From NCBI GenBank assembly GCA_002698985.1, contig PAAY01000082.1, positions 1 to 64,000 on the forward strand: a stretch of DNA of 64,000 nt, read 5' to 3'. The notes beneath the pieces are model-generated. The model saw nothing but the letters and a program-made list of their open reading frames with translations, did no database searches and was not told the origin of the DNA. The DNA is from Saprospirales bacterium. Its GTDB lineage: Bacteria > Bacteroidota > Bacteroidia > Chitinophagales > Saprospiraceae. Made by a program: the position numbers and the translations under genes. Below, one piece after another: positions 1 to 64,000 of the stretch. Position 1 is the stretch's first letter, and each line of letters starts with the position of its first letter.

Positions 1-82
1 CGGATTACCCGTATCCGCCTGCAAAATTTGCCTCGTTCAGAATAAAATTTGCTCACTTTCGCTCAAGCATGAAAATCTAAAC

Positions 83-102
83 AGGCTCTTAGCCTTTTTT
101 TA
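83..102 (+). terminator. Possible terminator of a gene left of the window
   Basis: A five-pair stem (AGGCT/AGCCT, three-base loop) is followed by a run of T on the plus strand. No gene is seen in bases 1-202, so it would end a transcript that starts outside the window. The stem is short, so this is tentative. Confidence 0.4.
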
Positions 103-202
103 GCTCCTGGCAAACAGAAATCCCGCTGCGAACAGATCCGGAAATCTGCCAAAGGAAGCTCATAACTTGCAAATCACAATCGTAATCAAATCTTCAGGAA
201 AA

Positions 203-1537
203 TCAGGATTGCTCAGCCCTCAACTCATCTATGAACTTCATGAATTCGGTTTTGAAGCTGGCAAATTCACTGGTGGCCGGTCCGCTGAATCCGGTATGTA
301 TGCGCCTGACCCTGTTGTTTTTATCGAGTATAATCATGGTAGGGTAGGCCAGCACATGGTTTAGCATGGGGAGCGCCTTTGCTGCTCCGTCTTTGGAGGC
401 CGGACCGGCCAGGGCTATCTCATAGGGCATGTTGAACCGCTCTTTGTAGGTGCGGAGAGCCTGCATGGCCTTTGCTTCATCTTTGTGTTTTTCAAAAGCC
501 AGTGCTATGACGGCCACATCGTCGGGTTGTTCATTTTTCAGGTAATCAACCAGAAACATGGTTTCATCCCGGCAGTTGGGACACCAGGTGCCCATGATCT
601 GTATGATTTTCACTTTCCCTTCGTAAATGGGGTCGTCGGGTGAAATTAACTTTCCTTCCGGATTTTTAAAAGAAAAAGTGAATCGCTCATATCCCGGATT
701 TAAAAATGTGAGCGAATCGGGGTGTGTCAGCCGGGCATTGTCGTTGCGTTTGGCTTCCCAGGTTGTGCGGTAATGTTTGCCGGAGTAAAAGGCGCCGGTC
801 AGTGTACCGTCTTCCTGAATTTTTCCTTCAAAAAGAAAAGCGTGGGAGCCATCAAAAGTGGAGAGCCAGAATTTATTTCCCAACACCGTTCCCTCCAGGT
901 AGCGGTAGTCGCCGGTTTCTGTCAGAAAAGTGCCGGTGAGGTGGTTGCCGTTTTGCGAGAACTCACCAATGGCAGGGTAGGGTTCTTCCTCATCCAACCC
1001 AAAGGTTGCTTCCCATTTGCCGGTCAGGTTGGCTGCCGGCTCTTTCTTGACCGTTGCGAAGCGATAGTCTTTGCCATGATGCGCCACAAAAGGGATGGAG
1101 TAATTCTCCCGGGTAGTCACCACCCATTCACCTTCAATAACCCCACCTGCGTAATTGGCGCTGATGTAGCTGCTGTAAATAGGGAAATCGATGCGGATGG
1201 TGTCGCGGGCCCTCGACCTGCTTCTGCCAAAGGTGATGTCTTCCGCCGGCACCACCAGGCGCTCTTCACCGTTGATGATCTCGATGTGGAAAGTGGAGTC
1301 GTTGTCGTAAACCACGTCGAAATTGAAAGGCAGCTCACCCTGGGTTACATCCTCGTATTTCATGTTGACTTTGTCGGGCAGCGGCTTGGCTTTTGGATTG
1401 GGCGTGATGTATTGGTTTTCGATTTTCAACACGGCCCGCCACCGGCCGGGAGGCAGCAAGGTGTAGGTTTGTTCTGCCGTGATGCAGGCTTCCAACAGCA
1501 ACAGCGGTATGGCGAGCAGAATGAATAGCTTTTTCAT
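203..1537 (-). CDS. TlpA-like thioredoxin-fold lipoprotein
   Basis: Predicted periplasm-facing lipoprotein of 444 residues with a thiol-disulfide domain. The chosen start, an ATG at 1537, gives a basic-hydrophobic signal peptide with a lipobox-like LLEAC, so the lipidated Cys is residue 18; an in-frame start further upstream would bury this signal. Residues 20-290 are a beta-rich region that I do not recognise. The C-terminal part is a TlpA/AhpC-type thioredoxin fold with the redox motif WCPNC near residues 318-322, followed by cis-Pro and strand segments typical of TlpA. In Bacteroidota such proteins often act in stress or cytochrome maturation, but no specific partner is visible here. Two hairpins with T tracts lie just upstream and separate it from the preceding gene, so it probably has its own promoter. 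Function beyond thiol redox is not known. Confidence 0.85.
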   Translation of the reverse strand: MKKLFILLAIPLLLLEACITAEQTYTLLPPGRWRAVLKIENQYITPNPKAKPLPDKVNMKYEDVTQGELPFNFDVVYDNDSTFHIEIINGEERLVVPAEDITFGRSRSRARDTIRIDFPIYSSYISANYAGGVIEGEWVVTTRENYSIPFVAHHGKDYRFATVKKEPAANLTGKWEATFGLDEEEPYPAIGEFSQNGNHLTGTFLTETGDYRYLEGTVLGNKFWLSTFDGSHAFLFEGKIQEDGTLTGAFYSGKHYRTTWEAKRNDNARLTHPDSLTFLNPGYERFTFSFKNPEGKLISPDDPIYEGKVKIIQIMGTWCPNCRDETMFLVDYLKNEQPDDVAVIALAFEKHKDEAKAMQALRTYKERFNMPYEIALAGPASKDGAAKALPMLNHVLAYPTMIILDKNNRVRRIHTGFSGPATSEFASFKTEFMKFIDELRAEQS

Positions 1538-1563
1538 GTTGTGCAAGTTCCGGTTTTGCGAAG

Positions 1564-1591
1564 AAAAAAAAACGGAATGCCTGGCATTCCG
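1564..1591 (-). terminator. Rho-independent terminator (distal of two)
   Basis: Stem CGGAATGC/GCATTCCG with a three-base loop, followed on the minus strand by nine T. It lies downstream of the 1655-2194 gene, just before the TlpA-like gene. Confidence 0.75.
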
Positions 1592-1595
1592 GTTC

Positions 1596-1630
1596 AAAAA
1601 CGGCCGGCTCAAGATATGACTTGCCGGCCG
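1596..1630 (-). terminator. Rho-independent terminator (proximal of two)
   Basis: A GC-rich stem (CGGCCGG plus CAAG pairing with CTTGCCGGCCG, one small bulge) is followed by TTTTT on the minus strand. Together with the hairpin at 1564-1591 it makes a tandem terminator after the 1655-2194 gene. Confidence 0.65.
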
Positions 1631-1654
1631 ATCTCAGTATATGGTTGCAAATTA

Positions 1655-2194
1655 TCAGCTCGACTTTTCGCCCACAAAGTTGTGCTCTTTGTATTTAAAC
1701 AGCACATTGAAAGTGGTCAAACTTCCGTAAATGCGGGTGATGTATTGCTGCAAGTTCACTTTGTCCTCGTCAGTCAGCACCTTGCTGGAGTTGATGCGCT
1801 GCTCCATGACCCGCAACCGGTCCCTGACCATGACGATTTTGTGGAAAAAGGTTTCGATGGGGATTTCCTTTTCTTTGGCACCTTCCTGACCGGGCACCAG
1901 GATCATTTTTCCTCCTTCCCAACGGTCGCCCAGTGGCACCACTTCGGTAATGTCTGACCAGGTCTGCAAAATGCGCATCAGCGATTTTTCCGCCTCGGTA
2001 AATGTGACTCCTTCTTCGGGCGGAATGGCCTCTACAATCTGCCATTTATCGTATTCTTTCCCGACCATCTTGAGGCCGTAGAGAATGAAGCACACTTCAT
2101 AGGCTGCTTTGTGGAGTTTAACGACGACGCCGTCGCCGTAGGCCGGGTGCTTTACCCTGGAGCCAACTCCCAAAAGTGTCGATGTTTGATCCAT
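1655..2194 (-). CDS. Conserved hypothetical protein with N-terminal Tudor/KOW-like segment
   Basis: A soluble 179-residue protein without signal peptide or membrane segment. Residues 9-55 (GVGSRVKHPAYGDGVVV and the following strands) resemble the short beta-barrel found in CarD-like, Tudor and UvrD C-terminal domains, which often bind nucleic acid or RNA polymerase. The remainder is mixed alpha/beta with a helical C-terminal half from about residue 115. It lies 48 nt downstream of fmt on the same strand and is followed by two terminators, so it is probably the last gene of the fmt transcript. I do not recognise a named family, and any nucleic-acid role is only suggested by the N-terminal motif. 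Confidence 0.75.
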   Translation of the reverse strand: MDQTSTLLGVGSRVKHPAYGDGVVVKLHKAAYEVCFILYGLKMVGKEYDKWQIVEAIPPEEGVTFTEAEKSLMRILQTWSDITEVVPLGDRWEGGKMILVPGQEGAKEKEIPIETFFHKIVMVRDRLRVMEQRINSSKVLTDEDKVNLQQYITRIYGSLTTFNVLFKYKEHNFVGEKSS

Positions 2195-2242
2195 GCTTTT
2201 TGGTTTAGATTTTTTGAAGTACCTGATGCCAATACGGATTTC

Positions 2243-3202
2243 TCAACCCACTGGTTGCAAATTCAGCATTTCGGCGTAGCCGTTCAAAAACGCTGCGGCG
2301 TCCATCCGCTTGCGGCCAGCCAGTTGCAATTCCAGCACATTCACAAACCCGTCAGCGCATGCAACTTTAAACTTTTTCCGATTCTCGGAAAGCAGGGCGC
2401 CTGGGGCAAAACCGTGTTCTGCCAGTTCTTTTTCAGTTCTGAAAATTTTGAGTTCCAGCAGTTGTTTTCCATCGGAAGGGTGGTTCACCTCCACCTTTGT
2501 CCATGCGCCAGGATAGGGACTGAGCCCCCGGATGAAGTTGTGGACGTCTTGTGTGGATTGGCTGAAATCGATCTGGCAATTTTCATGAAAAATCTTGGGT
2601 GCATGGCAGACCAGACTTTCATCCTGCCTTTTCAATTCGTAATTGCCACTTTCGATGGCTTTCACCGTTTTCAGCACCAGCTCGGCACCTTTTGCCATCA
2701 TACGGTCGTGCAGCTCTCCGGCTGTTTCATTTTCCCCGATGGAAAGCTTTTCCTGAAAGAGCAGATCTCCCGTGTCAATCTCATGCTTGATGAAGAAAGT
2801 GGTGAGGCCGGTTTCTTTTTCACCTTTGATGATGGCCCAGTTGATGGGGGCTGCTCCCCGGTATTTAGGCAGCAAGGAGGCATGCAGGTTGAAGGTTCCC
2901 AGCGGCGGCATATTCCAAACCACTTCCGGCAGCATTCTGAATGCCACCACGACTTGCAGGTCGGCTTTCAGGGCGCTCAGTTCTTCGAGAAATTCCGGGG
3001 CCTTTAGTTTGGGTGGTTGCAGCACTTTTAGGCCCTTTTCAAGGGCGTATTTCTTCACGGCAGATTGTATCAGACGCTTGCCACCTCTGCCACCGGGTTT
3101 GTCAGTGGCAGTAACAACTCCAACTACATCATAGCCATTTTTCAGAAGGATATCCAAAGAGGGCACGGCAAATTCAGGGGTGCCCATGAAGACAATTTTC
3201 AT
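2243..3202 (-). CDS. fmt: Methionyl-tRNA formyltransferase
   Basis: Transfers a formyl group from 10-formyltetrahydrofolate to Met-tRNAfMet before translation initiation; cytoplasmic. The 319 residues match the usual Fmt length. Visible marks are the N-terminal Rossmann start (MKIVFMGTPEFAVPSLD), the folate-binding motif HASLLPKYRGAAPI near residues 108-120, with Asn106 and His108 of the catalytic triad, and the DTGD motif near residue 145 supplying the Asp. The C-terminal OB-like domain is present. The start at 3202 is chosen because it opens directly on the conserved first strand. It follows the TolC-type gene on the same strand after 239 nt that hold a palindrome and a decamer repeat array, so co-transcription with the export operon is uncertain. 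Confidence 0.97.
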   Translation of the reverse strand: MKIVFMGTPEFAVPSLDILLKNGYDVVGVVTATDKPGGRGGKRLIQSAVKKYALEKGLKVLQPPKLKAPEFLEELSALKADLQVVVAFRMLPEVVWNMPPLGTFNLHASLLPKYRGAAPINWAIIKGEKETGLTTFFIKHEIDTGDLLFQEKLSIGENETAGELHDRMMAKGAELVLKTVKAIESGNYELKRQDESLVCHAPKIFHENCQIDFSQSTQDVHNFIRGLSPYPGAWTKVEVNHPSDGKQLLELKIFRTEKELAEHGFAPGALLSENRKKFKVACADGFVNVLELQLAGRKRMDAAAFLNGYAEMLNLQPVG

Positions 3203-3347
3203 GCACTGTGTTTTTTCTTCGCTTCGCAAAATTCAAAACTGACGTCGAACGGCAAATAACTGCATAAACGACCAGGTATTATCTGCCTTTCGGCACAGTT
3301 TCCGGTTTTCAATTCTTTCATACACCTGTTAGATTTGAGGAACCGAG

Positions 3348-3365
3348 CCCCGAAAGCTTTCGGGG
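3348..3365. repeat. Perfect 18-bp palindrome
   Basis: CCCCGAAAGCTTTCGGGG is a perfect inverted repeat without spacer in the gap between the TolC-type gene and fmt. It lacks a T tract on either strand, so a terminator role is not clear; an operator or a dispersed palindrome is possible. Confidence 0.7.
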
Positions 3366-3400
3366 GAGGAATTGAAGAATCGAGAGAACCCGGTGCATGC

Positions 3401-3433
3401 TCAAAAACCCTCAAAAACCTCCAAAAACCTCCC
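3401..3433. repeat. Decamer tandem array 1
   Basis: Three copies of a 10-nt unit, TCAAAAACCY/CCAAAAACCT, so five-A tracts recur every 10 nt. On the minus strand the unit reads GAGGTTTTTG. A 5-bp inverted repeat (GGTGC at 3392-3396, GCACC at 3435-3439) flanks it. It sits between the 3' end of the TolC-type gene and fmt, both read on the minus strand. Confidence 0.8.
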
Positions 3434-3441
3434 AGCACCAT

Positions 3442-4938
3442 TTACTCATCCAGGGCATCCAGTGATTTCACCAGCGAGACTTCACGGTCGAAGTCGTAGA
3501 GGGTGCTTCTTCTGAGGTCGTAATAAGCCAGCCAGAAGGCACGCAGGGCGCTCATGTATGAACGGCGGGTGCTTTCTTTTTCTTCCACGGCCACGTTGAG
3601 GTCCAGGATGTCGTTTTTGCCAATCATGTAGCGGTTGCGTGTCATCTCTTCTTTGCGGATGGCGATTTCATAAGCCCGCAGGGCCAGCTCTGCTTTGCTG
3701 CGCAGCAAATCGAACTGTTTCACTTTGAGGCGCATTTCCTGCTCGAAATTAACCTCGTCCTGCTCGACATTCTGACGGATCAGCTCTTTGTTGCTGGTTG
3801 CTGTTTCCAGCCTTGCCCGGGCCTTGCCCCAGTCGAAAATGGGGATGGAGAAACCCAACTGGAAGGTTTCGTTGTCGAGGGGGTTCTGATAGGCATCATT
3901 GAGTTTCTCTCCTGTTTGCGACAGCGAGAAGACGGCGAAAAGATCCATTTGAAGGCCGCTGTTGGCTTTTGCCTGGGCAATGGAACGGTCTGCTTCCAGC
4001 ATGCGCCGCTGCCAGACAAGCGGGTTGCTCCTGTTCTTGAGGGCTATCTCGAGCACCCGGTCGATCTCCAATTGAATGTCGGGCATTTCCGTAGGTGGTT
4101 TCATTTTGAAATTGACAGCCCTTTTGATACCGAGGAAGTTGCGGAGTTTTTCATTGCTGGTTTGAAGGTTCAGTACGGCCTCCTGCACGGCCGCATCGGC
4201 CCGCATGGATTGCAGTTCTATGTTCAACAGTTCGGTCTCTGCAATTCTTCCAACCTCGTATCGGCCTTTGGAAATGGCCAGCAAGGTGTCGGCATTGGCT
4301 TTGTCCCTTTGCGCCGCTTCCAGATCGAGCTGAGCGATGTAAACATCAAAGAAAAAAGTGGCGGCATTGTAGGCTACCTGCTCCATCTCCTCGGCGTACT
4401 TCCGCGTGGCTTCCTGGTAACGGACGGGTTCTATTTTTTTGCTCCACTTGAGGTTGTTGAAGCCAAAAATGGGCTGCACCAGGCCGATTGAAATAGGGGT
4501 TGAGTAATAGCTTACGATGTCGTCGGCGTCTTCCCGGAAGATATCCAGCCGCTGAATGCCGGAGCTGGCGAAAATGGTACCCCCAGTTTGTACGATCCGC
4601 TGGGTGAGTGACAGGCCGAGCCGGTTGCGCATCTGGGCCCTTTGGAGGAAGATGTCCGTTCCGTTGGGTTGGGTGATGATGTCAATGGAGCGGTTCAGAT
4701 CGGGCAAATCGCCACCGAAAGTAATGGCCGGTTTGAAATCAGCCAGGGCACTTTGGTAGGACCAGTAGCGGTTTTTCATGCGGGTTTGAGCCAGCAATAC
4801 ATCTGGGGCGTCGCTCTGGGCCAGGGCTATGATTTCTTCCAATTCCAGTTCCAGGGTGTCGGTCTGTGCCCAGGTTGCCCGCTGAACAGCGGGTGAAAGA
4901 AAAAGGAGAAGTAAAAAGAATGTAAGCGGGTGTCTCAT
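3442..4938 (-). CDS. TolC-family outer-membrane efflux channel
   Basis: Predicted outer-membrane channel of a tripartite exporter, 498 residues. The start at 4938 gives a signal peptide (MRHPLTFFLLLLFLSPAVQ, with a cleavage region around ATWAQ); a longer reading frame upstream would overlap the permease gene and add an Arg-rich stretch without a signal. The mature part has two long helical repeats (about residues 30-240 and 265-480) with the heptad-rich pattern of OEP domains, including SIPIFDWGKARARLE, the typical end of a TolC strand entering a helix. It lies downstream of the permease and adaptor genes on the same strand, which together make a MacA-MacB-TolC-like set. Substrate is unknown. 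Confidence 0.9.
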   Translation of the reverse strand: MRHPLTFFLLLLFLSPAVQRATWAQTDTLELELEEIIALAQSDAPDVLLAQTRMKNRYWSYQSALADFKPAITFGGDLPDLNRSIDIITQPNGTDIFLQRAQMRNRLGLSLTQRIVQTGGTIFASSGIQRLDIFREDADDIVSYYSTPISIGLVQPIFGFNNLKWSKKIEPVRYQEATRKYAEEMEQVAYNAATFFFDVYIAQLDLEAAQRDKANADTLLAISKGRYEVGRIAETELLNIELQSMRADAAVQEAVLNLQTSNEKLRNFLGIKRAVNFKMKPPTEMPDIQLEIDRVLEIALKNRSNPLVWQRRMLEADRSIAQAKANSGLQMDLFAVFSLSQTGEKLNDAYQNPLDNETFQLGFSIPIFDWGKARARLETATSNKELIRQNVEQDEVNFEQEMRLKVKQFDLLRSKAELALRAYEIAIRKEEMTRNRYMIGKNDILDLNVAVEEKESTRRSYMSALRAFWLAYYDLRRSTLYDFDREVSLVKSLDALDE

Positions 4939-4973
4939 CTCAGGTTTTGGTTTATGGTTTTCTGATTTATTCT

Positions 4974-6308
4974 TTATTCGCTTCGCAATGCCTTGATGGG
5001 GTCCTGCCGGGCGGCCCGTCTTGCCGGCAGCAGCCCGAATACGAGTCCTACCGAGGCCGCCACCCCAAATGAGAGCAGTACCGACCACAGTGTCACCTCC
5101 GTTGGAATGCCTGCCGAGGCAGCAATGGTTTGGGCGGAAACAATTCCCAGCACCACACCGATCAGCCCGCCAAAAAGGCTGAGGATGATCGATTCAAAGA
5201 GGAATTGAAGTTGTATATCCGTGGCGGTTGCCCCCATGCTTCGTCGCACACCGATTTCCTTGATGCGCTCTAGAACGGAAGCCAGCATGATGTTCATGAT
5301 GCCAATGCCACCTACCAGCAGTGAAATGCCAGCAATGACCGCCAGGACGAAGTTGAAGGTGTCCTGGGTTTTTTGTTGTTGCTGAAGCAAGAGCTCCGGA
5401 ACTTCCACTTCGAAATCAACGGTGTTGCGGTGCAAACGACGGAGCAACCTCGCCGTCACATCGGCCGAGGCCCTGAGGTAGTGGGCATCGTTGACCTTCA
5501 CCACCAGCCGGTCCAGTTGGTGGTAGTTGTCGGGGCTGTCGTTGCTGTTATTGCTCCTTCGGCCAATGTCGGTGAGGATTTTCCTGGCCCGGTCTTCGTA
5601 GCGGAGCAGCGCCGTTTTGGCGGGTATGTAGATGTCGGAATTGGCGTCGGAAATGCCCAGGGCCTGAAGGCTTTCACCGGAAACGGAGCGGCGTTCCAGC
5701 ACACCGATCACCTTGAGCCACTCATTGCGGAACTTGATCCATTGCCCAATGGGGTTTTCTTCGTAAAAAAGCCTCGATTTCACATTGCTTCCGATGATGC
5801 AAACCGGCCGGCCGCCTTCGAGGTGGCTCTGGTGGAAAAGACTTCCCGAGTTCAGTTTCAGGTTGTTGTGTTCGAAATAGGCATTGTTGGTGCCTATGCA
5901 GTTCACCTTGAGGTATTTGCCGTTGTAAACCACATTGCCCTTGTTGTTGATCTCTGGGCTGATGGAACTGACACCCGGCAGTATGGATTCGATGGCACGT
6001 GCGTCGTTCAGCGTCAGTCCCGGTGTCCACAACTGCTTTTGCTTGCCTTCGCTGTTGTTGTTGCTGTTTTGGTTGTTTTCTTCCTGCTCTTTGAGTTGCT
6101 CGGGTTTTACCGGGTTGATGACGATGTTGTTGGTGCCGATGAGTTTCATTTGCTCCAACAGGGATTGTTTGGCACCTGTGCCGATGGCCAGCATTGCGAT
6201 GACCGCAGCCACACCGAAAATGACGCCCAGGGCGGTGAGCATGCCCCTGAGCTTGTTGCTCATGACGCCCTCTGTGGCCAGTTGGAAATTGAAAAGCAGC
6301 CTTTTCAT
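4974..6308 (-). CDS. MacB/FtsX-family ABC transporter permease
   Basis: Inner-membrane permease of 444 residues. One membrane helix near residues 20-45 (MLTALGVIFGVAAVIAMLAI) is followed by a large periplasmic MacB_PCD-type domain (about 48-315, including an Asn/Gln/Glu-rich linker near 75-92) and then three C-terminal helices of the FtsX domain, with the hallmark IKEIGVRRSMGAT cytoplasmic loop and the end LLPARRAARQDPIKALRSE. It lacks a nucleotide-binding domain: no Walker A or ABC signature is present, unlike E. coli MacB. It must therefore use an ATPase encoded elsewhere. It lies 25 nt after the adaptor gene and 35 nt before the TolC-type gene. Confidence 0.92.
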   Translation of the reverse strand: MKRLLFNFQLATEGVMSNKLRGMLTALGVIFGVAAVIAMLAIGTGAKQSLLEQMKLIGTNNIVINPVKPEQLKEQEENNQNSNNNSEGKQKQLWTPGLTLNDARAIESILPGVSSISPEINNKGNVVYNGKYLKVNCIGTNNAYFEHNNLKLNSGSLFHQSHLEGGRPVCIIGSNVKSRLFYEENPIGQWIKFRNEWLKVIGVLERRSVSGESLQALGISDANSDIYIPAKTALLRYEDRARKILTDIGRRSNNSNDSPDNYHQLDRLVVKVNDAHYLRASADVTARLLRRLHRNTVDFEVEVPELLLQQQQKTQDTFNFVLAVIAGISLLVGGIGIMNIMLASVLERIKEIGVRRSMGATATDIQLQFLFESIILSLFGGLIGVVLGIVSAQTIAASAGIPTEVTLWSVLLSFGVAASVGLVFGLLPARRAARQDPIKALRSE

Positions 6309-6333
6309 GGGTTGAATTTTGAAGCGTTTTTGA

Positions 6334-7725
6334 TTAGCCCATAATGATGAAAGTACCTGATTGAGATTTGGTCTCGGGTTGGTACTCCTCCCGGACTCGC
6401 TTCATCTTTTCCAGTGCTTCCTGCTGTCGTTGCTGCCGCTCTTTTTCGAGTTTGTCTCTCAGTCTTTTTTTCTGTTCCGGGTCCATCTGAACCAGCGGCA
6501 GATCATTGGCATTGGTGGGTATGCTGAGCAGCACCTGGTCTTCGGTGCCCAGCCCTCCGGCAACGATGACGTGGGTGTCGTTGCTTTCACCCACGACTAT
6601 TTCCTGCCGAACAACTTTTCCGGAAGCTTCTTTTTTGAAAACGTAATTGATGCTGTCGGTCATCAGCGCTTCAATGGGGATGTGCATGACGCTGTCGAAA
6701 GTGTAAACCAGGATTTCGTTGCTGGTGGTCATGGCGGGCCGCAGGATGGAGTCGGTTTCCATCAGTTCGATGTTGACCTCGAAAACCTTGGAGTCGTAAG
6801 ACCGGAGTTGTTCGCCCACATTGGCCACCTGGATGACGATGCCTTTGTAAGACTTGCCGGGAAAGGCATCTACTTTCACCTCAACATCCTGCCCCTTTTG
6901 CACCTTGCTGATGTCCACTTCGTTGACGTATGACTTGCTGAGCATCACGCTCAGGTCGGGCAGCTCGGCCACCACCGGGTCCCATACGTCAATTTGTGAG
7001 CCCGGCCCGATTTTACCTCGCCATGAGCGAGCGTAGATCACCATACCGTCTTTTGGGGCTTTGATGGTGAAATCGGCGTGGGCTTCCTGGAACTGTTGCA
7101 TCCTGTTTTGAAGTTGCCGAAGGGAAGCAAGAATTTCTGAAACCTGTGCCTGTGCTTTGGTTTTTGAGAGTTCGTATTTCTTTTTCAGTTGTTCGAAATC
7201 CCTTTTGGCTTTGGCCAGTTCAATCTCTGCCCGTTGCTGTGTGGAGCGGGGTTCGTAAATGCTCTGCTCCAGTTCCAGTTGTTTGTCCCTCATGGAAAAC
7301 TCGAGGTTGACCAATTGGTCACGGATGCTCCTCAATTCAATGGCGGTGTCAATTTTTGTCTGGTCCAGTTGGGTTTGCACCTTGTCGATTTCCGTCTGAA
7401 TGTCGCGCATGCGGGTCTCGATTTCTGTGCGATCGAGGGTGGCAACGTATTCACCTTCTTTCACCAGGGTGCCTTCGGGAACGATGTCGGAAATGGTGAC
7501 CTGCCAGATGCCGATGTTGCGGAGTTGTCTGGGGCCCCGGATCTTTTCAGAATTCTTGGCCTTGAGTTCGCCGGTGGCGTTGACATAGACGTTGAACGGC
7601 CCTACCTCCACCGGAACGCTGAGCCTGTCTGACTGTGTTTTGCTTCCTTGACCGGAGCCTTTGAGAAGGAAAAAAATGGCAATGAGAAGCGCCAGGAGAA
7701 TGGCTACTGGTAGATAGTTTTTCAT
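6334..7725 (-). CDS. HlyD/MacA-type membrane fusion protein
   Basis: Periplasmic adaptor of a tripartite exporter, 463 residues. An uncleaved N-terminal membrane helix (YLPVAILLALLIAIFFLL) is followed by a split biotinyl-lipoyl domain (strands near 45-95 and 220-245), a long helical hairpin (about 105-215, rich in Glu/Gln/Arg heptads), and beta-barrel and membrane-proximal domains to about residue 400. The last 50 residues are a highly charged Arg/Glu/Gln helix, an extension not usual for MacA. First gene of the adaptor-permease-TolC operon; no ATPase gene is present nearby. Substrate is unknown. Confidence 0.9.
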   Translation of the reverse strand: MKNYLPVAILLALLIAIFFLLKGSGQGSKTQSDRLSVPVEVGPFNVYVNATGELKAKNSEKIRGPRQLRNIGIWQVTISDIVPEGTLVKEGEYVATLDRTEIETRMRDIQTEIDKVQTQLDQTKIDTAIELRSIRDQLVNLEFSMRDKQLELEQSIYEPRSTQQRAEIELAKAKRDFEQLKKKYELSKTKAQAQVSEILASLRQLQNRMQQFQEAHADFTIKAPKDGMVIYARSWRGKIGPGSQIDVWDPVVAELPDLSVMLSKSYVNEVDISKVQKGQDVEVKVDAFPGKSYKGIVIQVANVGEQLRSYDSKVFEVNIELMETDSILRPAMTTSNEILVYTFDSVMHIPIEALMTDSINYVFKKEASGKVVRQEIVVGESNDTHVIVAGGLGTEDQVLLSIPTNANDLPLVQMDPEQKKRLRDKLEKERQQRQQEALEKMKRVREEYQPETKSQSGTFIIMG

Positions 7726-7954
7726 CGGAAGGTGCGGGTTTTAAAAGCGGGTGTTTGGACTATTTTCTTCAACAATGCCGGGACAAGAACTGATTTCCAT
7801 CCAGAAATAGCAAGCCCTTAGGTAAACTTTAACGGATGCTGAAAAGTGCCAATGACCGGACCTCGAGGTTGGTCGGCGTTTCCAGAATCAGTTGCAAAAG
7901 AAATCGATTGCGTTTTTGAGTTCTGTCAGGAAAATGCACAATGCCAGAAAAGTA

Positions 7955-7986
7955 ACAGCCGGTAACCTGGAGAGGTTACCGGCTGT
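7955..7986 (-). terminator. Terminator after the DUF3467 gene
   Basis: Perfect 14-bp stem (ACAGCCGGTAACCT and its complement) with a four-base loop, followed on the minus strand by TTACTTTTC. It lies 25 nt downstream of the DUF3467 stop codon and separates that gene from the export operon. Confidence 0.75.
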
Positions 7987-8011
7987 CGGTTGGTGGCGTT
8001 TCAATGCACCG

Positions 8012-8329
8012 TCAGGCTTGTGCCGGTGGGGTATTGAAATTCATTGGCGGGAAAGGCGGCGCATCGTTTTCGTGGATGCTGCCAAACTGAGCCTCAAATT
8101 TTTTGAGGTTTTCGGCCAATGCACGGTAGAATCGCTTGGCGTGTTCCGGGGAGAGTATAACCCTGGACTTGACCTTGGCTTTGGGAACGTTGGGAACCAT
8201 GCGAATGAAGTCGATCACAAATTCGCTCTGGTTGTGGGTGATGATGGCCAGGTTGCTGTATTCGCCATCGGCAATGTCATCCGGTAGTTCAATCTGAAGC
8301 TGGGGTGCTTGAATTTTCTTTTCCGACAT
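8012..8329 (-). CDS. DUF3467 domain protein
   Basis: A 105-residue cytoplasmic protein. Residues 8-90 match the DUF3467 pattern: a short strand (LQIELPDD), ADGEYSNLAIITHNQSEFVIDFIRM, then SRVILSPEHAKRFYRALAENLKKFE. The family is found across Bacteroidota and some other phyla; its biochemical role is not established. The C-terminal tail is Pro/Asn-rich. It is a single gene: it starts divergently from the methyltransferase and ends at a strong hairpin. Confidence 0.9.
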   Translation of the reverse strand: MSEKKIQAPQLQIELPDDIADGEYSNLAIITHNQSEFVIDFIRMVPNVPKAKVKSRVILSPEHAKRFYRALAENLKKFEAQFGSIHENDAPPFPPMNFNTPPAQA

Positions 8330-8455
8330 GAGAATATGATTTGTTGGTTTAGGAAATTGCTTTTAGGTTCCTTTTGGGAACGCATCCCCTGCGCAAAAGT
8401 TCTGCACCGGGGATTTCAGCCTCCGCTGCGAATATCAAAAGAAAGGCATAGTTTC

Positions 8456-9289
8456 ATGCCCATTATCAATACCAAATTCCCGACTGTGAATTACGACGAA
8501 ATTTTTGAAGCCAACCGAGAGCACTGGAACCAGCGTGTACCGGTGCACTTCCAATCTGATTTTTACAATGTCGAAGGTTTTAAAAAGGGAGAATCTTCCC
8601 TGACGGAAATCGAAAGCGAGGCATTGGGCGATGTTTCGGGGAAATCCCTCCTGCACCTGCAATGCCACTTCGGAATGGACACCATGTCCTGGGCCCGAAA
8701 AGGTGCGGTGGTGACGGGTGTGGATTTTGCTCCCGAGGCCATTGCGACGGCAAAAAAGCTGAGTGAAGAGCTGGACATACCGGCCCGCTTTCTTGAAGCG
8801 AATGTTTACGACCTTCCGGAAATACTCGATGAGAAATTTGATATCGTTTTCAGCACTTTCGGAACCATCGTTTGGCTTCCGGATCTGGTTAAATGGGCGG
8901 CAGTGGTTTCAAAATTCTTGAAACCCGGTGGTGTCTTTTACCTCGCCGAATTTCATCCCACTTTCTACCTGTTTGACTTCGACAATGGCAAGGTGAGTTA
9001 CGATTATTTCAATTCCCGCATGTACAAGGAGGAAATCGAAAGATCTTATACCGGCTCCGATGAGACCATTGAAGGAGTGGAGTATTTCTGGAACCACGAC
9101 CTCTCAGAGGTGATTTCTGCTTTGCTCGGTGAGGGTTTGCAATTGCTCGAATTCAAGGAATTTCCTTTTTCCCCGTACAACTGCTTCCCCAACATGGAAG
9201 AGCGTGGCCCCGGCCGCTATGTCTGGACTTTGCCGGGGCATGAAATTCCTCACGTTTACAGTCTAAAAATGGTCAGGCCTTCTTCTTAG
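8456..9289 (+). CDS. Class I SAM-dependent methyltransferase
   Basis: A 277-residue cytoplasmic methyltransferase. The start at 8456 is chosen because the protein there opens on MPIINTKFPTVNYDEIF; the region before it has no similarity to the fold and covers the start of the divergent DUF3467 gene. Motif I is LLHLQCHFGMDTMSWAR (residues 62-78), followed by the acidic strand end GVDFAPEAI and the later FDIVFSTFGTIVWLPDL, as in the Methyltransf_11/25 group. Substrate is unknown. Its 3' end overlaps the 3' end of topA by 17 bp in convergent orientation. Confidence 0.9.
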   Translation: MPIINTKFPTVNYDEIFEANREHWNQRVPVHFQSDFYNVEGFKKGESSLTEIESEALGDVSGKSLLHLQCHFGMDTMSWARKGAVVTGVDFAPEAIATAKKLSEELDIPARFLEANVYDLPEILDEKFDIVFSTFGTIVWLPDLVKWAAVVSKFLKPGGVFYLAEFHPTFYLFDFDNGKVSYDYFNSRMYKEEIERSYTGSDETIEGVEYFWNHDLSEVISALLGEGLQLLEFKEFPFSPYNCFPNMEERGPGRYVWTLPGHEIPHVYSLKMVRPSS

Positions 9290-11801
9290 GCTTGAAAGTG
9301 CCGGGCATGGCATTTTCAATGATCTCTTTGACTTCCTCCAGGGTCATGGCTTCGGCCTGTTCCTGGGTGATGCGTTTGCCATCGATTTTCGGAATGGCAA
9401 TGCTCTTCTTTTTGTACCGGATGAATGGTCCCCAGCGGCCATTTTCAACGGCGATGTTTTCCTCGTCCCACTTGTGTATGTAGCGGTTAGCCTCTTTCTT
9501 GATTTTGGCCTCGATCAGCGCATAAGCGTCATCGAGTGAAAGGTTGGCCGGGTCGTATTTCTTCGGAATGTTGACATACATGTCGTTCCACTTCAGGAAG
9601 GGGCCAAAGCGACCTTTTCCCTTGGTGATGGGCAAACCTTTGTATGTGCCAATGGGCGCATCGGCAGCCTCTTTTTCTTTGATCAGCACAATGGCATCTT
9701 CCAGCGTAACCTCGTGCGGATCTTGGTTGCGAGGGATGGACACGAACTTGTCACCGTATTTTACGAAGGGCCCAAAACGGCCAATGCCGATGGAAACCTC
9801 CTGGTCTTTGTAAGTGCCAAGCGTTTTCGGCAGGGTGAACAGTTTGAGGGCATCCTCCAGGGTGATGGTTTCGATGGTCTGGGAGGTGTTGAGGTTGGCG
9901 TACCGGGGTTTTTCACCTTCGGCCAATTCCTCTGGGATGCCGATTTGCACCGCCGGCTTTCCGAAGCGGGTCATGCGCACGATGATGGTACGACCGCTCT
10001 CGGGGTCTTTGCCCAGAACCCGCTCACCCGTTGCCCGGGCGCTGGTCTCCAATGTTTTTACGACATCCTGGTGGAATGGGAAGTAGAAGTCAGCCACCAT
10101 TTTGTGCCATTCTACTTTTCCTTCGGCAATTTTGTCAAAATCGGCCTCGATTCCGGCAGTGAAGCCGTAGTCCATGATTTTGGAAAAGTTCTGATCGAGG
10201 AAATCGGTGACCACCATGCCCATGTCCGTAGGGAACAGCCTGTTTTTCACGGCGCCGGTGATTTCCGTCTTGGTTTCCTGCTGGATCTTGTCATTGCGGA
10301 GGGTGATTACCTGATAGGCCCGCTCTTCTCCCTCCCGTGATTCCTTCACAACATAGCCACGGTTGGCCTCCATGATCTTGGAAATGGTCGGTGCATAAGT
10401 TGACGGGCGGCCGATGCCAAGTTCTTCCAGTTTGCTCACCAGGCTTGCCTCGGAATAACGAGCTGGCGGCCGTGTGAACCGCTCCAGGGCGGTCATTTCT
10501 TGCAGGTCGAGCTGTTGGCCAACCTTGAGTGGCGGCAGGATTCCTTTTGCGGTTTCTTCCTCCTCATCGTCTTTTGATTCCAGGTAGACTTTCAGAAATC
10601 CGTCGAATTTCAACACTTCACCTTCCGCCTTCAGCAGGGCGTCCGGCTGGGTGCTGATGCCGATATCCACGATGGTTTTTTCGAGCTGTGCCTCCGCCAT
10701 TTGCGAAGCGATGGTACGCTTCCAGATCAGTTCATAAAGCCTTTGCTGGTCCCGGTCGCTGCTGACCTGCTGCCGTTCGATGTAAGTAGGGCGGATGGCT
10801 TCGTGGGCTTCCTGGGCCAGCGCCTTTTTCGATTTGAAGCGACGGGTTTTGACGTAGTTTTTTCCAAACTGCTTTTCGATTTCCTGGGCCAGGGCGGCGA
10901 CGGCCGTTTCGCTCAGGTTGGTCGAATCCGTACGCATATAAGTAATGTGTCCGGCTTCGTAAAGGCGCTGGGCAACCAGCATGGTACGGCTCACGGAAAA
11001 GCCCAGTTTCCGGCTTGCTTCCTGCTGCAAGGTTGAAGTGGTAAAAGGTGCCGGCGGGTTTCTTTTAGTTGGTTTTACTTCAATGTTGTTGATGGTGTAG
11101 GTAGCCCCGATGCACTTTTCGAGGAAATTCTTGGCACCTTCCGGCTCTCTGAATCTCTGGGGTGATTCAGCACTCAGGGTGGTCATGCGGCCATTGGCAG
11201 CAGTCACATTGAACAATGCCGATATTTTGAAAAATGGGGTGGGGGTGTAGGCGTTGATTTCCCGCTCTCTTTCGACGATGAGCTTAACAGCCACAGATTG
11301 AACGCGACCGGCCGAGAGTTTGCCTTTTACTTTTTTCCAAAGCAGTTCTGAGAGCTCATAACCCACCAGGCGGTCCAGTATCCTTCTGGCCTGTTGGGCA
11401 TCAACCAGAAACAAGTCCAGCAACCTGGGGTTCTGGATGGCCTGCAGAATGGCAGGTTTGGTAATTTCGTTGAAGACGATGCGCTTGGTATTCTTGGCAT
11501 CGAGACCCAGAACCTCGGCGAGGTGCCATGAAATGGCTTCCCCCTCGCGGTCTTCATCTGTTGCAAGCCATACTTCGTCAACCTTTTTGACCCAGTCTTT
11601 GAGTTCTTTGACGACTTTCTTCTTGTCGGCGGGAATCTCGTATTTCGGTTTGAAATCGTGTTCAACATCAACCCCAATGTCGCCTTTCGGCAAGTCACGG
11701 ATGTGTCCGTAGCTGGATTTTACTACGAAGTCCTTTCCGAGGAATTTTTCAATGGTCTTGGCTTTGGCGGGAGACTCTACAATGAGAAGATTCTTGGGCA
11801 T
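9273..11801 (-). CDS. topA: DNA topoisomerase I (type IA)
   Basis: Relaxes negative supercoils through a transient 5'-phosphotyrosine link. It has 842 residues. The N-terminal TOPRIM domain (LLIVESPAKAKTIEKFLG to DEDREGEAISWHLAEVL) is followed by the cap and gate domains with active-site Tyr288 in ITYMRTDSTN. The C-terminal part after about residue 600 has no four-cysteine zinc fingers. Instead it carries repeated Topo_C-type modules recognisable by IGRFGPFVKYGD, GKGRFGPFLKWND and NGRWGPFIRYKK, as is usual in Bacteroidota. The last residues are Lys-rich. A promoter element lies about 90 nt upstream. Confidence 0.97.
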   Translation of the reverse strand: MPKNLLIVESPAKAKTIEKFLGKDFVVKSSYGHIRDLPKGDIGVDVEHDFKPKYEIPADKKKVVKELKDWVKKVDEVWLATDEDREGEAISWHLAEVLGLDAKNTKRIVFNEITKPAILQAIQNPRLLDLFLVDAQQARRILDRLVGYELSELLWKKVKGKLSAGRVQSVAVKLIVEREREINAYTPTPFFKISALFNVTAANGRMTTLSAESPQRFREPEGAKNFLEKCIGATYTINNIEVKPTKRNPPAPFTTSTLQQEASRKLGFSVSRTMLVAQRLYEAGHITYMRTDSTNLSETAVAALAQEIEKQFGKNYVKTRRFKSKKALAQEAHEAIRPTYIERQQVSSDRDQQRLYELIWKRTIASQMAEAQLEKTIVDIGISTQPDALLKAEGEVLKFDGFLKVYLESKDDEEEETAKGILPPLKVGQQLDLQEMTALERFTRPPARYSEASLVSKLEELGIGRPSTYAPTISKIMEANRGYVVKESREGEERAYQVITLRNDKIQQETKTEITGAVKNRLFPTDMGMVVTDFLDQNFSKIMDYGFTAGIEADFDKIAEGKVEWHKMVADFYFPFHQDVVKTLETSARATGERVLGKDPESGRTIIVRMTRFGKPAVQIGIPEELAEGEKPRYANLNTSQTIETITLEDALKLFTLPKTLGTYKDQEVSIGIGRFGPFVKYGDKFVSIPRNQDPHEVTLEDAIVLIKEKEAADAPIGTYKGLPITKGKGRFGPFLKWNDMYVNIPKKYDPANLSLDDAYALIEAKIKKEANRYIHKWDEENIAVENGRWGPFIRYKKKSIAIPKIDGKRITQEQAEAMTLEEVKEIIENAMPGTFKPKKKA

Positions 11802-11892
11802 ATTATGTGGTACTTGATGGTATCAGTGAGCGAGAGAGAGATTGGTTTGAATGATTGAAGCACGGGGTACTCCGCTAATCGAATTCTGGCCG

Positions 11893-11900
11893 CAAAAGTA
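11893..11900 (-). promoter_or_regulatory. -7 element for topA
   Basis: On the minus strand this reads TACTTTTG, matching the Bacteroidota -7 consensus TAnnTTTG. It would give a leader of roughly 85 nt before topA. No well-placed -33 TTG is seen. Confidence 0.5.
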
Positions 11901-11981
11901 TAAATTTTGAGAAACGGCACTCATCCAACGGGAATTTGGGTATAAAATCCCAAAAGGGTACGTTGCTGTTGCGGCCTTGTT

Positions 11982-12503
11982 TCAATTGCCGTTTTCGGCC
12001 TTCTGTTCTTTCGGAACTTTTCTTTTCTCTTCGTAAATGATGACGCCCTTTTTCCTTCTTTCCGCTTTTCTGGCTTCTTCCTGTGCCGCTATGTCTTCGA
12101 GCAATTCTTTGATGCCCAATTCCTTTTTGTTCAGGCTCCGGTGATACACCCGGATCAGGAACATACACATATCGTCAGGGTGGTGGATGCCCATGTTTTG
12201 AAGGTGAACCGAGAGCCGGCTGCCATCGTACAGAGACCAGTTGTGTGTCATCCACCTGCCCAGGCTGAAAAACAGCTTGTGAACGGCCTGTTCTTCATCC
12301 ATGGCTTTGAATTTCGCTTTGGACTCTTTGTCTATCAGCTTGTTGAGCTGAAGAAGGGCGTCATTGACATCCTTTGGGATGTAAACCCCGTAAAGCACCT
12401 CCTGCTGGATGCGCCATTGGTATTTCTCCTCGTAAGGGTCTGTGGTCTGGCAGAACACAAGCAGGGTATAAAACACGAAAAATGTGCTAAGGAAGATTCT
12501 CAT
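11982..12503 (-). CDS. Secreted DUF6794-like protein
   Basis: A 173-residue protein with a signal peptide (MRIFLSTFFVFYTLLVFCQ). The mature N-terminus contains YIPKDVNDALLQLNKLID, the pattern I associate with DUF6794 proteins; the next part, with FSLGRWMTHNWSLYDGSRL, also fits. The last 45 residues are a strongly charged Glu/Lys/Arg tail. Function is unknown. It is convergent with nothing close and starts 148 nt from the divergent dehydrogenase gene. Confidence 0.75.
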   Translation of the reverse strand: MRIFLSTFFVFYTLLVFCQTTDPYEEKYQWRIQQEVLYGVYIPKDVNDALLQLNKLIDKESKAKFKAMDEEQAVHKLFFSLGRWMTHNWSLYDGSRLSVHLQNMGIHHPDDMCMFLIRVYHRSLNKKELGIKELLEDIAAQEEARKAERRKKGVIIYEEKRKVPKEQKAENGN

Positions 12504-12610
12504 TTGCCGGGTTTAGTGCAAGGTGCAACTCTGCAAAGTTCACTCTTATTGTCTTCTCTCCAAACGGGGTTTTCCAAAAGTTGTGCAAACCGGAACATTT
12601 GGAGTCTGGT

Positions 12611-12618
12611 TAAGTTTG
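12611..12618 (+). promoter_or_regulatory. -7 element for the hydroxyacid dehydrogenase
   Basis: TAAGTTTG matches TAnnTTTG and lies 33 nt before the ATG at 12651, giving a leader of about 27 nt. Confidence 0.5.
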
Positions 12619-12650
12619 CCTCCTTTTACCAGAACACCAAACATTGCTCC

Positions 12651-13598
12651 ATGAAACATAAGGTGCTTTTTATTGACAGGCCGCACGAAGTCCTTTACCA
12701 ATCCCTTGCGGAACAGGGTTTCGAAATTGATGAAGATTTTCAATCTGATGCCCGGCAGATCAGCCGGCGGCTCGGCAACTACACGGGGCTGGTATTGCGC
12801 AGCCGCATTTCCATCGATTCTGAATTTCTGGAAAATGCGGTGAACCTCAGGTTTATAGCACGAGAAGGGGTGGGCCTCGAACACATTGACCTCGAAGCCT
12901 GTAAGGCCAAAGGAATTGAAGTGCTTTATTCTCCTGAAGGTAGTCGGGACACCGTTGCGGAGCATGCATTGGGCATGCTGCTTTGCCTGATGAACAAGCT
13001 CAACAGGGCCGATTACCAGGTTCGGCAACGCCAATGGAACCGGGAACCAAACCGGGGCGTGGAACTCAAAGGCAAAACCGTCGGAATACTCGGTTACGGA
13101 AACATGGGGTCCGCTTTTGCGCAGCGACTGAAAGGCTTTGAGGTGGAAGTGATTGCCTACGATAAATACAAAACCGGCTATGCAGATGAAAACGCCAGAG
13201 AGGTGGGCTTGGAAGAGTTGTTTGCCAGAAGCGAAGTACTCAGTTTGCACATCCCGTACATGACCGCCAATCATTACTTCGTGAATGGGGAATTTTTGGA
13301 TCGCTTCGCAAAACCTATTTACCTCGTCAACACAGCACGGGGGCTCGTGCTCAATACCGCAGATCTTGTGGAGAGATTAAAATCTGGAAAAGTGCTGGGT
13401 GCAGCACTGGATGTGCTGGAATACGAGGAGAGTTCTTTTGACAAATTCAAGCTGGAAGAGTTACCTGAGGATTTCAACTACCTGTGCAAGGCTGACAATG
13501 TGGTATTGACGCCGCACATAGCGGGCTGGAGTTTTGAAAGCAAGCGCAAACATTCGGAGGTGCTGGCTGAAAAAATCCGGGCCTTGCAAATCCAATAA
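12651..13598 (+). CDS. D-isomer-specific 2-hydroxyacid dehydrogenase
   Basis: NAD-dependent oxidoreductase of 315 residues. The start at 12651 opens on the first strand (MKHKVLFIDRPHE); in-frame sequence further upstream is antisense to the DUF6794-like gene and is not expected to be coding. The catalytic domain has the usual IAREGVGLEHIDLEA; the Rossmann motif is GKTVGILGYGNMGSAFA; the catalytic set is visible as NTARGLVLN (Arg), the Glu region near DVLEYEE, and the His in TPHIAGWS. The long insert after DVLEYEE (SSFDKFKLEELPEDFNYL) is unusual relative to phosphoglycerate dehydrogenase. Substrate cannot be assigned. Its stop codon abuts that of the convergent DedA gene. Confidence 0.88.
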   Translation: MKHKVLFIDRPHEVLYQSLAEQGFEIDEDFQSDARQISRRLGNYTGLVLRSRISIDSEFLENAVNLRFIAREGVGLEHIDLEACKAKGIEVLYSPEGSRDTVAEHALGMLLCLMNKLNRADYQVRQRQWNREPNRGVELKGKTVGILGYGNMGSAFAQRLKGFEVEVIAYDKYKTGYADENAREVGLEELFARSEVLSLHIPYMTANHYFVNGEFLDRFAKPIYLVNTARGLVLNTADLVERLKSGKVLGAALDVLEYEESSFDKFKLEELPEDFNYLCKADNVVLTPHIAGWSFESKRKHSEVLAEKIRALQIQ

Positions 13599-14258
13599 TT
13601 ACGAAGATGGATTACCGGCTTTGGCCTCTTTTGATTTTATCCGGGCTTTGATAGCCGTTGTAATGACTGGAATGATGGTAATCACGATAAGGAAGAAAAC
13701 AATCAGGGAGATGTTCTTTTGAACCCATTCGATCTGGCCGAAGAAATAGCCCAGGGCACTAAAGCTTACCACCCAGGCAAAACCTCCCCAGAAAGTGTAA
13801 TTCAAAAATTTGCTGCGGGTCATTTTGCTCAAGCCTGCAACAAATGGAACGAATGTCCTGAATACCGGAAGAAAGCGGCTCAGAATCACCGCTTTTTGGC
13901 CATGTTTTTCAAAAAACTCGTGGGTCTGATCCAGGTAGCTTTTGTTGATCCATCGAATCTTCCCCACATCGATGACTTTTCTGCTTAAGTACAACCCGAT
14001 GTGGTAATTTACGGTGTTGCCAAGAAATGCAGCGATTATCATTAAAACCACTGCCACCCAGATATTCAAAGCACCGGTGCTGGCTATCACACCGACTGTG
14101 AAAATGAAACCATCGCCTGGCAAAAAGGGGAGCACAACAAATCCGGTCTCACCAAAGATGATCAGGAACAACAGGGCATAAATCCATGCACCATAAATGG
14201 CTACCCACTCGAGCAGGTATTTATCGGTGTGAAGAATGAAATCGATGATCTCAGCCAT
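13599..14258 (-). CDS. DedA-family membrane protein
   Basis: A 219-residue integral membrane protein (SNARE-associated/VTT domain). DedA proteins support lipid carrier recycling and membrane homeostasis. Signs are the FGETGFVVLPFLPGDGFIF motif, the re-entrant and helical segments after it, the central FFEKHGQKAVILSRFLPVFRTFVPFVAG with the conserved F/GxRxxP region, and the final helices. The start at 14258 (MAEIIDFILH) fits the family N-terminus; longer readings would overlap the upstream lipoprotein and its terminator. It lies on the same strand as that lipoprotein but beyond a strong terminator. Confidence 0.93.
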   Translation of the reverse strand: MAEIIDFILHTDKYLLEWVAIYGAWIYALLFLIIFGETGFVVLPFLPGDGFIFTVGVIASTGALNIWVAVVLMIIAAFLGNTVNYHIGLYLSRKVIDVGKIRWINKSYLDQTHEFFEKHGQKAVILSRFLPVFRTFVPFVAGLSKMTRSKFLNYTFWGGFAWVVSFSALGYFFGQIEWVQKNISLIVFFLIVITIIPVITTAIKARIKSKEAKAGNPSS

Positions 14259-14389
14259 GAGATTTTGGTATAGGTTAGTAGAGCCGGCGTGTCGATGAGC
14301 TCCTGTCAGTAAAAAATCGGGCGGCAAATGTATAAAAACAAACAGAGCATAAACGGCCACTCGGCTTAATGGTTGAAAAGGGGCCAAAT

Positions 14390-14425
14390 AAAAAAGGCAG
14401 CCTTCTTTCGAAGACCACCTTTTTT
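14390..14425 (-). terminator. Terminator of the small lipoprotein gene
   Basis: On the minus strand a 16-pair stem with three G-U wobbles closes on a GAAA tetraloop and ends in a six-U run. The wobble pairs work only in the minus-strand RNA, which fixes its orientation. Confidence 0.85.
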
Positions 14426-14442
14426 CGGTTGCTAAAAGCTCA

Positions 14443-14667
14443 TTACTGAGCTTGCGTGGTGTCTGTTGTGGCTTCATTGGAAGCCTCTTGCTCGTCAGTT
14501 GCCTGTTCTTCGGCTGGAGCTTGTTCCTCATTGGTCATCTCCTCGGCTGGAGCGGCCTGCTCAGTGTTTTCTTCGTTTTGAGCGTTGCTGGCATCGTTCC
14601 GGCAGGAGGTGAATGCAACAGAGACAGCCAAAAGTGCAATGGCGAAAATGCTGAGAATCCTTTTCAT
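14443..14667 (-). CDS. Small acidic lipoprotein
   Basis: A 74-residue protein with a signal peptide and a lipobox (VAFTSC, lipidated Cys near residue 22). The mature 52 residues are almost wholly Glu, Ala, Gln, Asn, Thr and Asp with repeated AEE/EEQ blocks and no hydrophobic core, so probably disordered. Small lipoproteins of this composition are common in Bacteroidota, with no known function. It has its own -7 element (14705-14712) and its own terminator, so it is a complete single-gene unit. Confidence 0.85.
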   Translation of the reverse strand: MKRILSIFAIALLAVSVAFTSCRNDASNAQNEENTEQAAPAEEMTNEEQAPAEEQATDEQEASNEATTDTTQAQ

Positions 14668-14704
14668 AGTTTCAAAGTTTTTGTTGGTAAATGTTGTGAG
14701 ACTT

Positions 14705-14712
14705 CAAAAGTA
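14705..14712 (-). promoter_or_regulatory. -7 element for the small lipoprotein
   Basis: Reads TACTTTTG on the minus strand, 38 nt before the ATG. It matches TAnnTTTG. Confidence 0.55.
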
Positions 14713-14981
14713 ACAGTCGTGCAAATCGAAAATGTTCGATTGCTTCTTGAATTTCATTTGGTTGGGAATGATCGAGCGGGTCAATCATAAAATTTTGAAA
14801 AGTCGGGTCTTATCTGGGGAAAATTGCTTCGGGTGGCTGTTGGTTGTTGATTGTTCAGGATGTCAAAATGCACCGCAATTTTACATAATAAGTCTTTGTC
14901 TTCCAAAAGACAGTGACAAATTCCACATCTTCATGAAAAACTGAAAATGAATGAAGTATAGATTCCGAAGAGGAGATAAGG

Positions 14982-16640
14982 TCACCCGCGTTTCTGCAAT
15001 AATTTTTCTATCGCTGACAGTGAATATGCACTCAGGCAGCTGGAGGCATCCAACCCGCCCTTCCTGGCAGCGTACACGCCGTATTTGATGTGCTCGATAC
15101 CCCCGGTACTGTGCGCGTCAGGATTGATGGAGATCATCACACCTTTTTCAAGGGCGTAGGGTATCCAGGTCCAGTCTAGGTCGAGGCGGTAAGGGTTGGC
15201 ATTGAGCTCGATGATGACCCCGTGTTCGGCGCAGGCATCGATGATGGCCTTGTGGTCAACCGGATATCCTTCCCTCGACAACAAGAGCCTGCCGGTTGGG
15301 TGACCGAGAATGGTGGTGTAAGGGTTTCTGATAGCCTCGAGCAACCGTTGAGTGGCCTTCTCTTTGTCCATCCGCAAGTTGGAGTGAACGGAAGCAATGA
15401 CGAGGTCAAACTTTGCCAGAACCTCGTCTTCGTAATCCAGTGAGCCGTCGTTCAGGATATCTGACTCGATGCTTTTGAAGATTTTGAATGGTGCAAGCCT
15501 GGCGTTCAGTTCATCGACCTCTTTCCATTGCTGTTCCAGCCTATCCTCTTTTAGGCCGTTGGCATAAAAGGCTGATTTTGAGTGGTCGGAAATTACCAGG
15601 TACTCATAGCCCAGTTCGATGCACTTTTGGGCCATTTCCTCGAGGCTGTTGATGCCATCGCTGTAGGTGGAGTGGGAGTGTATAACGCCTTTTATATCAC
15701 CGGTTTCGATGAGTATCGGCAAGCTGTTTTGCGAAGCGAGGTGTAAAAAATGAGGATCGCTGCGCAACTCCGGTTCAATGAAAGGCAGGCCTGCCATTTC
15801 AAATACCTGTTTTTCTTCAGCCAGGTTTTTGAAATTCTTGTCCTTAAAGGCTTCGACGAATTGTTTGAGGAAATCAGCTGTGGCGGTGTAGAGGAATTGT
15901 TTGCTGCCAAATTCATCCGGGGCGCAGGTGTAAACCATCACTGTAGTTTCCTGTTCCGGGGTTTTGGCGCGGTAGGCAGGCTGGTTTTCTTCGTCAAAAT
16001 GGAGTTCTTCGAGAAAGGCTTCCAGCGCAGGTTGGCCGGCTACCAATAGCTCAATTCCTGGCAAAACCGGGTCTTTTCTCCGGATGGCTCCCGTCAGTTC
16101 AATTCTCAATCCGGGATTTGCCGTTTTGAATTTTTCAAGCAATTGAAGCGCCTCGTCTTCGATACTGGCGTACAGGTAAGAGCCTTTGGATTTTTCGTAG
16201 TAGGCCAGCTTTTTCTTCAGGTCTTCCTGGGTTTTCAGCCCAAAGCCTTTCAACTCGACGAGCCTGTTTTCATTGCAGGCATACAGCAGCTCACCCACCG
16301 ATTCGGCGCCCAATTCCTTCCACAATACACGTACCTTTTTGGGGCCAATACCCGGTACTTTCAGAATTTCCCGCACGCCTTCCGGAGTCAGGGTCTCGTA
16401 CTTCTGAATGGTTTTCAACGTCCCGGTCTCGGTCAGCTCTACAATCTTGCTGCTGATGGCTTTGCCGATACCTTTCAGTTGAGACAATTCCGACTCGCTG
16501 AGTCCTTCCAATGGAGTGGGCCATTTTCTGATCAGGAGGTAGGCATTCCTGTAGGATCTGATTTTGAATGGATTCTCCTGGTGGAGTTCCATCAGGTCTG
16601 CCAGGTATTTGAAAGCGTTGGCGATTTCTTTATTCGTCAT
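14982..16640 (-). CDS. polX: PolX-family protein with intact PHP domain and degenerate polymerase site
   Basis: A 552-residue member of the bacterial PolX family (HhH, polymerase-beta-like and PHP domains). The start at 16640 (MTNKEIANAFKYLADLMELH) is the family N-terminus. Helix-hairpin-helix motifs appear at LKGIGKAISSKIVEL and VPGIGPKKVRVLW. Where active PolX enzymes have GxxRR followed by a DxD pair, this protein has GAIRRKDPVLPGIELLV, so both metal-binding aspartates appear replaced (GIE). The PHP domain is complete: HSHSTYSDG, VISDHS, IESDIL, ASVHS, LGHPTG and NPDAH supply the expected metal ligands. The likely remaining activity is a PHP 3'-5' exonuclease or phosphoesterase in DNA repair. 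It lies 19 nt after the saccharopine-dehydrogenase-like gene on the same strand. Confidence 0.9.
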   Translation of the reverse strand: MTNKEIANAFKYLADLMELHQENPFKIRSYRNAYLLIRKWPTPLEGLSESELSQLKGIGKAISSKIVELTETGTLKTIQKYETLTPEGVREILKVPGIGPKKVRVLWKELGAESVGELLYACNENRLVELKGFGLKTQEDLKKKLAYYEKSKGSYLYASIEDEALQLLEKFKTANPGLRIELTGAIRRKDPVLPGIELLVAGQPALEAFLEELHFDEENQPAYRAKTPEQETTVMVYTCAPDEFGSKQFLYTATADFLKQFVEAFKDKNFKNLAEEKQVFEMAGLPFIEPELRSDPHFLHLASQNSLPILIETGDIKGVIHSHSTYSDGINSLEEMAQKCIELGYEYLVISDHSKSAFYANGLKEDRLEQQWKEVDELNARLAPFKIFKSIESDILNDGSLDYEDEVLAKFDLVIASVHSNLRMDKEKATQRLLEAIRNPYTTILGHPTGRLLLSREGYPVDHKAIIDACAEHGVIIELNANPYRLDLDWTWIPYALEKGVMISINPDAHSTGGIEHIKYGVYAARKGGLDASSCLSAYSLSAIEKLLQKRG

Positions 16641-16659
16641 TGCGGAATGTTGGATAAGG

Positions 16660-17877
16660 TCAGGCTTGCTCGTGCTTAAGGCCGGCAAAGTCCGAAAGAT
16701 ACTGGAAATTCTTGCCAAGGCGCCCGCCTTCCGTTACCGTTGCCCGTTCCAGCATCTCGCTGTGGGGCTTCAGCAATTCCGGCAGGATCAGGTCCAGCAG
16801 CACATTGCCAAACTCGGTGCTGGCATCCCTGGCCAGTTCATTGGGCAGGTTGTCGATGGCCATCACATCCACACAATTTTCTTTGAATGGTTCACAGGCC
16901 TCGCCGGTCTGCGGGTCGTACCCATACACCGGATCTGCAATAGTGGATGGCTTGACCGTGCAGGGTATCGATGAATCCGGTGCTATGTCACAAGTTACAT
17001 CGGCGATGACTTCAATTTTGAAATCCGGATGAAGCATGTCCTCATTGCTGAAAAAGGCAGGAGCGGCGGGGTTCCAGAAAATACCGTTGATGAAAACCTC
17101 ACTTACCCGGGCATAAGGGAGGATGGCGCTTGTGAACTTTTCAGGCTGGGCGTAGAACTCCTCTTTTGAGTGCGGAGCACCGTCGATTTTGCGTACATAC
17201 TCCAGGCTGCTCAATTGGGTAAACACAGCGTGGTCAAAGGATTTTTCGAGGTAGTCTTGCGGACTCACTGCTTTTAAACCCATGTCCTCCAGGACCCTTC
17301 GGGCACCATTGGCCACACGGCCCGTACCTGTAAGCAACACCTTTATTGGCGGCAGTTTCAGGTTGTTCTTGTACCAGTTGACGGCGTCTTCGTAATGCGG
17401 AAAAGTGTACATCCTGGGCATGTCGGCCAGCCGGTGTCTTTTGAAGTAGGTCCAGATGGCATTGTGGGCTCCCACCATGCCAGCAAATTTACCGAAGGCA
17501 ATCACCCGTTTGCCGTTTTCATCGGTCAGCACTTCGTAATCGATCAGCCGGATATTCTTACTCAAAATGGCCCTGAGCAAGTCCCGGTTGTAAGCCTGTT
17601 TCTTGATGGTATGCGAAAAGAAAAAATAGGTCTTGTCAGGAATCAGGTCTTTGATCGGAACCTCTTTGACACCGAAAAGGATGTCACAGTTGTTCATGTC
17701 CTCTGCCAATTGGATTCCCTGAACGGTGTAATCTTCGTCGGCAAAACAGCGGGTTGGTGATCGTTGGACGATGACTTCAAACCCGTATTGTTCTTTGGCT
17801 TTCTTGCATTGTTCCGGAATGAGTGGAACCCGGCTGTCAGGCGGAATTTTACCTTCTCTGATGATTCCAATGGTCAT
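16660..17877 (-). CDS. Saccharopine dehydrogenase-like (LYS1/LOR-type) oxidoreductase
   Basis: A 405-residue NAD(P)-dependent enzyme of the alanine dehydrogenase/PNT fold, closest in pattern to NAD-dependent saccharopine dehydrogenase (lysine-forming) and the lysine-ketoglutarate reductase half of AASS. Visible marks are the N-terminal substrate-domain strand with RVPLIPEQ, the catalytic region FGVKEVP (Lys) and FFFSHTIKKQ (His), then RLIDYEVLTDENGKRVIAFGKFAGMVG, and the nucleotide loop LLTGTGRVANGARRVL. Saccharopine dehydrogenases interconvert saccharopine and lysine plus 2-oxoglutarate. Direction and exact substrate cannot be decided here. It probably starts the transcript that also carries polX. 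A decamer array inside nested inverted repeats lies upstream. Confidence 0.8.
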   Translation of the reverse strand: MTIGIIREGKIPPDSRVPLIPEQCKKAKEQYGFEVIVQRSPTRCFADEDYTVQGIQLAEDMNNCDILFGVKEVPIKDLIPDKTYFFFSHTIKKQAYNRDLLRAILSKNIRLIDYEVLTDENGKRVIAFGKFAGMVGAHNAIWTYFKRHRLADMPRMYTFPHYEDAVNWYKNNLKLPPIKVLLTGTGRVANGARRVLEDMGLKAVSPQDYLEKSFDHAVFTQLSSLEYVRKIDGAPHSKEEFYAQPEKFTSAILPYARVSEVFINGIFWNPAAPAFFSNEDMLHPDFKIEVIADVTCDIAPDSSIPCTVKPSTIADPVYGYDPQTGEACEPFKENCVDVMAIDNLPNELARDASTEFGNVLLDLILPELLKPHSEMLERATVTEGGRLGKNFQYLSDFAGLKHEQA

Positions 17878-17932
17878 GTGATGGTTTTAAATGTGTTGGG
17901 ATGGTCAGGTTTTTAATGAGTTACGAGACCCT

Positions 17933-18049
17933 CTGCAAAAGTTTCCATTAGTCGCCCAGAAGGAGTTGGGAGAAAACCCCTCTAAACCTCTCTAAACCTC
18001 TCTAAACCCCTCTAAACCTAATGGATCCAAAGTGAAAGGGCTTTTGCAG
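17933..18049. repeat. Nested inverted repeats enclosing decamer array 2
   Basis: Outer arms CTGCAAAAG (17933-17941) and CTTTTGCAG (18041-18049) and inner arms TCCATTAG (17944-17951) and CTAATGGA (18018-18025) enclose decamer array 2. The element lies about 55 nt upstream of the saccharopine-dehydrogenase-like gene in a 417-nt stretch without a gene (17878-18294). A further 8-bp inverted repeat, CAAAGTGA (18074-18081) with TCACTTTG (18105-18112), follows. Confidence 0.75.
17977..18018. repeat. Decamer tandem array 2
   Basis: Four copies of a 10-nt unit, CCYCTCTAAA, on the plus strand; on the minus strand the unit rotates to GAGGTTTAGA. It lies inside the nested inverted repeats described at 17933-18049. 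Confidence 0.85.
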
Positions 18050-18203
18050 TAGGATCAAGTATCAATTCCTTGCCAAAGTGAAGCTGCTTAGTCAAAATAC
18101 TTCCTCACTTTGCCTTGCGGCAAAAATATGCTTTGAAAGAAACCGGCAAACTGAATCCTGAAAATCATTGCCTGCCTGTTGCGGCACTATCAAAAAATAA
18201 AAG

Positions 18204-18234
18204 TTGTCATAAGTGAAATGTTTATATATCTTTG
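18204..18234 (+). promoter_or_regulatory. Promoter of the candidate small ORF
   Basis: TTG at 18204-18206 and TATCTTTG at 18227-18234, 20 nt apart, match the Bacteroidota -33/-7 pair. Transcription would begin about 55 nt before the ATG at 18295. Confidence 0.55.
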
Positions 18235-18294
18235 AGGCTTCCATAAACCCTCCCAAAAGTTTATCCCCCCTTTAAGTCGAGTTACCCTCCGCCA

Positions 18295-18408
18295 ATGTGT
18301 TACAAAAACTTGTTGCGTATGTACATCTTGTGCATGGTGGTCGTGGTGGCTGCATTGCTGTTGTCGGTGATGCACGTCAAGAATCCAGATGCCCAGTCGG
18401 GCAAATGA
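18295..18408 (+). CDS. Candidate 37-residue single-span membrane peptide
   Basis: A short reading frame, ATG at 18295 to TGA at 18408, encodes a 37-residue peptide. It has a basic N-terminus (CYKNLLR), one hydrophobic segment (residues 9-26, MYILCMVVVVAALLLSVM), and a polar tail HVKNPDAQSGK. It lies in a gap of more than 700 nt between the saccharopine-dehydrogenase-like gene and tmRNA. A good promoter stands upstream and a possible hairpin terminator (18453-18485) downstream. The frame is too short to trust on coding statistics alone. An alternative is an untranslated RNA from this promoter. I do not recognise a family. Confidence 0.45.
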   Translation: MCYKNLLRMYILCMVVVVAALLLSVMHVKNPDAQSGK

Positions 18409-18452
18409 CCACAAAAATCAGAACTGTACTCACTCTGTAGGCCTCTCTCTTC

Positions 18453-18485
18453 CCGGCCTGCCAACCTAGTGTTTGGCCGGAATTT
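18453..18485 (+). terminator. Possible terminator after the small ORF
   Basis: CCGGCC (18453-18458) can pair with GGCCGG (18475-18480), followed by AATTTT. The loop is long, with an alternative bulged pairing, so the support is moderate. Confidence 0.4.
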
Positions 18486-18579
18486 TCATTGGAAGCCCTG
18501 ATGTCAGGGGCTGTACTTTTCCATGTTTTTTAAGGCTATCCAATCAAAAGAAAAACTTTTTCAGTGCTGGAATGGTTTT

Positions 18580-18587
18580 TACCTTTG
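18580..18587 (+). promoter_or_regulatory. -7 element for tmRNA
   Basis: TACCTTTG matches TAnnTTTG and lies 33 nt before the mature tmRNA 5' end; a T-rich block at 18557-18561 stands at -33 spacing. The primary transcript would have a short 5' leader removed by RNase P. Confidence 0.6.
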
Positions 18588-18620
18588 CCGGCCCTCAGGG
18601 GGCCAAAGATCATTGAAATT

Positions 18621-18997
18621 GGGGGTGTATTGGAATCGACAGGAATGTGAATCTGTAAGTAAGCATGCCGGAGTATGATTGCTCATCTCCGTTAACAAAC
18701 GGCAATCACACCACTTTAAATGGCAACTATCAGTATGCCATGGCTGCCTAATTACTAGGTAATTAGAAGCCATTATGCCGTACGTTTGACGCCTGCTACA
18801 CAGCGTACCGCGTATCAACCAACCCGCAGGATAGCTGACCGGCCTGCCTCGACCGGTTAGTGAAATTCAGGGGCTAAGGTGCAAGTCAGGTTTTGTCTGT
18901 GAACCTACCTTGTACCCGACAATTCAATCACAGACTAAGCATGTAGAAAGCTTGCAGATGCTTTCTCTGGACGCGGGTTCGACTCCCGCCACCTCCA
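18621..18997 (+). ncRNA. ssrA: Transfer-messenger RNA (tmRNA)
   Basis: Rescues stalled ribosomes and tags the released peptide. The 5' end GGGGGTG pairs with CACCTCC near the 3' end (one G-U), followed by discriminator A; the CCA is not encoded (CTA follows). The 5' block TTGGAATCGACAGG and the 3' T-arm GGACGCGGGTTCGACTCCC are typical. The tag frame ends in YQYAMAA then TAA at 18749-18751, directly followed by the expected hairpin TAATTAC/GTAATTA. Reading from the AAC after TTAACA gives the tag NGNHTTLNGNYQYAMAA (17 residues; 16 if it starts at the next Gly), longer than the common 8-12 residues. The exact resume codon is inferred from similarity to other Bacteroidota tmRNAs. Confidence 0.95.
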
Positions 18998-19059
18998 CTA
19001 CTTTTATTTCCTTTTCTTTTTGTACAAATCTGTTTTCTTTGCCGGCAAATCTTCAGCCC

Positions 19060-19995
19060 ATGGCAAAGGAAACCAAACAAACTACCCGTCATATTTTAAT
19101 GGTGCGCCCGGCACATTTCGGCTTCAATCCCGAAACTGCCGGCAGCAATGCTTTTCAGAGCGAAGACAGCCTGCTTTCTCCCAAAGAAATAAGCCGCAGA
19201 GCCCTTGATGAGTTTGACGCTTTCGTTGCCGCATTGCGCAGCGAAGGGGTTGATGTCATCGTGGTGCAGGACACTGACCAGCCCGTAAAGCCGGATGCCG
19301 TTTTCCCCAACAATTGGGTCACCTTTCACGAAGATGGCACTGTCGTCACCTATCCGATGCTCTCTGAAGTACGCCGTCTGGAGCGGAGAGAGGACGTTTT
19401 GCAATCCCTCGCCGGGCGTTTCGAAATCAAACGCCACATTCACCTGGAGGCTTACGAACGGCAGGGTAAAATCCTTGAAGGCACAGGCAGCATGATCATC
19501 GATCGACCCAACGCGTTGGTGTATGCCTGTGTCAGTCCTCGCACCCATCCTGAACTGCTGGCGGAATTTGCACAAATGATGGATTACAAGCCGGTGCTTT
19601 TCAAGGCAGTGGATGCCGAGGGCATGGACATCTACCACACCAATGTAATGATGGCGCTGGGTGAAACTTTTGTGGTCATCTGCCGCCAAAGCATTTCCTC
19701 GGAAAAGGAATGGGCAGAGATCGCAAGGCATTTTGAAAAAACAGGGAAGGAGGTCATTGAAATCACCCTGCCGCAGATGATGTCCTTTGCCGGCAACATG
19801 CTGCAAATCAGAGGCAAGGATGAGGAGCGCCTGCTCGTGATGTCTTCAGAGGCATACGGTTCACTGGAAAAGAAGCAGTTGGAACAATTGGAGCGGCATA
19901 CCCGCATTTTGCACCAGCCTATACCCACCATCGAAAAGTTTGGCGGAGGCAGCGTAAGGTGCATGATGGCAGAGGTTTTCCTCCCCGAGAAATAA
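19060..19995 (+). CDS. ctlX: CtlX-type amidinotransferase/citrulline-pathway hydrolase
   Basis: A 311-residue enzyme of the guanidino-modifying (arginine deiminase/DDAH) superfamily, with the length and motifs of CtlX. The start at 19060 (MAKETKQTTRHILMVRPAHF) is chosen because upstream in-frame sequence lies in tmRNA. Visible active-site parts are FPNNWVTFHEDGTVVTYPM (acidic and substrate-binding residues), the conserved GTGSMIIDR, the His region DIYHTNVMMALG, and the C-terminal GGGSVRCMMAE with the nucleophilic Cys. CtlX proteins are linked to citrulline or arginine use; the exact substrate is not shown by the sequence. It follows tmRNA by about 60 nt and could be on the same transcript. 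Confidence 0.85.
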   Translation: MAKETKQTTRHILMVRPAHFGFNPETAGSNAFQSEDSLLSPKEISRRALDEFDAFVAALRSEGVDVIVVQDTDQPVKPDAVFPNNWVTFHEDGTVVTYPMLSEVRRLERREDVLQSLAGRFEIKRHIHLEAYERQGKILEGTGSMIIDRPNALVYACVSPRTHPELLAEFAQMMDYKPVLFKAVDAEGMDIYHTNVMMALGETFVVICRQSISSEKEWAEIARHFEKTGKEVIEITLPQMMSFAGNMLQIRGKDEERLLVMSSEAYGSLEKKQLEQLERHTRILHQPIPTIEKFGGGSVRCMMAEVFLPEK

Positions 19996-20040
19996 GCGCT
20001 TCGAACATTTAACCGGACCTCAATTTTCTTCGCCTCCGGC

Positions 20041-20090
20041 AACCCCTCTCAACTTCTCTTAACCCCTCTTAACCCCTCTTAACCCCTCAG
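20041..20090. repeat. Decamer tandem array 3
   Basis: Five 10-nt units, mostly AACCCCTCTT on the plus strand; on the minus strand the unit rotates to GAGGGGTTAA. It lies between the stops of the convergent ctlX and DUF2027-Smr genes and ends 10 nt from the latter. Confidence 0.85.
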
Positions 20091-20099
20091 AATCAGTTC

Positions 20100-21149
20100 T
20101 CAAAAAATCACCTCCGTAGCCCCCCAACCATATTTAGGGTGGTACTCGTTTTTGAAGGATTTGACCTCCGCCATTTGAAACAGGCGGGTGGCTATTTCAT
20201 CTCTGAGTTTGCCTTTGCCCACGCCGTGGATGATGAAGACCCTTTCAACGCCGAGGCTGATGGCTTCCTCCATGTATTTTTCGAAGGCAGTGAGCTGGAT
20301 CCGAAGGATTTCCGAATTGCTCATTTTGCCGGCACCCGGCCGCAACTTTTCAATGTGCAGGTCAATCGCATTCTGAAAACCGGCCAGCTTCTTTGAATCC
20401 ACCACCTCGACCCATTCATGTAGTTCTTCGTTGTAACTCCAGCCCGGCCGGGCGTGTTGACGGGTGTATTCACTCAGGTCTTCCTCTTGCTTCTTTTGGT
20501 CAAAATCCGGCTTGTCAACCAGTTTGAACAGGTGTGCATTGACGTTCAGCAGGGGTGCCATGCGAACGTGCTTGAAGAAGGATTTGGGTTTGATGCGCAG
20601 ACTGAAAGTTTTGCTTTCCGTGTCACCCTCTGTGGTGATCCACTTTTGGGTGAGTTCCACTTCCGGCGACTGGTTGAGGGCATCAAATGACATGTTGCCG
20701 ATTTTGACTTCTGAAGGGCCTGGCACCTTCCCATCCCATTTTATCGGCCGGTCTTCATTGAAATAGATGCCAAAGCTGGCCACGGCCTCGTAGGAGGTGT
20801 CGTTGATCAGGTGAAGGTCATAGCTGGAGACCTGACCATCGGCATTTTGATTGGGTACAAAGGCCAGCAGGAGCCCCGTCGGCTTGAGGATGGCGTATTG
20901 GGTTTTGGCGGTGTTTTCCTTCGGTAAACCCGGTTGATCCGTTTCCGGTTTCTGGATCACTTTGGCTTTTACAACGTTTGCGGCAACCGAGTCATCCCGT
21001 GCCAGGTCGTCTTCAAATACCGGTATTTCAAAACCATCTTCATCGAGTCGGACTTTTACCATGCCGTTCAGCAGCCGTTCAATGACCACTCCTGTATCGC
21101 CTGTTTTGCTGAGCCTCACCCTCGATCCTACGACGTATAGCATATTCAC
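20100..21149 (-). CDS. DUF2027 protein with C-terminal Smr domain
   Basis: A 349-residue cytoplasmic protein of the type often annotated as a MutS2-related or DUF2027 protein in Bacteroidota, but without a MutS ATPase. The N-terminus (VVGSRVRLSKTGDTGVVIERL) is a short KOW/Tudor-like barrel; residues 85-230 form the DUF2027 beta domain; the C-terminal 85 residues are an Smr domain with IDLHIEKL and IHGVGKGKLRDEI, the metal- and nucleic-acid-binding motifs of Smr endonucleases. Function is unknown, though Smr domains cut or bind branched DNA or mRNA on collided ribosomes. A second in-frame ATG at 21143 could be the true start. Confidence 0.88.
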   Translation of the reverse strand: MNMLYVVGSRVRLSKTGDTGVVIERLLNGMVKVRLDEDGFEIPVFEDDLARDDSVAANVVKAKVIQKPETDQPGLPKENTAKTQYAILKPTGLLLAFVPNQNADGQVSSYDLHLINDTSYEAVASFGIYFNEDRPIKWDGKVPGPSEVKIGNMSFDALNQSPEVELTQKWITTEGDTESKTFSLRIKPKSFFKHVRMAPLLNVNAHLFKLVDKPDFDQKKQEEDLSEYTRQHARPGWSYNEELHEWVEVVDSKKLAGFQNAIDLHIEKLRPGAGKMSNSEILRIQLTAFEKYMEEAISLGVERVFIIHGVGKGKLRDEIATRLFQMAEVKSFKNEYHPKYGWGATEVIF

Positions 21150-21227
21150 TGTGTTTTATTGGTGCCAAAAATATCACATTCCTGCCGGAGCATCCGTCAG
21201 CCTGGCGGGGCAAATTCTGAATTGTTC

Positions 21228-21235
21228 TACTTTCG
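21228..21235 (+). promoter_or_regulatory. -7 element adjoining the ATG of the methyltransferase operon
   Basis: TACTTTCG, close to TAnnTTTG, ends only 4 nt before the ATG at 21240. A transcript from it would start at or beside the start codon, so the message would be leaderless. Confidence 0.4.
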
Positions 21236-21239
21236 CAGC

Positions 21240-21875
21240 ATGGACCTCCGGTGGAACATAGCACAAGCACTCGAAATCAGGTGGTGGAACTGGTACCTGA
21301 AAGGGAAAGAACCTGGCAATTACCTGAAGTGGAAAAGGCAATACTGGTTCGACTTTTTTCAGCGCTTCGGAATTCCCGTTTCGCCCTCCGGGCAATTGCT
21401 GGAAGTGGGCTGTGGCCCGGCAGGTGCCTTCCTCATTTTGCCGAAGGAAAACCTGACGGTGCTGGACCCCTTGCTCCCCGTTTACCGAAGGAAACATCCG
21501 GAAATCACCCAAGCGTATTTTGATGAGTTGAACACCATCGAAGTTCCGATAGAGCAATGGAGCAGCCCGGCGATGTTTGACCACATTTTTTGTTTCAACG
21601 TCATCAACCACACTGCCCGGTTGGATCTCAGCATCGAAAAACTGGCCGGGGCCATGCGGCAGGGAGCCAGGCTCTACCTCTCGGTGGATTGCCACCGGTA
21701 CCGATTGTTGAAGTGGTTGTTCCGGGCCATTCCCGGAGATGTTCTCCATCCACAACAGCTTGGTGCGGATGAATATGTGGCCAAATTCCGGAATGCGGGC
21801 TTGAGTCTTGTTGAATCCGGACTGATCCGGCGTGAACCAATTTTTGATTACCAGCTTTTTATTTTCGAAAAATGA
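21240..21875 (+). CDS. Class I SAM-dependent methyltransferase
   Basis: A 211-residue protein with a SAM-binding motif [15 protein letters not shown] (residues 52-66), the second acidic strand [12 protein letters not shown], and [14 protein letters not shown] in the position of motif IV/V. Substrate is unknown. The N-terminal 45 residues are Trp-rich and basic ([23 protein letters not shown]), which may form a membrane or substrate contact. It begins an operon with ridA and queE: its stop overlaps the ridA start by 4 bp. The start at 21240 is the first ATG after the promoter element and gives the expected fold from the start. Confidence 0.85.
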
Positions 21876-22258
21876 GCAGAAAAAACATTTCCTCCGGCGC
21901 TAAATGGGAGCCGCTCGTTGGTTATTCCCGGGCTGTTCGCATCGGCAATGTCATAGAAGTTTCCGGAACGGCACCGGTGGAAAACGGAAAAGTGGCCAGC
22001 CCCGGTGATGCTTACGGCCAAACGCTTTGTGTGCTCAGGATCATCGAATCTGCCCTGGCCGAAGCCGGCGCTTCCATGAAGGATGTCATCCGCACCCGGA
22101 TTTATGTTACTGACATTACCCGTTGGGAAGAAGTCGGGCGGGCACACGGAGAGTTTTTCAGGGAGGTGATGCCGGCCACCTCGATGGTTGAGGTCAGCGG
22201 GCTGATCGATCCTGAAATGCTGGTGGAGATAGAGGTCACTGCAATTGTTGAAGAATGA
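21872..22258 (+). CDS. RidA-family protein
   Basis: A 128-residue protein of the YjgF/YER057c/UK114 family, which in its best-known members hydrolyses reactive enamine/imine intermediates. Visible marks are the N-terminal [19 protein letters not shown], the central NxxAxLxxAGA-like [21 protein letters not shown] with the conserved Arg, and the C-terminal [25 protein letters not shown] with the Glu of the active site. It overlaps both neighbours by ATGA (methyltransferase upstream, queE downstream), so the three are translationally coupled. Its link to the other two is not obvious. Confidence 0.93.
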
Positions 22259-22890
22259 AGAATTACAAGGTCAAGGAAGTTTTTTACACCCTTCAGGGTG
22301 AAGGAGCCCAGAGCGGCCGTCCAGCCGTTTTTTGCCGCTTTTCGGGTTGCAACCTCTGGACAGGCCGTGAGGAGGACCGGCACAAGGCCATCTGCCAGTT
22401 TTGCGACACTGACTTCTGGGGGACGGACGGGGAAAACGGCGGTTCTTACCAGGCCCCCGATCTGGCTGCACTCGTTGCCCGCTTGTGGGGAGACACCTCT
22501 GTCGGTCGGCCTTTGGTGGTCTGTACAGGAGGAGAGCCCCTGCTGCAACTCGATGAACTGCTGATCGAAGCCTTCCATGAAGCCGGATTTGAAGTGGCCG
22601 TTGAAACGAACGGTACACAGGAGGTGCCGAAGGGTATCGACTGGCTCTGTGTCAGTCCCAAAGCGGGAGCAGAGTTGAAGGTGAAATCAGGAAATGAACT
22701 CAAATTGGTTTACCCGCAGGAGGCGGCACCACCAGCCATGTTTGAGTCGTTGGATTTCGACCACTTTTTCCTTCAGCCGATGGACGGTCCCGATGTGGCA
22801 CGCAATACGGAACTGGCCGTCAGGTTTTGCCTTGCAAATCCGAAATGGCGCCTCAGCCTGCAAACGCACAAGATCCTCAATATTCCTTGA
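22255..22890 (+). CDS. queE: 7-carboxy-7-deazaguanine synthase
   Basis: Radical SAM enzyme that converts 6-carboxytetrahydropterin to 7-carboxy-7-deazaguanine in queuosine (preQ0) biosynthesis. It has 211 residues. The first lines show [27 protein letters not shown], with the QueE-type cluster motif of spacing Cys-x14-Cys-x2-Cys (GCNLW, then [12 protein letters not shown]). Later motifs are [11 protein letters not shown] and VETNGTQ. QueC, QueD and QueF are not in the window. It overlaps ridA by 4 bp and is the last gene of the operon; decamer array 4 begins just after its stop. Confidence 0.95.
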
Positions 22891-22892
22891 AG

Positions 22893-22933
22893 GAAGGTTG
22901 TAGTGAGGTTTTTGAGGATTTTGAGGTTTTTTT
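22893..22933. repeat. Decamer tandem array 4
   Basis: About three imperfect units (GTGAGGTTTT, TGAGGATTTT, GAGGTTTTTT) lie between the convergent queE and Omp28-like genes. The array touches the stop codon of the latter. The G-rich strand is in the sense of queE. The T-rich end might also help termination. Confidence 0.6.
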
Positions 22934-23972
22934 ACTGGACAACCAGCCGCTGCACTTTGATTCCCTTGTTCCCGGCAAGTTTTACGAGGTATTGTCCCTT
23001 CGGCAACTGGTCGAGGTTCAGGTTGAAATGATGCACACCAGAGGAGAGGAAACCATCGAATACTTTTTCAACTACCACTCCCTGCAGATTCATGATCTCA
23101 ACGGTAGCATCCTCCAGGCTACTTTCCAGCCTGAGCTTCAGCAGGGTGTTGCCGGAGGTGAGGTTGGGGGTCAGGCTGAAAGTGGTCAGGCCTGGAATTT
23201 CACGGGTGGCGGTGGGGTCACCGAAGGTATCTGTTGACCAGGTGTTCACCAGGTGGTATTTGCTTCCCTCTTTTTTCCAGATAACGCCCACGATGTGGTA
23301 GTCGTAACCGGATGGATCGCCAATGGACAGGCTGTAAGATTTTGTAAACTCCTCGTTGGCAGCCACGCTGCCGCTGGCCAGCAACTCGCCGAAGGATTCA
23401 TTGGTAAAAGGAGCCTGTAACACATAGCGGTGGTCGGCATCACTGCCTTGCCCGGATTGGTAAGCCATCACGTGATCTTCCACCAGGTAAACGCCAAAAT
23501 AAAACTCTCCGTCAGCAGGCTGAAAGAACCGGATTTTGGCATTGACCTGAATGGCGCCATTCTCATAAACCGGGGTGAAGCCGCAGTTGGCCAGAGGAGC
23601 TGCGGTGTAGGCAGAATCGGCAAGTGCCTTGAATACCGGACGATAGGTGTCCAATGTGAAAGGCGTTACGGGATATTTTACTTCGTCAAAAAAGAATTCC
23701 GGTTGGTAGCTGCCGCCGAAGTTGTTGGTCAGGTCAGCTGCAACACCGGTTTCGAGTGCACCGCTGTAATGTGCTGCCATGAACACACAACTTTGCTCGT
23801 TTTCCTGGATGAGGTCGTGGAAAAACGTCCAGCCCCATGAACCGCAATTCGGACACCAGGTGGCAGTCCGCTTGGTGATAAGGCTTCGTTGAACTTGCTC
23901 GATCTGCTGGGCGATGAGGCCTTGAACAACGAAAAGGCAAGCTAGCATCAGGCTGAAGGTACTGCGCTTCAT
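22932..23972 (-). CDS. Omp28-like thioredoxin-fold protein with T9SS type A sorting domain
   Basis: A 346-residue protein destined for the cell surface. A signal peptide (MKRSTFSLMLACLFVVQGLIAQ) is followed by a thioredoxin-fold segment with TATWCPNCGSWG near residue 40, then beta-rich domains as in Omp28-related proteins. The last about 75 residues are a T9SS type A C-terminal domain, with typical VEIMNLQGVVVEKVF, FNLNLDQLPKGQYLVKL and the final KVQRLVVQ. It is therefore probably carried across the outer membrane by the type IX system and linked to anionic lipopolysaccharide or released. It starts 3 nt after the tilS stop on the same strand. Confidence 0.9.
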   Translation of the reverse strand: MKRSTFSLMLACLFVVQGLIAQQIEQVQRSLITKRTATWCPNCGSWGWTFFHDLIQENEQSCVFMAAHYSGALETGVAADLTNNFGGSYQPEFFFDEVKYPVTPFTLDTYRPVFKALADSAYTAAPLANCGFTPVYENGAIQVNAKIRFFQPADGEFYFGVYLVEDHVMAYQSGQGSDADHRYVLQAPFTNESFGELLASGSVAANEEFTKSYSLSIGDPSGYDYHIVGVIWKKEGSKYHLVNTWSTDTFGDPTATREIPGLTTFSLTPNLTSGNTLLKLRLESSLEDATVEIMNLQGVVVEKVFDGFLSSGVHHFNLNLDQLPKGQYLVKLAGNKGIKVQRLVVQ

Positions 23973-23975
23973 GGG

Positions 23976-25361
23976 TCAGGATTTTCTTTTGTGGAAATGG
24001 TTTGAAGGTTGGTGTCGTTCGGCAAAGCTACCGGGTAACCAGCTAATTCTCAAACTGGATTTCGTCGATTCATCGATCTTGAACCTTTCATCCGTCCGGT
24101 GGCCGACGACCCAGCAGATTCTGCCCTGGCTCTCCAAAATCCATACCCGCTCTTTGTCGAAGCGTGAAAGCTTGCTGTCGCTCAGCAGGTCCTGCACCTT
24201 TTTTGAGCGGCCGCCCATGCCCAAAGGCTGAAACCTGTCACCGGCTTTCCATCTTCGCAAACGGAGGGGGAATTGCAATTTCCTGGCGTCGAACCAGGCC
24301 ACGTTCGGGTCCTTGCTGAATTCTGTTGGAACCTCGTTGGATTTTTCAAAATGGAATACCCCTTCCGGCACTTCCAACTGCCGCATTCCTTCCCCGATTT
24401 CATATTCCTCCTCTTTCTGCCGTGTTTTGTTCGGCAACAATATGAGGTAGGATCTGTCATTCAAAACCTGGTATGTAGGGCTGTAAAAGATGCCGCCCGG
24501 AGGAGCATCGAAACGGCTGAGCATTTGTTCGGTTTGTTGATTGTTGAACCCATAGGGTGCAAGTAGCTCGTAGAGCAATGTCCGGTTGGCATTGCCGAAG
24601 GTGAAGGCTGATTTCCTCAGGCAAAGTCTGCCGTCCTTCATCTCGAATGCCTCATCCTTCAGCCGGGCTACAAACACATCGATGATTTCCTGTGCTTCGG
24701 CAAATCGCTGAATGGATGCCAGGGCCGTTTTTTTAAAAGATGGGTTGATCTTTTCGATTTCAGGAATCACATTGAGCCTGATCTTGTTCCGGTCGTATTT
24801 GGCAATGGCATTGGATGCGTCCTCCCGCCAGCTGATGCCTTTGCTTTTCACCCAGGCCTCCAGGGCTTCCCTTCCGGTAAACATCAGCGGCCGGATTACT
24901 TTGTTTTGCTTCGGCAAAATGCCGTGTAGGCCCCTGATGCCACAGCCTTTGATGAGGTTGAAAAGCATGGTCTCCACCGAATCGTCTTGGTGGTGGGCGG
25001 TGGCAATCCAGCAGAATCCATTGCCCTCTGCTGTTTCATGGAGCCACCGGTAGCGCAGATTCCTGGCGGCTTCCTGGACAGAGATTTTATTTTCTTCGGA
25101 AAATGCAGTGGTGTCAAATCTGGTGGAAAAGAAAGGAACATTCAGCCTGCTTGCCAGTTGGCGTACGAAATTTTCATCTTCGTCAGAATCCTTCCCCCTC
25201 AGCTGAAAATTGCAATGAGCGATTCCGTAATTCAGGCCTGCTTCGTGAAACAAATGCGCCATGGCTGTTGAGTCCAGCCCTCCGCTGACGGCCAGAAGGA
25301 TGGGATCAGTTTTGTTGATTTGTAGAACGTCGAAAAGGTATTCGGTGAAGTCAGATAGCAT
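23976..25361 (-). CDS. tilS: tRNA(Ile)-lysidine synthetase
   Basis: ATP-dependent enzyme that converts C34 of the CAU anticodon of tRNA-Ile2 to lysidine. It has 461 residues. The PP-loop motif is LLAVSGGLDSTAMAHL near residue 25; IAHCNFQLRGKDSDEDE and ATAHHQDDSVETMLFNLIKG are family hallmarks. The C-terminal substrate-recognition domain (FPLRLRRWKAGDRFQPLGM) is intact. The start at 25361 (MLSDFTEYL) is chosen because further upstream the frame runs over the divergent pgmB gene promoter. It shares a transcript with the Omp28-like gene. Confidence 0.95.
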   Translation of the reverse strand: MLSDFTEYLFDVLQINKTDPILLAVSGGLDSTAMAHLFHEAGLNYGIAHCNFQLRGKDSDEDENFVRQLASRLNVPFFSTRFDTTAFSEENKISVQEAARNLRYRWLHETAEGNGFCWIATAHHQDDSVETMLFNLIKGCGIRGLHGILPKQNKVIRPLMFTGREALEAWVKSKGISWREDASNAIAKYDRNKIRLNVIPEIEKINPSFKKTALASIQRFAEAQEIIDVFVARLKDEAFEMKDGRLCLRKSAFTFGNANRTLLYELLAPYGFNNQQTEQMLSRFDAPPGGIFYSPTYQVLNDRSYLILLPNKTRQKEEEYEIGEGMRQLEVPEGVFHFEKSNEVPTEFSKDPNVAWFDARKLQFPLRLRRWKAGDRFQPLGMGGRSKKVQDLLSDSKLSRFDKERVWILESQGRICWVVGHRTDERFKIDESTKSSLRISWLPGSFAERHQPSNHFHKRKS

Positions 25362-25491
25362 GGTATGGAAGCGCGGTGAGAGGTCAAAATTGCCTGTTAT
25401 TGTCACAAGCCGCGCCAAGATAATAAAAGCCGCGGGGCGGAGGGGCTGTGGCAAAAGAATTCCGAATCTGCATTTACCTGTCACTGAGGTA

Positions 25492-25519
25492 TTGGCAACA
25501 CCGGATATTCCTAATTTCG
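25492..25519 (+). promoter_or_regulatory. Promoter for pgmB and the GH65 gene
   Basis: TTG at 25492-25494 and TAATTTCG at 25512-25519, 17 nt apart, fit the Bacteroidota -33/-7 pair with one variation in the -7 element. The ATG is 35 nt downstream. Confidence 0.45.
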
Positions 25520-25553
25520 CCGCTCTTTCATTTAACCAGTTCAAATCATCACA

Positions 25554-26213
25554 ATGATCAAAGGCTGCATTTTCGACCTCGATGGGGTCATTGTTGACAC
25601 AGCGAAATATCATTTTCAGGCCTGGCGCAGGCTGGCAAACGAGCTCGGTTTTGATTTTACCGAAGAAGAAAACGAGAAACTGAAAGGTGTGAGCCGTGTG
25701 GAATCACTCAAGCTCATTCTGAGTTGGGGTGGGGTGGAGAAAAGCCCCGAAGAGCAGGCTGAGCTTGCTGCCCGAAAGAACGAGTGGTATGTCGAGCTGA
25801 TCTCCAACATGACGCCTGAGGAGATACTGCCGGGTGTCAAAGAATTTCTGGACGAGCTCAAGCTCGAGGGAATAAAAATAGCACTTGGCTCTGCCAGTAA
25901 AAATGCTCCGGCCATCCTCGAGCGGGTTGAACTGACAGCCTATTTTGATGCCATCATTGACGGTACGAAAACCACCCGGAGCAAGCCCGATCCGCAGGTG
26001 TTCCAACTGGGTGCAGAGGCACTGGGCCTCCAGCCTTCTGAAACCGTTGTTTTCGAAGATGCGCCCAAAGGAATCGATGCAGCCCTCAACGGAGGATTTT
26101 GGGCCGTAGGTGTGGGCGACCCGGCCAACCTGGGGCATGCACACCTCGTAATTCCTGGTTTTAAAGATTTCACCTTTGACAAATTGATAGCCGCCCTTCC
26201 GGTAAAATCCTGA
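25554..26213 (+). CDS. pgmB: Beta-phosphoglucomutase
   Basis: Converts beta-glucose 1-phosphate to glucose 6-phosphate. It has 219 residues and is a HAD-superfamily member with FDLDGVIVDTAKYHFQAW (nucleophile Asp8 and acid/base Asp10), ALGSASKNAPAIL (motif II), SKPDPQVF (Lys) and VVFEDAPKGIDAA (motif IV with Glu/Asp). The cap domain holds the conserved KGVSRVESL. It lies 31 nt before the GH65 phosphorylase, whose product is its substrate, so the pair is a functional unit. Confidence 0.95.
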   Translation: MIKGCIFDLDGVIVDTAKYHFQAWRRLANELGFDFTEEENEKLKGVSRVESLKLILSWGGVEKSPEEQAELAARKNEWYVELISNMTPEEILPGVKEFLDELKLEGIKIALGSASKNAPAILERVELTAYFDAIIDGTKTTRSKPDPQVFQLGAEALGLQPSETVVFEDAPKGIDAALNGGFWAVGVGDPANLGHAHLVIPGFKDFTFDKLIAALPVKS

Positions 26214-26244
26214 ATCAAAAACAAATCAAACACCAGCTTTTATC

Positions 26245-28545
26245 ATGAAAAACTACCTGCTTCACGACGAGTGGAAAATCATAGAAGAGGGGTTCAACCC
26301 GGAGTACAACGAAATCAGCGAAAGTTGCTTCAGCATCGGCAACGGCCGATTCGGCCAGCGGGCCAATTTCGAAGAGCAATACAGCGGAAAAAGCCTGCAG
26401 GGCTCTTATGTGGCCGGTGTGTACTATCCGGATAAAACCCGTGTCGGCTGGTGGAAAATCGGTTATCCGGAATACTTCGCCAAAGTGCTGAACGCCCCCA
26501 ACTGGATCGGTATCGATGTGCAGGTGGACGGTGAGGTATTGGACCTGGCCACAGCCAAAGTGCTCTCATTCAGACGGGAGCTGGACATGCGGCGTGGGGT
26601 GCTCATCCGCAATTTCCAAGTGAAAATGGTGAGCGGTAAAGAACTGGAAGTTAGCAGCACCAGATTTTGTAGCATGGCCAATACCGAGGTGGGGGCCATC
26701 CGCTATGAGGTGAAACCCCTCAATTTCAGCGGCAATATCCAGTTCACTCCATTCGTGGATGCCGATGTGGTAAACCAGGATGCCAACTGGGATGAGAAAT
26801 TCTGGGTGGTGGTAGCCAAACAGGCCAAACGCCGCTCGGCCTATATCACCGCCGAGACCAAAAAGACGGCTTTCCAGGTTTGCACTGGCATGAAGTTCAG
26901 TGTCAGCAGGAACGGGGAAAAGATCAAGGAAGAGATAGTGCCCACCCTGGAGGAAAAGTTCATTAGTCTCAGTACGACCGTAGCCTGCAAAAAGGGCGAT
27001 CGTGTGGTGCTGCACAAATATGCCGGCATCATTTCATCGAGGTACTACGACAAAAGCCAGTTGATGAGCCGCTGCATGGAGGTGGTTAATGAGGCCTATG
27101 ATTCCGGATTCAAGAACTTGCTGAAAGCACATGAGCAGGTGTGGAGCGATAAGTGGAAAGAAGCCGATATCGTCATAGAAGGAGATGTGGCTGCACAACA
27201 AGGCATCCGTTTCAACATCTTTCAACTTTACCAGACCTACACCGGCGATGATCCCCGCCTGAATATTGGCCCCAAAGGCTTCACCGGTGAAAAATATGGT
27301 GGCAGCACCTACTGGGACACCGAAGCCTATTGCCTGCCTTTTTACCTGGCAACGGCAGAACAGAATGTTGCCAGAAACCTGCTAGTGTACCGCTACCGGC
27401 ATTTACCGAAGGCCATAGAAAATGCGGAGAAGTTGGGTTTTACCGGTGGCGCAGCCCTTTATCCGATGGTGACCATGAACGGCGAAGAGTGCCACAATGA
27501 GTGGGAGATCACCTTCGAGGAAATCCACCGGAACGGTGCCATTGCTTACGCCATTTTCGATTACATCCGCTATACGGGCGACTGGGATTACCTGCCGGAA
27601 TACGGATTGGATGTGCTCATCGGCATTGCCCGGTTCTGGGCACAGCGCGTGCACTGGTCAGAACCAAAGCAGAAATTCGTCATGCACGGGGTGACCGGCC
27701 CCAACGAATATGAAAACAACATCAACAACAACTGGTACACCAACTACATCGCTGCCTGGTGCATGAAATACACGGTGGAAGCAATGGATCATGTGAAGTC
27801 AACCGATGCGGACCGATGGGCTGAACTGGTTGCCAAACTGAATTTTGACGAAAGAGAAACCGTTGCCTGGATGAACATCGTGGACAACATGTACTATCCG
27901 GAAGACGAGGAAAAGGGGATCTTCTTGCAACAGGAGGGCTTCCTCGACAAAGAAATCCGCACTGTTGACACCCTGAAGCCCGAGGAGCGCCCACTGAACC
28001 AGAACTGGTCATGGGACCGCATCCTGCGCTCCTGCTTCATCAAGCAGGCCGATGTCCTGCAGGGATTGTATTTCTTTGAAGATCAGTTTGATGAGGATAC
28101 CCACCGTCGGAATTTCGAGTTTTACGAGCCGCTTACCGTACATGAAAGCTCGCTTTCGGCTTGTGTGCACGCCATTCTGGCCTCTCGCCTGGGCATGCAC
28201 GAAAAAGCGTATGAAATGTATCTGCGAACCGCCCGCCTCGACCTCGACGATTACAACAACGACACCGAAGACGGCTTGCACATCACCAGCATGGCAGGCA
28301 CCTGGATGGCACTGGTGGAGGGCTTTGGCGGAATGAGAGCAGAAGATGACATGTTGGCTTTCGACCCCCACCTGCCTGAAAAATGGAACAGCTACAACTT
28401 CCATATTCGCTGGCGCAACCATTTCCTGCACATACTGGTTGGAAAAGATGGAGCTGCCCTGAAGAACAATGCAGACCAACCCCTCAAAGTCAAGCTCAGA
28501 GGCGAGATTGTCGAAGTGCCGGCGCAGGGGGAGGTGAAGTTTTAA
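26245..28545 (+). CDS. GH65 family disaccharide phosphorylase (maltose phosphorylase-like)
   Basis: Phosphorolyses an alpha-linked glucose disaccharide to beta-glucose 1-phosphate and a sugar. It has 766 residues, normal for GH65. The N-terminal super-sandwich domain begins with FNPEYNEISESCFSIGNGRFGQRANFEE. The (alpha/alpha)6 catalytic barrel includes YGGSTYWDTEAYCLPF, GVTGPNEYENNINNNWYTN with the probable catalytic acid Glu488, and the phosphate-binding region KQADVLQGLYFF and HESSLSACVHAIL. Maltose phosphorylase is the commonest activity of this pattern, but kojibiose, trehalose or nigerose phosphorylases share it. pgmB just upstream uses its product. No sugar transporter is nearby. Confidence 0.92.
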   Translation: MKNYLLHDEWKIIEEGFNPEYNEISESCFSIGNGRFGQRANFEEQYSGKSLQGSYVAGVYYPDKTRVGWWKIGYPEYFAKVLNAPNWIGIDVQVDGEVLDLATAKVLSFRRELDMRRGVLIRNFQVKMVSGKELEVSSTRFCSMANTEVGAIRYEVKPLNFSGNIQFTPFVDADVVNQDANWDEKFWVVVAKQAKRRSAYITAETKKTAFQVCTGMKFSVSRNGEKIKEEIVPTLEEKFISLSTTVACKKGDRVVLHKYAGIISSRYYDKSQLMSRCMEVVNEAYDSGFKNLLKAHEQVWSDKWKEADIVIEGDVAAQQGIRFNIFQLYQTYTGDDPRLNIGPKGFTGEKYGGSTYWDTEAYCLPFYLATAEQNVARNLLVYRYRHLPKAIENAEKLGFTGGAALYPMVTMNGEECHNEWEITFEEIHRNGAIAYAIFDYIRYTGDWDYLPEYGLDVLIGIARFWAQRVHWSEPKQKFVMHGVTGPNEYENNINNNWYTNYIAAWCMKYTVEAMDHVKSTDADRWAELVAKLNFDERETVAWMNIVDNMYYPEDEEKGIFLQQEGFLDKEIRTVDTLKPEERPLNQNWSWDRILRSCFIKQADVLQGLYFFEDQFDEDTHRRNFEFYEPLTVHESSLSACVHAILASRLGMHEKAYEMYLRTARLDLDDYNNDTEDGLHITSMAGTWMALVEGFGGMRAEDDMLAFDPHLPEKWNSYNFHIRWRNHFLHILVGKDGAALKNNADQPLKVKLRGEIVEVPAQGEVKF

Positions 28546-28546
28546 G

Positions 28547-28603
28547 GGGAGGTTTTTTGGGGTTTTTTAGGTTTTTTGGGTTTTTGAGGTTTTTGGAGTT
28601 TTT
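28547..28603. repeat. Decamer array 5, phased T-tracts
   Basis: T-tracts of 4-6 begin at 28553, 28563, 28572, 28581, 28590 and 28599, separated by G-rich steps; the unit is GAGGTTTTTG-like. The spacing of 9-10 nt is close to one helical turn, which predicts curved DNA. It fills most of the gap between the GH65 gene and rtcB. Confidence 0.75.
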
Positions 28604-28626
28604 CCACGATTCTGCAAAGCAGCAAT

Positions 28627-30036
28627 ATGGGCAAATTGAAACTCAGAGGAAAAGATCTTCGCGGGCTTCCTTTTCCGGATTCCCGAAGCCTTTCCATTGC
28701 CGTGAACATTGCCCGCCAGTATTTCAAAAGGGGTGTAAAAGCCGAGGTGCTGGATCTTTTTGCCCAGGTGCTGGAAAATCCCGGAAAATTTAAAGACGAT
28801 GAGCGTTTTCAGAAACTCATCGAGGCATTGGACACCCCGCCTCCGCAAACTGAAAAGGAACGCAGTTTTCAATCATTGGCTGCTGCCCCCAAGCCTTACA
28901 ATGCTTATGGTCTGGAGTGCATAGAGCCGGGTGCCATCGAACAGATGGAAACGGCCATGCGGCTGCCCATTACCGTGGCTGGCGCTTTGATGCCGGATGC
29001 CCACCAGGGCTATGGCCTGCCAATCGGCGGTGTACTGGCCGCCGACAATGCCGTGATTCCCTATGGCGTGGGCGTTGACATAGGATGCCGGATGTGCCTG
29101 AGTGTGTTCGACCTCGATCCCGGGTTTTTGATGAAGCACCGTGAAAAACTCGGTAAAACACTTTTGGAAAACACCGCTTTTGGCTTGCAGGAAGTTGACC
29201 GGCCAATGGACGACCCCATCTTTGAGCGCAGCGAGTTTTCGGAAATACCCATTCTCAAAGAATTGAAACACAAGGCCTCGAGGCAGATAGGATCCTCGGG
29301 TTCGGGCAACCACTTCGTCGAGTTTGGCATTGTGGTCATCCGGGAAGAGAACAACCCCTGGGGCGTTCAGCCCGGAGAATACCTGGGCCTGTTATCCCAT
29401 TCCGGTTCCCGGAACCTGGGTGCCAATGTAGCCCGGCATTATACCAGGCTGGCCCGCACCCTTTGCAAGTTGCCCAAAGGCGCACAACACCTGGCCTGGC
29501 TGGATCTGGATACCCAGGAAGGGCAGGAATACTGGAAGGCCATGACGCTGGCCGGCGATTACGCTTCTGCCTGCCACCACCACATCCACAGGCGCATAGC
29601 GCGTGCGCTGGCTGAGCAGCCCATGATGATGGTGGAGAACCACCACAATTTTGCCTGGAAGGAAAAATTGCCCGACGGCAAAGAAGTCGTTGTGCACCGA
29701 AAGGGTGCAACGCCTGCCAAAAAAGGAGACCTGGGCATCATTCCCGGATCCATGATTCATCCGGGCTTCATTGTCAGGGGAAAAGGAGCGAATTCAAGCC
29801 TGCAATCTGCCTCTCATGGTGCCGGCCGGCAGATGTCACGCACGCAGGCGGCCAAAAGCATTACCCGTCATGCGCTCGATAAAATCCTTGCAGAGCACGG
29901 CGTACAGCTCATGGGCGGAGGCCTCGATGAAGCGCCCATAGCCTACAAGGATATTCACCAGGTAATGGAATTTCAAAAAGATCTGGTGGATGTGCTAGGG
30001 CTGTTTTACCCGAAGATTGTCAGGATGGACAAGTAA
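28627..30036 (+). CDS. rtcB: RtcB family RNA ligase
   Basis: GTP- and Mn-dependent ligase that joins 2',3'-cyclic phosphate (3'-phosphate) and 5'-OH RNA ends. It has 469 residues. Motifs seen are PDAHQGYGLPIGGVLA, YGVGVDIGCRM (metal-binding Asp/Cys), SGSGNHFVEFG, SHSGSRNLGANVARHYT, and MVENHHNFAWKE with the metal His; HRKGATPAKKGDLGIIPGSM and the final MGGGLDEAPIAYKDI contain the guanylate-binding region. It may repair stress-cleaved RNA or tRNA. No archease gene or sigma54 regulator lies next to it. The N-terminal about 60 residues are a helical extension. It follows the GH65 gene on the same strand with a repeat array between. Confidence 0.95.
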   Translation: MGKLKLRGKDLRGLPFPDSRSLSIAVNIARQYFKRGVKAEVLDLFAQVLENPGKFKDDERFQKLIEALDTPPPQTEKERSFQSLAAAPKPYNAYGLECIEPGAIEQMETAMRLPITVAGALMPDAHQGYGLPIGGVLAADNAVIPYGVGVDIGCRMCLSVFDLDPGFLMKHREKLGKTLLENTAFGLQEVDRPMDDPIFERSEFSEIPILKELKHKASRQIGSSGSGNHFVEFGIVVIREENNPWGVQPGEYLGLLSHSGSRNLGANVARHYTRLARTLCKLPKGAQHLAWLDLDTQEGQEYWKAMTLAGDYASACHHHIHRRIARALAEQPMMMVENHHNFAWKEKLPDGKEVVVHRKGATPAKKGDLGIIPGSMIHPGFIVRGKGANSSLQSASHGAGRQMSRTQAAKSITRHALDKILAEHGVQLMGGGLDEAPIAYKDIHQVMEFQKDLVDVLGLFYPKIVRMDK

Positions 30037-30069
30037 GCCCTCTTCCCAAATTTGCCGGACACCGTATAT

Positions 30070-31407
30070 TCAATCCAAACCGATACCCGTATAGCTTTGG
30101 GGGCTCAGTGCTTTCAGTTCCTTTTTCACTTTTTCCGGAATGTCCAGCTCTTCGATGAATTGATGTATGCGCAAACTGGTAATGTTTTCCGCTCCCCGGG
30201 TCAGTTCTTTCAGTGCTTCATAAGGTTGCGGATAGCCCTCCCTTCGGAGAATGTTTTGAATTCCTTCGGCAACCACCATCCAGTTTTGCTCGAGATCCTG
30301 ATGGAGTTTGGCCTCGTTGAGGAGGAGCTTGTCCATCCCTTTTAAAATGCTTTTGAAAGCAATGACCGTGTGCGCCATTGGCACGCCAATATTTCGCAAA
30401 ACGGTGCTGTCGGTCAGGTCTCTTTGCAGGCGGGAGACAGGCAGCTTGTCAGCCAGAAAGCCGTAAAAGGCATTGGCTATTCCCAGGTTTCCCTCGGCAT
30501 TTTCAAAGTCTATCGGATTAACTTTGTGGGGCATTGCGGATGAGCCTACCTCGCCTTTGATCACTTTCTGTTTGAAATAATCCATGCTGATGTAGGTCCA
30601 GATGTCCCGGCAAAGATCAATCAGGATGGTATTGATGCGGCTGAGAGCGTGGAAGATGGCCGCCAGGTTGTCGTAGTGTTCTATTTGTGTGGTCAGCTGC
30701 GATCTGACCAGCCCTAGTTCCGAAAGGAGCTCATCGGCAAATTTTTTCCAGTTGATTTGGGGATAGGCAACCAGGTGGGCGTTGAAATTGCCGGTGGCAC
30801 CGCCAAACTTGCCTTTGTGATGGATGGCGCTGAGCTGCCTGTGTTGTTCCTTCAGCCTTTCTTCGAAAACGGCGAATTCCTTTCCGAGGCGGGTAGGCGA
30901 GGCGGGCTGACCGTGGGTCCGGGCCAGCATAGGCACCTCTTTCCAGCTTTGGACCTTGTCGTGAATGGCAGATAACACCTTTTCGAAAAGCGGATTGAAC
31001 ACCTTTTCTATGGCCTCCTTCAGCATGAGCGGAGTGGCGGTGTTGTTGATGTCCTGTGAGGTAAGCCCAAAGTGGATGAATTCCTTGAATTTGCTCAATT
31101 GCAATTTGTCGAATTCTTCTTTCAGAAAATACTCAACGGCTTTTACGTCGTGGTTGGTGGTGCGCTCGATGGTTTTGATGCGCTCTGCATCGGCCAGGCT
31201 GAATTTTTCAACGATGGCATCCAGCGCTTCGAGTTTTTCCTTCGGAAAATCTTTCAGCTGTGGCAAGGGCAGGGCTACCAGCTTTTTGAAATAGGCAATT
31301 TCGACCAGCACCCTGTACCTGATCAGTGCGTATTCTGAGAAGAATTCCGAAAGTTCCGAGGTCTTTGCGGCGTACCGGCCGTCAACTGGAGAAATGGCAT
31401 TGAGCAT
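30070..31407 (-). CDS. purB: Adenylosuccinate lyase
   Basis: Catalyses two beta-eliminations in purine synthesis: SAICAR to AICAR, and adenylosuccinate to AMP. It has 445 residues. The N-terminus is MLNAISPVDGRYAAK, typical of the E. coli-like branch. The family signature is GSSAMPHKVNPIDFENAEGN, and the active-site region TSQDINNTATPLML is present. The C-terminal helix with PQPYEALKELTRG is intact. It is convergent with rtcB. A -7 element lies 33 nt upstream. Confidence 0.97.
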   Translation of the reverse strand: MLNAISPVDGRYAAKTSELSEFFSEYALIRYRVLVEIAYFKKLVALPLPQLKDFPKEKLEALDAIVEKFSLADAERIKTIERTTNHDVKAVEYFLKEEFDKLQLSKFKEFIHFGLTSQDINNTATPLMLKEAIEKVFNPLFEKVLSAIHDKVQSWKEVPMLARTHGQPASPTRLGKEFAVFEERLKEQHRQLSAIHHKGKFGGATGNFNAHLVAYPQINWKKFADELLSELGLVRSQLTTQIEHYDNLAAIFHALSRINTILIDLCRDIWTYISMDYFKQKVIKGEVGSSAMPHKVNPIDFENAEGNLGIANAFYGFLADKLPVSRLQRDLTDSTVLRNIGVPMAHTVIAFKSILKGMDKLLLNEAKLHQDLEQNWMVVAEGIQNILRREGYPQPYEALKELTRGAENITSLRIHQFIEELDIPEKVKKELKALSPQSYTGIGLD

Positions 31408-31439
31408 ATTGCTTAGGAGTAATTTGATTTGCAGGAGCG

Positions 31440-31447
31440 CAAAGCTA
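31440..31447 (-). promoter_or_regulatory. -7 element for purB
   Basis: Reads TAGCTTTG on the minus strand, matching TAnnTTTG, and gives a leader of about 27 nt. Confidence 0.5.
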
Positions 31448-31740
31448 AACGATTTCAGTTCGAGAATTTACCCCAAATGGTTTAGCTGGAAAGCAGCCAT
31501 ACTTCGTTAGAGTGGTGTAGGGCTACATTAATTATTCTGACTGACAGAATAGCAATTTCTTTCATCCGTTTTGCTGCTCGTGCCTTTGGCACAATCATAG
31601 CGTAGGAAAAATTGTAATGTGAAACACCCACTTACCGAGACAAAAGCACAGGTGCGAAGAGTACATCGATCCGCAGATGCAACCGAGGTTACAAATTATG
31701 ATTATTTTTCTTTGAATCGGTTCACGGAACGGAATTTTTG

Positions 31741-31748
31741 TACTTTTG
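31741..31748 (+). promoter_or_regulatory. -7 element for the PorP/SprF-like gene
   Basis: TACTTTTG lies 23 nt before the ATG at 31772. No well-placed -33 TTG is visible. Confidence 0.5.
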
Positions 31749-31771
31749 GCCCGGCTTTAAAATCATGTCCC

Positions 31772-32734
31772 ATGAACGGATTACGCACTGTTTTAACCTT
31801 CCTACTTATTGGGTTGACTATCAACCTTTTCTCTCAACAACTTTCGCTGTTTACGCAATACCGTGAGAATCTCACCATTCTCAACCCGGCGGCTGTTGGG
31901 AGCAACTACCTGACCAACGAAGAAAATTTAACATTCGGTGCCACGCACCGGGTGCAATGGCAGGGTATCGAAGGTTCACCCACCACCTCCACCTTGCGAG
32001 GTGATTACCTTTTTGACAGCGGAAGCTCGGTGAGCCTGCTTACAGGAGGGTACCTCATCAACGATCAAACCGGGCCCACCGGCTTCACCGGCCTTTACGG
32101 AAGGGTAGGGGGCCTGCTTAGCGACGATCCGGTTTATGGGGGCATTTCACTTGGGTTGACCTTTGGGCTTGTCCAATACCGCGTCAACGCTTCAGAAATC
32201 CGCCTGCGTGAGCAAGGCGATGTGCTGGGTGTTGACGACCAGACGACCATTTACCCCGATGTAGGAGTTGGCCTGTTCGCCTACACCCTGCTCGATGGCG
32301 GCTTTTTCGACGATGATTACCTGTATGGAGGCATCTCCGTGCCACAGGTGTTTGGACTTGACCTGACCTTCACCGGTCAGAACGGCGAGTTTTTTACCCA
32401 GCGGGTTCAGCACATGTATGCCATGGTTGGATTGTACAAGTTTTTGAGGGACGAGAGTTTCCTCGAGCCTTCACTCTGGGTGAAATACGCACCCAATGCG
32501 CCGGTAAACCTCGATTTCAACCTGCGTTACCAGATGGCTGAAAATTTCTGGATCGGATTGGGAGGCGCCACCTCTCAAACCATGCACCTCGAAGCTGGTG
32601 TCATCCTCGGTAACAACCTTGGCCTCGACAACAGCCTGCGGATAGGCTATGGCTACGATTACTCGTTTACGGATTTCGGACCCTATACCGGCGGAGCCCA
32701 CGAGTTGAACATTTCATTTTCTCTGGAAAAGTGA
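31772..32734 (+). CDS. PorP/SprF-family type IX secretion membrane protein
   Basis: A 320-residue outer-membrane beta-barrel of the PorP/SprF family. In Flavobacterium, SprF helps deliver or attach the giant adhesin SprB through type IX secretion. The signal peptide is MNGLRTVLTFLLIGLTINLFSQ; the mature start QLSLFTQYRENLTILNPAAVGSNY is the family signature, followed by THRVQWQGIEGSPTTS and alternating barrel strands to the final LNISFSLEK. The start at 31772 is chosen because the signal peptide begins there. It stands 119 nt before the giant type B surface protein on the same strand, the same partnership as sprF/sprB. Confidence 0.92.
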   Translation: MNGLRTVLTFLLIGLTINLFSQQLSLFTQYRENLTILNPAAVGSNYLTNEENLTFGATHRVQWQGIEGSPTTSTLRGDYLFDSGSSVSLLTGGYLINDQTGPTGFTGLYGRVGGLLSDDPVYGGISLGLTFGLVQYRVNASEIRLREQGDVLGVDDQTTIYPDVGVGLFAYTLLDGGFFDDDYLYGGISVPQVFGLDLTFTGQNGEFFTQRVQHMYAMVGLYKFLRDESFLEPSLWVKYAPNAPVNLDFNLRYQMAENFWIGLGGATSQTMHLEAGVILGNNLGLDNSLRIGYGYDYSFTDFGPYTGGAHELNISFSLEK

Positions 32735-32853
32735 CCTTTTACCCGTATCCCCTTCACCACTGTGCGGGTCAAGTACTTTGCTGCAACCATAGATGTGGCA
32801 GTGCGTACCGCATAGCATGAAAACGTCCCAAAATCAGTTACACAACGCACGCA

Positions 32854-35800
32854 ATGAAAAGAACGACCCTCCTTTTTTTATTTGTCCTGGTACTTGGTGC
32901 CCTAAAAGTTGCCGCCCAGCCTACCTTCTCATTTTCCCCACAGCAAGTGGTTGCTGATGAAGGTGAATTGGTATGCCTTGACCTCCGGGTTGAAGACTTC
33001 ACGGACATCCTTGGAATTCGTTTTTCCATCAATTTTGATCCGGGTGTGGTAATGTACCAGAGTATCCAGAATCTTCACCCAAACGTCACCGGTCTCGACC
33101 TGGCAGATTTTGACACCAACCAGTCGGGAATGGGTGTCATCACTTTTGATTGGTCCAACGGGCAGCCGTGCATGGGAGCGATTTCAGGGGTTACCCTACC
33201 TGATGACGAAATACTTTTCACAATATGTTTTCTGGCAACCGGTGAATACGGCAACCATACCTGGGTTGACATCACCGATGATCCCGTGGAGGGGTATGTC
33301 ACACGACTGAATGCCAATTGCAACGACATTGGTGAATTCATCGAGCCAGGTTATATCTCGGTGGGTACACCACCACTGCAAGTCAACATAAGTTCCGGTG
33401 ACGGCTTCAATGGCGATGTGGTCTGTCTGGATTTCGACATTGAAAATTTTGATTCAATCCTATCCTTCCAAAGTTCTATACGCTGGGATTCCACCGTGCT
33501 CTCATTTCAAAGTGTGGAGCCAATGAATTTGCCGAGCTTTTCGCAGGCAAATTTCGGTTTTGAGTTTGTGAGCAGCGGCATCCTGACCGTTTCATGGAAC
33601 ACATTGGCAACGATCGGAGAAACCATTCCCGACGGCACTCAAATCATGCAGGTTTGTTTCAACATCATTGGTGATTGTGGCCAGGCTTCCCAGGTTTTCA
33701 TGTCTGACGATCCGGCCCCCATCGAGGTGGTGAACTATACTGCCGGCGAGGTTGGCGGCAACGACATCGGTTTGCTGCAACAGGAAGGCACAGTGACGGT
33801 AAACTGTTTCGACATCAATAGCATCAATGTGGATATCGAAGACAAGGAAGTCTGCCCCGGAGAGACCTTTACCATCGATGTGACGGTTTCAAATTTTGAC
33901 GATATTGGAAAACTGCAATTCAACCTCAAATACAACGAAAACGTAATTACCCTCGTCAACCCGAAGGTCAGCTTTCCTCAAACCGGCGGCTGTTTTGGAT
34001 TCAACACCGGTTCGGTCAACGTGGCCACCCCCGGTTTGGTAAAAGTAAACTGGAATTCCACCGGCCTCGGTTGTTCGCTTCCGGATAACTTTATCCTGTT
34101 CCGGCTGCATTTCCAGGCTGTGGGTCCCGTGGGTTCCAACAGTACCATCTCAGTTGTGAATCCCATTCTGGTGGACAAGTGGGGCGGCCTTGTGGAAGAC
34201 ATTGGAATCAACAACAACAACGGCCTCGTTAACATCTGTAACATCAACAGCCCGACGCTGGTCGTTGCCTCCATGAACGCCAATCCGGGCGACACCATCT
34301 GCCTTCCGGTAACGGTGAAGGACTTTGAAGAAATCACACGACTGGAATACACCCTTAGCTGGGAGTACAATACACTCCAGTTCCTGAATGTGCAAAACCT
34401 GAACATGTCGGGCCTGACACAAGCCAACTTCAATACGGCGCAGGCCGTCTCGTTGGGTATTATCGGCTTCGAATGGCTGGACAACAATGGCCTGGACATA
34501 CCGGATCAGACCGTCATCTTCGAACTCTGCTTCAGGGTATTGGGTGACCCCGGAGATTGCGCCAGCGTAATATTTGCCGACCAGCCATTTCCCATTCAGG
34601 TTGAGACCATCACTTCCAATAACACCGATGTTGGGCTGAATGGCCAGCCCGGAACGGTTTGCGTCGAAAACCCGCTCAGCTTTGAAGTGATCCTTCCGGA
34701 TGTCATCACCGGCCCCGGAAACCACGTCTGCCTCGACGTGGACGTCAACAGTTTTATCCAGTTGACCCAAATGCAATACACCCTGGCCTGGGATCCCTCC
34801 ATCCTGCAGTTTGACACGGTGCTTTCCACCCCCAACCTGCCGAGTTTTGGCCCCGCCAGTTATGACGACAGCCCCTTCTTCGTTGACGACGGGCAGCTTC
34901 CTATCAACTGGATGGCTCCCAACCAAATTCTCGGAGCTTCAGTGCCCGATGGAGAAACCGCTTTCCAGCTATGCTTCAATGTGATTGGCAATCCCGGTGA
35001 TTGTTCTTCCATCTTTGTAGTTCCTTCGCCTCCGGCAACGATCAACGTCACTTCGGCCACCACAGCTGATGCCAACCTCGGCCTCACGGCCAACGACGGT
35101 TCGGTATGCATCAGCGCCGTCCTCACCCTCGTGGATGCAGTCGTTACGGATGTAGATTGTCCGGATCAGGCCACCGGCGCCATTGACATTACCGTATCCG
35201 GTGGCAGCGGCACCTACTCCTACAACTGGACCGGTAACGGTGTGAATCCGACTTCTGAAGACCAGAGCGGGCTGCTCCCTGGCACTTACAATGTAACCGT
35301 TACGGATGTTTCCAACCCCGGTTTGTTCCTCAACCTCGAATATGAAGTCGGCTTTTCAGCCAATGCAACCATAGCCAATGCAGGTGCTGATACCACCTTC
35401 GCCTGCGGCAACTTCTTCCTCACCCTCAATGGTGGGGGCTCTTCCACAGGGCCAGACATTACCTACCTGTGGCAGCCTTCTGTCGGTGGTGGACTGGTGC
35501 TGCCGGGACAGGAAACAAGTCAGTTTCCACAGGTCATCGGTGGCCAGTGTTATCAGCTCACCGTCACAAATTTATCCACAGGCTGTGTGGCAGTAGATGA
35601 GGTATGCATTGCTGCTCCGCAAAAGCCAGTTGCAATTGCAGAACCCACGCCGGTTCCGCAACTGGATTGTACCCGCGACACCGTTGAACTGGATGGTACT
35701 TTCTCCAGTTTCGGATTTGACTATATCTGGACCACTCCTGACGGACAATTCGTTCCCGGAACGGAAACTTTGCTGACACCAAAAGTAACCGCCGAAGGAT

Positions 35801-38454
35801 TGTACATTTTGACACTCAGTGATCTTGAAACCGGCTGTTCCGACAGCGATAGTGTGTATGTTGTAAGCAATAAGGTACTGCCCACTGCTGATGCAGGACC
35901 TGATGCTGAACTCGGATGTAACGATAACTCTGTGTTTCTGTCCGGTGATTCAATCAGCACAGGAACCGAATTCGTTTACGAATGGTCAGCCATTGCCGGA
36001 GGCGAAGTATGCGGAGTTGCCAACCTCGATTCTGTTGAGGTATGTTCTCCGGGCATGTACCAGCTTTTGGTTACGGACACCACCAATGGTTGTACAGCGC
36101 TGGACACCGTTCTCGTGGCAGGTGACACCCTCAAGCCGGTGATCGATGCCGGTTTGGACACTGCACTTACCTGCCTTGTCTCCTCCATCCAGTTGCAAGG
36201 CGTCATCACCGCCGGCAGTGGCGATTACACCATCAACTGGCAGGACGGCGGCGGCAACATCGTAAGCGGGCAGGGAACCCTTGAGCCGGTTGTAGATGCG
36301 CCTGCCACCTATACCCTGGAAGTTACCGACAACAGCAACGGTTGCATGGCCTTTTCAGAAGTGATCGTTGATGCCGATGTTGATGCACCGGACGTTTCCG
36401 CCAATGCGGATGGTGTCATCAGTTGCGCTGATCCTGATGCCGTACTGACTTATACCGGTTCCACAACGGGCAGCAACATTGTTTACAATTGGTACGATGA
36501 GGCAGCCACCCTGGTGGCAAGTGATACCACAACCACCGTCACTACCCCTGGCACTTACAAGCTGGTGGTGGAGAACCTGCAAAACGGTTGTAAGGATTCT
36601 GTTGAGGTAGTCGTGGAAGATTTGACAATACCTCCTGTCATCGACGCCGGCGACACCAGCAGCATTACCTGTATCGTGGATGAGCCGACCTTGAACGGTT
36701 CTGTTGATCCCGGCAATCAAAACCTGATTATCCAATGGTCAGGTCCCGTGGGCAACTGCATTCAGAATGGCAATTCTCCAACGCCAACGGTAGCATGTAC
36801 GGGAATGTACATCATGACTGTGTTGGACACCCTGACCGGCTGCGTTGCAAAAGATACCACATTTGTTACAGACGACATGACACCGCCGGGTGCCGAAGCC
36901 GGACCTGCAGATACCTTGACCTGTGCCGTAACCGAAGTTACCTTGCAGGGTAGTTCTACTGCCGGAAACGTGAACGTCAGTTGGGAATCGGTACCGGTTG
37001 GACTGCCCATCATGAACCCGGGCACCTTTACACCTACTGTGTCACAGCCGGGAACTTATGCCATGACCGTCGTTTCACTGGACAACGGCTGCAGCAGTTC
37101 TGACCTGGTGACCATTGCGATCGACAATGCGCCACCGCTTGCAGACGCCGGGGTGAATGATACCACCGATTGTGTGAGCACCCTCGGCACCATCGATGCC
37201 AGCGGGTCTGAGCTCACCAACACTGAAATTACCTGGACGGCACTTAGCGGTTCCATTGATCCGGGCGACATCCACAACACGGTAGTCAATGTTGGCGCCG
37301 GAGTTTACGAACTGACGGTGGTTTCGCTGGCCAATGGTTGTGAAGCGAAGGACACCGTGAGCGTGATAGAAAATGGCGACTTGCCAACGGTTGTTGCCGC
37401 CGACCAGGTGCCTTTCGGCTGCCTCGATGAAACTGTACAACTGGATGGTACGGGATCTGAAACCGGACCCAATATTTTCTACAGTTGGACGGATGCTTCA
37501 GGTGCACTCATCGGAAACAACCTCATCGAAACCGTGGATACCACCGGAGCCTTTACGCTGACGGTCTTCGACAACAGCAATGGATGTGCTGACAGCATCA
37601 CCATCGAAGTTGTTCCGGTAATCGACGGAGAACCGGCCACCGCCATGGCAGATGGTGATCCCTGTTCAACTGAAGCAATGCTGCTCGGTAACCAACCCAA
37701 TGGAACCACCGGCATCTGGACAACCCTGACGGGTGCCATCATCGAGGATCCGAATGCCGCAACAACGCTGGCTACCAACCTCGGTGCCGGAGACAACGTG
37801 TTTACCTGGACGCTGTCGCTTGGACATTGTGAGAATTACAGCTCTGCTTCTGTCACGGTCAGCGTGGACCAGGCAAGTGTTGCTGCCAATTTCGATCAGG
37901 TGACCATCGTGCCGGCAGTTGAGGATTCAATCACCCTGGATTTGTTGCAGAACGACGTATTTGGCTCGGAGGGCGTTTCCTTCTCCCTCGTTGATCCCAA
38001 CACCCCAATTGGCGGGCTGACCGTCGATGACAAAGGCTTGATGACCTACGTGAAGCCCAAGTGCTTTGCCGGAACTGTGGAGTTTGACTATTTCATTTGC
38101 AGTGTTGGCTGCCCGGATATTTGCGACACCACCACAGTTCGCATCATCGTCGAAAATGACGATTCGGAAGATTGTAACGATGTGGCCAATGGCATTACAC
38201 CCAACGGCGATGGTGTGAATGACGTCCTGATCTTTGATGTGCTGCTGAACAATCCGAACGAATACCCCAACAACGAGATCATCATCTTCAATCGCTGGGG
38301 AGATGTCGTTTACCAGGCCAGGCCTTACCAAAACGACTGGCGGGGAACCAACAACAGCGGCCAGGACCTGCCGCAGGGCACCTACTATTACATTCTGAAA
38401 CTAAACATTGCTGAAAGCGAAATCATACGAGGTGATATAACCATCCTTCGGTAA
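32854..38454 (+). CDS. Giant T9SS type B surface protein with cohesin-like and Ig-like repeats
   Basis: A 1866-residue secreted adhesin-like protein. After the signal peptide (MKRTTLLFLFVLVLGALKVAAQ) come five cohesin-like domains of about 142 residues (near 25-173, 174-317, 323-464, 465-606 and 607-756), each with a GDxVCLxxxVxxF start and a later SLPDxxxLFxLxFxxxG block. A SprB-like repeat (757-840) with DVDCPDQATGAIDITVSGG follows. Then come nine Ig-like units of about 83 residues, each with one Cys near the start and GC near the end, and a shorter tenth. A beta domain at about 1677-1770 precedes the C-terminal domain 1772-1866 (NGITPNGDGVNDVLIF, IIIFNRWGDVVYQ, LPQGTYYYILKL), the gliding-motility-associated type B signal. 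It likely faces the cell surface, delivered by the upstream PorP/SprF-like protein. Confidence 0.9.
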   Translation: MKRTTLLFLFVLVLGALKVAAQPTFSFSPQQVVADEGELVCLDLRVEDFTDILGIRFSINFDPGVVMYQSIQNLHPNVTGLDLADFDTNQSGMGVITFDWSNGQPCMGAISGVTLPDDEILFTICFLATGEYGNHTWVDITDDPVEGYVTRLNANCNDIGEFIEPGYISVGTPPLQVNISSGDGFNGDVVCLDFDIENFDSILSFQSSIRWDSTVLSFQSVEPMNLPSFSQANFGFEFVSSGILTVSWNTLATIGETIPDGTQIMQVCFNIIGDCGQASQVFMSDDPAPIEVVNYTAGEVGGNDIGLLQQEGTVTVNCFDINSINVDIEDKEVCPGETFTIDVTVSNFDDIGKLQFNLKYNENVITLVNPKVSFPQTGGCFGFNTGSVNVATPGLVKVNWNSTGLGCSLPDNFILFRLHFQAVGPVGSNSTISVVNPILVDKWGGLVEDIGINNNNGLVNICNINSPTLVVASMNANPGDTICLPVTVKDFEEITRLEYTLSWEYNTLQFLNVQNLNMSGLTQANFNTAQAVSLGIIGFEWLDNNGLDIPDQTVIFELCFRVLGDPGDCASVIFADQPFPIQVETITSNNTDVGLNGQPGTVCVENPLSFEVILPDVITGPGNHVCLDVDVNSFIQLTQMQYTLAWDPSILQFDTVLSTPNLPSFGPASYDDSPFFVDDGQLPINWMAPNQILGASVPDGETAFQLCFNVIGNPGDCSSIFVVPSPPATINVTSATTADANLGLTANDGSVCISAVLTLVDAVVTDVDCPDQATGAIDITVSGGSGTYSYNWTGNGVNPTSEDQSGLLPGTYNVTVTDVSNPGLFLNLEYEVGFSANATIANAGADTTFACGNFFLTLNGGGSSTGPDITYLWQPSVGGGLVLPGQETSQFPQVIGGQCYQLTVTNLSTGCVAVDEVCIAAPQKPVAIAEPTPVPQLDCTRDTVELDGTFSSFGFDYIWTTPDGQFVPGTETLLTPKVTAEGLYILTLSDLETGCSDSDSVYVVSNKVLPTADAGPDAELGCNDNSVFLSGDSISTGTEFVYEWSAIAGGEVCGVANLDSVEVCSPGMYQLLVTDTTNGCTALDTVLVAGDTLKPVIDAGLDTALTCLVSSIQLQGVITAGSGDYTINWQDGGGNIVSGQGTLEPVVDAPATYTLEVTDNSNGCMAFSEVIVDADVDAPDVSANADGVISCADPDAVLTYTGSTTGSNIVYNWYDEAATLVASDTTTTVTTPGTYKLVVENLQNGCKDSVEVVVEDLTIPPVIDAGDTSSITCIVDEPTLNGSVDPGNQNLIIQWSGPVGNCIQNGNSPTPTVACTGMYIMTVLDTLTGCVAKDTTFVTDDMTPPGAEAGPADTLTCAVTEVTLQGSSTAGNVNVSWESVPVGLPIMNPGTFTPTVSQPGTYAMTVVSLDNGCSSSDLVTIAIDNAPPLADAGVNDTTDCVSTLGTIDASGSELTNTEITWTALSGSIDPGDIHNTVVNVGAGVYELTVVSLANGCEAKDTVSVIENGDLPTVVAADQVPFGCLDETVQLDGTGSETGPNIFYSWTDASGALIGNNLIETVDTTGAFTLTVFDNSNGCADSITIEVVPVIDGEPATAMADGDPCSTEAMLLGNQPNGTTGIWTTLTGAIIEDPNAATTLATNLGAGDNVFTWTLSLGHCENYSSASVTVSVDQASVAANFDQVTIVPAVEDSITLDLLQNDVFGSEGVSFSLVDPNTPIGGLTVDDKGLMTYVKPKCFAGTVEFDYFICSVGCPDICDTTTVRIIVENDDSEDCNDVANGITPNGDGVNDVLIFDVLLNNPNEYPNNEIIIFNRWGDVVYQARPYQNDWRGTNNSGQDLPQGTYYYILKLNIAESEIIRGDITILR

Positions 38455-38459
38455 ATGTG

Positions 38460-38491
38460 AACAGGCCGGTTGTGAAAACAGCCGGCCTGTT
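38460..38491 (+). terminator. Terminator after the giant type B gene
   Basis: A 14-pair stem, AACAGGCCGGTTGT with ACAGCCGGCCTGTT, including one U-G pair that forms only on the plus strand, closes on a GAAA tetraloop. The T content downstream is modest. Confidence 0.7.
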
Positions 38492-38751
38492 GACTTTACA
38501 TCCCTTTATTCAGTGAATGTTTGAAAATTTGATCAGCTTTTGGCTGGGAAATTGAAAAATGAAAAATACCTGTGTTAACTTGGCCCCCGATTCTGAAAGG
38601 ATCGCAAAACCATGAAATGAATATTGCTGGCTGATTTTCAGTTTTTAAAGAATTGCAGTTAACAAACATACCTCAGCCATCTATCCCACAAACCGCTTGC
38701 AAGGATCCCCACGTTGAGTACTTTGTACTGTCGCCTTCGCAACCACCTTGT

Positions 38752-38759
38752 TATCTTTG
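38752..38759 (+). promoter_or_regulatory. -7 element for the dockerin-bearing gene
   Basis: TATCTTTG matches TAnnTTTG; the leader to the ATG at 38854 would be about 90 nt. With the terminator before it, the gene is likely an independent unit. Confidence 0.5.
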
Positions 38760-38853
38760 ATTTTGGTTGCTAAGTGTTACAAAAAGTGCATCCAGAGGGA
38801 CCGTCCCCACCGGTTACATAAATATTCTGCCGGTAACCAAGGATTGCAAGCAC

Positions 38854-41800
38854 ATGAAATTAACTTACCAAACTTTACGCCCCTTACTGATACCCCTAGC
38901 CCTGTGCCTTGGGCTATGCTTTCCTTTTGTAGCCTCTGCCACCAACACCTTTCTTGATACCACGCTCGTTTGCAACAACCTCGTACAGGTTTCACTTGAC
39001 CAGAATTGCGAAGCACTGATAGAACCGGATGATATTCTGGAAGGCTACAATGGCAACTGGAACGATGTGGTAGTTGATATTACCGATACCATTGGAACCA
39101 TTATCGACAATCCCGTAACAGGACAATGGGTTGGCGAGCAGCTGATAGTGGTGGTCACCCATGTGCCGTCCGGAAATTTTTGTACGGGGCACATTTTGGT
39201 GGAGGACAAATTGCCGCCAGTGCTGCAATGCCAGAACTATGAGATTCCCTGTTACCAGGAACTGGAGAACCAGCTGTACCCAACTGCGGTGGACAACTGT
39301 GACCCCAATCCAACCGTGAATCTGGTTGACTTTCTGGTGGACAACAGCGACCCTTGCGGCCCTATCACTATTTACAGGACTTTCATTGCTTTTGACAATC
39401 AGAATAATTTCTCCGATACCTGCGTACAGGTGTTGACCACTTACATTCCAGGAGTACCGGTTTTTCCGAAGGATACGATCTGGGAGTGCGATGTTTACAA
39501 TGCCTATCCTAACGTGGCAGGGCCTACCAAATTAACTGGTGTCTTGTCAACCACAGGTTCTGGCACTCCTGATGTTGCCGTCGGAATGTTTTGCCCGTTT
39601 ACGGTTGGGCACACTGATTTCACCATTTCCGGTTGTGAAGACGGATTTACCATTCTGAGAACCTGGACGGTGATGAACTGGTGTACGGGCGAGATTTTTA
39701 CCGAAGGGGCAAATGGCGAAGACAACATCCAGCTGATTAAAGTCGAAGATTCGACGCCTCCTGTCATAGTGATGCCTCCATTTGAAGTTGGAGCCAATGT
39801 GCCCGCGTCCGGCAACAATGAGTGCCGTTCCATCAGCTTCCTCCCACCTGCGGCTGTAACCGATAATTGCAACGGGTTTACCCAAAGGATTTTTACCCCG
39901 ATTGGCGAGGCTGAATACCTCAATGGCGTCAACGGCAACAATGGCGGACTTATCCCTCAGCCGGGGCTTCCGTTGGGTACGCATACCATCATTTACGAAG
40001 CAACCGATGCCTGTGGCAACAAAGACACCTTGCATGTGCAGCTATCAGTTGTGGACAATACGGCTCCTGTTGCGGTTTGTGATGAGATCACTTCCGTAGC
40101 ATTGAGCAGCGATGGCATGGCTGAAATCTTTGCTGCGGACCTTGACGATGGCTCTCACGACGACTGTTGCCTGGATAGCTTCGCAATTAAAAGGCTGGTT
40201 AACTGGTGTAGCCCGGATGATACCCTTTTTGCCGCCACAACCACTTTCTGTTGCTCCGATGCTGGAACTGCACAGGAAGTGATTGTGCGTGTTTTTGATT
40301 GCTTTGGTAATTACAACGATTGCCAGGTTACCGTGAACGTTGAAGAGAAAGAACCGCCGCTTTTCATCTCATGCCCTCCGACTGCGACCGTTAGTTGTGC
40401 GTATTATTCCGATTCTCTTGACATTCCACTAAGCAATGGTGACTATAGTGTTCTGGATACCTTTGGTTTTCCGGAACTGTTTGACAACTGTGGCATCGTG
40501 TGGCTGTCAGATACCGTGTGGCTGGATATTGACCAGTGTCTTCAGGGCACCATCTGGCGGGAATGGACAGTGACAGACCCCGGCCACAATGACACACTGA
40601 GTTGCCAGTCTTCGGTCAATGTGGAGCACGTCTCCGATTGGGTGGTGCAATTTCCTGCGGACGTCACCCTTGAATGTGACGACAGCTTGCCTCCTTCCGG
40701 AGAACCTTCCGTTTTCTTCGAAAATTGTGAGTTGGTAGCTGTTTCGTTTGATGACGATGTGTTCACTGTGGTACCGGATGCCTGCTATAAAATCCAGCGT
40801 ACATGGACGGTCATCAATTGGTGCGCCGTTGGCGATCCGATAGAAAATGTGGTCGTAGAATCGTCTGAACTGGAACTGGGCTTTGACCTGAATGGCGATG
40901 ATCAACTTAGCGACCGTGTGTTCCAGGATGGTCTGAACCTGTCAAACTTCAGCCAGGGGGATTCACTTTCCGGGGCCACTCCGGACGGAATCATCGAGTT
41001 CAGCCAGATTATCAAAGTCATTGACAACGTGGCACCGGTCATTAGCTGCCCGACCTTGCAATATTTTTGTACTTCAGGATCGACATGTTTTGCCAGCATC
41101 ATGCTGGAAGCGCCCCTGGTTGATGATTGCGCCGACGATATCGTCCTCGAAGCTTCAGGTGAACTTGGCAGTGGATTCGGGCCTTTTGAGGATGTACCTC
41201 CCGGGATTTATGCCATGAACTTTTATGCCAGTGACAATTGCAACAACACCTCCCATTGCGAAGTGCTGCTGGTGGTGGAGGATTGCAAAGCCCCGACACC
41301 TTATTGTGTAAACGGCTTGAGCATAACTCTTAATCAGGACACTTCCGTCACCGTCAATGCCGTCAACTTCGATGCTGGCAGTTTTGACAATTGCGACAAT
41401 AACCTGCAATTCTCTTTCTCTCCGGACGTGAATGACACCGAGATGACCTTCGACTGTTATTCGCTCGGTTTCGTCATTGTGGATGTATATGTAACTGATG
41501 ATGCCGGCAACCAGAGCTTCTGCGAAACTTTTGTTTTCGTTGATGATAACCAGGGCGTTTGCCAGGGGCCACCTTTGATCGGCGGAAAGGTGAAGAAGGA
41601 GAATGACGTGCCGGTCAAAAATGTCACAATGACCCTGAACGGTTCCGGTCAGGCACCCAAGATCACCGGTGAGGATGGGATTTATTCTTTCGAAGCGGAA
41701 TTCGGAAATGATTATACTGTTGCAGCGAAAAAAGATGTGTACCCCCTGAATGGTGTCACCACCTATGACCTTGTGCTAATCAGTAAGCACATTCTTGCCA

Positions 41801-42105
41801 TTGACACCCTGGACAGTCCCTATAAGATCATTGCGGCTGATGCCAACAACTCCAAAACGATCACCACCGCAGACATGGTGGAGATCAGAAAGCTGATCCT
41901 GCAGGTAACGACCAAATTTCCGGAGGGTGTTCCCTCCTGGCGTTTCGTGCCCAAGGATTACGACTTTCCCGATCCATTGAATCCCTTCCTGGAAGAGTTC
42001 CCGGAGGTGATCAGCATCAATGATTTCAACCAGGCAATCCTGGATGCGCATTTCGTGGCCATCAAGGTTGGAGATGTAAATCTGAGTGCCTTACCGGATC
42101 AGTAA
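38854..42105 (+). CDS. HYR-like multidomain secreted protein with C-terminal dockerin-like domain
   Basis: A 1083-residue exported protein. The start at 38854 gives a signal peptide (MKLTYQTLRPLLIPLALCLG and on to VASA). Residues 30-905 are Cys- and Asp-rich HYR/Ig-like beta units, seen as repeated CDPNPTVNLVD, TDNCNGFTQ, DACGNKDTLHVQLSVVDNTAP and SDNCNNTSHCEVLLVVEDC. A carboxypeptidase-regulatory-like fold (910-960, GGKVKKENDVPVKNVTMTL) precedes a dockerin-type region: NGVTTYDLVLISKHIL (966-981) and ADANNSKTITTADMVEIRKL (995-1014; Asp/Asn at calcium positions), ending FVAIKVGDVNLSALPDQ. No T9SS type A or B sorting domain follows. The cohesin-like partner lies just upstream. Its function is unknown; the dockerin assignment is by pattern. 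Confidence 0.85.
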   Translation: MKLTYQTLRPLLIPLALCLGLCFPFVASATNTFLDTTLVCNNLVQVSLDQNCEALIEPDDILEGYNGNWNDVVVDITDTIGTIIDNPVTGQWVGEQLIVVVTHVPSGNFCTGHILVEDKLPPVLQCQNYEIPCYQELENQLYPTAVDNCDPNPTVNLVDFLVDNSDPCGPITIYRTFIAFDNQNNFSDTCVQVLTTYIPGVPVFPKDTIWECDVYNAYPNVAGPTKLTGVLSTTGSGTPDVAVGMFCPFTVGHTDFTISGCEDGFTILRTWTVMNWCTGEIFTEGANGEDNIQLIKVEDSTPPVIVMPPFEVGANVPASGNNECRSISFLPPAAVTDNCNGFTQRIFTPIGEAEYLNGVNGNNGGLIPQPGLPLGTHTIIYEATDACGNKDTLHVQLSVVDNTAPVAVCDEITSVALSSDGMAEIFAADLDDGSHDDCCLDSFAIKRLVNWCSPDDTLFAATTTFCCSDAGTAQEVIVRVFDCFGNYNDCQVTVNVEEKEPPLFISCPPTATVSCAYYSDSLDIPLSNGDYSVLDTFGFPELFDNCGIVWLSDTVWLDIDQCLQGTIWREWTVTDPGHNDTLSCQSSVNVEHVSDWVVQFPADVTLECDDSLPPSGEPSVFFENCELVAVSFDDDVFTVVPDACYKIQRTWTVINWCAVGDPIENVVVESSELELGFDLNGDDQLSDRVFQDGLNLSNFSQGDSLSGATPDGIIEFSQIIKVIDNVAPVISCPTLQYFCTSGSTCFASIMLEAPLVDDCADDIVLEASGELGSGFGPFEDVPPGIYAMNFYASDNCNNTSHCEVLLVVEDCKAPTPYCVNGLSITLNQDTSVTVNAVNFDAGSFDNCDNNLQFSFSPDVNDTEMTFDCYSLGFVIVDVYVTDDAGNQSFCETFVFVDDNQGVCQGPPLIGGKVKKENDVPVKNVTMTLNGSGQAPKITGEDGIYSFEAEFGNDYTVAAKKDVYPLNGVTTYDLVLISKHILAIDTLDSPYKIIAADANNSKTITTADMVEIRKLILQVTTKFPEGVPSWRFVPKDYDFPDPLNPFLEEFPEVISINDFNQAILDAHFVAIKVGDVNLSALPDQ

Positions 42106-42113
42106 AAAAAATG

Positions 42114-42142
42114 GCCGGATATGCTTTTTTGGCATATCCGGC
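42114..42142 (-). terminator. Terminator, mainly for the minus-strand gene 42222-42512
   Basis: An 11-bp perfect stem GCCGGATATGC/GCATATCCGGC has its T tract on the minus strand (from the A-run before the left arm) but none on the plus strand. It thus ends the minus-strand transcript and may partly stop the plus-strand one from the dockerin-bearing gene. Confidence 0.7.
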
Positions 42143-42221
42143 ACTGGTCTTTAGGACAAAACGGGGGGATTGGGAGGTTTAAAGTGTTTCCACTTTAGTT
42201 GCTCGGCCCCGGGAATTTTCT

Positions 42222-42512
42222 TCAGGCAGCCTGGTGTGTTTCAAGGCTGAAATTCTGAACGTATTTCTGGCGGCTCTTCAAATTGGTTACCATTTCTAAG
42301 TTGAGGGTGCATTTCTCAAATTGAAGCGCTGCTATCTGACTTTCAAAAGCGTTGTTCAGTAGTTCTTTGGAGGATAAGAGTACACCGGTGAATTTTCCGG
42401 CTTCTGATTGGAATTGCTGCATCACTTTTTTGACACCATCCAGCGGGTCAGTTTGGGAGCTGGTATTCAGCAATTCAACGGTGAGGGCGAGTTTAATTTG
42501 GCGAGTGTTCAT
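42222..42512 (-). CDS. Small hypothetical protein
   Basis: A 96-residue, probably cytoplasmic, mostly helical protein (MNTRQIKLALTVELLNTSS, then amphipathic helices with QQFQSEAGKFTGVLLSS and ALQFEKCTLNLEMVTNL). No signal peptide or motif is seen, and I do not recognise it. Support comes from a normal frame length, amino-acid make-up, and a minus-strand terminator 80 nt downstream. It is a single gene between two plus-strand units. Confidence 0.6.
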   Translation of the reverse strand: MNTRQIKLALTVELLNTSSQTDPLDGVKKVMQQFQSEAGKFTGVLLSSKELLNNAFESQIAALQFEKCTLNLEMVTNLKSRQKYVQNFSLETHQAA

Positions 42513-42782
42513 AGAGATTACATTTAAAAACCGGTTTCGGAATGTCGTTCGTGGAATGGCCTTTAAACTCCAAGTTAGCCCTCGTTGTTGCAGTTTTTAG
42601 ATTAAAAGATTGTTAAATGGTATCTTTCTGACCCGAAGCGGAAAATTGACTGACCGAAGCGTTTCCATTCCAAAGTTGGTTGGTGATTATTTCACCGGGA
42701 AACAGTCAGATTTCTTTTCTTTGTTTCGTTATATCAAACTGGTTGATCGTCACCCGGTTGGCTGTGAACAAAACCAAAAACA

Positions 42783-44288
42783 ATGTTACGTCGAGTTTCC
42801 TCCCTTCTTTTCTTCATTTTTCTTTCCACTGCTCTTTGGTCCCAGGATGCTTTTCTTGAATTTGACACATCCTGTATGATGCGGCTGGAATACAAAATGG
42901 CTACTTCCCGTAATCCTTACATAGCTTATTCTGCTCTGCTCCCCAATGGAAGTTTACTTATCATGGATGTTGGGGCAAAAGCGCCGGCCATCCTCAGAAA
43001 CAAACCGGCAAGACTTTACAAATGCCAAAACTTTAACCTGACCCTTGCAGATGTCAATCAGATCAATGCCGGGCAGATCAAGTTGTCCGTCTTTCTGGAT
43101 GATAATTCGAGGCTGACTGCTTATGCAGTTGACAAAGTAACATTGATGCAGCAAACCGGGGAGGGTATCAATGTATATGCCCAGGATGCGGTGTTCACAT
43201 TCAACCCTGACAGTCTGGTTTCGGGGAAAAACCTGGCATCCGATAATTCTAAAATGCAGGTTTACCTGGAAGGAATTGTAAAATCTCAATGTGCTGAGGG
43301 CTACATTTTCCGAAGGAAAGAAAACGCCGATGCCAGTGCCTACAAGGAATGGGTTATCATTCCTGAAATCGGGATCGTCGAAAAATCCTCCGTTCAGGGC
43401 AGTGGCTTTTTGAGTGATGTAAAAAAGTCTTCCCTGCGATTGCACAAGGTAGGGGATCAGCCTTATTTCGATTTTCTGACGAAATGGTGTGATGAGGTTC
43501 AGGCTTCTTATTACGACGGCAAGAATCCAAGATCAAAAGGGGATTACAAAGACCTGGTTGAACAACCTGCAGATACGGACAGTGAAAAAAACAATGCGGT
43601 TGACCCCTGCGCACCAACCAAAGAACCCGGAATTCACATTGTCCAGAAAGGCGAAACGCTTTACAGCTTGTCCCGGCGATATGGCGTTTCATTGCAGGAC
43701 CTTCGGGAATGGAACGGCCTCCAGGGCACGGATGTGATCAGCATCTGCCAGCGGCTGGTGGTGGCAGATCCGAAAACGCTCATTCAGCCCTCTGACCAGG
43801 AAAAAGAAACGACAGAACCTTCTTCTGCTTCGGAATCTGTATTCAGCCAGCCAAAAGAAATTTCCGGGTCTGCCTGGCAGAATGCTCCGGAGTTTCACAC
43901 CGTAAGGCCGGGTGAAACTGTGGCCATGTTGGCATACATGTACGGATACACCGAGGAACGCTTCAGAAAGATGAACGGATTGGGGGCAAATGAAGCAATC
44001 ATTCCAGGTCAAAAGCTGCGTACCAGTGACTGTGTCTGCCCTACCGGTACGGCCGCTTCCAAATCGGCCACGTCCACAGGGAAACAGGAGACCGGAATGG
44101 ATAAGGACAAGGAAGTCGATAACGACGATGTTTTTTTCAAGCCCATCCGGGTTCACGTCGTGCAAAAAACGGACACGCTGTTCAGCATTGCCAAACAGTA
44201 CAACACAACTCCCGAGCGTATCATGGAGCTCAACGGTATGAGCAAAGGTGATAAGATTCGTCCGGGCCAAAGGCTGTATGTTCAATGA
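42783..44288 (+). CDS. Secreted protein with three LysM domains
   Basis: A 501-residue protein with a signal peptide (MLRRVSSLLFFIFLSTALWSQ). Residues 22-270 are a beta-rich domain that I do not recognise. Three LysM domains follow, starting near residues 284 (HIVQKGETLYSLSRRYGVS), 370 (HTVRPGETVAMLAYMYGYT) and 458 (HVVQKTDTLFSIAKQYNTT), separated by Ser/Thr/Glu-rich linkers. LysM binds peptidoglycan GlcNAc, so it is probably anchored to the cell wall in the periplasm. Its stop overlaps the start of the TPMT-like gene by ATGA, so the two are coupled. Confidence 0.88.
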   Translation: MLRRVSSLLFFIFLSTALWSQDAFLEFDTSCMMRLEYKMATSRNPYIAYSALLPNGSLLIMDVGAKAPAILRNKPARLYKCQNFNLTLADVNQINAGQIKLSVFLDDNSRLTAYAVDKVTLMQQTGEGINVYAQDAVFTFNPDSLVSGKNLASDNSKMQVYLEGIVKSQCAEGYIFRRKENADASAYKEWVIIPEIGIVEKSSVQGSGFLSDVKKSSLRLHKVGDQPYFDFLTKWCDEVQASYYDGKNPRSKGDYKDLVEQPADTDSEKNNAVDPCAPTKEPGIHIVQKGETLYSLSRRYGVSLQDLREWNGLQGTDVISICQRLVVADPKTLIQPSDQEKETTEPSSASESVFSQPKEISGSAWQNAPEFHTVRPGETVAMLAYMYGYTEERFRKMNGLGANEAIIPGQKLRTSDCVCPTGTAASKSATSTGKQETGMDKDKEVDNDDVFFKPIRVHVVQKTDTLFSIAKQYNTTPERIMELNGMSKGDKIRPGQRLYVQ

Positions 44289-44869
44289 ACGAGCTGAACC
44301 CTGAGTACTGGAACCGGCGCTATCTCAACAATGACATTCCCTGGGATGCCGGCGCTGTAACCACTCCCATAAAGGCCATTATAGACAGCCTCCAGGATAG
44401 GGATCTGAAGATTTTGGTGCCGGGTGCCGGTTCAGGGCATGAAGTAGCCTACCTCATCAGCAAGGGTTTCAAAAACGTTACGGTATGCGAATGGGCACCG
44501 GCTGCTGCAGGGCGCTTACTTTCTCGGGTGCCTGAACTTGCCAAAGACCAGGTTCTGGTCGAAGATTTTTTTCTTTTGAATGGTTCTTTTGACCTCATTC
44601 TGGAACAGACCTTCTTTTGTGCACTCCCCAGAAACCGGCGGGAGGACTATGTTCAAAAAGTTTACGAACTGTTGGTGCCGGGCGGAGCGCTTCGGGGTGT
44701 CCTGTTTTCGGTGGAATTCCCCTTTGACAGACCGCCTTTTGGGGGAAGCCGGGATGAATACCTCCGCTTGTTTTCCGGAAAATTCGAAATCCGAATACTA
44801 GAGACCTGCAAAAATTCCATTCCTCCACGCAGTGGAAATGAGCTCGAGATATACTTTGTAAAATGTTGA
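44285..44869 (+). CDS. TPMT-family methyltransferase
   Basis: A 194-residue cytoplasmic SAM-dependent methyltransferase of the thiopurine S-methyltransferase-like family: YWNRRYLNNDIPWDAG at the start, SAM motif KILVPGAGSGHEVAYL, then TVCEWAP, and the DLILEQTFFCALPRNRREDYV block. Members modify small thiol or selenium compounds, but the substrate is unknown here. It overlaps the LysM gene by 4 bp. Confidence 0.88.
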   Translation: MNELNPEYWNRRYLNNDIPWDAGAVTTPIKAIIDSLQDRDLKILVPGAGSGHEVAYLISKGFKNVTVCEWAPAAAGRLLSRVPELAKDQVLVEDFFLLNGSFDLILEQTFFCALPRNRREDYVQKVYELLVPGGALRGVLFSVEFPFDRPPFGGSRDEYLRLFSGKFEIRILETCKNSIPPRSGNELEIYFVKC

Positions 44870-44929
44870 TTAGCACCTTTGTAGGTGGGGGATTCCGGGG
44901 CTTCCGCTAAAATTTAACACCTGCTGTTC

Positions 44930-44958
44930 TTGCTGTATGCTATGGGCGATTATCTTTG
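44930..44958 (+). promoter_or_regulatory. Promoter for the M23 peptidase gene
   Basis: TTG at 44930-44932 and TATCTTTG at 44951-44958, 18 nt apart, match the consensus. It would give a leader of about 165 nt containing a GCTCC/GGAGC hairpin near 45089-45101. Confidence 0.5.
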
Positions 44959-45129
44959 CCACTGTTTGTGAGACGTTTTTTTCCAAAGAGAAACTTCACC
45001 AGTGCTTTTACTCCAGCTTAAAGTATCCGGGGGAGGCAGATTGATCTGGTCTTTACACATATCCATGAATCACAATTTTTAACCATTGTGCAATTGCTCC
45101 AAAGGAGCGCAAAACTGTGAACTGACCGG

Positions 45130-46506
45130 GTGTTGCTCGGATACAAAAAATCTATACCAGTGGACAAGATTGATTTCGTGAAACGAAAGACGACCCTATT
45201 TCTGAAGAACAACAAGAAATACCTGCTTTATTCGCTTGTACTGATTGTTGTTGTTTCTTCCATTTTCATCTCAGAGAAAAATTCCTTTGTAAACCAGGGC
45301 TCTGTGGTACCCACAGATTTGTTGCGCAAGGCCAAATTGGGTGAATTCCCCATCGTGCAACCCAATATGAAGTACGGTTTCGTGCTGGACACCTTCCAGG
45401 TTTTGGAAGGAGAGGTAAAACCCAACGAAACCATCGGTGAATTGCTGCTGGACAACGGATTTACCGGCGGTGATGTGCACAGCCTGGCTGAAAAGAGCAA
45501 AGAAGTTTACGACCTCGTTCGGAATTTCAGGGTTGGAAAATCATACATGTTTTTGACCCGAAGGGGCGAAGAAAAGCCGTCCTGGTTTGTTTACGAACCG
45601 AATGTGTACGAATATGTGGTGGTTGACCTCGAAAACGGCATGGAAGTACGAAAGGAGGAGAGGCCCGTTGAGGTTAAAGAGGCGGTCTTGCATGGCCAAA
45701 TAAATTCTTCGCTTTGGGTGGCCATAGAGGAGACCGGAGCAAGCATGGAGGTGGCCGCTAAAATGGAAGATGCCCTGGAAACATCCGTTGACTTCTCGCA
45801 CGTGCAGGTTGGCGATGAGTTCAAACTCGTTTACGACGAAAAATACATCGAGGGCAAAAGGGTAGGAGTGGGCAATGTACACGCCGCCTACTACAAACAG
45901 GCTGACAGCGATAAAGAGCACTATGTTTTCTGGTTCGACGGCGGTGGCGAGCATGTCGGTTTTTACGATCAGGAAGGCCGTCCGATGAAAGGCCGCTTTT
46001 TGAAAGCCCCGGTCAAATACACCCGCATTTCTTCACGGTACAATCCCCGCCGGTTTCACCCGGTGCTTAAGCGGGTGCGCCCACACCTCGGAACAGATTA
46101 TGCCGCTCCAACCGGTACGCCCATTTACGCCGTAGGCAATGGAGTGGTGGTGGCCAAGGGCTACACCAAAGGCAACGGCAACTACATCAAAATAAAGCAC
46201 GACAAAGTGTACCAAACCCAGTATTTGCACATGTCCGGTTTTGCGAAGGGAATCAAAAAAGGGTCTTACGTGAGCCAGGGACAGGTGATCGGTTATGTTG
46301 GCAGCACTGGTCTTGCCACCGGCCCGCACGTTTGTTTCCGATTCTGGAAAAACGGCAAGCAGATCAACCATCTGCGGGAATATTTCCCACCTTCAAAGCC
46401 ACTCCCGGATGAGCTCCTGCCGGAGTTCTTCAAAGTACGGGATGTTTACATGGAAAAGCTGAAGGCTGTTGATTCTTCCGTCGCAATGGATGAAACGGCG
46501 CCATAA
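45130..46506 (+). CDS. M23-family peptidoglycan endopeptidase
   Basis: Predicted zinc peptidase that cuts peptidoglycan cross-links, 458 residues from a GTG at 45130. There is no ATG near the start; GTG at 45160 or 45178 would also fit, and all keep the membrane helix YLLYSLVLIVVVSSIFI. Residues 60-290 contain a coiled or beta linker and LysM/OapA-like strands. The C-terminal M23 domain has HLGTDYAAPTGTP (His, Asp zinc ligands), YLHMSGFAKGIKKG and GPHVCFRFW (His ligands). It is an inner-membrane-anchored periplasmic enzyme for cell-wall remodelling. Confidence 0.88.
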   Translation: MLLGYKKSIPVDKIDFVKRKTTLFLKNNKKYLLYSLVLIVVVSSIFISEKNSFVNQGSVVPTDLLRKAKLGEFPIVQPNMKYGFVLDTFQVLEGEVKPNETIGELLLDNGFTGGDVHSLAEKSKEVYDLVRNFRVGKSYMFLTRRGEEKPSWFVYEPNVYEYVVVDLENGMEVRKEERPVEVKEAVLHGQINSSLWVAIEETGASMEVAAKMEDALETSVDFSHVQVGDEFKLVYDEKYIEGKRVGVGNVHAAYYKQADSDKEHYVFWFDGGGEHVGFYDQEGRPMKGRFLKAPVKYTRISSRYNPRRFHPVLKRVRPHLGTDYAAPTGTPIYAVGNGVVVAKGYTKGNGNYIKIKHDKVYQTQYLHMSGFAKGIKKGSYVSQGQVIGYVGSTGLATGPHVCFRFWKNGKQINHLREYFPPSKPLPDELLPEFFKVRDVYMEKLKAVDSSVAMDETAP

Positions 46507-46526
46507 GTTCCGCAACACAGGATAAG

Positions 46527-46563
46527 AAAACGGGTTGGACCAGGCTTGGCTCAACCCGTTTTT
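46527..46563. terminator. Bidirectional terminator between M23 and ubiD genes
   Basis: Stem AAAACGGGTTG/CAACCCGTTTT with T runs in both directions, between two convergent genes; the ubiD-like stop codon touches it. Confidence 0.8.
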
Positions 46564-48386
46564 CATTTGCGCAAGTCATCGAGCAGGCCTTTCACTTTTG
46601 AGGCAATTTCCCTGTCTTCAATCAGCTCGGGAGCATGGTGCGGTTTGGTCCTGGCGTCGAAAATCACCGCACCGGCGCAGCTCCAGTGTTTGTGTTCCAC
46701 CCATTCTTTGATTCCGTAAATGTCGTGGCTGGGGTTGGTGCGGGTAAAAACTTCCCAAAGGAAATTTGCGAAGCGATTGCTTGTGAAACGTGGATCATTC
46801 ACCACCAAAACCATGGGTATGTGCGCCTCAAAATGGTCGGTGAATCTGGAAAGCTCCCTGGCCAGTGCAGGCGGGTCGTCGTACCCCGAATCATCGTTGA
46901 AGCCAGGGCCTTTGATTGCCAGGATACCTGGCATTACGAATTGCGGATCGCTGAAATTGGGTGGCAGTTGAAAGTCAGCGGGTAGCTCCGCTTTCAATTC
47001 TCTTTTCTTCGCTCCGCAACAGGCAACCACCAGCTTGCTCCCCTCATTCCAGCCCGAACCGGAATAATCCAGGGTGTCAATGGTGGTTCGGGTGTGAAAA
47101 TGCAGGTCACGTCTCAGGTCGATACGCTCCAGAATGTGTTTGAAAAATGCCGGCCCATCATGGGTGTCCAGTTCCGGGTGATCATTGCCATCGGCGATGA
47201 AGAGGAACTTGGCTAGCGAGGTCTGGCCTTTGCCGAGGAGGTGATTGGCCTGGGTGAGAATCTCCTCCGGTTTCTTTTCCCGGAAGGGCATGTAGCGTTC
47301 ACTCCCAATGGCCAGCAAGAGCGGATGCACACCGGCCTCGTCAACAGCATGGATCTCTCGGATGCCGGGGAACTCCTGCTCCGTGAGTGGCTCCACCAGC
47401 TCGTGAATCAACCAGCCGAATGAGGTGTCCTCCTGTGGTGGCCTTCCAACCACGGTGAAATGCCAGATGGGATTGTTGCGGTGGTAAACATTTTCAACCT
47501 CCAGCACCGGAAAATCGTGTTTCAAAGAATAATAGCCGAGGTGGTCGCCGAAGGGGCCTTCCGGTTTTTTTTCGTTTTTCCTCACCGTTCCGGTAATGAC
47601 GAAATCGGCCTCTGCGGAAATGGGGTAGCCGTTTTTCCAGCAATAACGGAACCTTCTGCCACCGAGCATTCCGGCAAAAGTCAGCTCGCTCAATCCTTCC
47701 GGCATGGGCATGATGGCTGCAAATGCATGCGATGGAGGCCCACCGACAAAGATGGAGACCCGGAACGGCTCATCTGACTCATTGTACATGGTATGGTGGA
47801 TGCCGATGCCCCTGTGTAGCTGGTAGTGCAGACCCACCTCTTTGTTTATTTCGTAGTCGTTTCCGGAGAGCTGGATGCGGTACATGCCCAGGTTGCTGTG
47901 CATCATGTTTCGGTCGCCGGGCGGAAGGGTCATTACCTGAGGGAGGGTTACAAAGGCGCCGCCATCCATTGGCCAAGAGACGATTTGCGGAAGCTGATCG
48001 ATCCTCGTGGTGTTTTTGAGAACGGGAGCAGAAATGGCTCTCATTGGCAATGCCTTGAGGGCAGTTATTGGTGCACCCAGAAATTGTCCCGGGGATTTCA
48101 GGATTTGGCTTGGGTCTTTTTTTAGTTGGATGACCTTTTTCAGCTTTTTCAGACTATGTCTGAAAATAAAAGCTGTCCGTTCAAAGGTTCCGTAAATGTT
48201 GGACGCAGCCCGGAACGGACTTCCTTTGACTTTCTCAAAAAGCAGGGCAGGCCCCTGCTCAGCATAAACCTGCCGTTGAATTTCGGCCATTTCGAGGTGT
48301 GGGTCAGCTTCCTGTTCGATGCGAAGGAGTTGGCCGTTCTGTTCCAGATCGAGCAGGCATTGCTCCAGGTTTTTGTAGCTCATCAA
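46563..48386 (-). CDS. UbiD-family decarboxylase
   Basis: Prenylated-FMN-dependent decarboxylase family, 607 residues, in the length range of bacterial UbiD/MenA-linked decarboxylases. Marks are GQLLRIEQEADPHLEMAEIQRQVY at the start, VGLHYQLHRGIGIHHT, VFVGGPPSHAFAAIMP-like IFVGGPPSHAFAAIMPMPEG, the E-rich region FGDHLGYYS with catalytic Glu, and NDPRFTSNRFANFLWEVFTRTNP. In Bacteroidota, UbiD is involved in menaquinone (futalosine-type or related) or aromatic acid routes, so this may be a quinone-synthesis enzyme. It starts 3 nt after the fadJ-like stop (or at the second ATG). UbiX is not nearby. Confidence 0.88.
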   Translation of the reverse strand: MMSYKNLEQCLLDLEQNGQLLRIEQEADPHLEMAEIQRQVYAEQGPALLFEKVKGSPFRAASNIYGTFERTAFIFRHSLKKLKKVIQLKKDPSQILKSPGQFLGAPITALKALPMRAISAPVLKNTTRIDQLPQIVSWPMDGGAFVTLPQVMTLPPGDRNMMHSNLGMYRIQLSGNDYEINKEVGLHYQLHRGIGIHHTMYNESDEPFRVSIFVGGPPSHAFAAIMPMPEGLSELTFAGMLGGRRFRYCWKNGYPISAEADFVITGTVRKNEKKPEGPFGDHLGYYSLKHDFPVLEVENVYHRNNPIWHFTVVGRPPQEDTSFGWLIHELVEPLTEQEFPGIREIHAVDEAGVHPLLLAIGSERYMPFREKKPEEILTQANHLLGKGQTSLAKFLFIADGNDHPELDTHDGPAFFKHILERIDLRRDLHFHTRTTIDTLDYSGSGWNEGSKLVVACCGAKKRELKAELPADFQLPPNFSDPQFVMPGILAIKGPGFNDDSGYDDPPALARELSRFTDHFEAHIPMVLVVNDPRFTSNRFANFLWEVFTRTNPSHDIYGIKEWVEHKHWSCAGAVIFDARTKPHHAPELIEDREIASKVKGLLDDLRK

Positions 48387-48389
48387 CCG

Positions 48390-50507
48390 TTAGTTTGTGG
48401 TGGCAGTCCATTTTTTTCGAAGCCAGGATGGAGCACTGAATCGCTGTCCGTGCACAGCTTCCAGCTCGGCGCATTTGTCGAGGAATTTATTGATGCCGTA
48501 GCTGGAGATGTATTGGATCACGCCACCTTTGAAATCCGGGAAGCCCCACCCGAAGATGCTGCCGATGTTGGCTTCTTCTACCGAGTTGATCACTTTTTCC
48601 TGAATGCACCAGACTGCTTCGATGATTTGTGCAAACTGGAGGCGTTCGATGATCTGCTGGTAGGGTTGGGCTGCCGGGTCATTCGGGAAATGTTCGTCCA
48701 GGCCATTCCAGATTTTGACTTCCTTGCCGCTCCAGTCATAAAAACCCTTACCGCTTGCTTTTCCTTTTCTCGAAAGCTCCTGGATCATGGTTTTTAGAAC
48801 CGAAACGGCTGGGTGTTCAACATACTTTTTGCCATAGTGTTCTGCGGCCTGTTTTTCGTACCTCCAAACGAGTTCCAGCGAACGTTCATCAGCCCACTGC
48901 AAAGGGCCGATCGGCATGCCGGCCTTTCTTCCGAGGTTTTCTATGACACTTGCAGGGACACCTTCCTGCAACATGGTAATGCCTTCCAAAATGTAGGTAT
49001 TCAGCACCCTGGAGGCATAAAAGCCCCAGCTGTCATTGACGACGATTGGCGTTTTTCCGATTGCTCTCACAAAATCAAAGGCCTTGGCAATGGTTTCATC
49101 AGAGGTTGAGGCACCTTTTACCACTTCAACCAGGCGTTTCTTTTCCGCTGGCTTCAGAAAGTGGAGTCCAACAAATTTTTCCGGATGGGTAACTTCTTTG
49201 CTCAATTTGGTGATGGGAATGCTGAGTGTATTACTGCCAATGAAGGCCAGGTCGTCGAGGTGTTGCTCTGCTTCCCGCGTTACTTTGGTTTTGACGGTCT
49301 GGTTCTCGAAAACTGATTCGATGACGAGGTCGCAATCGCTGAAATCTTCAGAGTTTTCAGTGGTTTCGATTTTCTTCATAAAAGCCGTCAGCTGTTTCTC
49401 GTCAAAATTCTGGTCCTCCATGTTGCGGAGGATTCCGGCAACCCTTTCCCGGCCCTGTTCCGCAATCATTTTCGACACATCCTTCAACACAACGGAGATT
49501 TTGTTGCTGACGCAAACAGCAGCAATGGCAGAGCCCATTGTACCGGCACCGATGATACCAACTTTGCGGGGTCTGAATCTTCCAAAGCCTTTGGGTCTTT
49601 TCAAACCGTTGTGGATGGCATTGAGGTCAAACCACAGCGCCTTGATCATGTTTTTGCATTCAGGACTTGTCAACAATTTGGCATAATACCTCGATTCGAT
49701 GCGGCATGCCGTGTCGAAATCCACCCGGCTACCTTCATACAGGGTGTTGAGGATGGCCTGGGGAGCAGGAAAGTTATTCTTCCAGCGGGCTGAAAGGGCA
49801 GCCGCCGTTTTGGCAATGTTCCTCGCCATCTGCGGGTCTTTGGCCGTTCCGCCGGGAATGGAGCAGCCTTCACGGTCCCAGGGGCGGGAGGCTTCCCGCA
49901 CTTTTAGCAGCCACTTTTTGGCTTTGTAAAGCAACTCGTGCTCGTCGGCAGCCAGGTCATCGATCAATTGGTGTTCCAGTGCCTTTTCCGGGTTCATCCG
50001 CTCTCCCCTGATGAGATAGTCATAGGCCTTTTTGATGCCCAGCAGCCACATCAAACGGATGACTCCGCCGTTGCCCGGCATGATTCCAAAGTGTATTTCC
50101 GGCAGGCCCAGTTGGATCTCCGGCCGGTTGACGACGATGCGGTGGTGGCAGGCCAGTGCCAGCTCAAAGCCCGTACCGATGGCATTGCCGTTGATGGCGG
50201 CTACAACCGGTACGCCGGGCCGCTCCAGATCCCGGAAAAATCCTTTCAGTTTTTGTGTGTAACCAAAAACGGCTTCGGGATTTGCGGCCTTGTAAAGGTA
50301 TTCGATATCCCCACCTGCCAGAAAGGAGCTCTTGGCGGAGGTGATGATGACGCCTCGCAGTTTGCCCTTTTCTTTTTCCTTCTTCAAATGTTCCAAAACA
50401 GGAACGAAGGCTTCCACGATTTCGTGGTTCAGAATGTTGGCGTCCCTGCCTTTCATGTCCAGGGTCAGCGTCGCAATGAGGTCGGTATCTTTGGTATAGG
50501 TGATCAT
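48390..50507 (-). CDS. FadJ-like bifunctional enoyl-CoA hydratase/3-hydroxyacyl-CoA dehydrogenase
   Basis: Two-step beta-oxidation enzyme of 705 residues. Residues 1-190 are the crotonase/enoyl-CoA hydratase part, with GGDIEYLYKAAN, VVAAINGNAIGTGFELALACHH and LPEIHFGIMPGNGGVIRL. The NAD-binding 3-hydroxyacyl-CoA dehydrogenase part starts near 316 with KVGIIGAGTMGSAIAAVCV, followed by IGSNTLSIPITKLS and PEKFVGLHFLKPAE. Substrate: medium/long acyl-CoA. It is followed by the ubiD-like gene on the same strand; the promoter lies beyond two decamer arrays. Confidence 0.93.
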   Translation of the reverse strand: MITYTKDTDLIATLTLDMKGRDANILNHEIVEAFVPVLEHLKKEKEKGKLRGVIITSAKSSFLAGGDIEYLYKAANPEAVFGYTQKLKGFFRDLERPGVPVVAAINGNAIGTGFELALACHHRIVVNRPEIQLGLPEIHFGIMPGNGGVIRLMWLLGIKKAYDYLIRGERMNPEKALEHQLIDDLAADEHELLYKAKKWLLKVREASRPWDREGCSIPGGTAKDPQMARNIAKTAAALSARWKNNFPAPQAILNTLYEGSRVDFDTACRIESRYYAKLLTSPECKNMIKALWFDLNAIHNGLKRPKGFGRFRPRKVGIIGAGTMGSAIAAVCVSNKISVVLKDVSKMIAEQGRERVAGILRNMEDQNFDEKQLTAFMKKIETTENSEDFSDCDLVIESVFENQTVKTKVTREAEQHLDDLAFIGSNTLSIPITKLSKEVTHPEKFVGLHFLKPAEKKRLVEVVKGASTSDETIAKAFDFVRAIGKTPIVVNDSWGFYASRVLNTYILEGITMLQEGVPASVIENLGRKAGMPIGPLQWADERSLELVWRYEKQAAEHYGKKYVEHPAVSVLKTMIQELSRKGKASGKGFYDWSGKEVKIWNGLDEHFPNDPAAQPYQQIIERLQFAQIIEAVWCIQEKVINSVEEANIGSIFGWGFPDFKGGVIQYISSYGINKFLDKCAELEAVHGQRFSAPSWLRKKWTATTN

Positions 50508-50537
50508 TTTTTTTGTGTCTTCTGCAAATTCTGTTGG

Positions 50538-50588
50538 GGATTATGGAGGATTATGAGGATTATGAAGGATTATAGAGGATTATGGAGG
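50538..50588. repeat. Decamer tandem array 6
   Basis: Five units, GGATTATGRA or close, on the plus strand (one is 9 nt long), in the 5' leader of the minus-strand fadJ-like gene. On this strand the unit rotates to GAGGATTATG, so its polarity is opposite to that of array 7 next to it. Confidence 0.85.
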
Positions 50589-50608
50589 CATACTACGATT
50601 TCTTTCAA

Positions 50609-50660
50609 CCTCTCTAAACCACTCTCAACTCCTCTCAACTCCTCTCAACTCCCCTCAACC
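50609..50660. repeat. Decamer tandem array 7
   Basis: Five units, mostly CTCCTCTCAA, on the plus strand; on the minus strand the unit rotates to GAGGAGTTGA. It lies 20 nt from array 6 in the inverse orientation, so the two can pair in the leader RNA. Confidence 0.85.
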
Positions 50661-50671
50661 TTCAACGCTGG

Positions 50672-50679
50672 CAAAGGTA
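50672..50679 (-). promoter_or_regulatory. -7 element for the fadJ-like gene
   Basis: Reads TACCTTTG on the minus strand, matching TAnnTTTG. The leader to the ATG at 50507 would be about 160 nt and contains decamer arrays 7 and 6. Confidence 0.55.
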
Positions 50680-50805
50680 GAAAAGAGCAAAAGCATCGGC
50701 AGGACTATTTGGTGACGGCTTTCAGCAGTTGATTCATGCAAGTCTCTGGGAAGTTTATAGATTAGGGCTTCAAAAAATCAGGTTTTCTTCAAAAAAACTC
50801 AGGAA

Positions 50806-52086
50806 ATGAAAGAAAGGAGAACCTTCATTCGCCGCTTAGCCGGAGCCGCAGCATTGGTTCCTTTTTTCGAAACACTTCAGGGCAAAAGCTTTTTGACCAC
50901 CCTCGAGGAATATGCCAGCATGCCACCGGATGAATGTGCCACCGATGAAGATTTCTGGTACTATGTCCAACAGGCTTATACGGTTTCTGCAAACATCATC
51001 AACCTCAACAATGGTGGTGTATCGCCCCAGCCGAGGGTGGTTCAGGAAGCCGTTGAGCGTTACAACAGGATGAGCAATGAAGCCCCCAGCTATTATATGT
51101 GGCGCATCCTGGATAAGGGGAGGGAACCGCTTCGGGCCAAGCTGGCGGACCTGGCAGGTTGCTCACCCGAAGAGCTGGCCATTAACCGTAATTCTTCGGA
51201 AGCGCTGGAGACCATAATTTTCGGCCTCCGTCTCAAGGCCGGCGACGAGGTGGTGCTCACCAAACAGGATTACCCCAACATGATCAATGCCTGGAAACAG
51301 CGGGAGCACAGGGACGGTATCGTGTTGAAATGGCTGGATTTCCAATTTCCCATCGCTGACAAGCAGCAAATTGTGGACACTTTCGTCAATGCCTTTTCCG
51401 AAAAAACCAAAGTGGTTCACCTGACGCACATCATTAACTGGATGGGACAAATCTTACCGGTCCGGGAAATTGCCGACGAAGCGCATAAAAGAGGCATCGA
51501 AGTACTGGTGGATGCAGCCCACAGCTTTGCTCACCTGGATTACAAGATTCCCGACCTGAAATGCGACTATTTTGGAACCAGTCTTCACAAATGGCTTTGT
51601 GCACCTTTCGGAAGTGGTTTGCTTTACGTCAGAAAGGAGAAGATTGCAAAGTTGTACCCCTTGTTTGCCGCAGGCGATCCTGAATCCGATGACATCCGCA
51701 AGTTTGAAAATCTGGGAACTCGTTCCTTCGCAATTGAACAGGCCATCGGCCAGGCGGTGGATTTCCACAACATGATTGGCGCTGAGCGCAAACAGAAGCG
51801 CTTGCAGTTCCTCAAGGAGTACTGGACCCGAAAAGTCCTGGAGTTTGAGGGGGTGTCTATAGGCACTTCTCTTCATCCGGAGTATTCCTGTGCCATTGCC
51901 CTGCTGAAAATTGAAGGTAAAACACCCGTTGAGGTTGCCGACTATCTGTTCAGAAACTTCAAGATCCACACGGTGGCCATCAACTGGGAGAACATCCACG
52001 GCGTGAGAATTACCCCCAATGTTTACACCACAACCAAAAACCTCGATACGTTGGTGGCAGGAATTGCCGAGCTTTGCAAAACTTAA
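50806..52086 (+). CDS. Tat-exported class V aminotransferase (isopenicillin N epimerase-like)
   Basis: A PLP-dependent aminotransferase of 426 residues whose N-terminus MKERRTFIRRLAGAAALVPFF has the twin-Arg motif RRxFIRR, a Tat signal for folded export with cofactor. The class V fold is shown by NNGGVSPQPRVVQEAVERYN, NRNSSEALETIIFG, LTHIINWMGQILPV, DAAHSFAHLDY and GTSLHKWLCAPFGSG with PLP Lys262. Its substrate is unknown; similar isopenicillin-N-epimerase-like proteins occur in many Bacteroidota. It is plus-strand, divergent from the fadJ-like gene. Confidence 0.88.
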   Translation: MKERRTFIRRLAGAAALVPFFETLQGKSFLTTLEEYASMPPDECATDEDFWYYVQQAYTVSANIINLNNGGVSPQPRVVQEAVERYNRMSNEAPSYYMWRILDKGREPLRAKLADLAGCSPEELAINRNSSEALETIIFGLRLKAGDEVVLTKQDYPNMINAWKQREHRDGIVLKWLDFQFPIADKQQIVDTFVNAFSEKTKVVHLTHIINWMGQILPVREIADEAHKRGIEVLVDAAHSFAHLDYKIPDLKCDYFGTSLHKWLCAPFGSGLLYVRKEKIAKLYPLFAAGDPESDDIRKFENLGTRSFAIEQAIGQAVDFHNMIGAERKQKRLQFLKEYWTRKVLEFEGVSIGTSLHPEYSCAIALLKIEGKTPVEVADYLFRNFKIHTVAINWENIHGVRITPNVYTTTKNLDTLVAGIAELCKT

Positions 52087-52186
52087 GCCCACCTCAGTGG
52101 TTTTTAAGATATTGTAATTTCAATTCTAATTAGGTTTCCGGTCGTTGTGGGCTGTTCTATGATTGCCGGAACACAAATCTTTTCAA

Positions 52187-52693
52187 ATGCAAGTTGGTAA
52201 TAACAAAGTAGTTTCCCTGCACTATCGTTTACAGATCGATAACGCAGAAGGGGAACTCGTAGAAGAAACTTTTGGTAGTGAACCGTTGGTATTCATGTAT
52301 GGTGCAGGCCAGATGATTCCTGATTTTGAGAAAAATCTCGAAGGCAAGGCTGCCGGCGATGATTTTGCTTTTGGCATCGAAAGCCAGAATGCCTACGGCG
52401 AATACAACCCTGAAGCCATCGTTAAATTGCCGTTGGAAACATTCAACATGAATGGCAAAACCGCAACCGAATGGATGGAGAAAGGCATGACCATCCCGAT
52501 GGCTGATGCAAACGGCAACAGACTGACCGGTGTGGTTCAGGATATTACTGAAGATGGCGTTGTGATGGATTTCAACCATCCAATGGCCGGTCAAAACCTC
52601 TACTTTACAGGTAAAATCGAATCAGTTCGTGAAGCTACTCCTGAAGAGCTTGCTCACGGGCATGTACACGGTGAAGGTGGCGTAGAACACTGA
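52187..52693 (+). CDS. SlyD-like FKBP peptidyl-prolyl isomerase
   Basis: A 168-residue cytoplasmic proline isomerase and chaperone. The start at 52187 (MQVGNNKVVSLHYRLQ) fits the FKBP fold; upstream frame extension is not needed. Motifs: GAGQMIPDFEKNLEGKAAGDDFAFGI is the FKBP core around the inserted-flap (IF) domain, and YNPEAIVKLPLETF begins the insert. The C-terminus AHGHVHGEGGVEH is a short His-rich metal-binding tail as in SlyD. It may assist nickel or metal handling. Confidence 0.9.
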   Translation: MQVGNNKVVSLHYRLQIDNAEGELVEETFGSEPLVFMYGAGQMIPDFEKNLEGKAAGDDFAFGIESQNAYGEYNPEAIVKLPLETFNMNGKTATEWMEKGMTIPMADANGNRLTGVVQDITEDGVVMDFNHPMAGQNLYFTGKIESVREATPEELAHGHVHGEGGVEH

Positions 52694-52718
52694 TTTTAGT
52701 CACTTTCGGCTTTTATCT

Positions 52719-52801
52719 CTCGACCTGCAATCCAAGTTACAAAAGGGCTTGCCAGCTTTGTTGGCAATATGACAAAGGCCCGGGCTTGGTTGCAGGTCGA
52801 G
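52719..52801. repeat. Long imperfect inverted repeat upstream of the TonB-dependent receptor
   Basis: Left arm 52719-52736 (CTCGACCTGCAA, one extra T, CCAAG) and right arm 52785-52801 are complementary over 17 bp. Inside, TTGCCA/TGGCAA (52749-52767) forms a further stem, and CTTTGT/ACAAAG is an alternative pairing. The right arm contains the -33 TTG of the following promoter, so the element could control it. Confidence 0.7.
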
Positions 52802-52814
52802 TCGTTTATATTTG
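52786..52814 (+). promoter_or_regulatory. Promoter for the TonB-dependent receptor
   Basis: TTG at 52786-52788 and TATATTTG at 52807-52814, 18 nt apart, match the consensus. The leader to the ATG at 52859 is about 40 nt. Confidence 0.55.
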
Positions 52815-52858
52815 CCGCCGCAACAAAACCCCGGAACTTGCTTCCACAACTGATACGT

Positions 52859-55177
52859 ATGAAAAATCAACTGCTACTCCTTGCTCTGGTATTGTTCAGT
52901 ACGGCCCTGTTCGCCCAAAAAGGTGGAACCATCCGGGGTAATGTTTACGACAAGAATACCGGAGAACCCATTATTTACGGAACCGTATTCCTGAGGGGAA
53001 CCACCATTGGCACCAATACCAATGAAGACGGTTTCTACAGTATCGGAGGAGTGCCGGAAGGCGAATACACCGTGGTGGCAACCTACGTTGGTTACGACAG
53101 TGCCACCGTGGATGTGAAAGTGGTTGAAGGCGGCATTGCGTCAGCGAACCTGCTCATGGAAGAAAGTTCAGTGCAATTGGCCACCGTGGATGTGTCAGCC
53201 CGCAAAGAGAAGGCCCGTTCTGACGTGCAGATCTCAAAAGTGACAGTAACCTCGAAACAGATCAAAGCCCTGCCCAGTACCGGTGGTCAGACGGACATCG
53301 CCCAATACCTGCCGGTCTTGCCCGGTATCATCTCTACCGGTGACCAGGGCGGACAAATCTACATCCGGGGTGGTTCACCCATCCAGAACAAGATCCTGCT
53401 GGATGGCATGACCATCTACAATCCGTTCCACAGCATTGGCTTTTTCTCCGTATTCGAGACGGAGACCATTAAAACCGTTGATGTTCTTACTGCCGGTTTC
53501 AACGCCGAGTACGGCGGCCGGATCTCTGCCGTCATCGATCTGAAAACCCGGGAAGGAAACAAAACCCGTTTTGGTGGCCTGGTGAGCGCCAACCCATTTC
53601 AGGCCAAAGCCCTGTTTGAGGGGCCAATCAAAAAATTCAAAGAGGGTGGGGGAAGTACCTCATTCATGCTTACTGCCAAACACTCTTACATCGACAAAAC
53701 CTCGCCCCACCTTTATTCGTATGCCGTCGATACTTCCTTTTACAAGTTCAACAATGACACCCTGAGTGGCGATGACGTGAACAGGCTTCCTTTCAGCTTT
53801 ACCGACCTGTACGGCAAGCTATCGTTCATCACCTCCAATGGCAGTAAATTCAACCTCTTTGGTTTCAACTTCGCCGATGATGTGAATTATGTCGGCGTTG
53901 CCAAACTCGGTTGGGACTCCTACGGCGGAGGGTTTAATTTTTCCGTCATTCCGCCAAATTCCAACCTCGTTATTGGTGGCACCTTCGCATTCTCTGATTA
54001 CGACATCGAATTGCGTGAGGCAGGAGAAGATCCCCGTTCCAGTGGGATTTTCAGTTACAATGTATTGCTCGACTTTACCTACTTCGGTCTCAACAGCGAA
54101 GTGAAATACGGCTTTGAAGTCAATGGTCTCGACAGCCGCTTCAGCTTCCGGAATTTTGCCGGAATAACCATCGACAAAGACATCAACACCAACGAGCTTG
54201 GCGGCTTTGTCCGGCTGAAGCAAAAAATGGGAGACTGGATTCTGGAACCCAGCCTCCGCATTCAGTTATATCCTTCTGTTCCGGCAACATCGTTGGAGCC
54301 CCGCTTTGGTGCCAAATACAACATGACCGAAAACCTGCGCTTCAAATTAGCAGGTGGATTGTATTCTCAAAACCTCATCAGTTCTGTCAATGAACTGGAT
54401 GTGGTGAACCTCTTCGTTGGATTCCTGGCCGGAACCGATGAGGCCGTGAAAGAACCTGACCAGCAAACGGAAGCCTCCCACCGCCTTCAAAAATCCATGC
54501 ACGGAGTTGTGGGGGTAGAAGTAGATCTGACTTCAAACATCGAATTGAATGTCGAGCCTTATTACAAGCGCTACACGCAACTCATTCAGCTCAACCGCAA
54601 CAAACTTGAAATTTCGGACCCGAACTTCGTCACCGAAACCGGTGATGCTTATGGTATTGATTTTTCGCTCAGGTATGAGAAAGGGGACTTTTTTGCCTGG
54701 GGTACCTACTCACTTGCAAAGGTGACCCGCTTTGACGGTGAGCAAACCTATCCTACCATTTTTGACCGCCGTCACAATGTGAATCTGCTCGCTGTTTACC
54801 AGATGGGTGAAGACAAATCATGGGAGGCCGCTGTTCGGTGGAATTATGGCTCCGGACTGCCATTCACATTGACCCAGGGCTTTTACAATAAAATCGACTT
54901 TGGCGATGGCCTCGACACCGATCCGAAGACAACAAATGGCAACTTGGGTGTTGTGCTCGATGACCAACGCAACGGGGGCCGTTTGCCCGATTACCACCGG
55001 TTGGATATTTCTTTGAAGAAAACCATGAAGTTTGGACGCTATACAAGCCTGGAGGCCGTGGCCAGTGCAACCAATGCCTATAGCCGCGACAACATCTTTT
55101 ATTTCGATCGCTTCCGCAACAAGCGTGTAAACCAGTTGCCCATCCTCCCAAGCCTTGGCCTGACGCTGAACTTCTGA
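52859..55177 (+). CDS. TonB-dependent outer-membrane receptor
   Basis: A 772-residue outer-membrane transporter that imports a substrate with TonB energy. The start at 52859 gives a signal peptide (MKNQLLLLALVLFSTALFAQ). Residues 22-105 are a carboxypeptidase-regulatory-like domain (IRGNVYDKNTGEPIIYGTVF). The plug domain (about 115-235) has DIAQYLPVLPGIISTGDQGG, IYIRGGSPIQNKILLDGM and GFNAEYGGRISAVIDLKTREG. The beta-barrel follows to the aromatic end LGLTLNF. It has no SusD partner, so it may take iron complexes or another ligand. It has its own promoter inside a large inverted repeat and a terminator after it. Confidence 0.92.
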   Translation: MKNQLLLLALVLFSTALFAQKGGTIRGNVYDKNTGEPIIYGTVFLRGTTIGTNTNEDGFYSIGGVPEGEYTVVATYVGYDSATVDVKVVEGGIASANLLMEESSVQLATVDVSARKEKARSDVQISKVTVTSKQIKALPSTGGQTDIAQYLPVLPGIISTGDQGGQIYIRGGSPIQNKILLDGMTIYNPFHSIGFFSVFETETIKTVDVLTAGFNAEYGGRISAVIDLKTREGNKTRFGGLVSANPFQAKALFEGPIKKFKEGGGSTSFMLTAKHSYIDKTSPHLYSYAVDTSFYKFNNDTLSGDDVNRLPFSFTDLYGKLSFITSNGSKFNLFGFNFADDVNYVGVAKLGWDSYGGGFNFSVIPPNSNLVIGGTFAFSDYDIELREAGEDPRSSGIFSYNVLLDFTYFGLNSEVKYGFEVNGLDSRFSFRNFAGITIDKDINTNELGGFVRLKQKMGDWILEPSLRIQLYPSVPATSLEPRFGAKYNMTENLRFKLAGGLYSQNLISSVNELDVVNLFVGFLAGTDEAVKEPDQQTEASHRLQKSMHGVVGVEVDLTSNIELNVEPYYKRYTQLIQLNRNKLEISDPNFVTETGDAYGIDFSLRYEKGDFFAWGTYSLAKVTRFDGEQTYPTIFDRRHNVNLLAVYQMGEDKSWEAAVRWNYGSGLPFTLTQGFYNKIDFGDGLDTDPKTTNGNLGVVLDDQRNGGRLPDYHRLDISLKKTMKFGRYTSLEAVASATNAYSRDNIFYFDRFRNKRVNQLPILPSLGLTLNF

Positions 55178-55205
55178 TGGTGAAAAAATAACCAACTCGA
55201 TGTGT

Positions 55206-55242
55206 GATTGCCGGTTCCTTTGGTTCCGGCAATCGCCTTTTT
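55206..55242 (+). terminator. Terminator of the TonB-dependent receptor gene
   Basis: Stem GATTGCCGG/CCGGCAATC followed shortly by TTTTT. Confidence 0.75.
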
Positions 55243-55284
55243 GGATTGACTTTTTTCCCTTTCCTTAAATCCTTCGTTAATCAT

Positions 55285-55292
55285 TACCTTCG
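55285..55292 (+). promoter_or_regulatory. Possible -7 element for sucC
   Basis: TACCTTCG is a variant of TAnnTTTG, 30 nt before the ATG. No good -33 is seen, so this is weak. Confidence 0.35.
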
Positions 55293-55322
55293 CAGCGCTT
55301 TTTTAAATCAAATCAAAACGCA

Positions 55323-56540
55323 ATGAATCTTCACGAATATCAAGGCAAAGACCTTTTGAAGCAGTTTGGAGTACCCGTTCAGGAAGGCATCGTGGCAACA
55401 ACCGTTGAAGAAGCGGTTGAAGCCTGGAAATCCATCCGGGAAAAAACCGGTACCGATGTGGTTGTCGTCAAGGCACAAATCCATGCAGGGGGCCGTGGAA
55501 AAGGCGGAGGGGTCAAGCTGGCCAAAAACCTGGATGAACTGAAAGAGCATGCAGGCAATATCCTGGGAATGATGCTCAAAACTCCTCAGACACCGGGTGG
55601 GCTGAATGGCCCCGGTAAGCTCGTCCGCAAAATCCTGATCGCTGAGGATAGCTACCGGCCTGATTTCGATGCCTGCAAAGAATACTACGTCTCCATTCTT
55701 ACCGACCGCGAAAAGAAATGCAATGTGATCATCTATTCCACCGAAGGTGGTATGGAGATAGAGAAAGTAGCAGAGGAGACTCCCCACCTGGTTCACAAAG
55801 AATATGTGGATCCCGAATTGGGCCTCCAGGCTTTTCAGACCCGGAAGGTGGCCTTCAACCTCGGGTTGAGCGGGCAGGCATTCAAAAACATGACGAAGTT
55901 TGTGGCTGCCCTTTACAAGGCTTTCACCACTTCTGATGCCACCCTCTTTGAAATCAATCCTTGCCTCAAAACGCCCGACGATCGCATCGTTGCGGTTGAC
56001 TGTAAGGTGTCATTGGATGACAATGCCCTGTTCCGTCACAAAGACCTGGAAGAATGGCGCGACACCGATGAGGAAGATCCGATCGAGGTGGAAGCCAAAA
56101 AATATGACCTGAATTACGTGAAGCTCGATGGCAACGTCGGCTGCATGGTGAACGGTGCCGGACTCGCCATGGCCACCATGGATATCATCAAGCTTTCCGG
56201 TGGTGAGCCTGCCAACTTCCTTGACGTTGGCGGAACCGCTGACGCTGCAAGGGTGGAGCAAGCTTTCCGCATCATTTTGAAAGACCCGGCCGTGAAAGCC
56301 ATTCTGATCAACATTTTCGGGGGCATCGTTCGTTGCGACCGGGTTGCTCAGGGCGTGGTGGATGCCTATAAAAATCTTGGCGGCGTGAACGTGCCCATCA
56401 TCGTTCGTTTGCAGGGCACCAACGCCGACCTTGCGAAGAAAATCATCGATGAATCAGGCCTGAAGGTTTACTCAGCAACCCTGCTGCAGGAAGCAGCTGA
56501 CCTGGTGAAGAAAGTACTGCAGGAAGAGGTCAACGCCTGA
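55323..56540 (+). CDS. sucC: Succinyl-CoA synthetase beta subunit (ADP-forming type)
   Basis: Beta subunit of succinate-CoA ligase in the TCA cycle, 405 residues. Marks: [19 protein letters not shown], the ATP-grasp region [20 protein letters not shown], and [34 protein letters not shown] and [15 protein letters not shown] at the CoA/phosphohistidine face. It is a few residues longer than most. The alpha subunit gene (sucD) is not next to it; tRNA-Glu follows in the other orientation. Confidence 0.97.
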
Positions 56541-56560
56541 TTTTCTTGCAGTTTTAATGC

Positions 56561-56603
56561 AAATGGCCAACCGGATACTACGCTCTGGTTGGCCATTTTT
56601 TTT
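56561..56603 (+). terminator. Terminator of sucC
   Basis: Stem AAATGGCCAACC/GGTTGGCCATTT followed by a T run. Confidence 0.85.
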
Positions 56604-56626
56604 CGCAAAACATTGGTCTGGGAAAT

Positions 56627-56655
56627 AAAAAAAGCCGCCTCGATGAGGCGGCTTT
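56627..56655 (-). terminator. Terminator of tRNA-Glu
   Basis: Stem AAAGCCGCCTC/GAGGCGGCTTT with three-base loop, then seven T on the minus strand, directly after the tRNA 3' end. Confidence 0.85.
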
Positions 56656-56729
56656 GGTAGCCCGTACGGGAATCGAACCCGTGTCTCCACCGTGAAAGGG
56701 TGGCGTCCTGACCCCTAGACGAACGGGCC
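56655..56729 (-). tRNA. tRNA-Glu (anticodon TTC)
   Basis: On the minus strand the sequence folds as a cloverleaf: acceptor GGCCCGT/ACGGGCT, D-arm with TCTAGGGGTCAGGA, anticodon loop CTTTCAC with TTC, and T-arm ACGGGTTCGATTCCCGT; discriminator A and an encoded CCA end at 56655. Without CCA it covers 56658-56729. Confidence 0.95.
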
Positions 56730-56849
56730 ATCTTTATGGCTTGCTTTTTCAAAGCGGGGGCAAAGATAGTTTCTTCAACAAAAAACCAAAGAGCAAGTTG
56801 AAATTTTTTTTCAGAATTATTCTCAGCGAGAATTGATACGCTAAATCCT

Positions 56850-56857
56850 TACATTTG
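56850..56857 (+). promoter_or_regulatory. -7 element for gap
   Basis: TACATTTG matches TAnnTTTG; the leader to gap would be about 90 nt. Confidence 0.5.
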
Positions 56858-56953
56858 CCCCGCTTCCTGACCAGACCCTGTCAACCGGACTTGCCGGTGA
56901 TTCAGACAACCGGGTTACCCATTCTTTCACCTTAATAAACCACTTCTAAAGAC

Positions 56954-57955
56954 ATGGCTAAGAAAGTTGCAATCAATGGTTTTGGCAGAATTGGTCGTCT
57001 GACCTTCCGCAACCTGCTGAAAAGATCTGATGTTGAAGTTGTCGCTATCAACGATTTGACCGACAACCAAACCCTGGCCCACCTCTTCAAGTACGACACC
57101 ATGCAAGGCAAGTACGAGGGTGAGGTTTCAGCCGATAACGAATACCTCTACATTGACGGAAAGAAAATTATTTGTTCCGCAATTGCTAATCCGGCTGAGT
57201 TGCCCTGGAAGGAGCTCGGCGTTGATGTGGTGCTGGAATGTACCGGCCGTTTTTTGTCCAGCGACAAAGCCCAGTTGCACCTGGATGCCGGTGCCCGCAG
57301 GGTAGTGCTCTCCGCTCCACCCAAATCGGCTGATATACCGACCTTTGTTATCGGAGCCAACCACCACGAAATCAAACCTGACGACAAGATCCTTTCCAAT
57401 GCTTCCTGCACCACCAACTGCCTCACACCGCTGGTGATGGTGTTGGACAAAGCTTTCGGTGTTGACCGCTTCATGATGAGCACCATCCACGCCTATACTT
57501 CTGACCAGAACATCCAGGATGGACCACACCGTGATCTTCGCCGGGCACGCGCTGCTGCTGAAAACATCATTCCCACTTCAACAGGTGCTGCAAAAGCCGT
57601 GGTGCTGGTTGCTCCACACCTCAAAGGCCGCATTCAGGCCCAGGCTATTCGTGTCCCTGTGGCCACGGGTTCTTTGACTGATTTGACTTGTGTGGTGAAG
57701 ACCGAGGGCCTTACCGAAGAACAAGTGAATGCCAAATTCAAGGAAGCTGCCGAAGGCCATTGGAAAGGCATTTTGGAATACACCACAGATCCCATTGTTT
57801 CTGCTGACATCGTCAGAAACACCCACTCCTGCATTTTCGACTCACAACTGACGCAGGTGAATGGAAACCTGGTGCGTGTAGTGGGTTGGTACGACAATGA
57901 ATCCGGTTACTCAGCCCGCCTTGCCGACCTGGCGGCCATGGTAGCCAATCAATAA
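56954..57955 (+). CDS. gap: Glyceraldehyde-3-phosphate dehydrogenase
   Basis: Glycolytic NAD-dependent enzyme of 333 residues, a normal length. NAD-binding start KVAINGFGRIGRLTFRNL; catalytic Cys152 in SNASCTTNCLTPL; catalytic His region IHAYTSDQNIQDGPH; C-terminal WYDNESGYSARLADLAAMV. The Asp in INDLTD near residue 34 suggests NAD preference. pgk follows 87 nt downstream, across a terminator-like hairpin, so both glycolytic genes may share partial readthrough. Confidence 0.97.
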   Translation: MAKKVAINGFGRIGRLTFRNLLKRSDVEVVAINDLTDNQTLAHLFKYDTMQGKYEGEVSADNEYLYIDGKKIICSAIANPAELPWKELGVDVVLECTGRFLSSDKAQLHLDAGARRVVLSAPPKSADIPTFVIGANHHEIKPDDKILSNASCTTNCLTPLVMVLDKAFGVDRFMMSTIHAYTSDQNIQDGPHRDLRRARAAAENIIPTSTGAAKAVVLVAPHLKGRIQAQAIRVPVATGSLTDLTCVVKTEGLTEEQVNAKFKEAAEGHWKGILEYTTDPIVSADIVRNTHSCIFDSQLTQVNGNLVRVVGWYDNESGYSARLADLAAMVANQ

Positions 57956-57975
57956 AGACTGAATTAGTATGAAAG

Positions 57976-58026
57976 AAGGCACTATCCGGCCAGGTTGCTG
58001 TGGTAGTGTCTTTTTTATTGCTCATC
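57976..58026 (+). terminator. Terminator-like hairpin between gap and pgk
   Basis: Stem AAGGCACTA/TAGTGTCTT with one G-U pair, a long loop, and TTTTTT at its end. It may reduce pgk transcription relative to gap. Confidence 0.6.
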
Positions 58027-58042
58027 AAAGAATTTCCCAAAA

Positions 58043-59248
58043 ATGAAAAATCTGGATTTCAAAAATAAGCGGGTGTTGATGCGGGTGGACTTCAATGTGC
58101 CAATCGATGCCAATCACCAGGTAACAGATGATACGAGAATCCGGCTGGCCTTGCCAACCATCAAAAAGGTGCTGGAGGGAGGAGCATCCATTGTGCTGAT
58201 GGCCCACCTCGGAAGACCCCAGAAAAAGCGCCTTCCCGATGGTAGCATTGACGTTGACAAATTCAGCCTGAGGCCTGTGGCCGGGTACCTCAGCAAAGTT
58301 TTGGGAACCGAAGTGAAATTCTGCCCCGAAACAGTTGGTGAAAAGGCCGAGGCAATGGCCAATGCCCTGAAGCCCGGCGAGATCATGATGGTGGAGAATA
58401 CCCGTTTTGACCCCGGCGAGGAGAAAGGCGATGAGGAATTGGCCAAAAAAATGGCTCGCCTCGGAGACATTTACATCAACGATGCCTTTGGCGCTGCTCA
58501 CCGGGCTCATGCTTCCACGGCAGTGGTAGCTCGCTTTTTTCCGAAGGAAGCCAGAAGTTTTGGCCTGCTGATGGAAAGCGAACTGAACAACGCAAAAAAG
58601 CTCCTGGACGAGCCGGAACATCCCTTTACCGCTGTGGTTGGAGGCGCCAAAGTTTCTGACAAAATTCTGCTGCTGGAGCGCTTCCTGGACCTTGTGGACC
58701 ACATCATCATCGGTGGTGGCATGGCATACACCTTCATCAAAGCCCAGGGTGGGCGTATCGGAAACTCCCTCGTCGAGGAAGACCGCATTGGCACCGCCAG
58801 TGAATTGTTGAAGAAGGCAGAGGAAAAGGGCGTCCAGATACACTTGCCAGAGGACAGTGTCGTTGCCCCGGAATTTGCTGACACTCCAAACTGGAAGGTG
58901 GTTCCAAGCAACGACATTCCCGATGGGTACATGGGCCTTGACATCGGTGAAAAAGCCCGGAAGGCCTTCAGTGAGGTCATTCTGCAATCAAAAACCATCG
59001 TATGGAACGGCCCCATGGGAGTTTTCGAAATGAGCAACTTTGCCAATGGTACAAAAGCCATTGCTCAAGCCGTGGCAGAAGCTACTCAAAACGGTGCCTA
59101 TTCGCTCATAGGTGGAGGGGACTCGGTTGCAGCCATCAACCAGATGGGACTGGCTGACAAGGTGAGCTTTGTCAGCACCGGCGGTGGCGCCATGCTGGAA
59201 TTGCTGGAGGGCAAGGAGTTACCAGGAGTGAAAGCAATTCTTGATTAG
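58043..59248 (+). CDS. pgk: Phosphoglycerate kinase
   Basis: Glycolytic kinase of 401 residues. N-terminal [12 protein letters not shown], substrate-binding [43 protein letters not shown], the hinge [12 protein letters not shown], and nucleotide-binding [33 protein letters not shown]. It lies after gap on the same strand. Its stop overlaps that of the convergent TPR-CHAT gene by a few bases. Confidence 0.97.
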
Positions 59249-62200
59249 GCTTTTTTCCTTCGGTAAATGAAAAAACCGGAGATTAGCAGGCCGGCGCCTG
59301 CCAGCCAATACCACAGGTGCCGGCCTTCCTGCCGGATGGGTTCCATCTTACCAACGGGAACAAAGGCAGCCCAGAAAAGCGGATGCGAACGGTTGCTGCC
59401 TTTGTTTCTGTTCAGGTAAGTAAGCTTGGCATTTCGGAGGGCCTCATCCTTTTCCTGGCCAGCTTTAAGGTTGCTGTAAAACGTTTCGATGATTTGCGAA
59501 GATGCCCTGTCGTCGATGCTCCAAAGGGTGGTGACAATGCTGCTGGCGCCGGCAAACAGAAATCCTCTGGCCAGGCTGAGTATCCCTTCTCCTCTCTGGT
59601 ACTCTCCGATTCCAGTTTCACAGGCACTCAGAACTACCATGTCAGCCTTCAATTGGAGGTTGTAAAGGTCTTTGACGAAGAGCAATTCATCGTTCTGGTC
59701 ATTTGATATGGGATAGAAAGCCAGGTAAGAAAATTCTCCGTTCTCGTCATTGGCTTTACCGTGTGTGGCCAGGTGAATCAGTCTGGCATCTGGGCCGAAT
59801 TTTATGAAGGCATCCCTGGTTGCAAGACTGTCGAGAAAGAGCCTTCCTCCAATCAACTTGTTCACGAGTGTAGCTTCCTCCCTGTTGTATTTCAATTGAT
59901 TCAGCACCATGCTCCAGGAATCCCGGCTCAGGGTGAGGGTGTCACCTTTGTACGAAGGGGCAAACTGCACATTCCCTTTGCCGGAAACAGTTTTTGAGGC
60001 TGTTTCGTAGAGCTGGGTTGCAGAGTAGTCGTAGCTGACCTGGTAGTCCTGGATCAAATAGGCGTGGCCGTCAAAATCGGTGTAATTTTCAGGTGTGGCC
60101 GTCAGCAGAGCCTCGAAAGGAAGGTAACCCAGGATGCCAGAAGGAATAATGATGAGTTTATTCCCGGAGAGAGAGGGCTCTATCGGCTTGAAAACGAGGT
60201 TGTAAATTTCATTTCCAATGTTGTTGAATTTCTGGATCAACAATCCGTAGTCTTCACTGCCGGGATTGAAATGGTAGATGCTGTTGCAAAATTCCTCCAC
60301 CCAGGTTTCGAGTGGAAAATCCTTGGCGATCCTGTGAAAGGCAGCACCTCGATGGTTGATGACGAAAACGAAAAGGTTGTCTTCACCTGTAAAGAACGAA
60401 ACCAGGTTTTCACCTTCGTTCAGAATATCACTCTGAAGGTCGGCAATGCTGACAGTGGGAGCTTCGTACCGCAGTTTGTAGTAGGTGGGGTACAGGCTGA
60501 CGATCTCTTTTTGAAGCTTGTTGTAGACCCTTTTCTTTTCGAAAAGTTCTTCGGAAAACTCGTTTAACAGTTTTGGGTCGGCACCGGCACCTTTTAGCCC
60601 TTCTTCAAACTGGCTTTTTTCGAGGTAGGCGATGTCGATTTTCAATTGCCTTTCCATTTGCAAGATGCTGTCGGGAATTCCGGCAAAGTACCTTGCATCC
60701 ACTGCCCGGAGTGCCTCCACCAGGAGCGTGGCATTGCTTTGTTCCGCAATGCCAAAAGCGGATTCGATGAATTCAGCATCCATTTCGTTTTGCTGCCACA
60801 GGTAGTATTCGGTGAGTATGGCCTTCTCGTAAACCCTGAAAAAGTTGTCGAGCAGGGTTTGTCGTGAGGCTGCCTCTTCAAGATAGGAAGTGATGTACTT
60901 GATCAGCGCCAATGCTTCGGACGACCGTTCTCTGGCAGCTATCAGGTGGTCGGTGTTACCATCCTTTTCAAAGCCATTCAGTTCAAGTTCCACCCATTTC
61001 TGAAGGGTCTTGATCAATGCGATGGGAGCATTGAGGTGGTTGAAGTTTTTTGACCCAGGCAGATAACCAAGTGCCATGGCCGCCTTTTTGAGATAATTGT
61101 TCGCCTGGTCGAGGTCGTCAGAATGAGCAGTTGCAATGGCATCGAGGGTTACGCCCACTTCCGGGTGTATCTCTCCGAAGGTCTTTTTGAAAACATCGAG
61201 GCTTTTGTTCAGATAGCTCAGAGCTTCCTTTTTGCGATTTTGTCTGGCGTACAGTGCTCCAATGTTCCGGTGAAATACGGCGATTTCGGTTGGATCGGTT
61301 TGTTTGAGGTTTTGTACGATGGCCATGGCTTTCTGGTAATACTGCACCGCCAGCTTCGCATTGTTTTTCTTCTCAAAATAGGTCCCTAGTTCGCTCAATA
61401 CCTGAGCCATTTCCTTGGGATCATAGTTGCCTACCTTGTCGTAAATCGCTTTGGCATGGATCAGCGACTCATAGGCTCCGTCAAGGTCTCCTTTTTCCAA
61501 CAAGACCAGACTGATGTAATAGTAGGAGCGGGCAATGAGCGGATGATTCTCCGAAAAGTTATCCGTCCGGATTTGCAAAGCCCTGTTCAGATAAGATAGC
61601 GCCTGGCCCAGATCCCCCCTTTCAAAATGGAGCAGGCCGATATTGGTATAGGTATGGGCAACTTCAGGGTGATTGGTACCGTAATTGGTCTCCATCATGG
61701 CCTGCGCCTTGTAGAGGTAGTCCAGTGCTTTCCTCAGGTCGCCTTTCCGGTGATATGTCGTCCCAATGTTGTTGTAGAGGCCGGCAAATTCCTCATCATT
61801 CTCGGGAAGAATGCTGTCGTACACCATCAATGTGGAATCGAAATAGCTGATGGCCTCATTGACCTTGCCGGTGTTGTAGGCCAGCGTACCCAGGTTGAAG
61901 AAGTTGTTGGTAGTCTGTATGCTGTAAAGGCCAAACTCCTCTTTATTGAAACCAAGTGATTCGGTGTAATTCACGAAAGCCTCTTCATAAAGCCCCAACC
62001 TTTCATTGGCAATTCCCAGGTTGTTCAGGTGTTGTGCCGCCTGGTCAGGGAAGTGTTTCCGAGAAATGGTAAGCGCCAATTGGAAATACTGTTTTGCGCC
62101 CTGATAATCTCCCGTTCCGAGCAAAAAGATACCCATGGCATTGTACGCCCGCATTCGTTCAGAGTGGTTCTCGGGCAGGCCTTTTTCGGCCAGTTCGACG

Positions 62201-62580
62201 GCTTTTTTCTGAAAAATACCGCTCTGCTGGTAATCTCCCAGACGCCGGTAATAGTATCCTATCATCCGGTGGGCTTTTACCAGTTCAGGGTAGGGGACCG
62301 GCTGCAACTTTTGGAGCAGGTTGATGCCCTTTTTGGAATGGCGGATGGCTTCCTTGAATTCGGCCTGGCCGGCCAATGAATCGGCAATGCTTTGCTCAGC
62401 AAGGGCTTTTTGCAGCAGTGGCGACTGTGCAACGGAAGCGTGCAAACACAGGAAAAAGCAAGAGAAGCCTATGAGAAGAATTTTTCTAATTCCATTCAGC
62501 CTGGCAGCGCCAGAATTCCTAAGTGTTTTTTCTTGTAAGTCGCTATAAGTATGCATTCCGGGTGAGCTCAGTTTTCTCAA
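59245..62580 (-). CDS. Exported TPR protein with C-terminal CHAT (caspase-like) domain
   Basis: A 1111-residue protein from 62580 (a second ATG at 62556 is equally likely). An N-terminal hydrophobic signal (ILLIGFSCFFLCLHASVAQ) is followed by about ten TPR units (roughly 75-490), a helical linker, and a CHAT domain in the last about 330 residues. CHAT marks are LIIIPSGILGYLPFEAL, HLATHGKAN with the catalytic His near residue 938, and VVLSACETGIGEYQRGEGILSLARGF with the Cys near 985, so the protease dyad is intact. A final helix WYWLAGAGLLISGFFIY and basic tail RRKKA anchor it in the membrane. The body would thus face the periplasm. Regulated proteolysis or scaffolding is possible; no gasdermin-like or other partner gene is adjacent. 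Confidence 0.88.
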   Translation of the reverse strand: MRKLSSPGMHTYSDLQEKTLRNSGAARLNGIRKILLIGFSCFFLCLHASVAQSPLLQKALAEQSIADSLAGQAEFKEAIRHSKKGINLLQKLQPVPYPELVKAHRMIGYYYRRLGDYQQSGIFQKKAVELAEKGLPENHSERMRAYNAMGIFLLGTGDYQGAKQYFQLALTISRKHFPDQAAQHLNNLGIANERLGLYEEAFVNYTESLGFNKEEFGLYSIQTTNNFFNLGTLAYNTGKVNEAISYFDSTLMVYDSILPENDEEFAGLYNNIGTTYHRKGDLRKALDYLYKAQAMMETNYGTNHPEVAHTYTNIGLLHFERGDLGQALSYLNRALQIRTDNFSENHPLIARSYYYISLVLLEKGDLDGAYESLIHAKAIYDKVGNYDPKEMAQVLSELGTYFEKKNNAKLAVQYYQKAMAIVQNLKQTDPTEIAVFHRNIGALYARQNRKKEALSYLNKSLDVFKKTFGEIHPEVGVTLDAIATAHSDDLDQANNYLKKAAMALGYLPGSKNFNHLNAPIALIKTLQKWVELELNGFEKDGNTDHLIAARERSSEALALIKYITSYLEEAASRQTLLDNFFRVYEKAILTEYYLWQQNEMDAEFIESAFGIAEQSNATLLVEALRAVDARYFAGIPDSILQMERQLKIDIAYLEKSQFEEGLKGAGADPKLLNEFSEELFEKKRVYNKLQKEIVSLYPTYYKLRYEAPTVSIADLQSDILNEGENLVSFFTGEDNLFVFVINHRGAAFHRIAKDFPLETWVEEFCNSIYHFNPGSEDYGLLIQKFNNIGNEIYNLVFKPIEPSLSGNKLIIIPSGILGYLPFEALLTATPENYTDFDGHAYLIQDYQVSYDYSATQLYETASKTVSGKGNVQFAPSYKGDTLTLSRDSWSMVLNQLKYNREEATLVNKLIGGRLFLDSLATRDAFIKFGPDARLIHLATHGKANDENGEFSYLAFYPISNDQNDELLFVKDLYNLQLKADMVVLSACETGIGEYQRGEGILSLARGFLFAGASSIVTTLWSIDDRASSQIIETFYSNLKAGQEKDEALRNAKLTYLNRNKGSNRSHPLFWAAFVPVGKMEPIRQEGRHLWYWLAGAGLLISGFFIYRRKKA

Positions 62581-62773
62581 TTAGATTGCCTGGAGCCAAG
62601 AACGAAAGCTTCTTTGAAAGAACCAAACCAAATGGTTGAAATTGATGTCAGCTTGCTGTTATCCAGCTGAAAAAAACACAACATCTCACAATTTTCGCAA
62701 TTCCCATTTTCCCCACACCTTTGCACGCATGGTAAATTTCGCTAAAGTTCACTGCTGAAAATTCGCAATTTCA

Positions 62774-63706
62774 ATGAAAGTATTGGTTACCTGCCCGCCC
62801 ATGCTCCGGCTGATTGAAGAGTTTAAACCACAGTTTGAAGAAAAAGGGATCGAACTCATTGCACCGAATGTAGTCCAGACCCTGTCCGAGGACGAACTGA
62901 CCGAACTCGTTCCCCAGGTGGAAGGGTGGATCATTGGTGATGACCCCGCAACTGAAAGGGTTTTTACAGCCGGAAAACAAGGTAAACTCAAAGCTGCAGT
63001 CAAGTGGGGTGTCGGCGTTGACAACGTGGATTTCAAGGCCTGCGAAAAGCTTGGCATTCCGGTAACCAACACTCCCCAGATGTTTGGCCATGAGGTTGGT
63101 GCATTGGCTGTGCAATATGTGCTTGCCCTGGCCCGAGATTCCTATTTCATTGACCGGGAAGTCAGAAAGGGCAACTGGCCCAAACCGGCCGGGATTTCAC
63201 TGGAGGGCAGAACCGCTGCCGTCATAGGATTTGGGGATATCGGGAAACACACGGCCAAATACCTTAGGCCCTTCGGCCTGAATGTGATCGTTTACGATCC
63301 TTTTGCCAAACCAAATGAAGTAGAACAACAGCAATTCAGTTTCAAAAACTATCCTGATGACATTGAAAAAGCAGATTTCCTGGTAGTGACCTGTGCCTTG
63401 AATGAGAGCACTTACCACATGGTCAATGAGGAGGTGCTGAGTAAGATGAAGGATGCCGTTAGAATCGTGAATGTTTCCCGGGGCCCTGTCATCGATGAAA
63501 AAGCTTTGATATTCGCGTTGGAGTCAGGCAAGGTGTATGCCGCAGCATTGGATGTCTTTGAGGAGGAACCATTGCCGCTGTCTTCTCCTCTTCGCAATTT
63601 TGAAAAATGCATTTTGGGAACCCACAATGGCTCCAACACCGTTGATGCGGTGCGGAGGGCCAGTAAGGAGGCCATCCGGAAACTATTTCAGTTTTTGGAA
63701 GTATAG
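62774..63706 (+). CDS. Phosphoglycerate dehydrogenase-like D-2-hydroxyacid dehydrogenase
   Basis: A 310-residue NAD-dependent dehydrogenase, short like SerA homologues without the ACT domain. Marks: WGVGVDNVDFKACEKLGIPVTNTP, NAD motif GRTAAVIGFGDIGKHTAKYL, INVSRGP-like IVNVSRGPVIDEKAL (catalytic Arg), ALDVFEEEPLP (Glu), and GTHNGSNT (His) at the end. The pairing with an SDR gene 26 nt downstream resembles sugar or polysaccharide gene sets, but substrate is unknown. It is divergent from the TPR-CHAT gene. Confidence 0.88.
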   Translation: MKVLVTCPPMLRLIEEFKPQFEEKGIELIAPNVVQTLSEDELTELVPQVEGWIIGDDPATERVFTAGKQGKLKAAVKWGVGVDNVDFKACEKLGIPVTNTPQMFGHEVGALAVQYVLALARDSYFIDREVRKGNWPKPAGISLEGRTAAVIGFGDIGKHTAKYLRPFGLNVIVYDPFAKPNEVEQQQFSFKNYPDDIEKADFLVVTCALNESTYHMVNEEVLSKMKDAVRIVNVSRGPVIDEKALIFALESGKVYAAALDVFEEEPLPLSSPLRNFEKCILGTHNGSNTVDAVRRASKEAIRKLFQFLEV

Positions 63707-63732
63707 GATGTTGCAAGAATAATTTTTCATTC

Positions 63733-64000
63733 ATGAAAAACGTACTCATCACCGGGGTGCTTGGTGGCATCGGCTCTGAAATGGCCAAGGCTTTCAGAGC
63801 TGCCAAATACTACGTTTATGGACTGGACATCAGGGAGAAATCAGATAACAACTGCGATCGTTTCATTCGCTTTGACATTCAGCAATTTGTCAATGATGCG
63901 GCCTATCGCATCCGCTTCACACAGATATTTGACGAAGTGATTCCCAGACTGGATGTGCTAATCAACAACGCCGCCGTCCAGAGGCTCGATCGCCTCGAAA
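63733..64000 (+). CDS. Short-chain dehydrogenase/reductase, truncated by the window end
   Basis: First 89 residues of an SDR family protein. The start ATG at 63733 opens on MKNVLITGVLGGIGSEMAKAF, the TGxxxGIG cofactor motif, and later has PRLDVLINNAA, the NNAG-like motif. The catalytic Tyr-x3-Lys lies beyond the window. It starts 26 nt after the phosphoglycerate-dehydrogenase-like gene and is probably in its operon. Confidence 0.85.
   Translation, partial: MKNVLITGVLGGIGSEMAKAFRAAKYYVYGLDIREKSDNNCDRFIRFDIQQFVNDAAYRIRFTQIFDEVIPRLDVLINNAAVQRLDRLE

Follow-up and report, generated by a model that had tools for sequence, protein, structure and literature searches.

Polarity at gene edges of short C-poor tandem arrays in a Saprospirales bacterium

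Intergenic tandem arrays of a Saprospirales bacterium have one strand that is almost free of C, and beside genes this strand reads away from the gene. In 857 kb of the genome, we counted 229 oriented non-coding arrays with units of 7-12 nt, falling into about a dozen unit families as judged by simple patterns or by eye. The C-poor strand led away from the nearest gene in 90/96 arrays within 30 nt of it and in 41/53 at 31-80 nt, and polarity was absent beyond 80 nt (44/80). Arrays in other genomes of the genus, with mostly different units, gave 46/48, 10/12 and 4/10 for the same distances; overall, 175/229 and 60/70 arrays, respectively, were outward. We favor the explanation that non-coding repeats spread between gaps and that translation filters how they are oriented beside genes, with a probability of about 0.45.

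The stretches of this genome were hand-picked, most of them on contigs where arrays had already been seen, and densities are therefore not unbiased. The other genus genomes are represented by stretches of eleven, nine of which yielded the 70 oriented arrays (G004 and G010 had none); G005 and G013 were searched, with no stretch taken. Arrays were left out of the orientation counts if |G-C| was below 3, if at least half of the array was coding, or if the stretch held no gene on one side of it. The orientation counts given are from the larger sample and replace earlier ones from a smaller sample.

Arrays of the window and their turnover

The window, a stretch of 64,000 nt, contains seven arrays that a sequence-only reading had placed in gaps. 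Tandem Repeats Finder (TRF) recovered 7/7 at those sites, in agreement with direct reading, and 0/7 lie within a gene according to our own hexamer-based caller, whose starts can be wrong.

3334..3390, plus strand: weak C-poor stretch, 8-nt, TGAGGAAC.. / GAGGAATTGAAGAATCGAG, interrupted by the palindrome CCCCGAAAGCTTTCGGGG (direct reading; limits drawn by eye, no TRF row)
3402..3432, minus strand: array, unit GAGGTTTTTG, 3.1 copies (TRF)
17974..18019, minus strand: array, unit GAGAGGTTTA, 4.6 copies (TRF)
20041..20088, minus strand: array, unit GAGGGGTTAA, 4.8 copies (TRF)
22904..22931, plus strand: array, unit TGAGGTTTT, 3.1 copies (TRF)
28549..28603, plus strand: array, 9/18-nt unit GAGGTTTTTTGGGTTTTT (TRF)
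50538..50588, plus strand: array, unit GGATTATGGA, 5.2 copies (TRF)
50607..50660, minus strand: facing array, unit of the G-rich strand GAGTTGAGAG (TRF, three overlapping rows)

Chance does not account for these arrays, as chains of at least three exact GAGG, 9-11 nt apart, occurred four times in the window versus a mean of 0.09 and a maximum of 3 in 200 dinucleotide shuffles; one of the four (45660-45688) falls within a called gene.

The earlier view that the G-rich strand is the sense strand of an adjoining gene fits the data, and the genome-wide rule, reading away from the nearest gene edge, is sharper. Four of the seven arrays keep it. Three leave a stop: 3402 that of gene 3442-4938(-), of the outer membrane efflux protein family, at 9 nt; 20041 that of gene 20100-21119(-), which has an Smr domain, at 11 nt; and 28549 that of gene 26245-28545(+) at 3 nt. 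The fourth, 50538, lies 30 nt from the start of gene 48390-50507(-) and points away from it. The rule is broken at 17974, upstream of gene 16660-17877(-), and at 50622, within the facing array, where the nearest edge is the one pointed at (96 and 114 nt). For the gene called at 50893, ATG 50806 is most likely the true start, judging from first codons conserved in the sister species, and 50622 remains closer to the left-hand gene even then. The array at 22904 leaves the stop of gene 22255-22890(+) at 13 nt and is counted as inward because it abuts the stop of gene 22932-23972(-) at 0 nt.

Arrays turn over between the sister species. No sister sequence is available for the window's first 22 kb; in the remainder, the sister carries CAGTAGG repeats by the right-hand gene's stop in place of 22904..22931, lacks 28549..28603 and carries a GGAGTAG array at the opposite end of that gap, and lacks both 50538..50588 and 50607..50660, a G-then-C pair, in the orthologous gap. 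Among 69 orthologous gene pairs, from three stretches rich in stop-side arrays, an outward stop-side array was present in 14 (window's genome) and 13 (sister), and in 8 cases in both, with 2.6 expected; one further shared site fell outside the distance rule. Units occupying shared slots were again compared by simple patterns or by eye. Elsewhere in the sister genome, many partial copies with ~67-100% identity were found among the matches listed.

The sequence-only reading had described a single GAGGNNTNNN family with a unit of about 10 nt in which GAGG and one T are constant. Two successive units of this kind occur in 57/229 arrays here and in 2/70 in the other genus genomes, and GAGGNNTNNN is a slice of a larger, more varied array population, the common feature being the almost C-free strand. 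The constant letters hold for the families picked out at the time and not beyond them, and the unit length holds for most window arrays, excepting 28549 (a 9/18-nt repeat) and 22904 (9 nt by TRF). Pattern searches found arrays elsewhere in the genome and in the sister species. Over 4.83 Mb, GAGGNNTNNNGAGGNNTNNNGAGG gave 204 matches and its reversed control 75, a control that is not clean because the reversed pattern matches these arrays too.

A unit of one helical turn had also suggested DNA bending or phased protein binding. Units of 10 nt are indeed frequent in the window's genome (77/229), but those of 7 nt are equally common (83/229) and are the commoner in relatives (33 versus 7 of 70), where the polarity is the same. 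Helical phasing is not supported, and we regard this reading as hardly credible.

Polarity at gene edges

The polarity is symmetric about the gene, regardless of gene direction, with a different reach on the two sides. In pooled genomes, outward/inward counts on the stop side were 27/2 for arrays overlapping the stop, 60/4 at 0-15 nt and 27/13 at 31-80 nt; on the start side they were 29/0, 10/1, 11/0, 13/1 and 11/2, with a reach of ~120 nt. At stops with protein ends conserved between the sister species, 12/13 arrays were outward, so that the polarity is not a pure artefact of stops defining gene ends, even if this contributes.

Arrays with at least four GGG tracts are a minority (46/229 here, 5/70 in relatives), and those with fewer than four GG tracts are also polar (66/95 and 31/39 outward), which leads us to reject quadruplexes as the cause of polarity.

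The only gap with TRF arrays between two tRNA genes (L195) has two of them, at distances of 11 and 28 nt from the tRNAs, and both are outward. The tRNA search gave 38 matches, 30 with loci, and 37 contexts were listed, at least one of them twice. By eye, outward C-poor stretches were also seen behind tRNA terminators in L203 and L213, and an inward one in L211.

The arrays could form a direction-selective transcription brake, where a polymerase leaving the gene meets a G-rich non-template strand (with pausing and R-loops) and an entering one meets a G-free strand. Such a brake would agree with symmetry independent of gene direction, with retention of the rule in the tRNA-flanked gap and at conserved stops, and with its being reported from unrelated phyla (Rehm et al., 2015; PMC4692102). 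However, G-poor leaders already predict polarity on the start side, stop-side polarity is largely limited to ~30 nt, and we consider a brake improbable.

Still more doubtful are Rho-loading (rut) sites on the C-rich strand, halting antisense transcription into genes. This strand has few G, its pyrimidines recur at regular intervals, and close to a gene it is mostly the one transcribed on gene entry. On the other hand, stop-side counts within 20 nt were alike in convergent and co-directional gaps (33 outward/3 inward and 34/3, window's genome). Cyanobacteria, which are not known to have Rho, also count against rut sites. For one of them, Nostoc, equal polarity is reported (PMC4692102). We hold this reading to be very unlikely.

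Polarity might instead stem from the making of the repeats, if broken ends at gene edges were extended 3' with C-free repeats and then joined into G..C pairs. This would account for the G..C order and for abutment on genes without selection, and young arrays near genes (self-identity at least 0.95) match decayed ones in polarity (15/16 and 35/37, respectively). Against this, polarity is gone at more than 80 nt from genes, pairs whose two arms are each over 60 nt away from genes number just 11 GC versus 6 CG, and reach differs between start and stop sides. Ku had 0 matches in 14/14 genus genomes, of which ten have a completeness of at least 90%, and Ku-based end joining was rejected on this ground. 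Overall, we judge such an origin to be quite unlikely.

The same pairs raise the alternative that arrays were selected as hairpin arms of 3'-end structures (terminators or exonuclease barriers), with a G-rich arm after the stop, a palindromic apex and a C-rich arm. Neighboring opposite arrays are ordered G then C in 48 versus 6 cases in the window's genome and in 10 versus 0 in the other genus genomes. In gaps of the window's genome, GCTAGC was counted 74 times (14.1 expected), flanked by a G-rich left and a C-rich right side in 52/71 and by the reverse in 0/71, and L045:12855-12985, between convergent genes, folds with -57 kcal/mol (z -6.6). In the other genus genomes, the duplex with the own partner averaged -36.7 versus -18.2 for permuted ones, for 10 pairs permuted across species. 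However, in the window's genome own partners paired no better than any other (-22.96 versus -23.32; 1147/2000 permutations as low, 48 pairs), so matched arms are rejected there. GCTAGC was not enriched elsewhere (4 versus 9.2 expected in stretches of other genus genomes, 0 versus 0.5 in the sister), and lone arrays are polar too, with 61/72 keeping the rule. In the window, four of the five unpartnered arrays had folds no more stable than those of shuffles (z 0.76 to 2.07), the exception being 3395-3440 (z -3.06), and the pair (50530-50670) gave z -1.75 on the plus and -3.69 on the minus strand. We view selected hairpin arms as unlikely; a role at the RNA level, in leaders and at 3' ends, already raised from the sequence, is possible.

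Translation as a candidate filter

We infer translational filtering as the cause of polarity, and copying and slippage as the means of spread and resizing. A large, fast-changing population of repeats, with units mostly of 7-10 nt, would spread among gaps and be resized by slippage. The C-free strand has room for all starts (ATG, GTG, TTG) and all stops, and its almost G-free complement would offer no start, no Shine-Dalgarno-like GAGG, and TAA as the only possible stop. After a stop, a C-free strand reading out would close the frame; before a start, a G-free strand reading in would bring no false start and little structure. Given the codon content of the two strands, one orientation would thus be best tolerated beside a gene. 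What is observed is a C-poor strand, numerous copies scattered over unrelated sites, their turnover from one sister species to the other, and edge polarity that fades with distance, together with stop codons in part provided by repeats in this genome and reversed orientation of arrays within reading frames.

The long reach at starts is as expected of a leader constraint. In a smaller, earlier sample with repeats masked, G-poverty before starts was array-independent, with a skew of 0.25-0.30 in the 20 nt by the start, in other genera too; in that same sample, masking lowered the stop-side skew of the window's genome from 0.16 to 0.03, and that of the other genus genomes from 0.12 to 0.06. Near stops, arrays with a stop on the C-poor strand were 92 outward/10 inward, and the few without any stop 3/6. 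Where arrays with 7-, 8- or 10-nt units lie inside reading frames, the sense strand is C-rich in 12, G-rich in 1 and neutral in 2.

In the window's genome, the repeats partly supply stop codons: TAA was the stop in 0/22 genes whose stop is overlapped by an array and in 6/47 with an array within 30 nt after it, versus 107/339 controls, and the C-free run ahead of the stop was 8.8 versus 4.8 nt (p 6e-7). Some protein ends, for instance ..RDEGTGMRDEKG, resemble translated repeat. The signal was weaker in relatives, with TAA in 0/4 and 5/21 versus 123/277 (p 0.07 for the second) and C-free runs of 7.6 versus 6.5 nt (p 0.17). As 12/13 arrays are outward at conserved stops, stop-codon supply is not the whole cause.

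Units at stops closed 2.39 frames versus 1.93 +- 0.14 for letter-shuffled units, and those at starts 1.39 versus 2.01 +- 0.23. With distinct units only, the effect was weaker (z of 2.0 and 1.9 for stops and of -0.5 and -1.1 for starts), and arrays wholly past the stop had a slight excess (2.23 versus 1.97 shuffled; 24/500 shuffles as high). Distinct units overall, in the smaller earlier sample, barely exceeded shuffles (39/51 versus 34.4 +- 2.9; 44/59 versus 38.5 +- 3.2). Backup stop codons as a selected function were rejected in view of this weak excess, and are impossible for the Xanthomonas unit GGGAATC, which by inspection contains neither start nor stop on either strand.

Two further observations count against the translational filter: GGGAATC is nevertheless reported with equal polarity (PMC4692102), and the tRNA-flanked outward arrays are not explicable by codons. 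A unit-independent rule across unrelated phyla, by which the C-free strand leaves genes and the post-stop slot is conserved while the unit changes between sister species, might mean that strand-asymmetric borders are functional insulators of transcription or translation, beyond tolerated stray repeats; we consider this possible, though doubtful.

Relation to known repeats

Short tandemly repeated repetitive sequences (STRR) of heterocystous cyanobacteria are dispersed heptamer arrays in gaps, with units that differ from those here, and are not known to follow a polarity rule. REP/BIME palindromes, which are moved by RAYT transposases, are dispersed, often just after stops, and form inverse pairs; REPs are single hairpins, whereas we describe tandem arrays. 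Y1_Tnp matches do not track array density and so do not speak for RAYT-driven spread: a family-level search, in which RAYTs are not distinguished from other members, gave 1 for the window's genome and 2 for the sister, and 0-9 for 12 other genomes.

The sequence-only reading knew of no matching family, yet the heptamers GGGAATC and GGGGA(C/T)T of Xanthomonas and Nostoc share placement and polarity. They are reported to be short, G-rich, intergenic, dispersed, copy-variable and found in inverted pairs, and to lie closer to the 5' neighboring gene whichever way it runs. In the 50 bp that follow a stop, most are on the coding strand, and in the 50 bp that precede a start, most are on the non-coding one; quadruplexes are discussed as the reason, and positional conservation between two Xanthomonas species is 83% (Rehm et al., 2015; PMC4692102). 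Outward polarity at gene edges is the same here, but each genome has many unit families, mostly of 7-10 nt and with other sequences, most arrays have no GGG tracts, and polarity extends to those with fewer than four GG tracts. Turnover here is faster than the 83% of Xanthomonas, for species distances not matched to that pair. GGGAATC x3 was found in 0/80 genomes of the phylum.

Direct repeats of the heptamer TAACTGA in Beggiatoaceae, Cyanobacteria and some Bacteroidetes (MacGregor, 2015; PMC4679880) are likewise intergenic and near gene edges. They differ in having one fixed, C-containing unit, mostly just upstream of starts in the Beggiatoaceae genome studied; TAACTGA is missing among the array units listed here. 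The literature matches listed hold no account of such arrays in Saprospiraceae.

Together, a placement reported in 2015 for one heptamer type is found here with many units, in arrays that mostly lack classical quadruplex tracts, and fades within ~80-120 nt. Apparent gene ends call for caution, as a C-free array can supply a stop codon and thereby shift them. Since polarity holds across many units, in mostly tract-less arrays, the rule is separable from any particular sequence, and its cause, be it filter, brake or insertion, can be tested.

Unit families and the C-poor strand

The seven intergenic arrays (named here by their start positions) are present where the sequence-only reading had placed them, and none lies in a called gene. 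In a comparison with shuffled sequence, of the kind it proposed, chains of at least three exact GAGG at 9-11 nt spacing occur four times in the window versus a mean of 0.09 in 200 dinucleotide shuffles. One of the four chains (45660-45688, three GAGG with 9-10 nt spacing) falls inside a called gene and is considered coincidental. A genome-wide search, likewise proposed, yielded 204 matches to a strict pattern in the 4.83-Mb genome. Among 60 genomes searched (own included), three GGATTAT units with 1-3 nt spacers matched 506 times in the own genome, 193 times in the sister species G003, once in another genome of the same order and not at all in 12 more from the genus. The unit GTTKAGAGRN gave 177 and 85 matches in the own and sister genomes and none in the remaining 58. 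Searched as an exact 29-mer, the first unit was found in three stretches of JALWSS01, a Saprospiraceae metagenome assembly, and nowhere else in the named genome collection, which may omit the window's own genome. The 17974 array shares its gap with a tmRNA gene (18621-18998, tag peptide GNYQYAMAA), and window positions 19099-19995 match Pfam DDAH_eukar (dimethylarginine hydrolase, 'eukaryotic'; E 3.6e-99).

In 41 genome stretches plus the window (857,510 bases, 575 called genes), 229 non-coding arrays are flanked by genes on both sides and differ clearly in G and C between their strands; simple patterns were used to sort them into unit families.

Unit families among the 229 arrays
GGATTATG(GA): 51
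GTTKAGAGRR: 34
GTKTAGRGTTTAG: 31
AGGGATG: 21
GAGGAAYT: 20
GGTTTTTGA: 15
GAGTAGG: 14
GTTGAATT: 11
CGTGACT: 7
GGTTGTA: 5
CAGTKGG: 3
CAGAGTTGAA: 3
Other units: 14

The arrays thus belong to more than one unit family, and the idea of a single shared 10-nt family did not hold: two successive GAGGNNTNNN units are found in 57 of the 229 arrays, and any GAGG in 134. Units of 7 nt are as frequent as units of 10 nt (83 versus 77), which is evidence against the suggested helical phasing. The feature common to the arrays is one strand nearly without C (3.2% C, 159/229 arrays without any C in the own genome; 4.5% and 37/70 in relatives). Of the gap bases in the own-genome stretches, 8.2% lie in arrays, a density biased by hand-picking of stretches, largely from contigs known to bear arrays. 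At 3520-3900 of stretch L032, a higher-order tandem of ~110-130 nt brings together a GGATTATG array, GTTTAGCAGGA and repeats of GCTACGA and of AACTCTG.

Outward polarity

Read along the C-poor strand, the gene on the 5' side is nearer than the gene on the 3' side in 175 of the 229 arrays (p 4e-16), so that this strand points away from the nearest gene (outward). The polarity depends on closeness to the gene, with 90/96 arrays outward at up to 30 nt from the nearest gene edge, 41/53 at 31-80 nt and 44/80 beyond. Stretches of eleven other genomes of the genus, nine of which contributed oriented arrays, gave 60/70 outward (46/48, 10/12 and 4/10 by distance), with units mostly different from those of the window's genome (for example TTGAGGGC, GAAGGATT and ATAGTGG). 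Facing neighbour arrays follow the order G-rich then C-rich in 48 cases versus 6 reversed (10 versus 0 in the other genus genomes), and arrays alone in their gap are also mostly outward (61/72 and 37/45, respectively). Four of the seven window arrays obey the rule. Arrays are sparser in more remote relatives, with 7.4, 3.3 and 3.0 per 100 kb in 22 genomes of the family from outside the genus, 9 from the order or class and 9 from the phylum; outward/inward counts there were 8/3, 2/0 and 2/1 (6/1, 2/0 and 2/0 within 30 nt).

Pooling own-genome and genus stretches, outward/inward counts on the stop side were 27/2 for overlapping arrays, 60/4 at 0-15 nt, 7/1 at 16-30 nt and 27/13 at 31-80 nt, and were balanced beyond that. 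On the start side they were 3/0 for overlap, 29/0, 10/1, 11/0, 13/1 and 11/2 in successive bins to 120 nt, and 9/11 past 120 nt. With repeats masked, the 20 nt adjoining starts still show an excess of G over C on the outward strand (skew 0.25-0.30), in other genera likewise; G-poor leaders are general in these genomes. Stop-side skew falls on masking: in the own genome it goes from 0.16 to 0.03, in the other genus genomes from 0.12 to 0.06. Start-side polarity may therefore need no special cause, while the stop-side skew is due largely to the arrays.

Start and stop codons in the repeats

C-free sequence can encode every start and stop codon, and G-free sequence only TAA. This start/stop grammar would explain much of the polarity. 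In the own genome, TAA is used by 0/22 genes whose stop is overlapped by an array and by 6/47 with an array up to 30 nt after it, versus 107/339 controls, and the C-free run in coding sequence before the stop averages 8.8 nt (array within 30 nt) versus 4.8 nt. The effect is weaker in relatives (TAA 0/4 and 5/21 versus 123/277 controls; C-free run 7.6 versus 6.5 nt, p 0.17). Some protein ends resemble translated repeats, among them ..RDEGTGMRDEKG (stretch L178, gene 11622-12434) and, in the sister, ..GSGMRDEG (L217). Arrays near stops were 92 outward and 10 inward when the C-poor strand contains a stop, and 3 outward and 6 inward when it contains none. Inside reading frames, the sense strand of arrays with 7-, 8- or 10-nt units is C-rich in 12 cases, G-rich in 1 and neutral in 2.

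The grammar is not the whole cause, because outward polarity is also seen where protein ends are conserved (52 of 69 gene pairs with the sister), arrays there being outward in 12 of 13 cases, and in the sole tRNA-tRNA gap with Tandem Repeats Finder arrays among 37 tRNA contexts listed, where both arrays are outward. Three consecutive tRNA-Cys genes, with a tRNA-Arg gene close by, lie at 934-1183 of stretch L038. The Xanthomonas unit GGGAATC contains neither start nor stop on either strand, and its repeats obey outward polarity according to PMC4692102.

Turnover, folding and the closest known repeats

Four of the seven window arrays were compared with the sister, located through two proteins that are 87 and 88% identical. 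The 50538 and 50622 arrays (the latter within 50607-50660) are missing from the orthologous gap, the 28549 array is missing at its place, with a different array at the gap's opposite end, and the 22904 site has a different unit; the sister also bears arrays at places empty in the window. Among 69 orthologous pairs, 14 own-genome and 13 sister genes have an outward array at the stop, and 8 pairs share one versus 2.6 expected (Fisher p 0.0003). By eye, units in these shared slots are mostly altered relatives, one being identical and one unrelated. Array-bearing gap parts (~40-280 nt) have most likely spread by copying, given their many copies elsewhere in the sister genome (~67-100% identity among the matches listed). 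Ku had no match in 14 genomes searched, and Y1 transposase counts from a family-level search showed no correspondence to array density across genomes.

GCTAGC is enriched in own-genome gaps (74 versus 14.1 expected) and marks the switch from G-rich to C-rich, in that order in 52 of 71 cases and reversed in none. The enrichment was absent in the genus stretches tested (4 versus 9.2 expected; sister 0 versus 0.5); one case with the G-rich to C-rich order was seen by eye in L217, a sister stretch used in the orthologue comparison. Some pairs fold strongly (L045:12855-12985, z -6.6) and the window pair (50538 with 50607-50660) moderately (z -1.75 and -3.69), while 4 of 5 unpaired window arrays fold no better than shuffles. 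Arms favouring their own partner over others were not found in the own genome. A short palindrome, CCCCGAAAGCTTTCGGGG, lies within arrays as if inserted (window 3348-3365; L031:17490-17580; L046:10780-10820).

The nearest known system is that of Rehm et al., 2015 (PMC4692102). The present arrays behave like those Xanthomonas and Nostoc heptamers but differ in two defining traits, the unit and the GGG tracts, and their positions are less conserved. Relative to what was covered of that source, the present arrays add that a single rule spans many units, that G-tracts are not required, that polarity has a distance limit, that repeats supply stop codons, and that orientation is reversed within reading frames.
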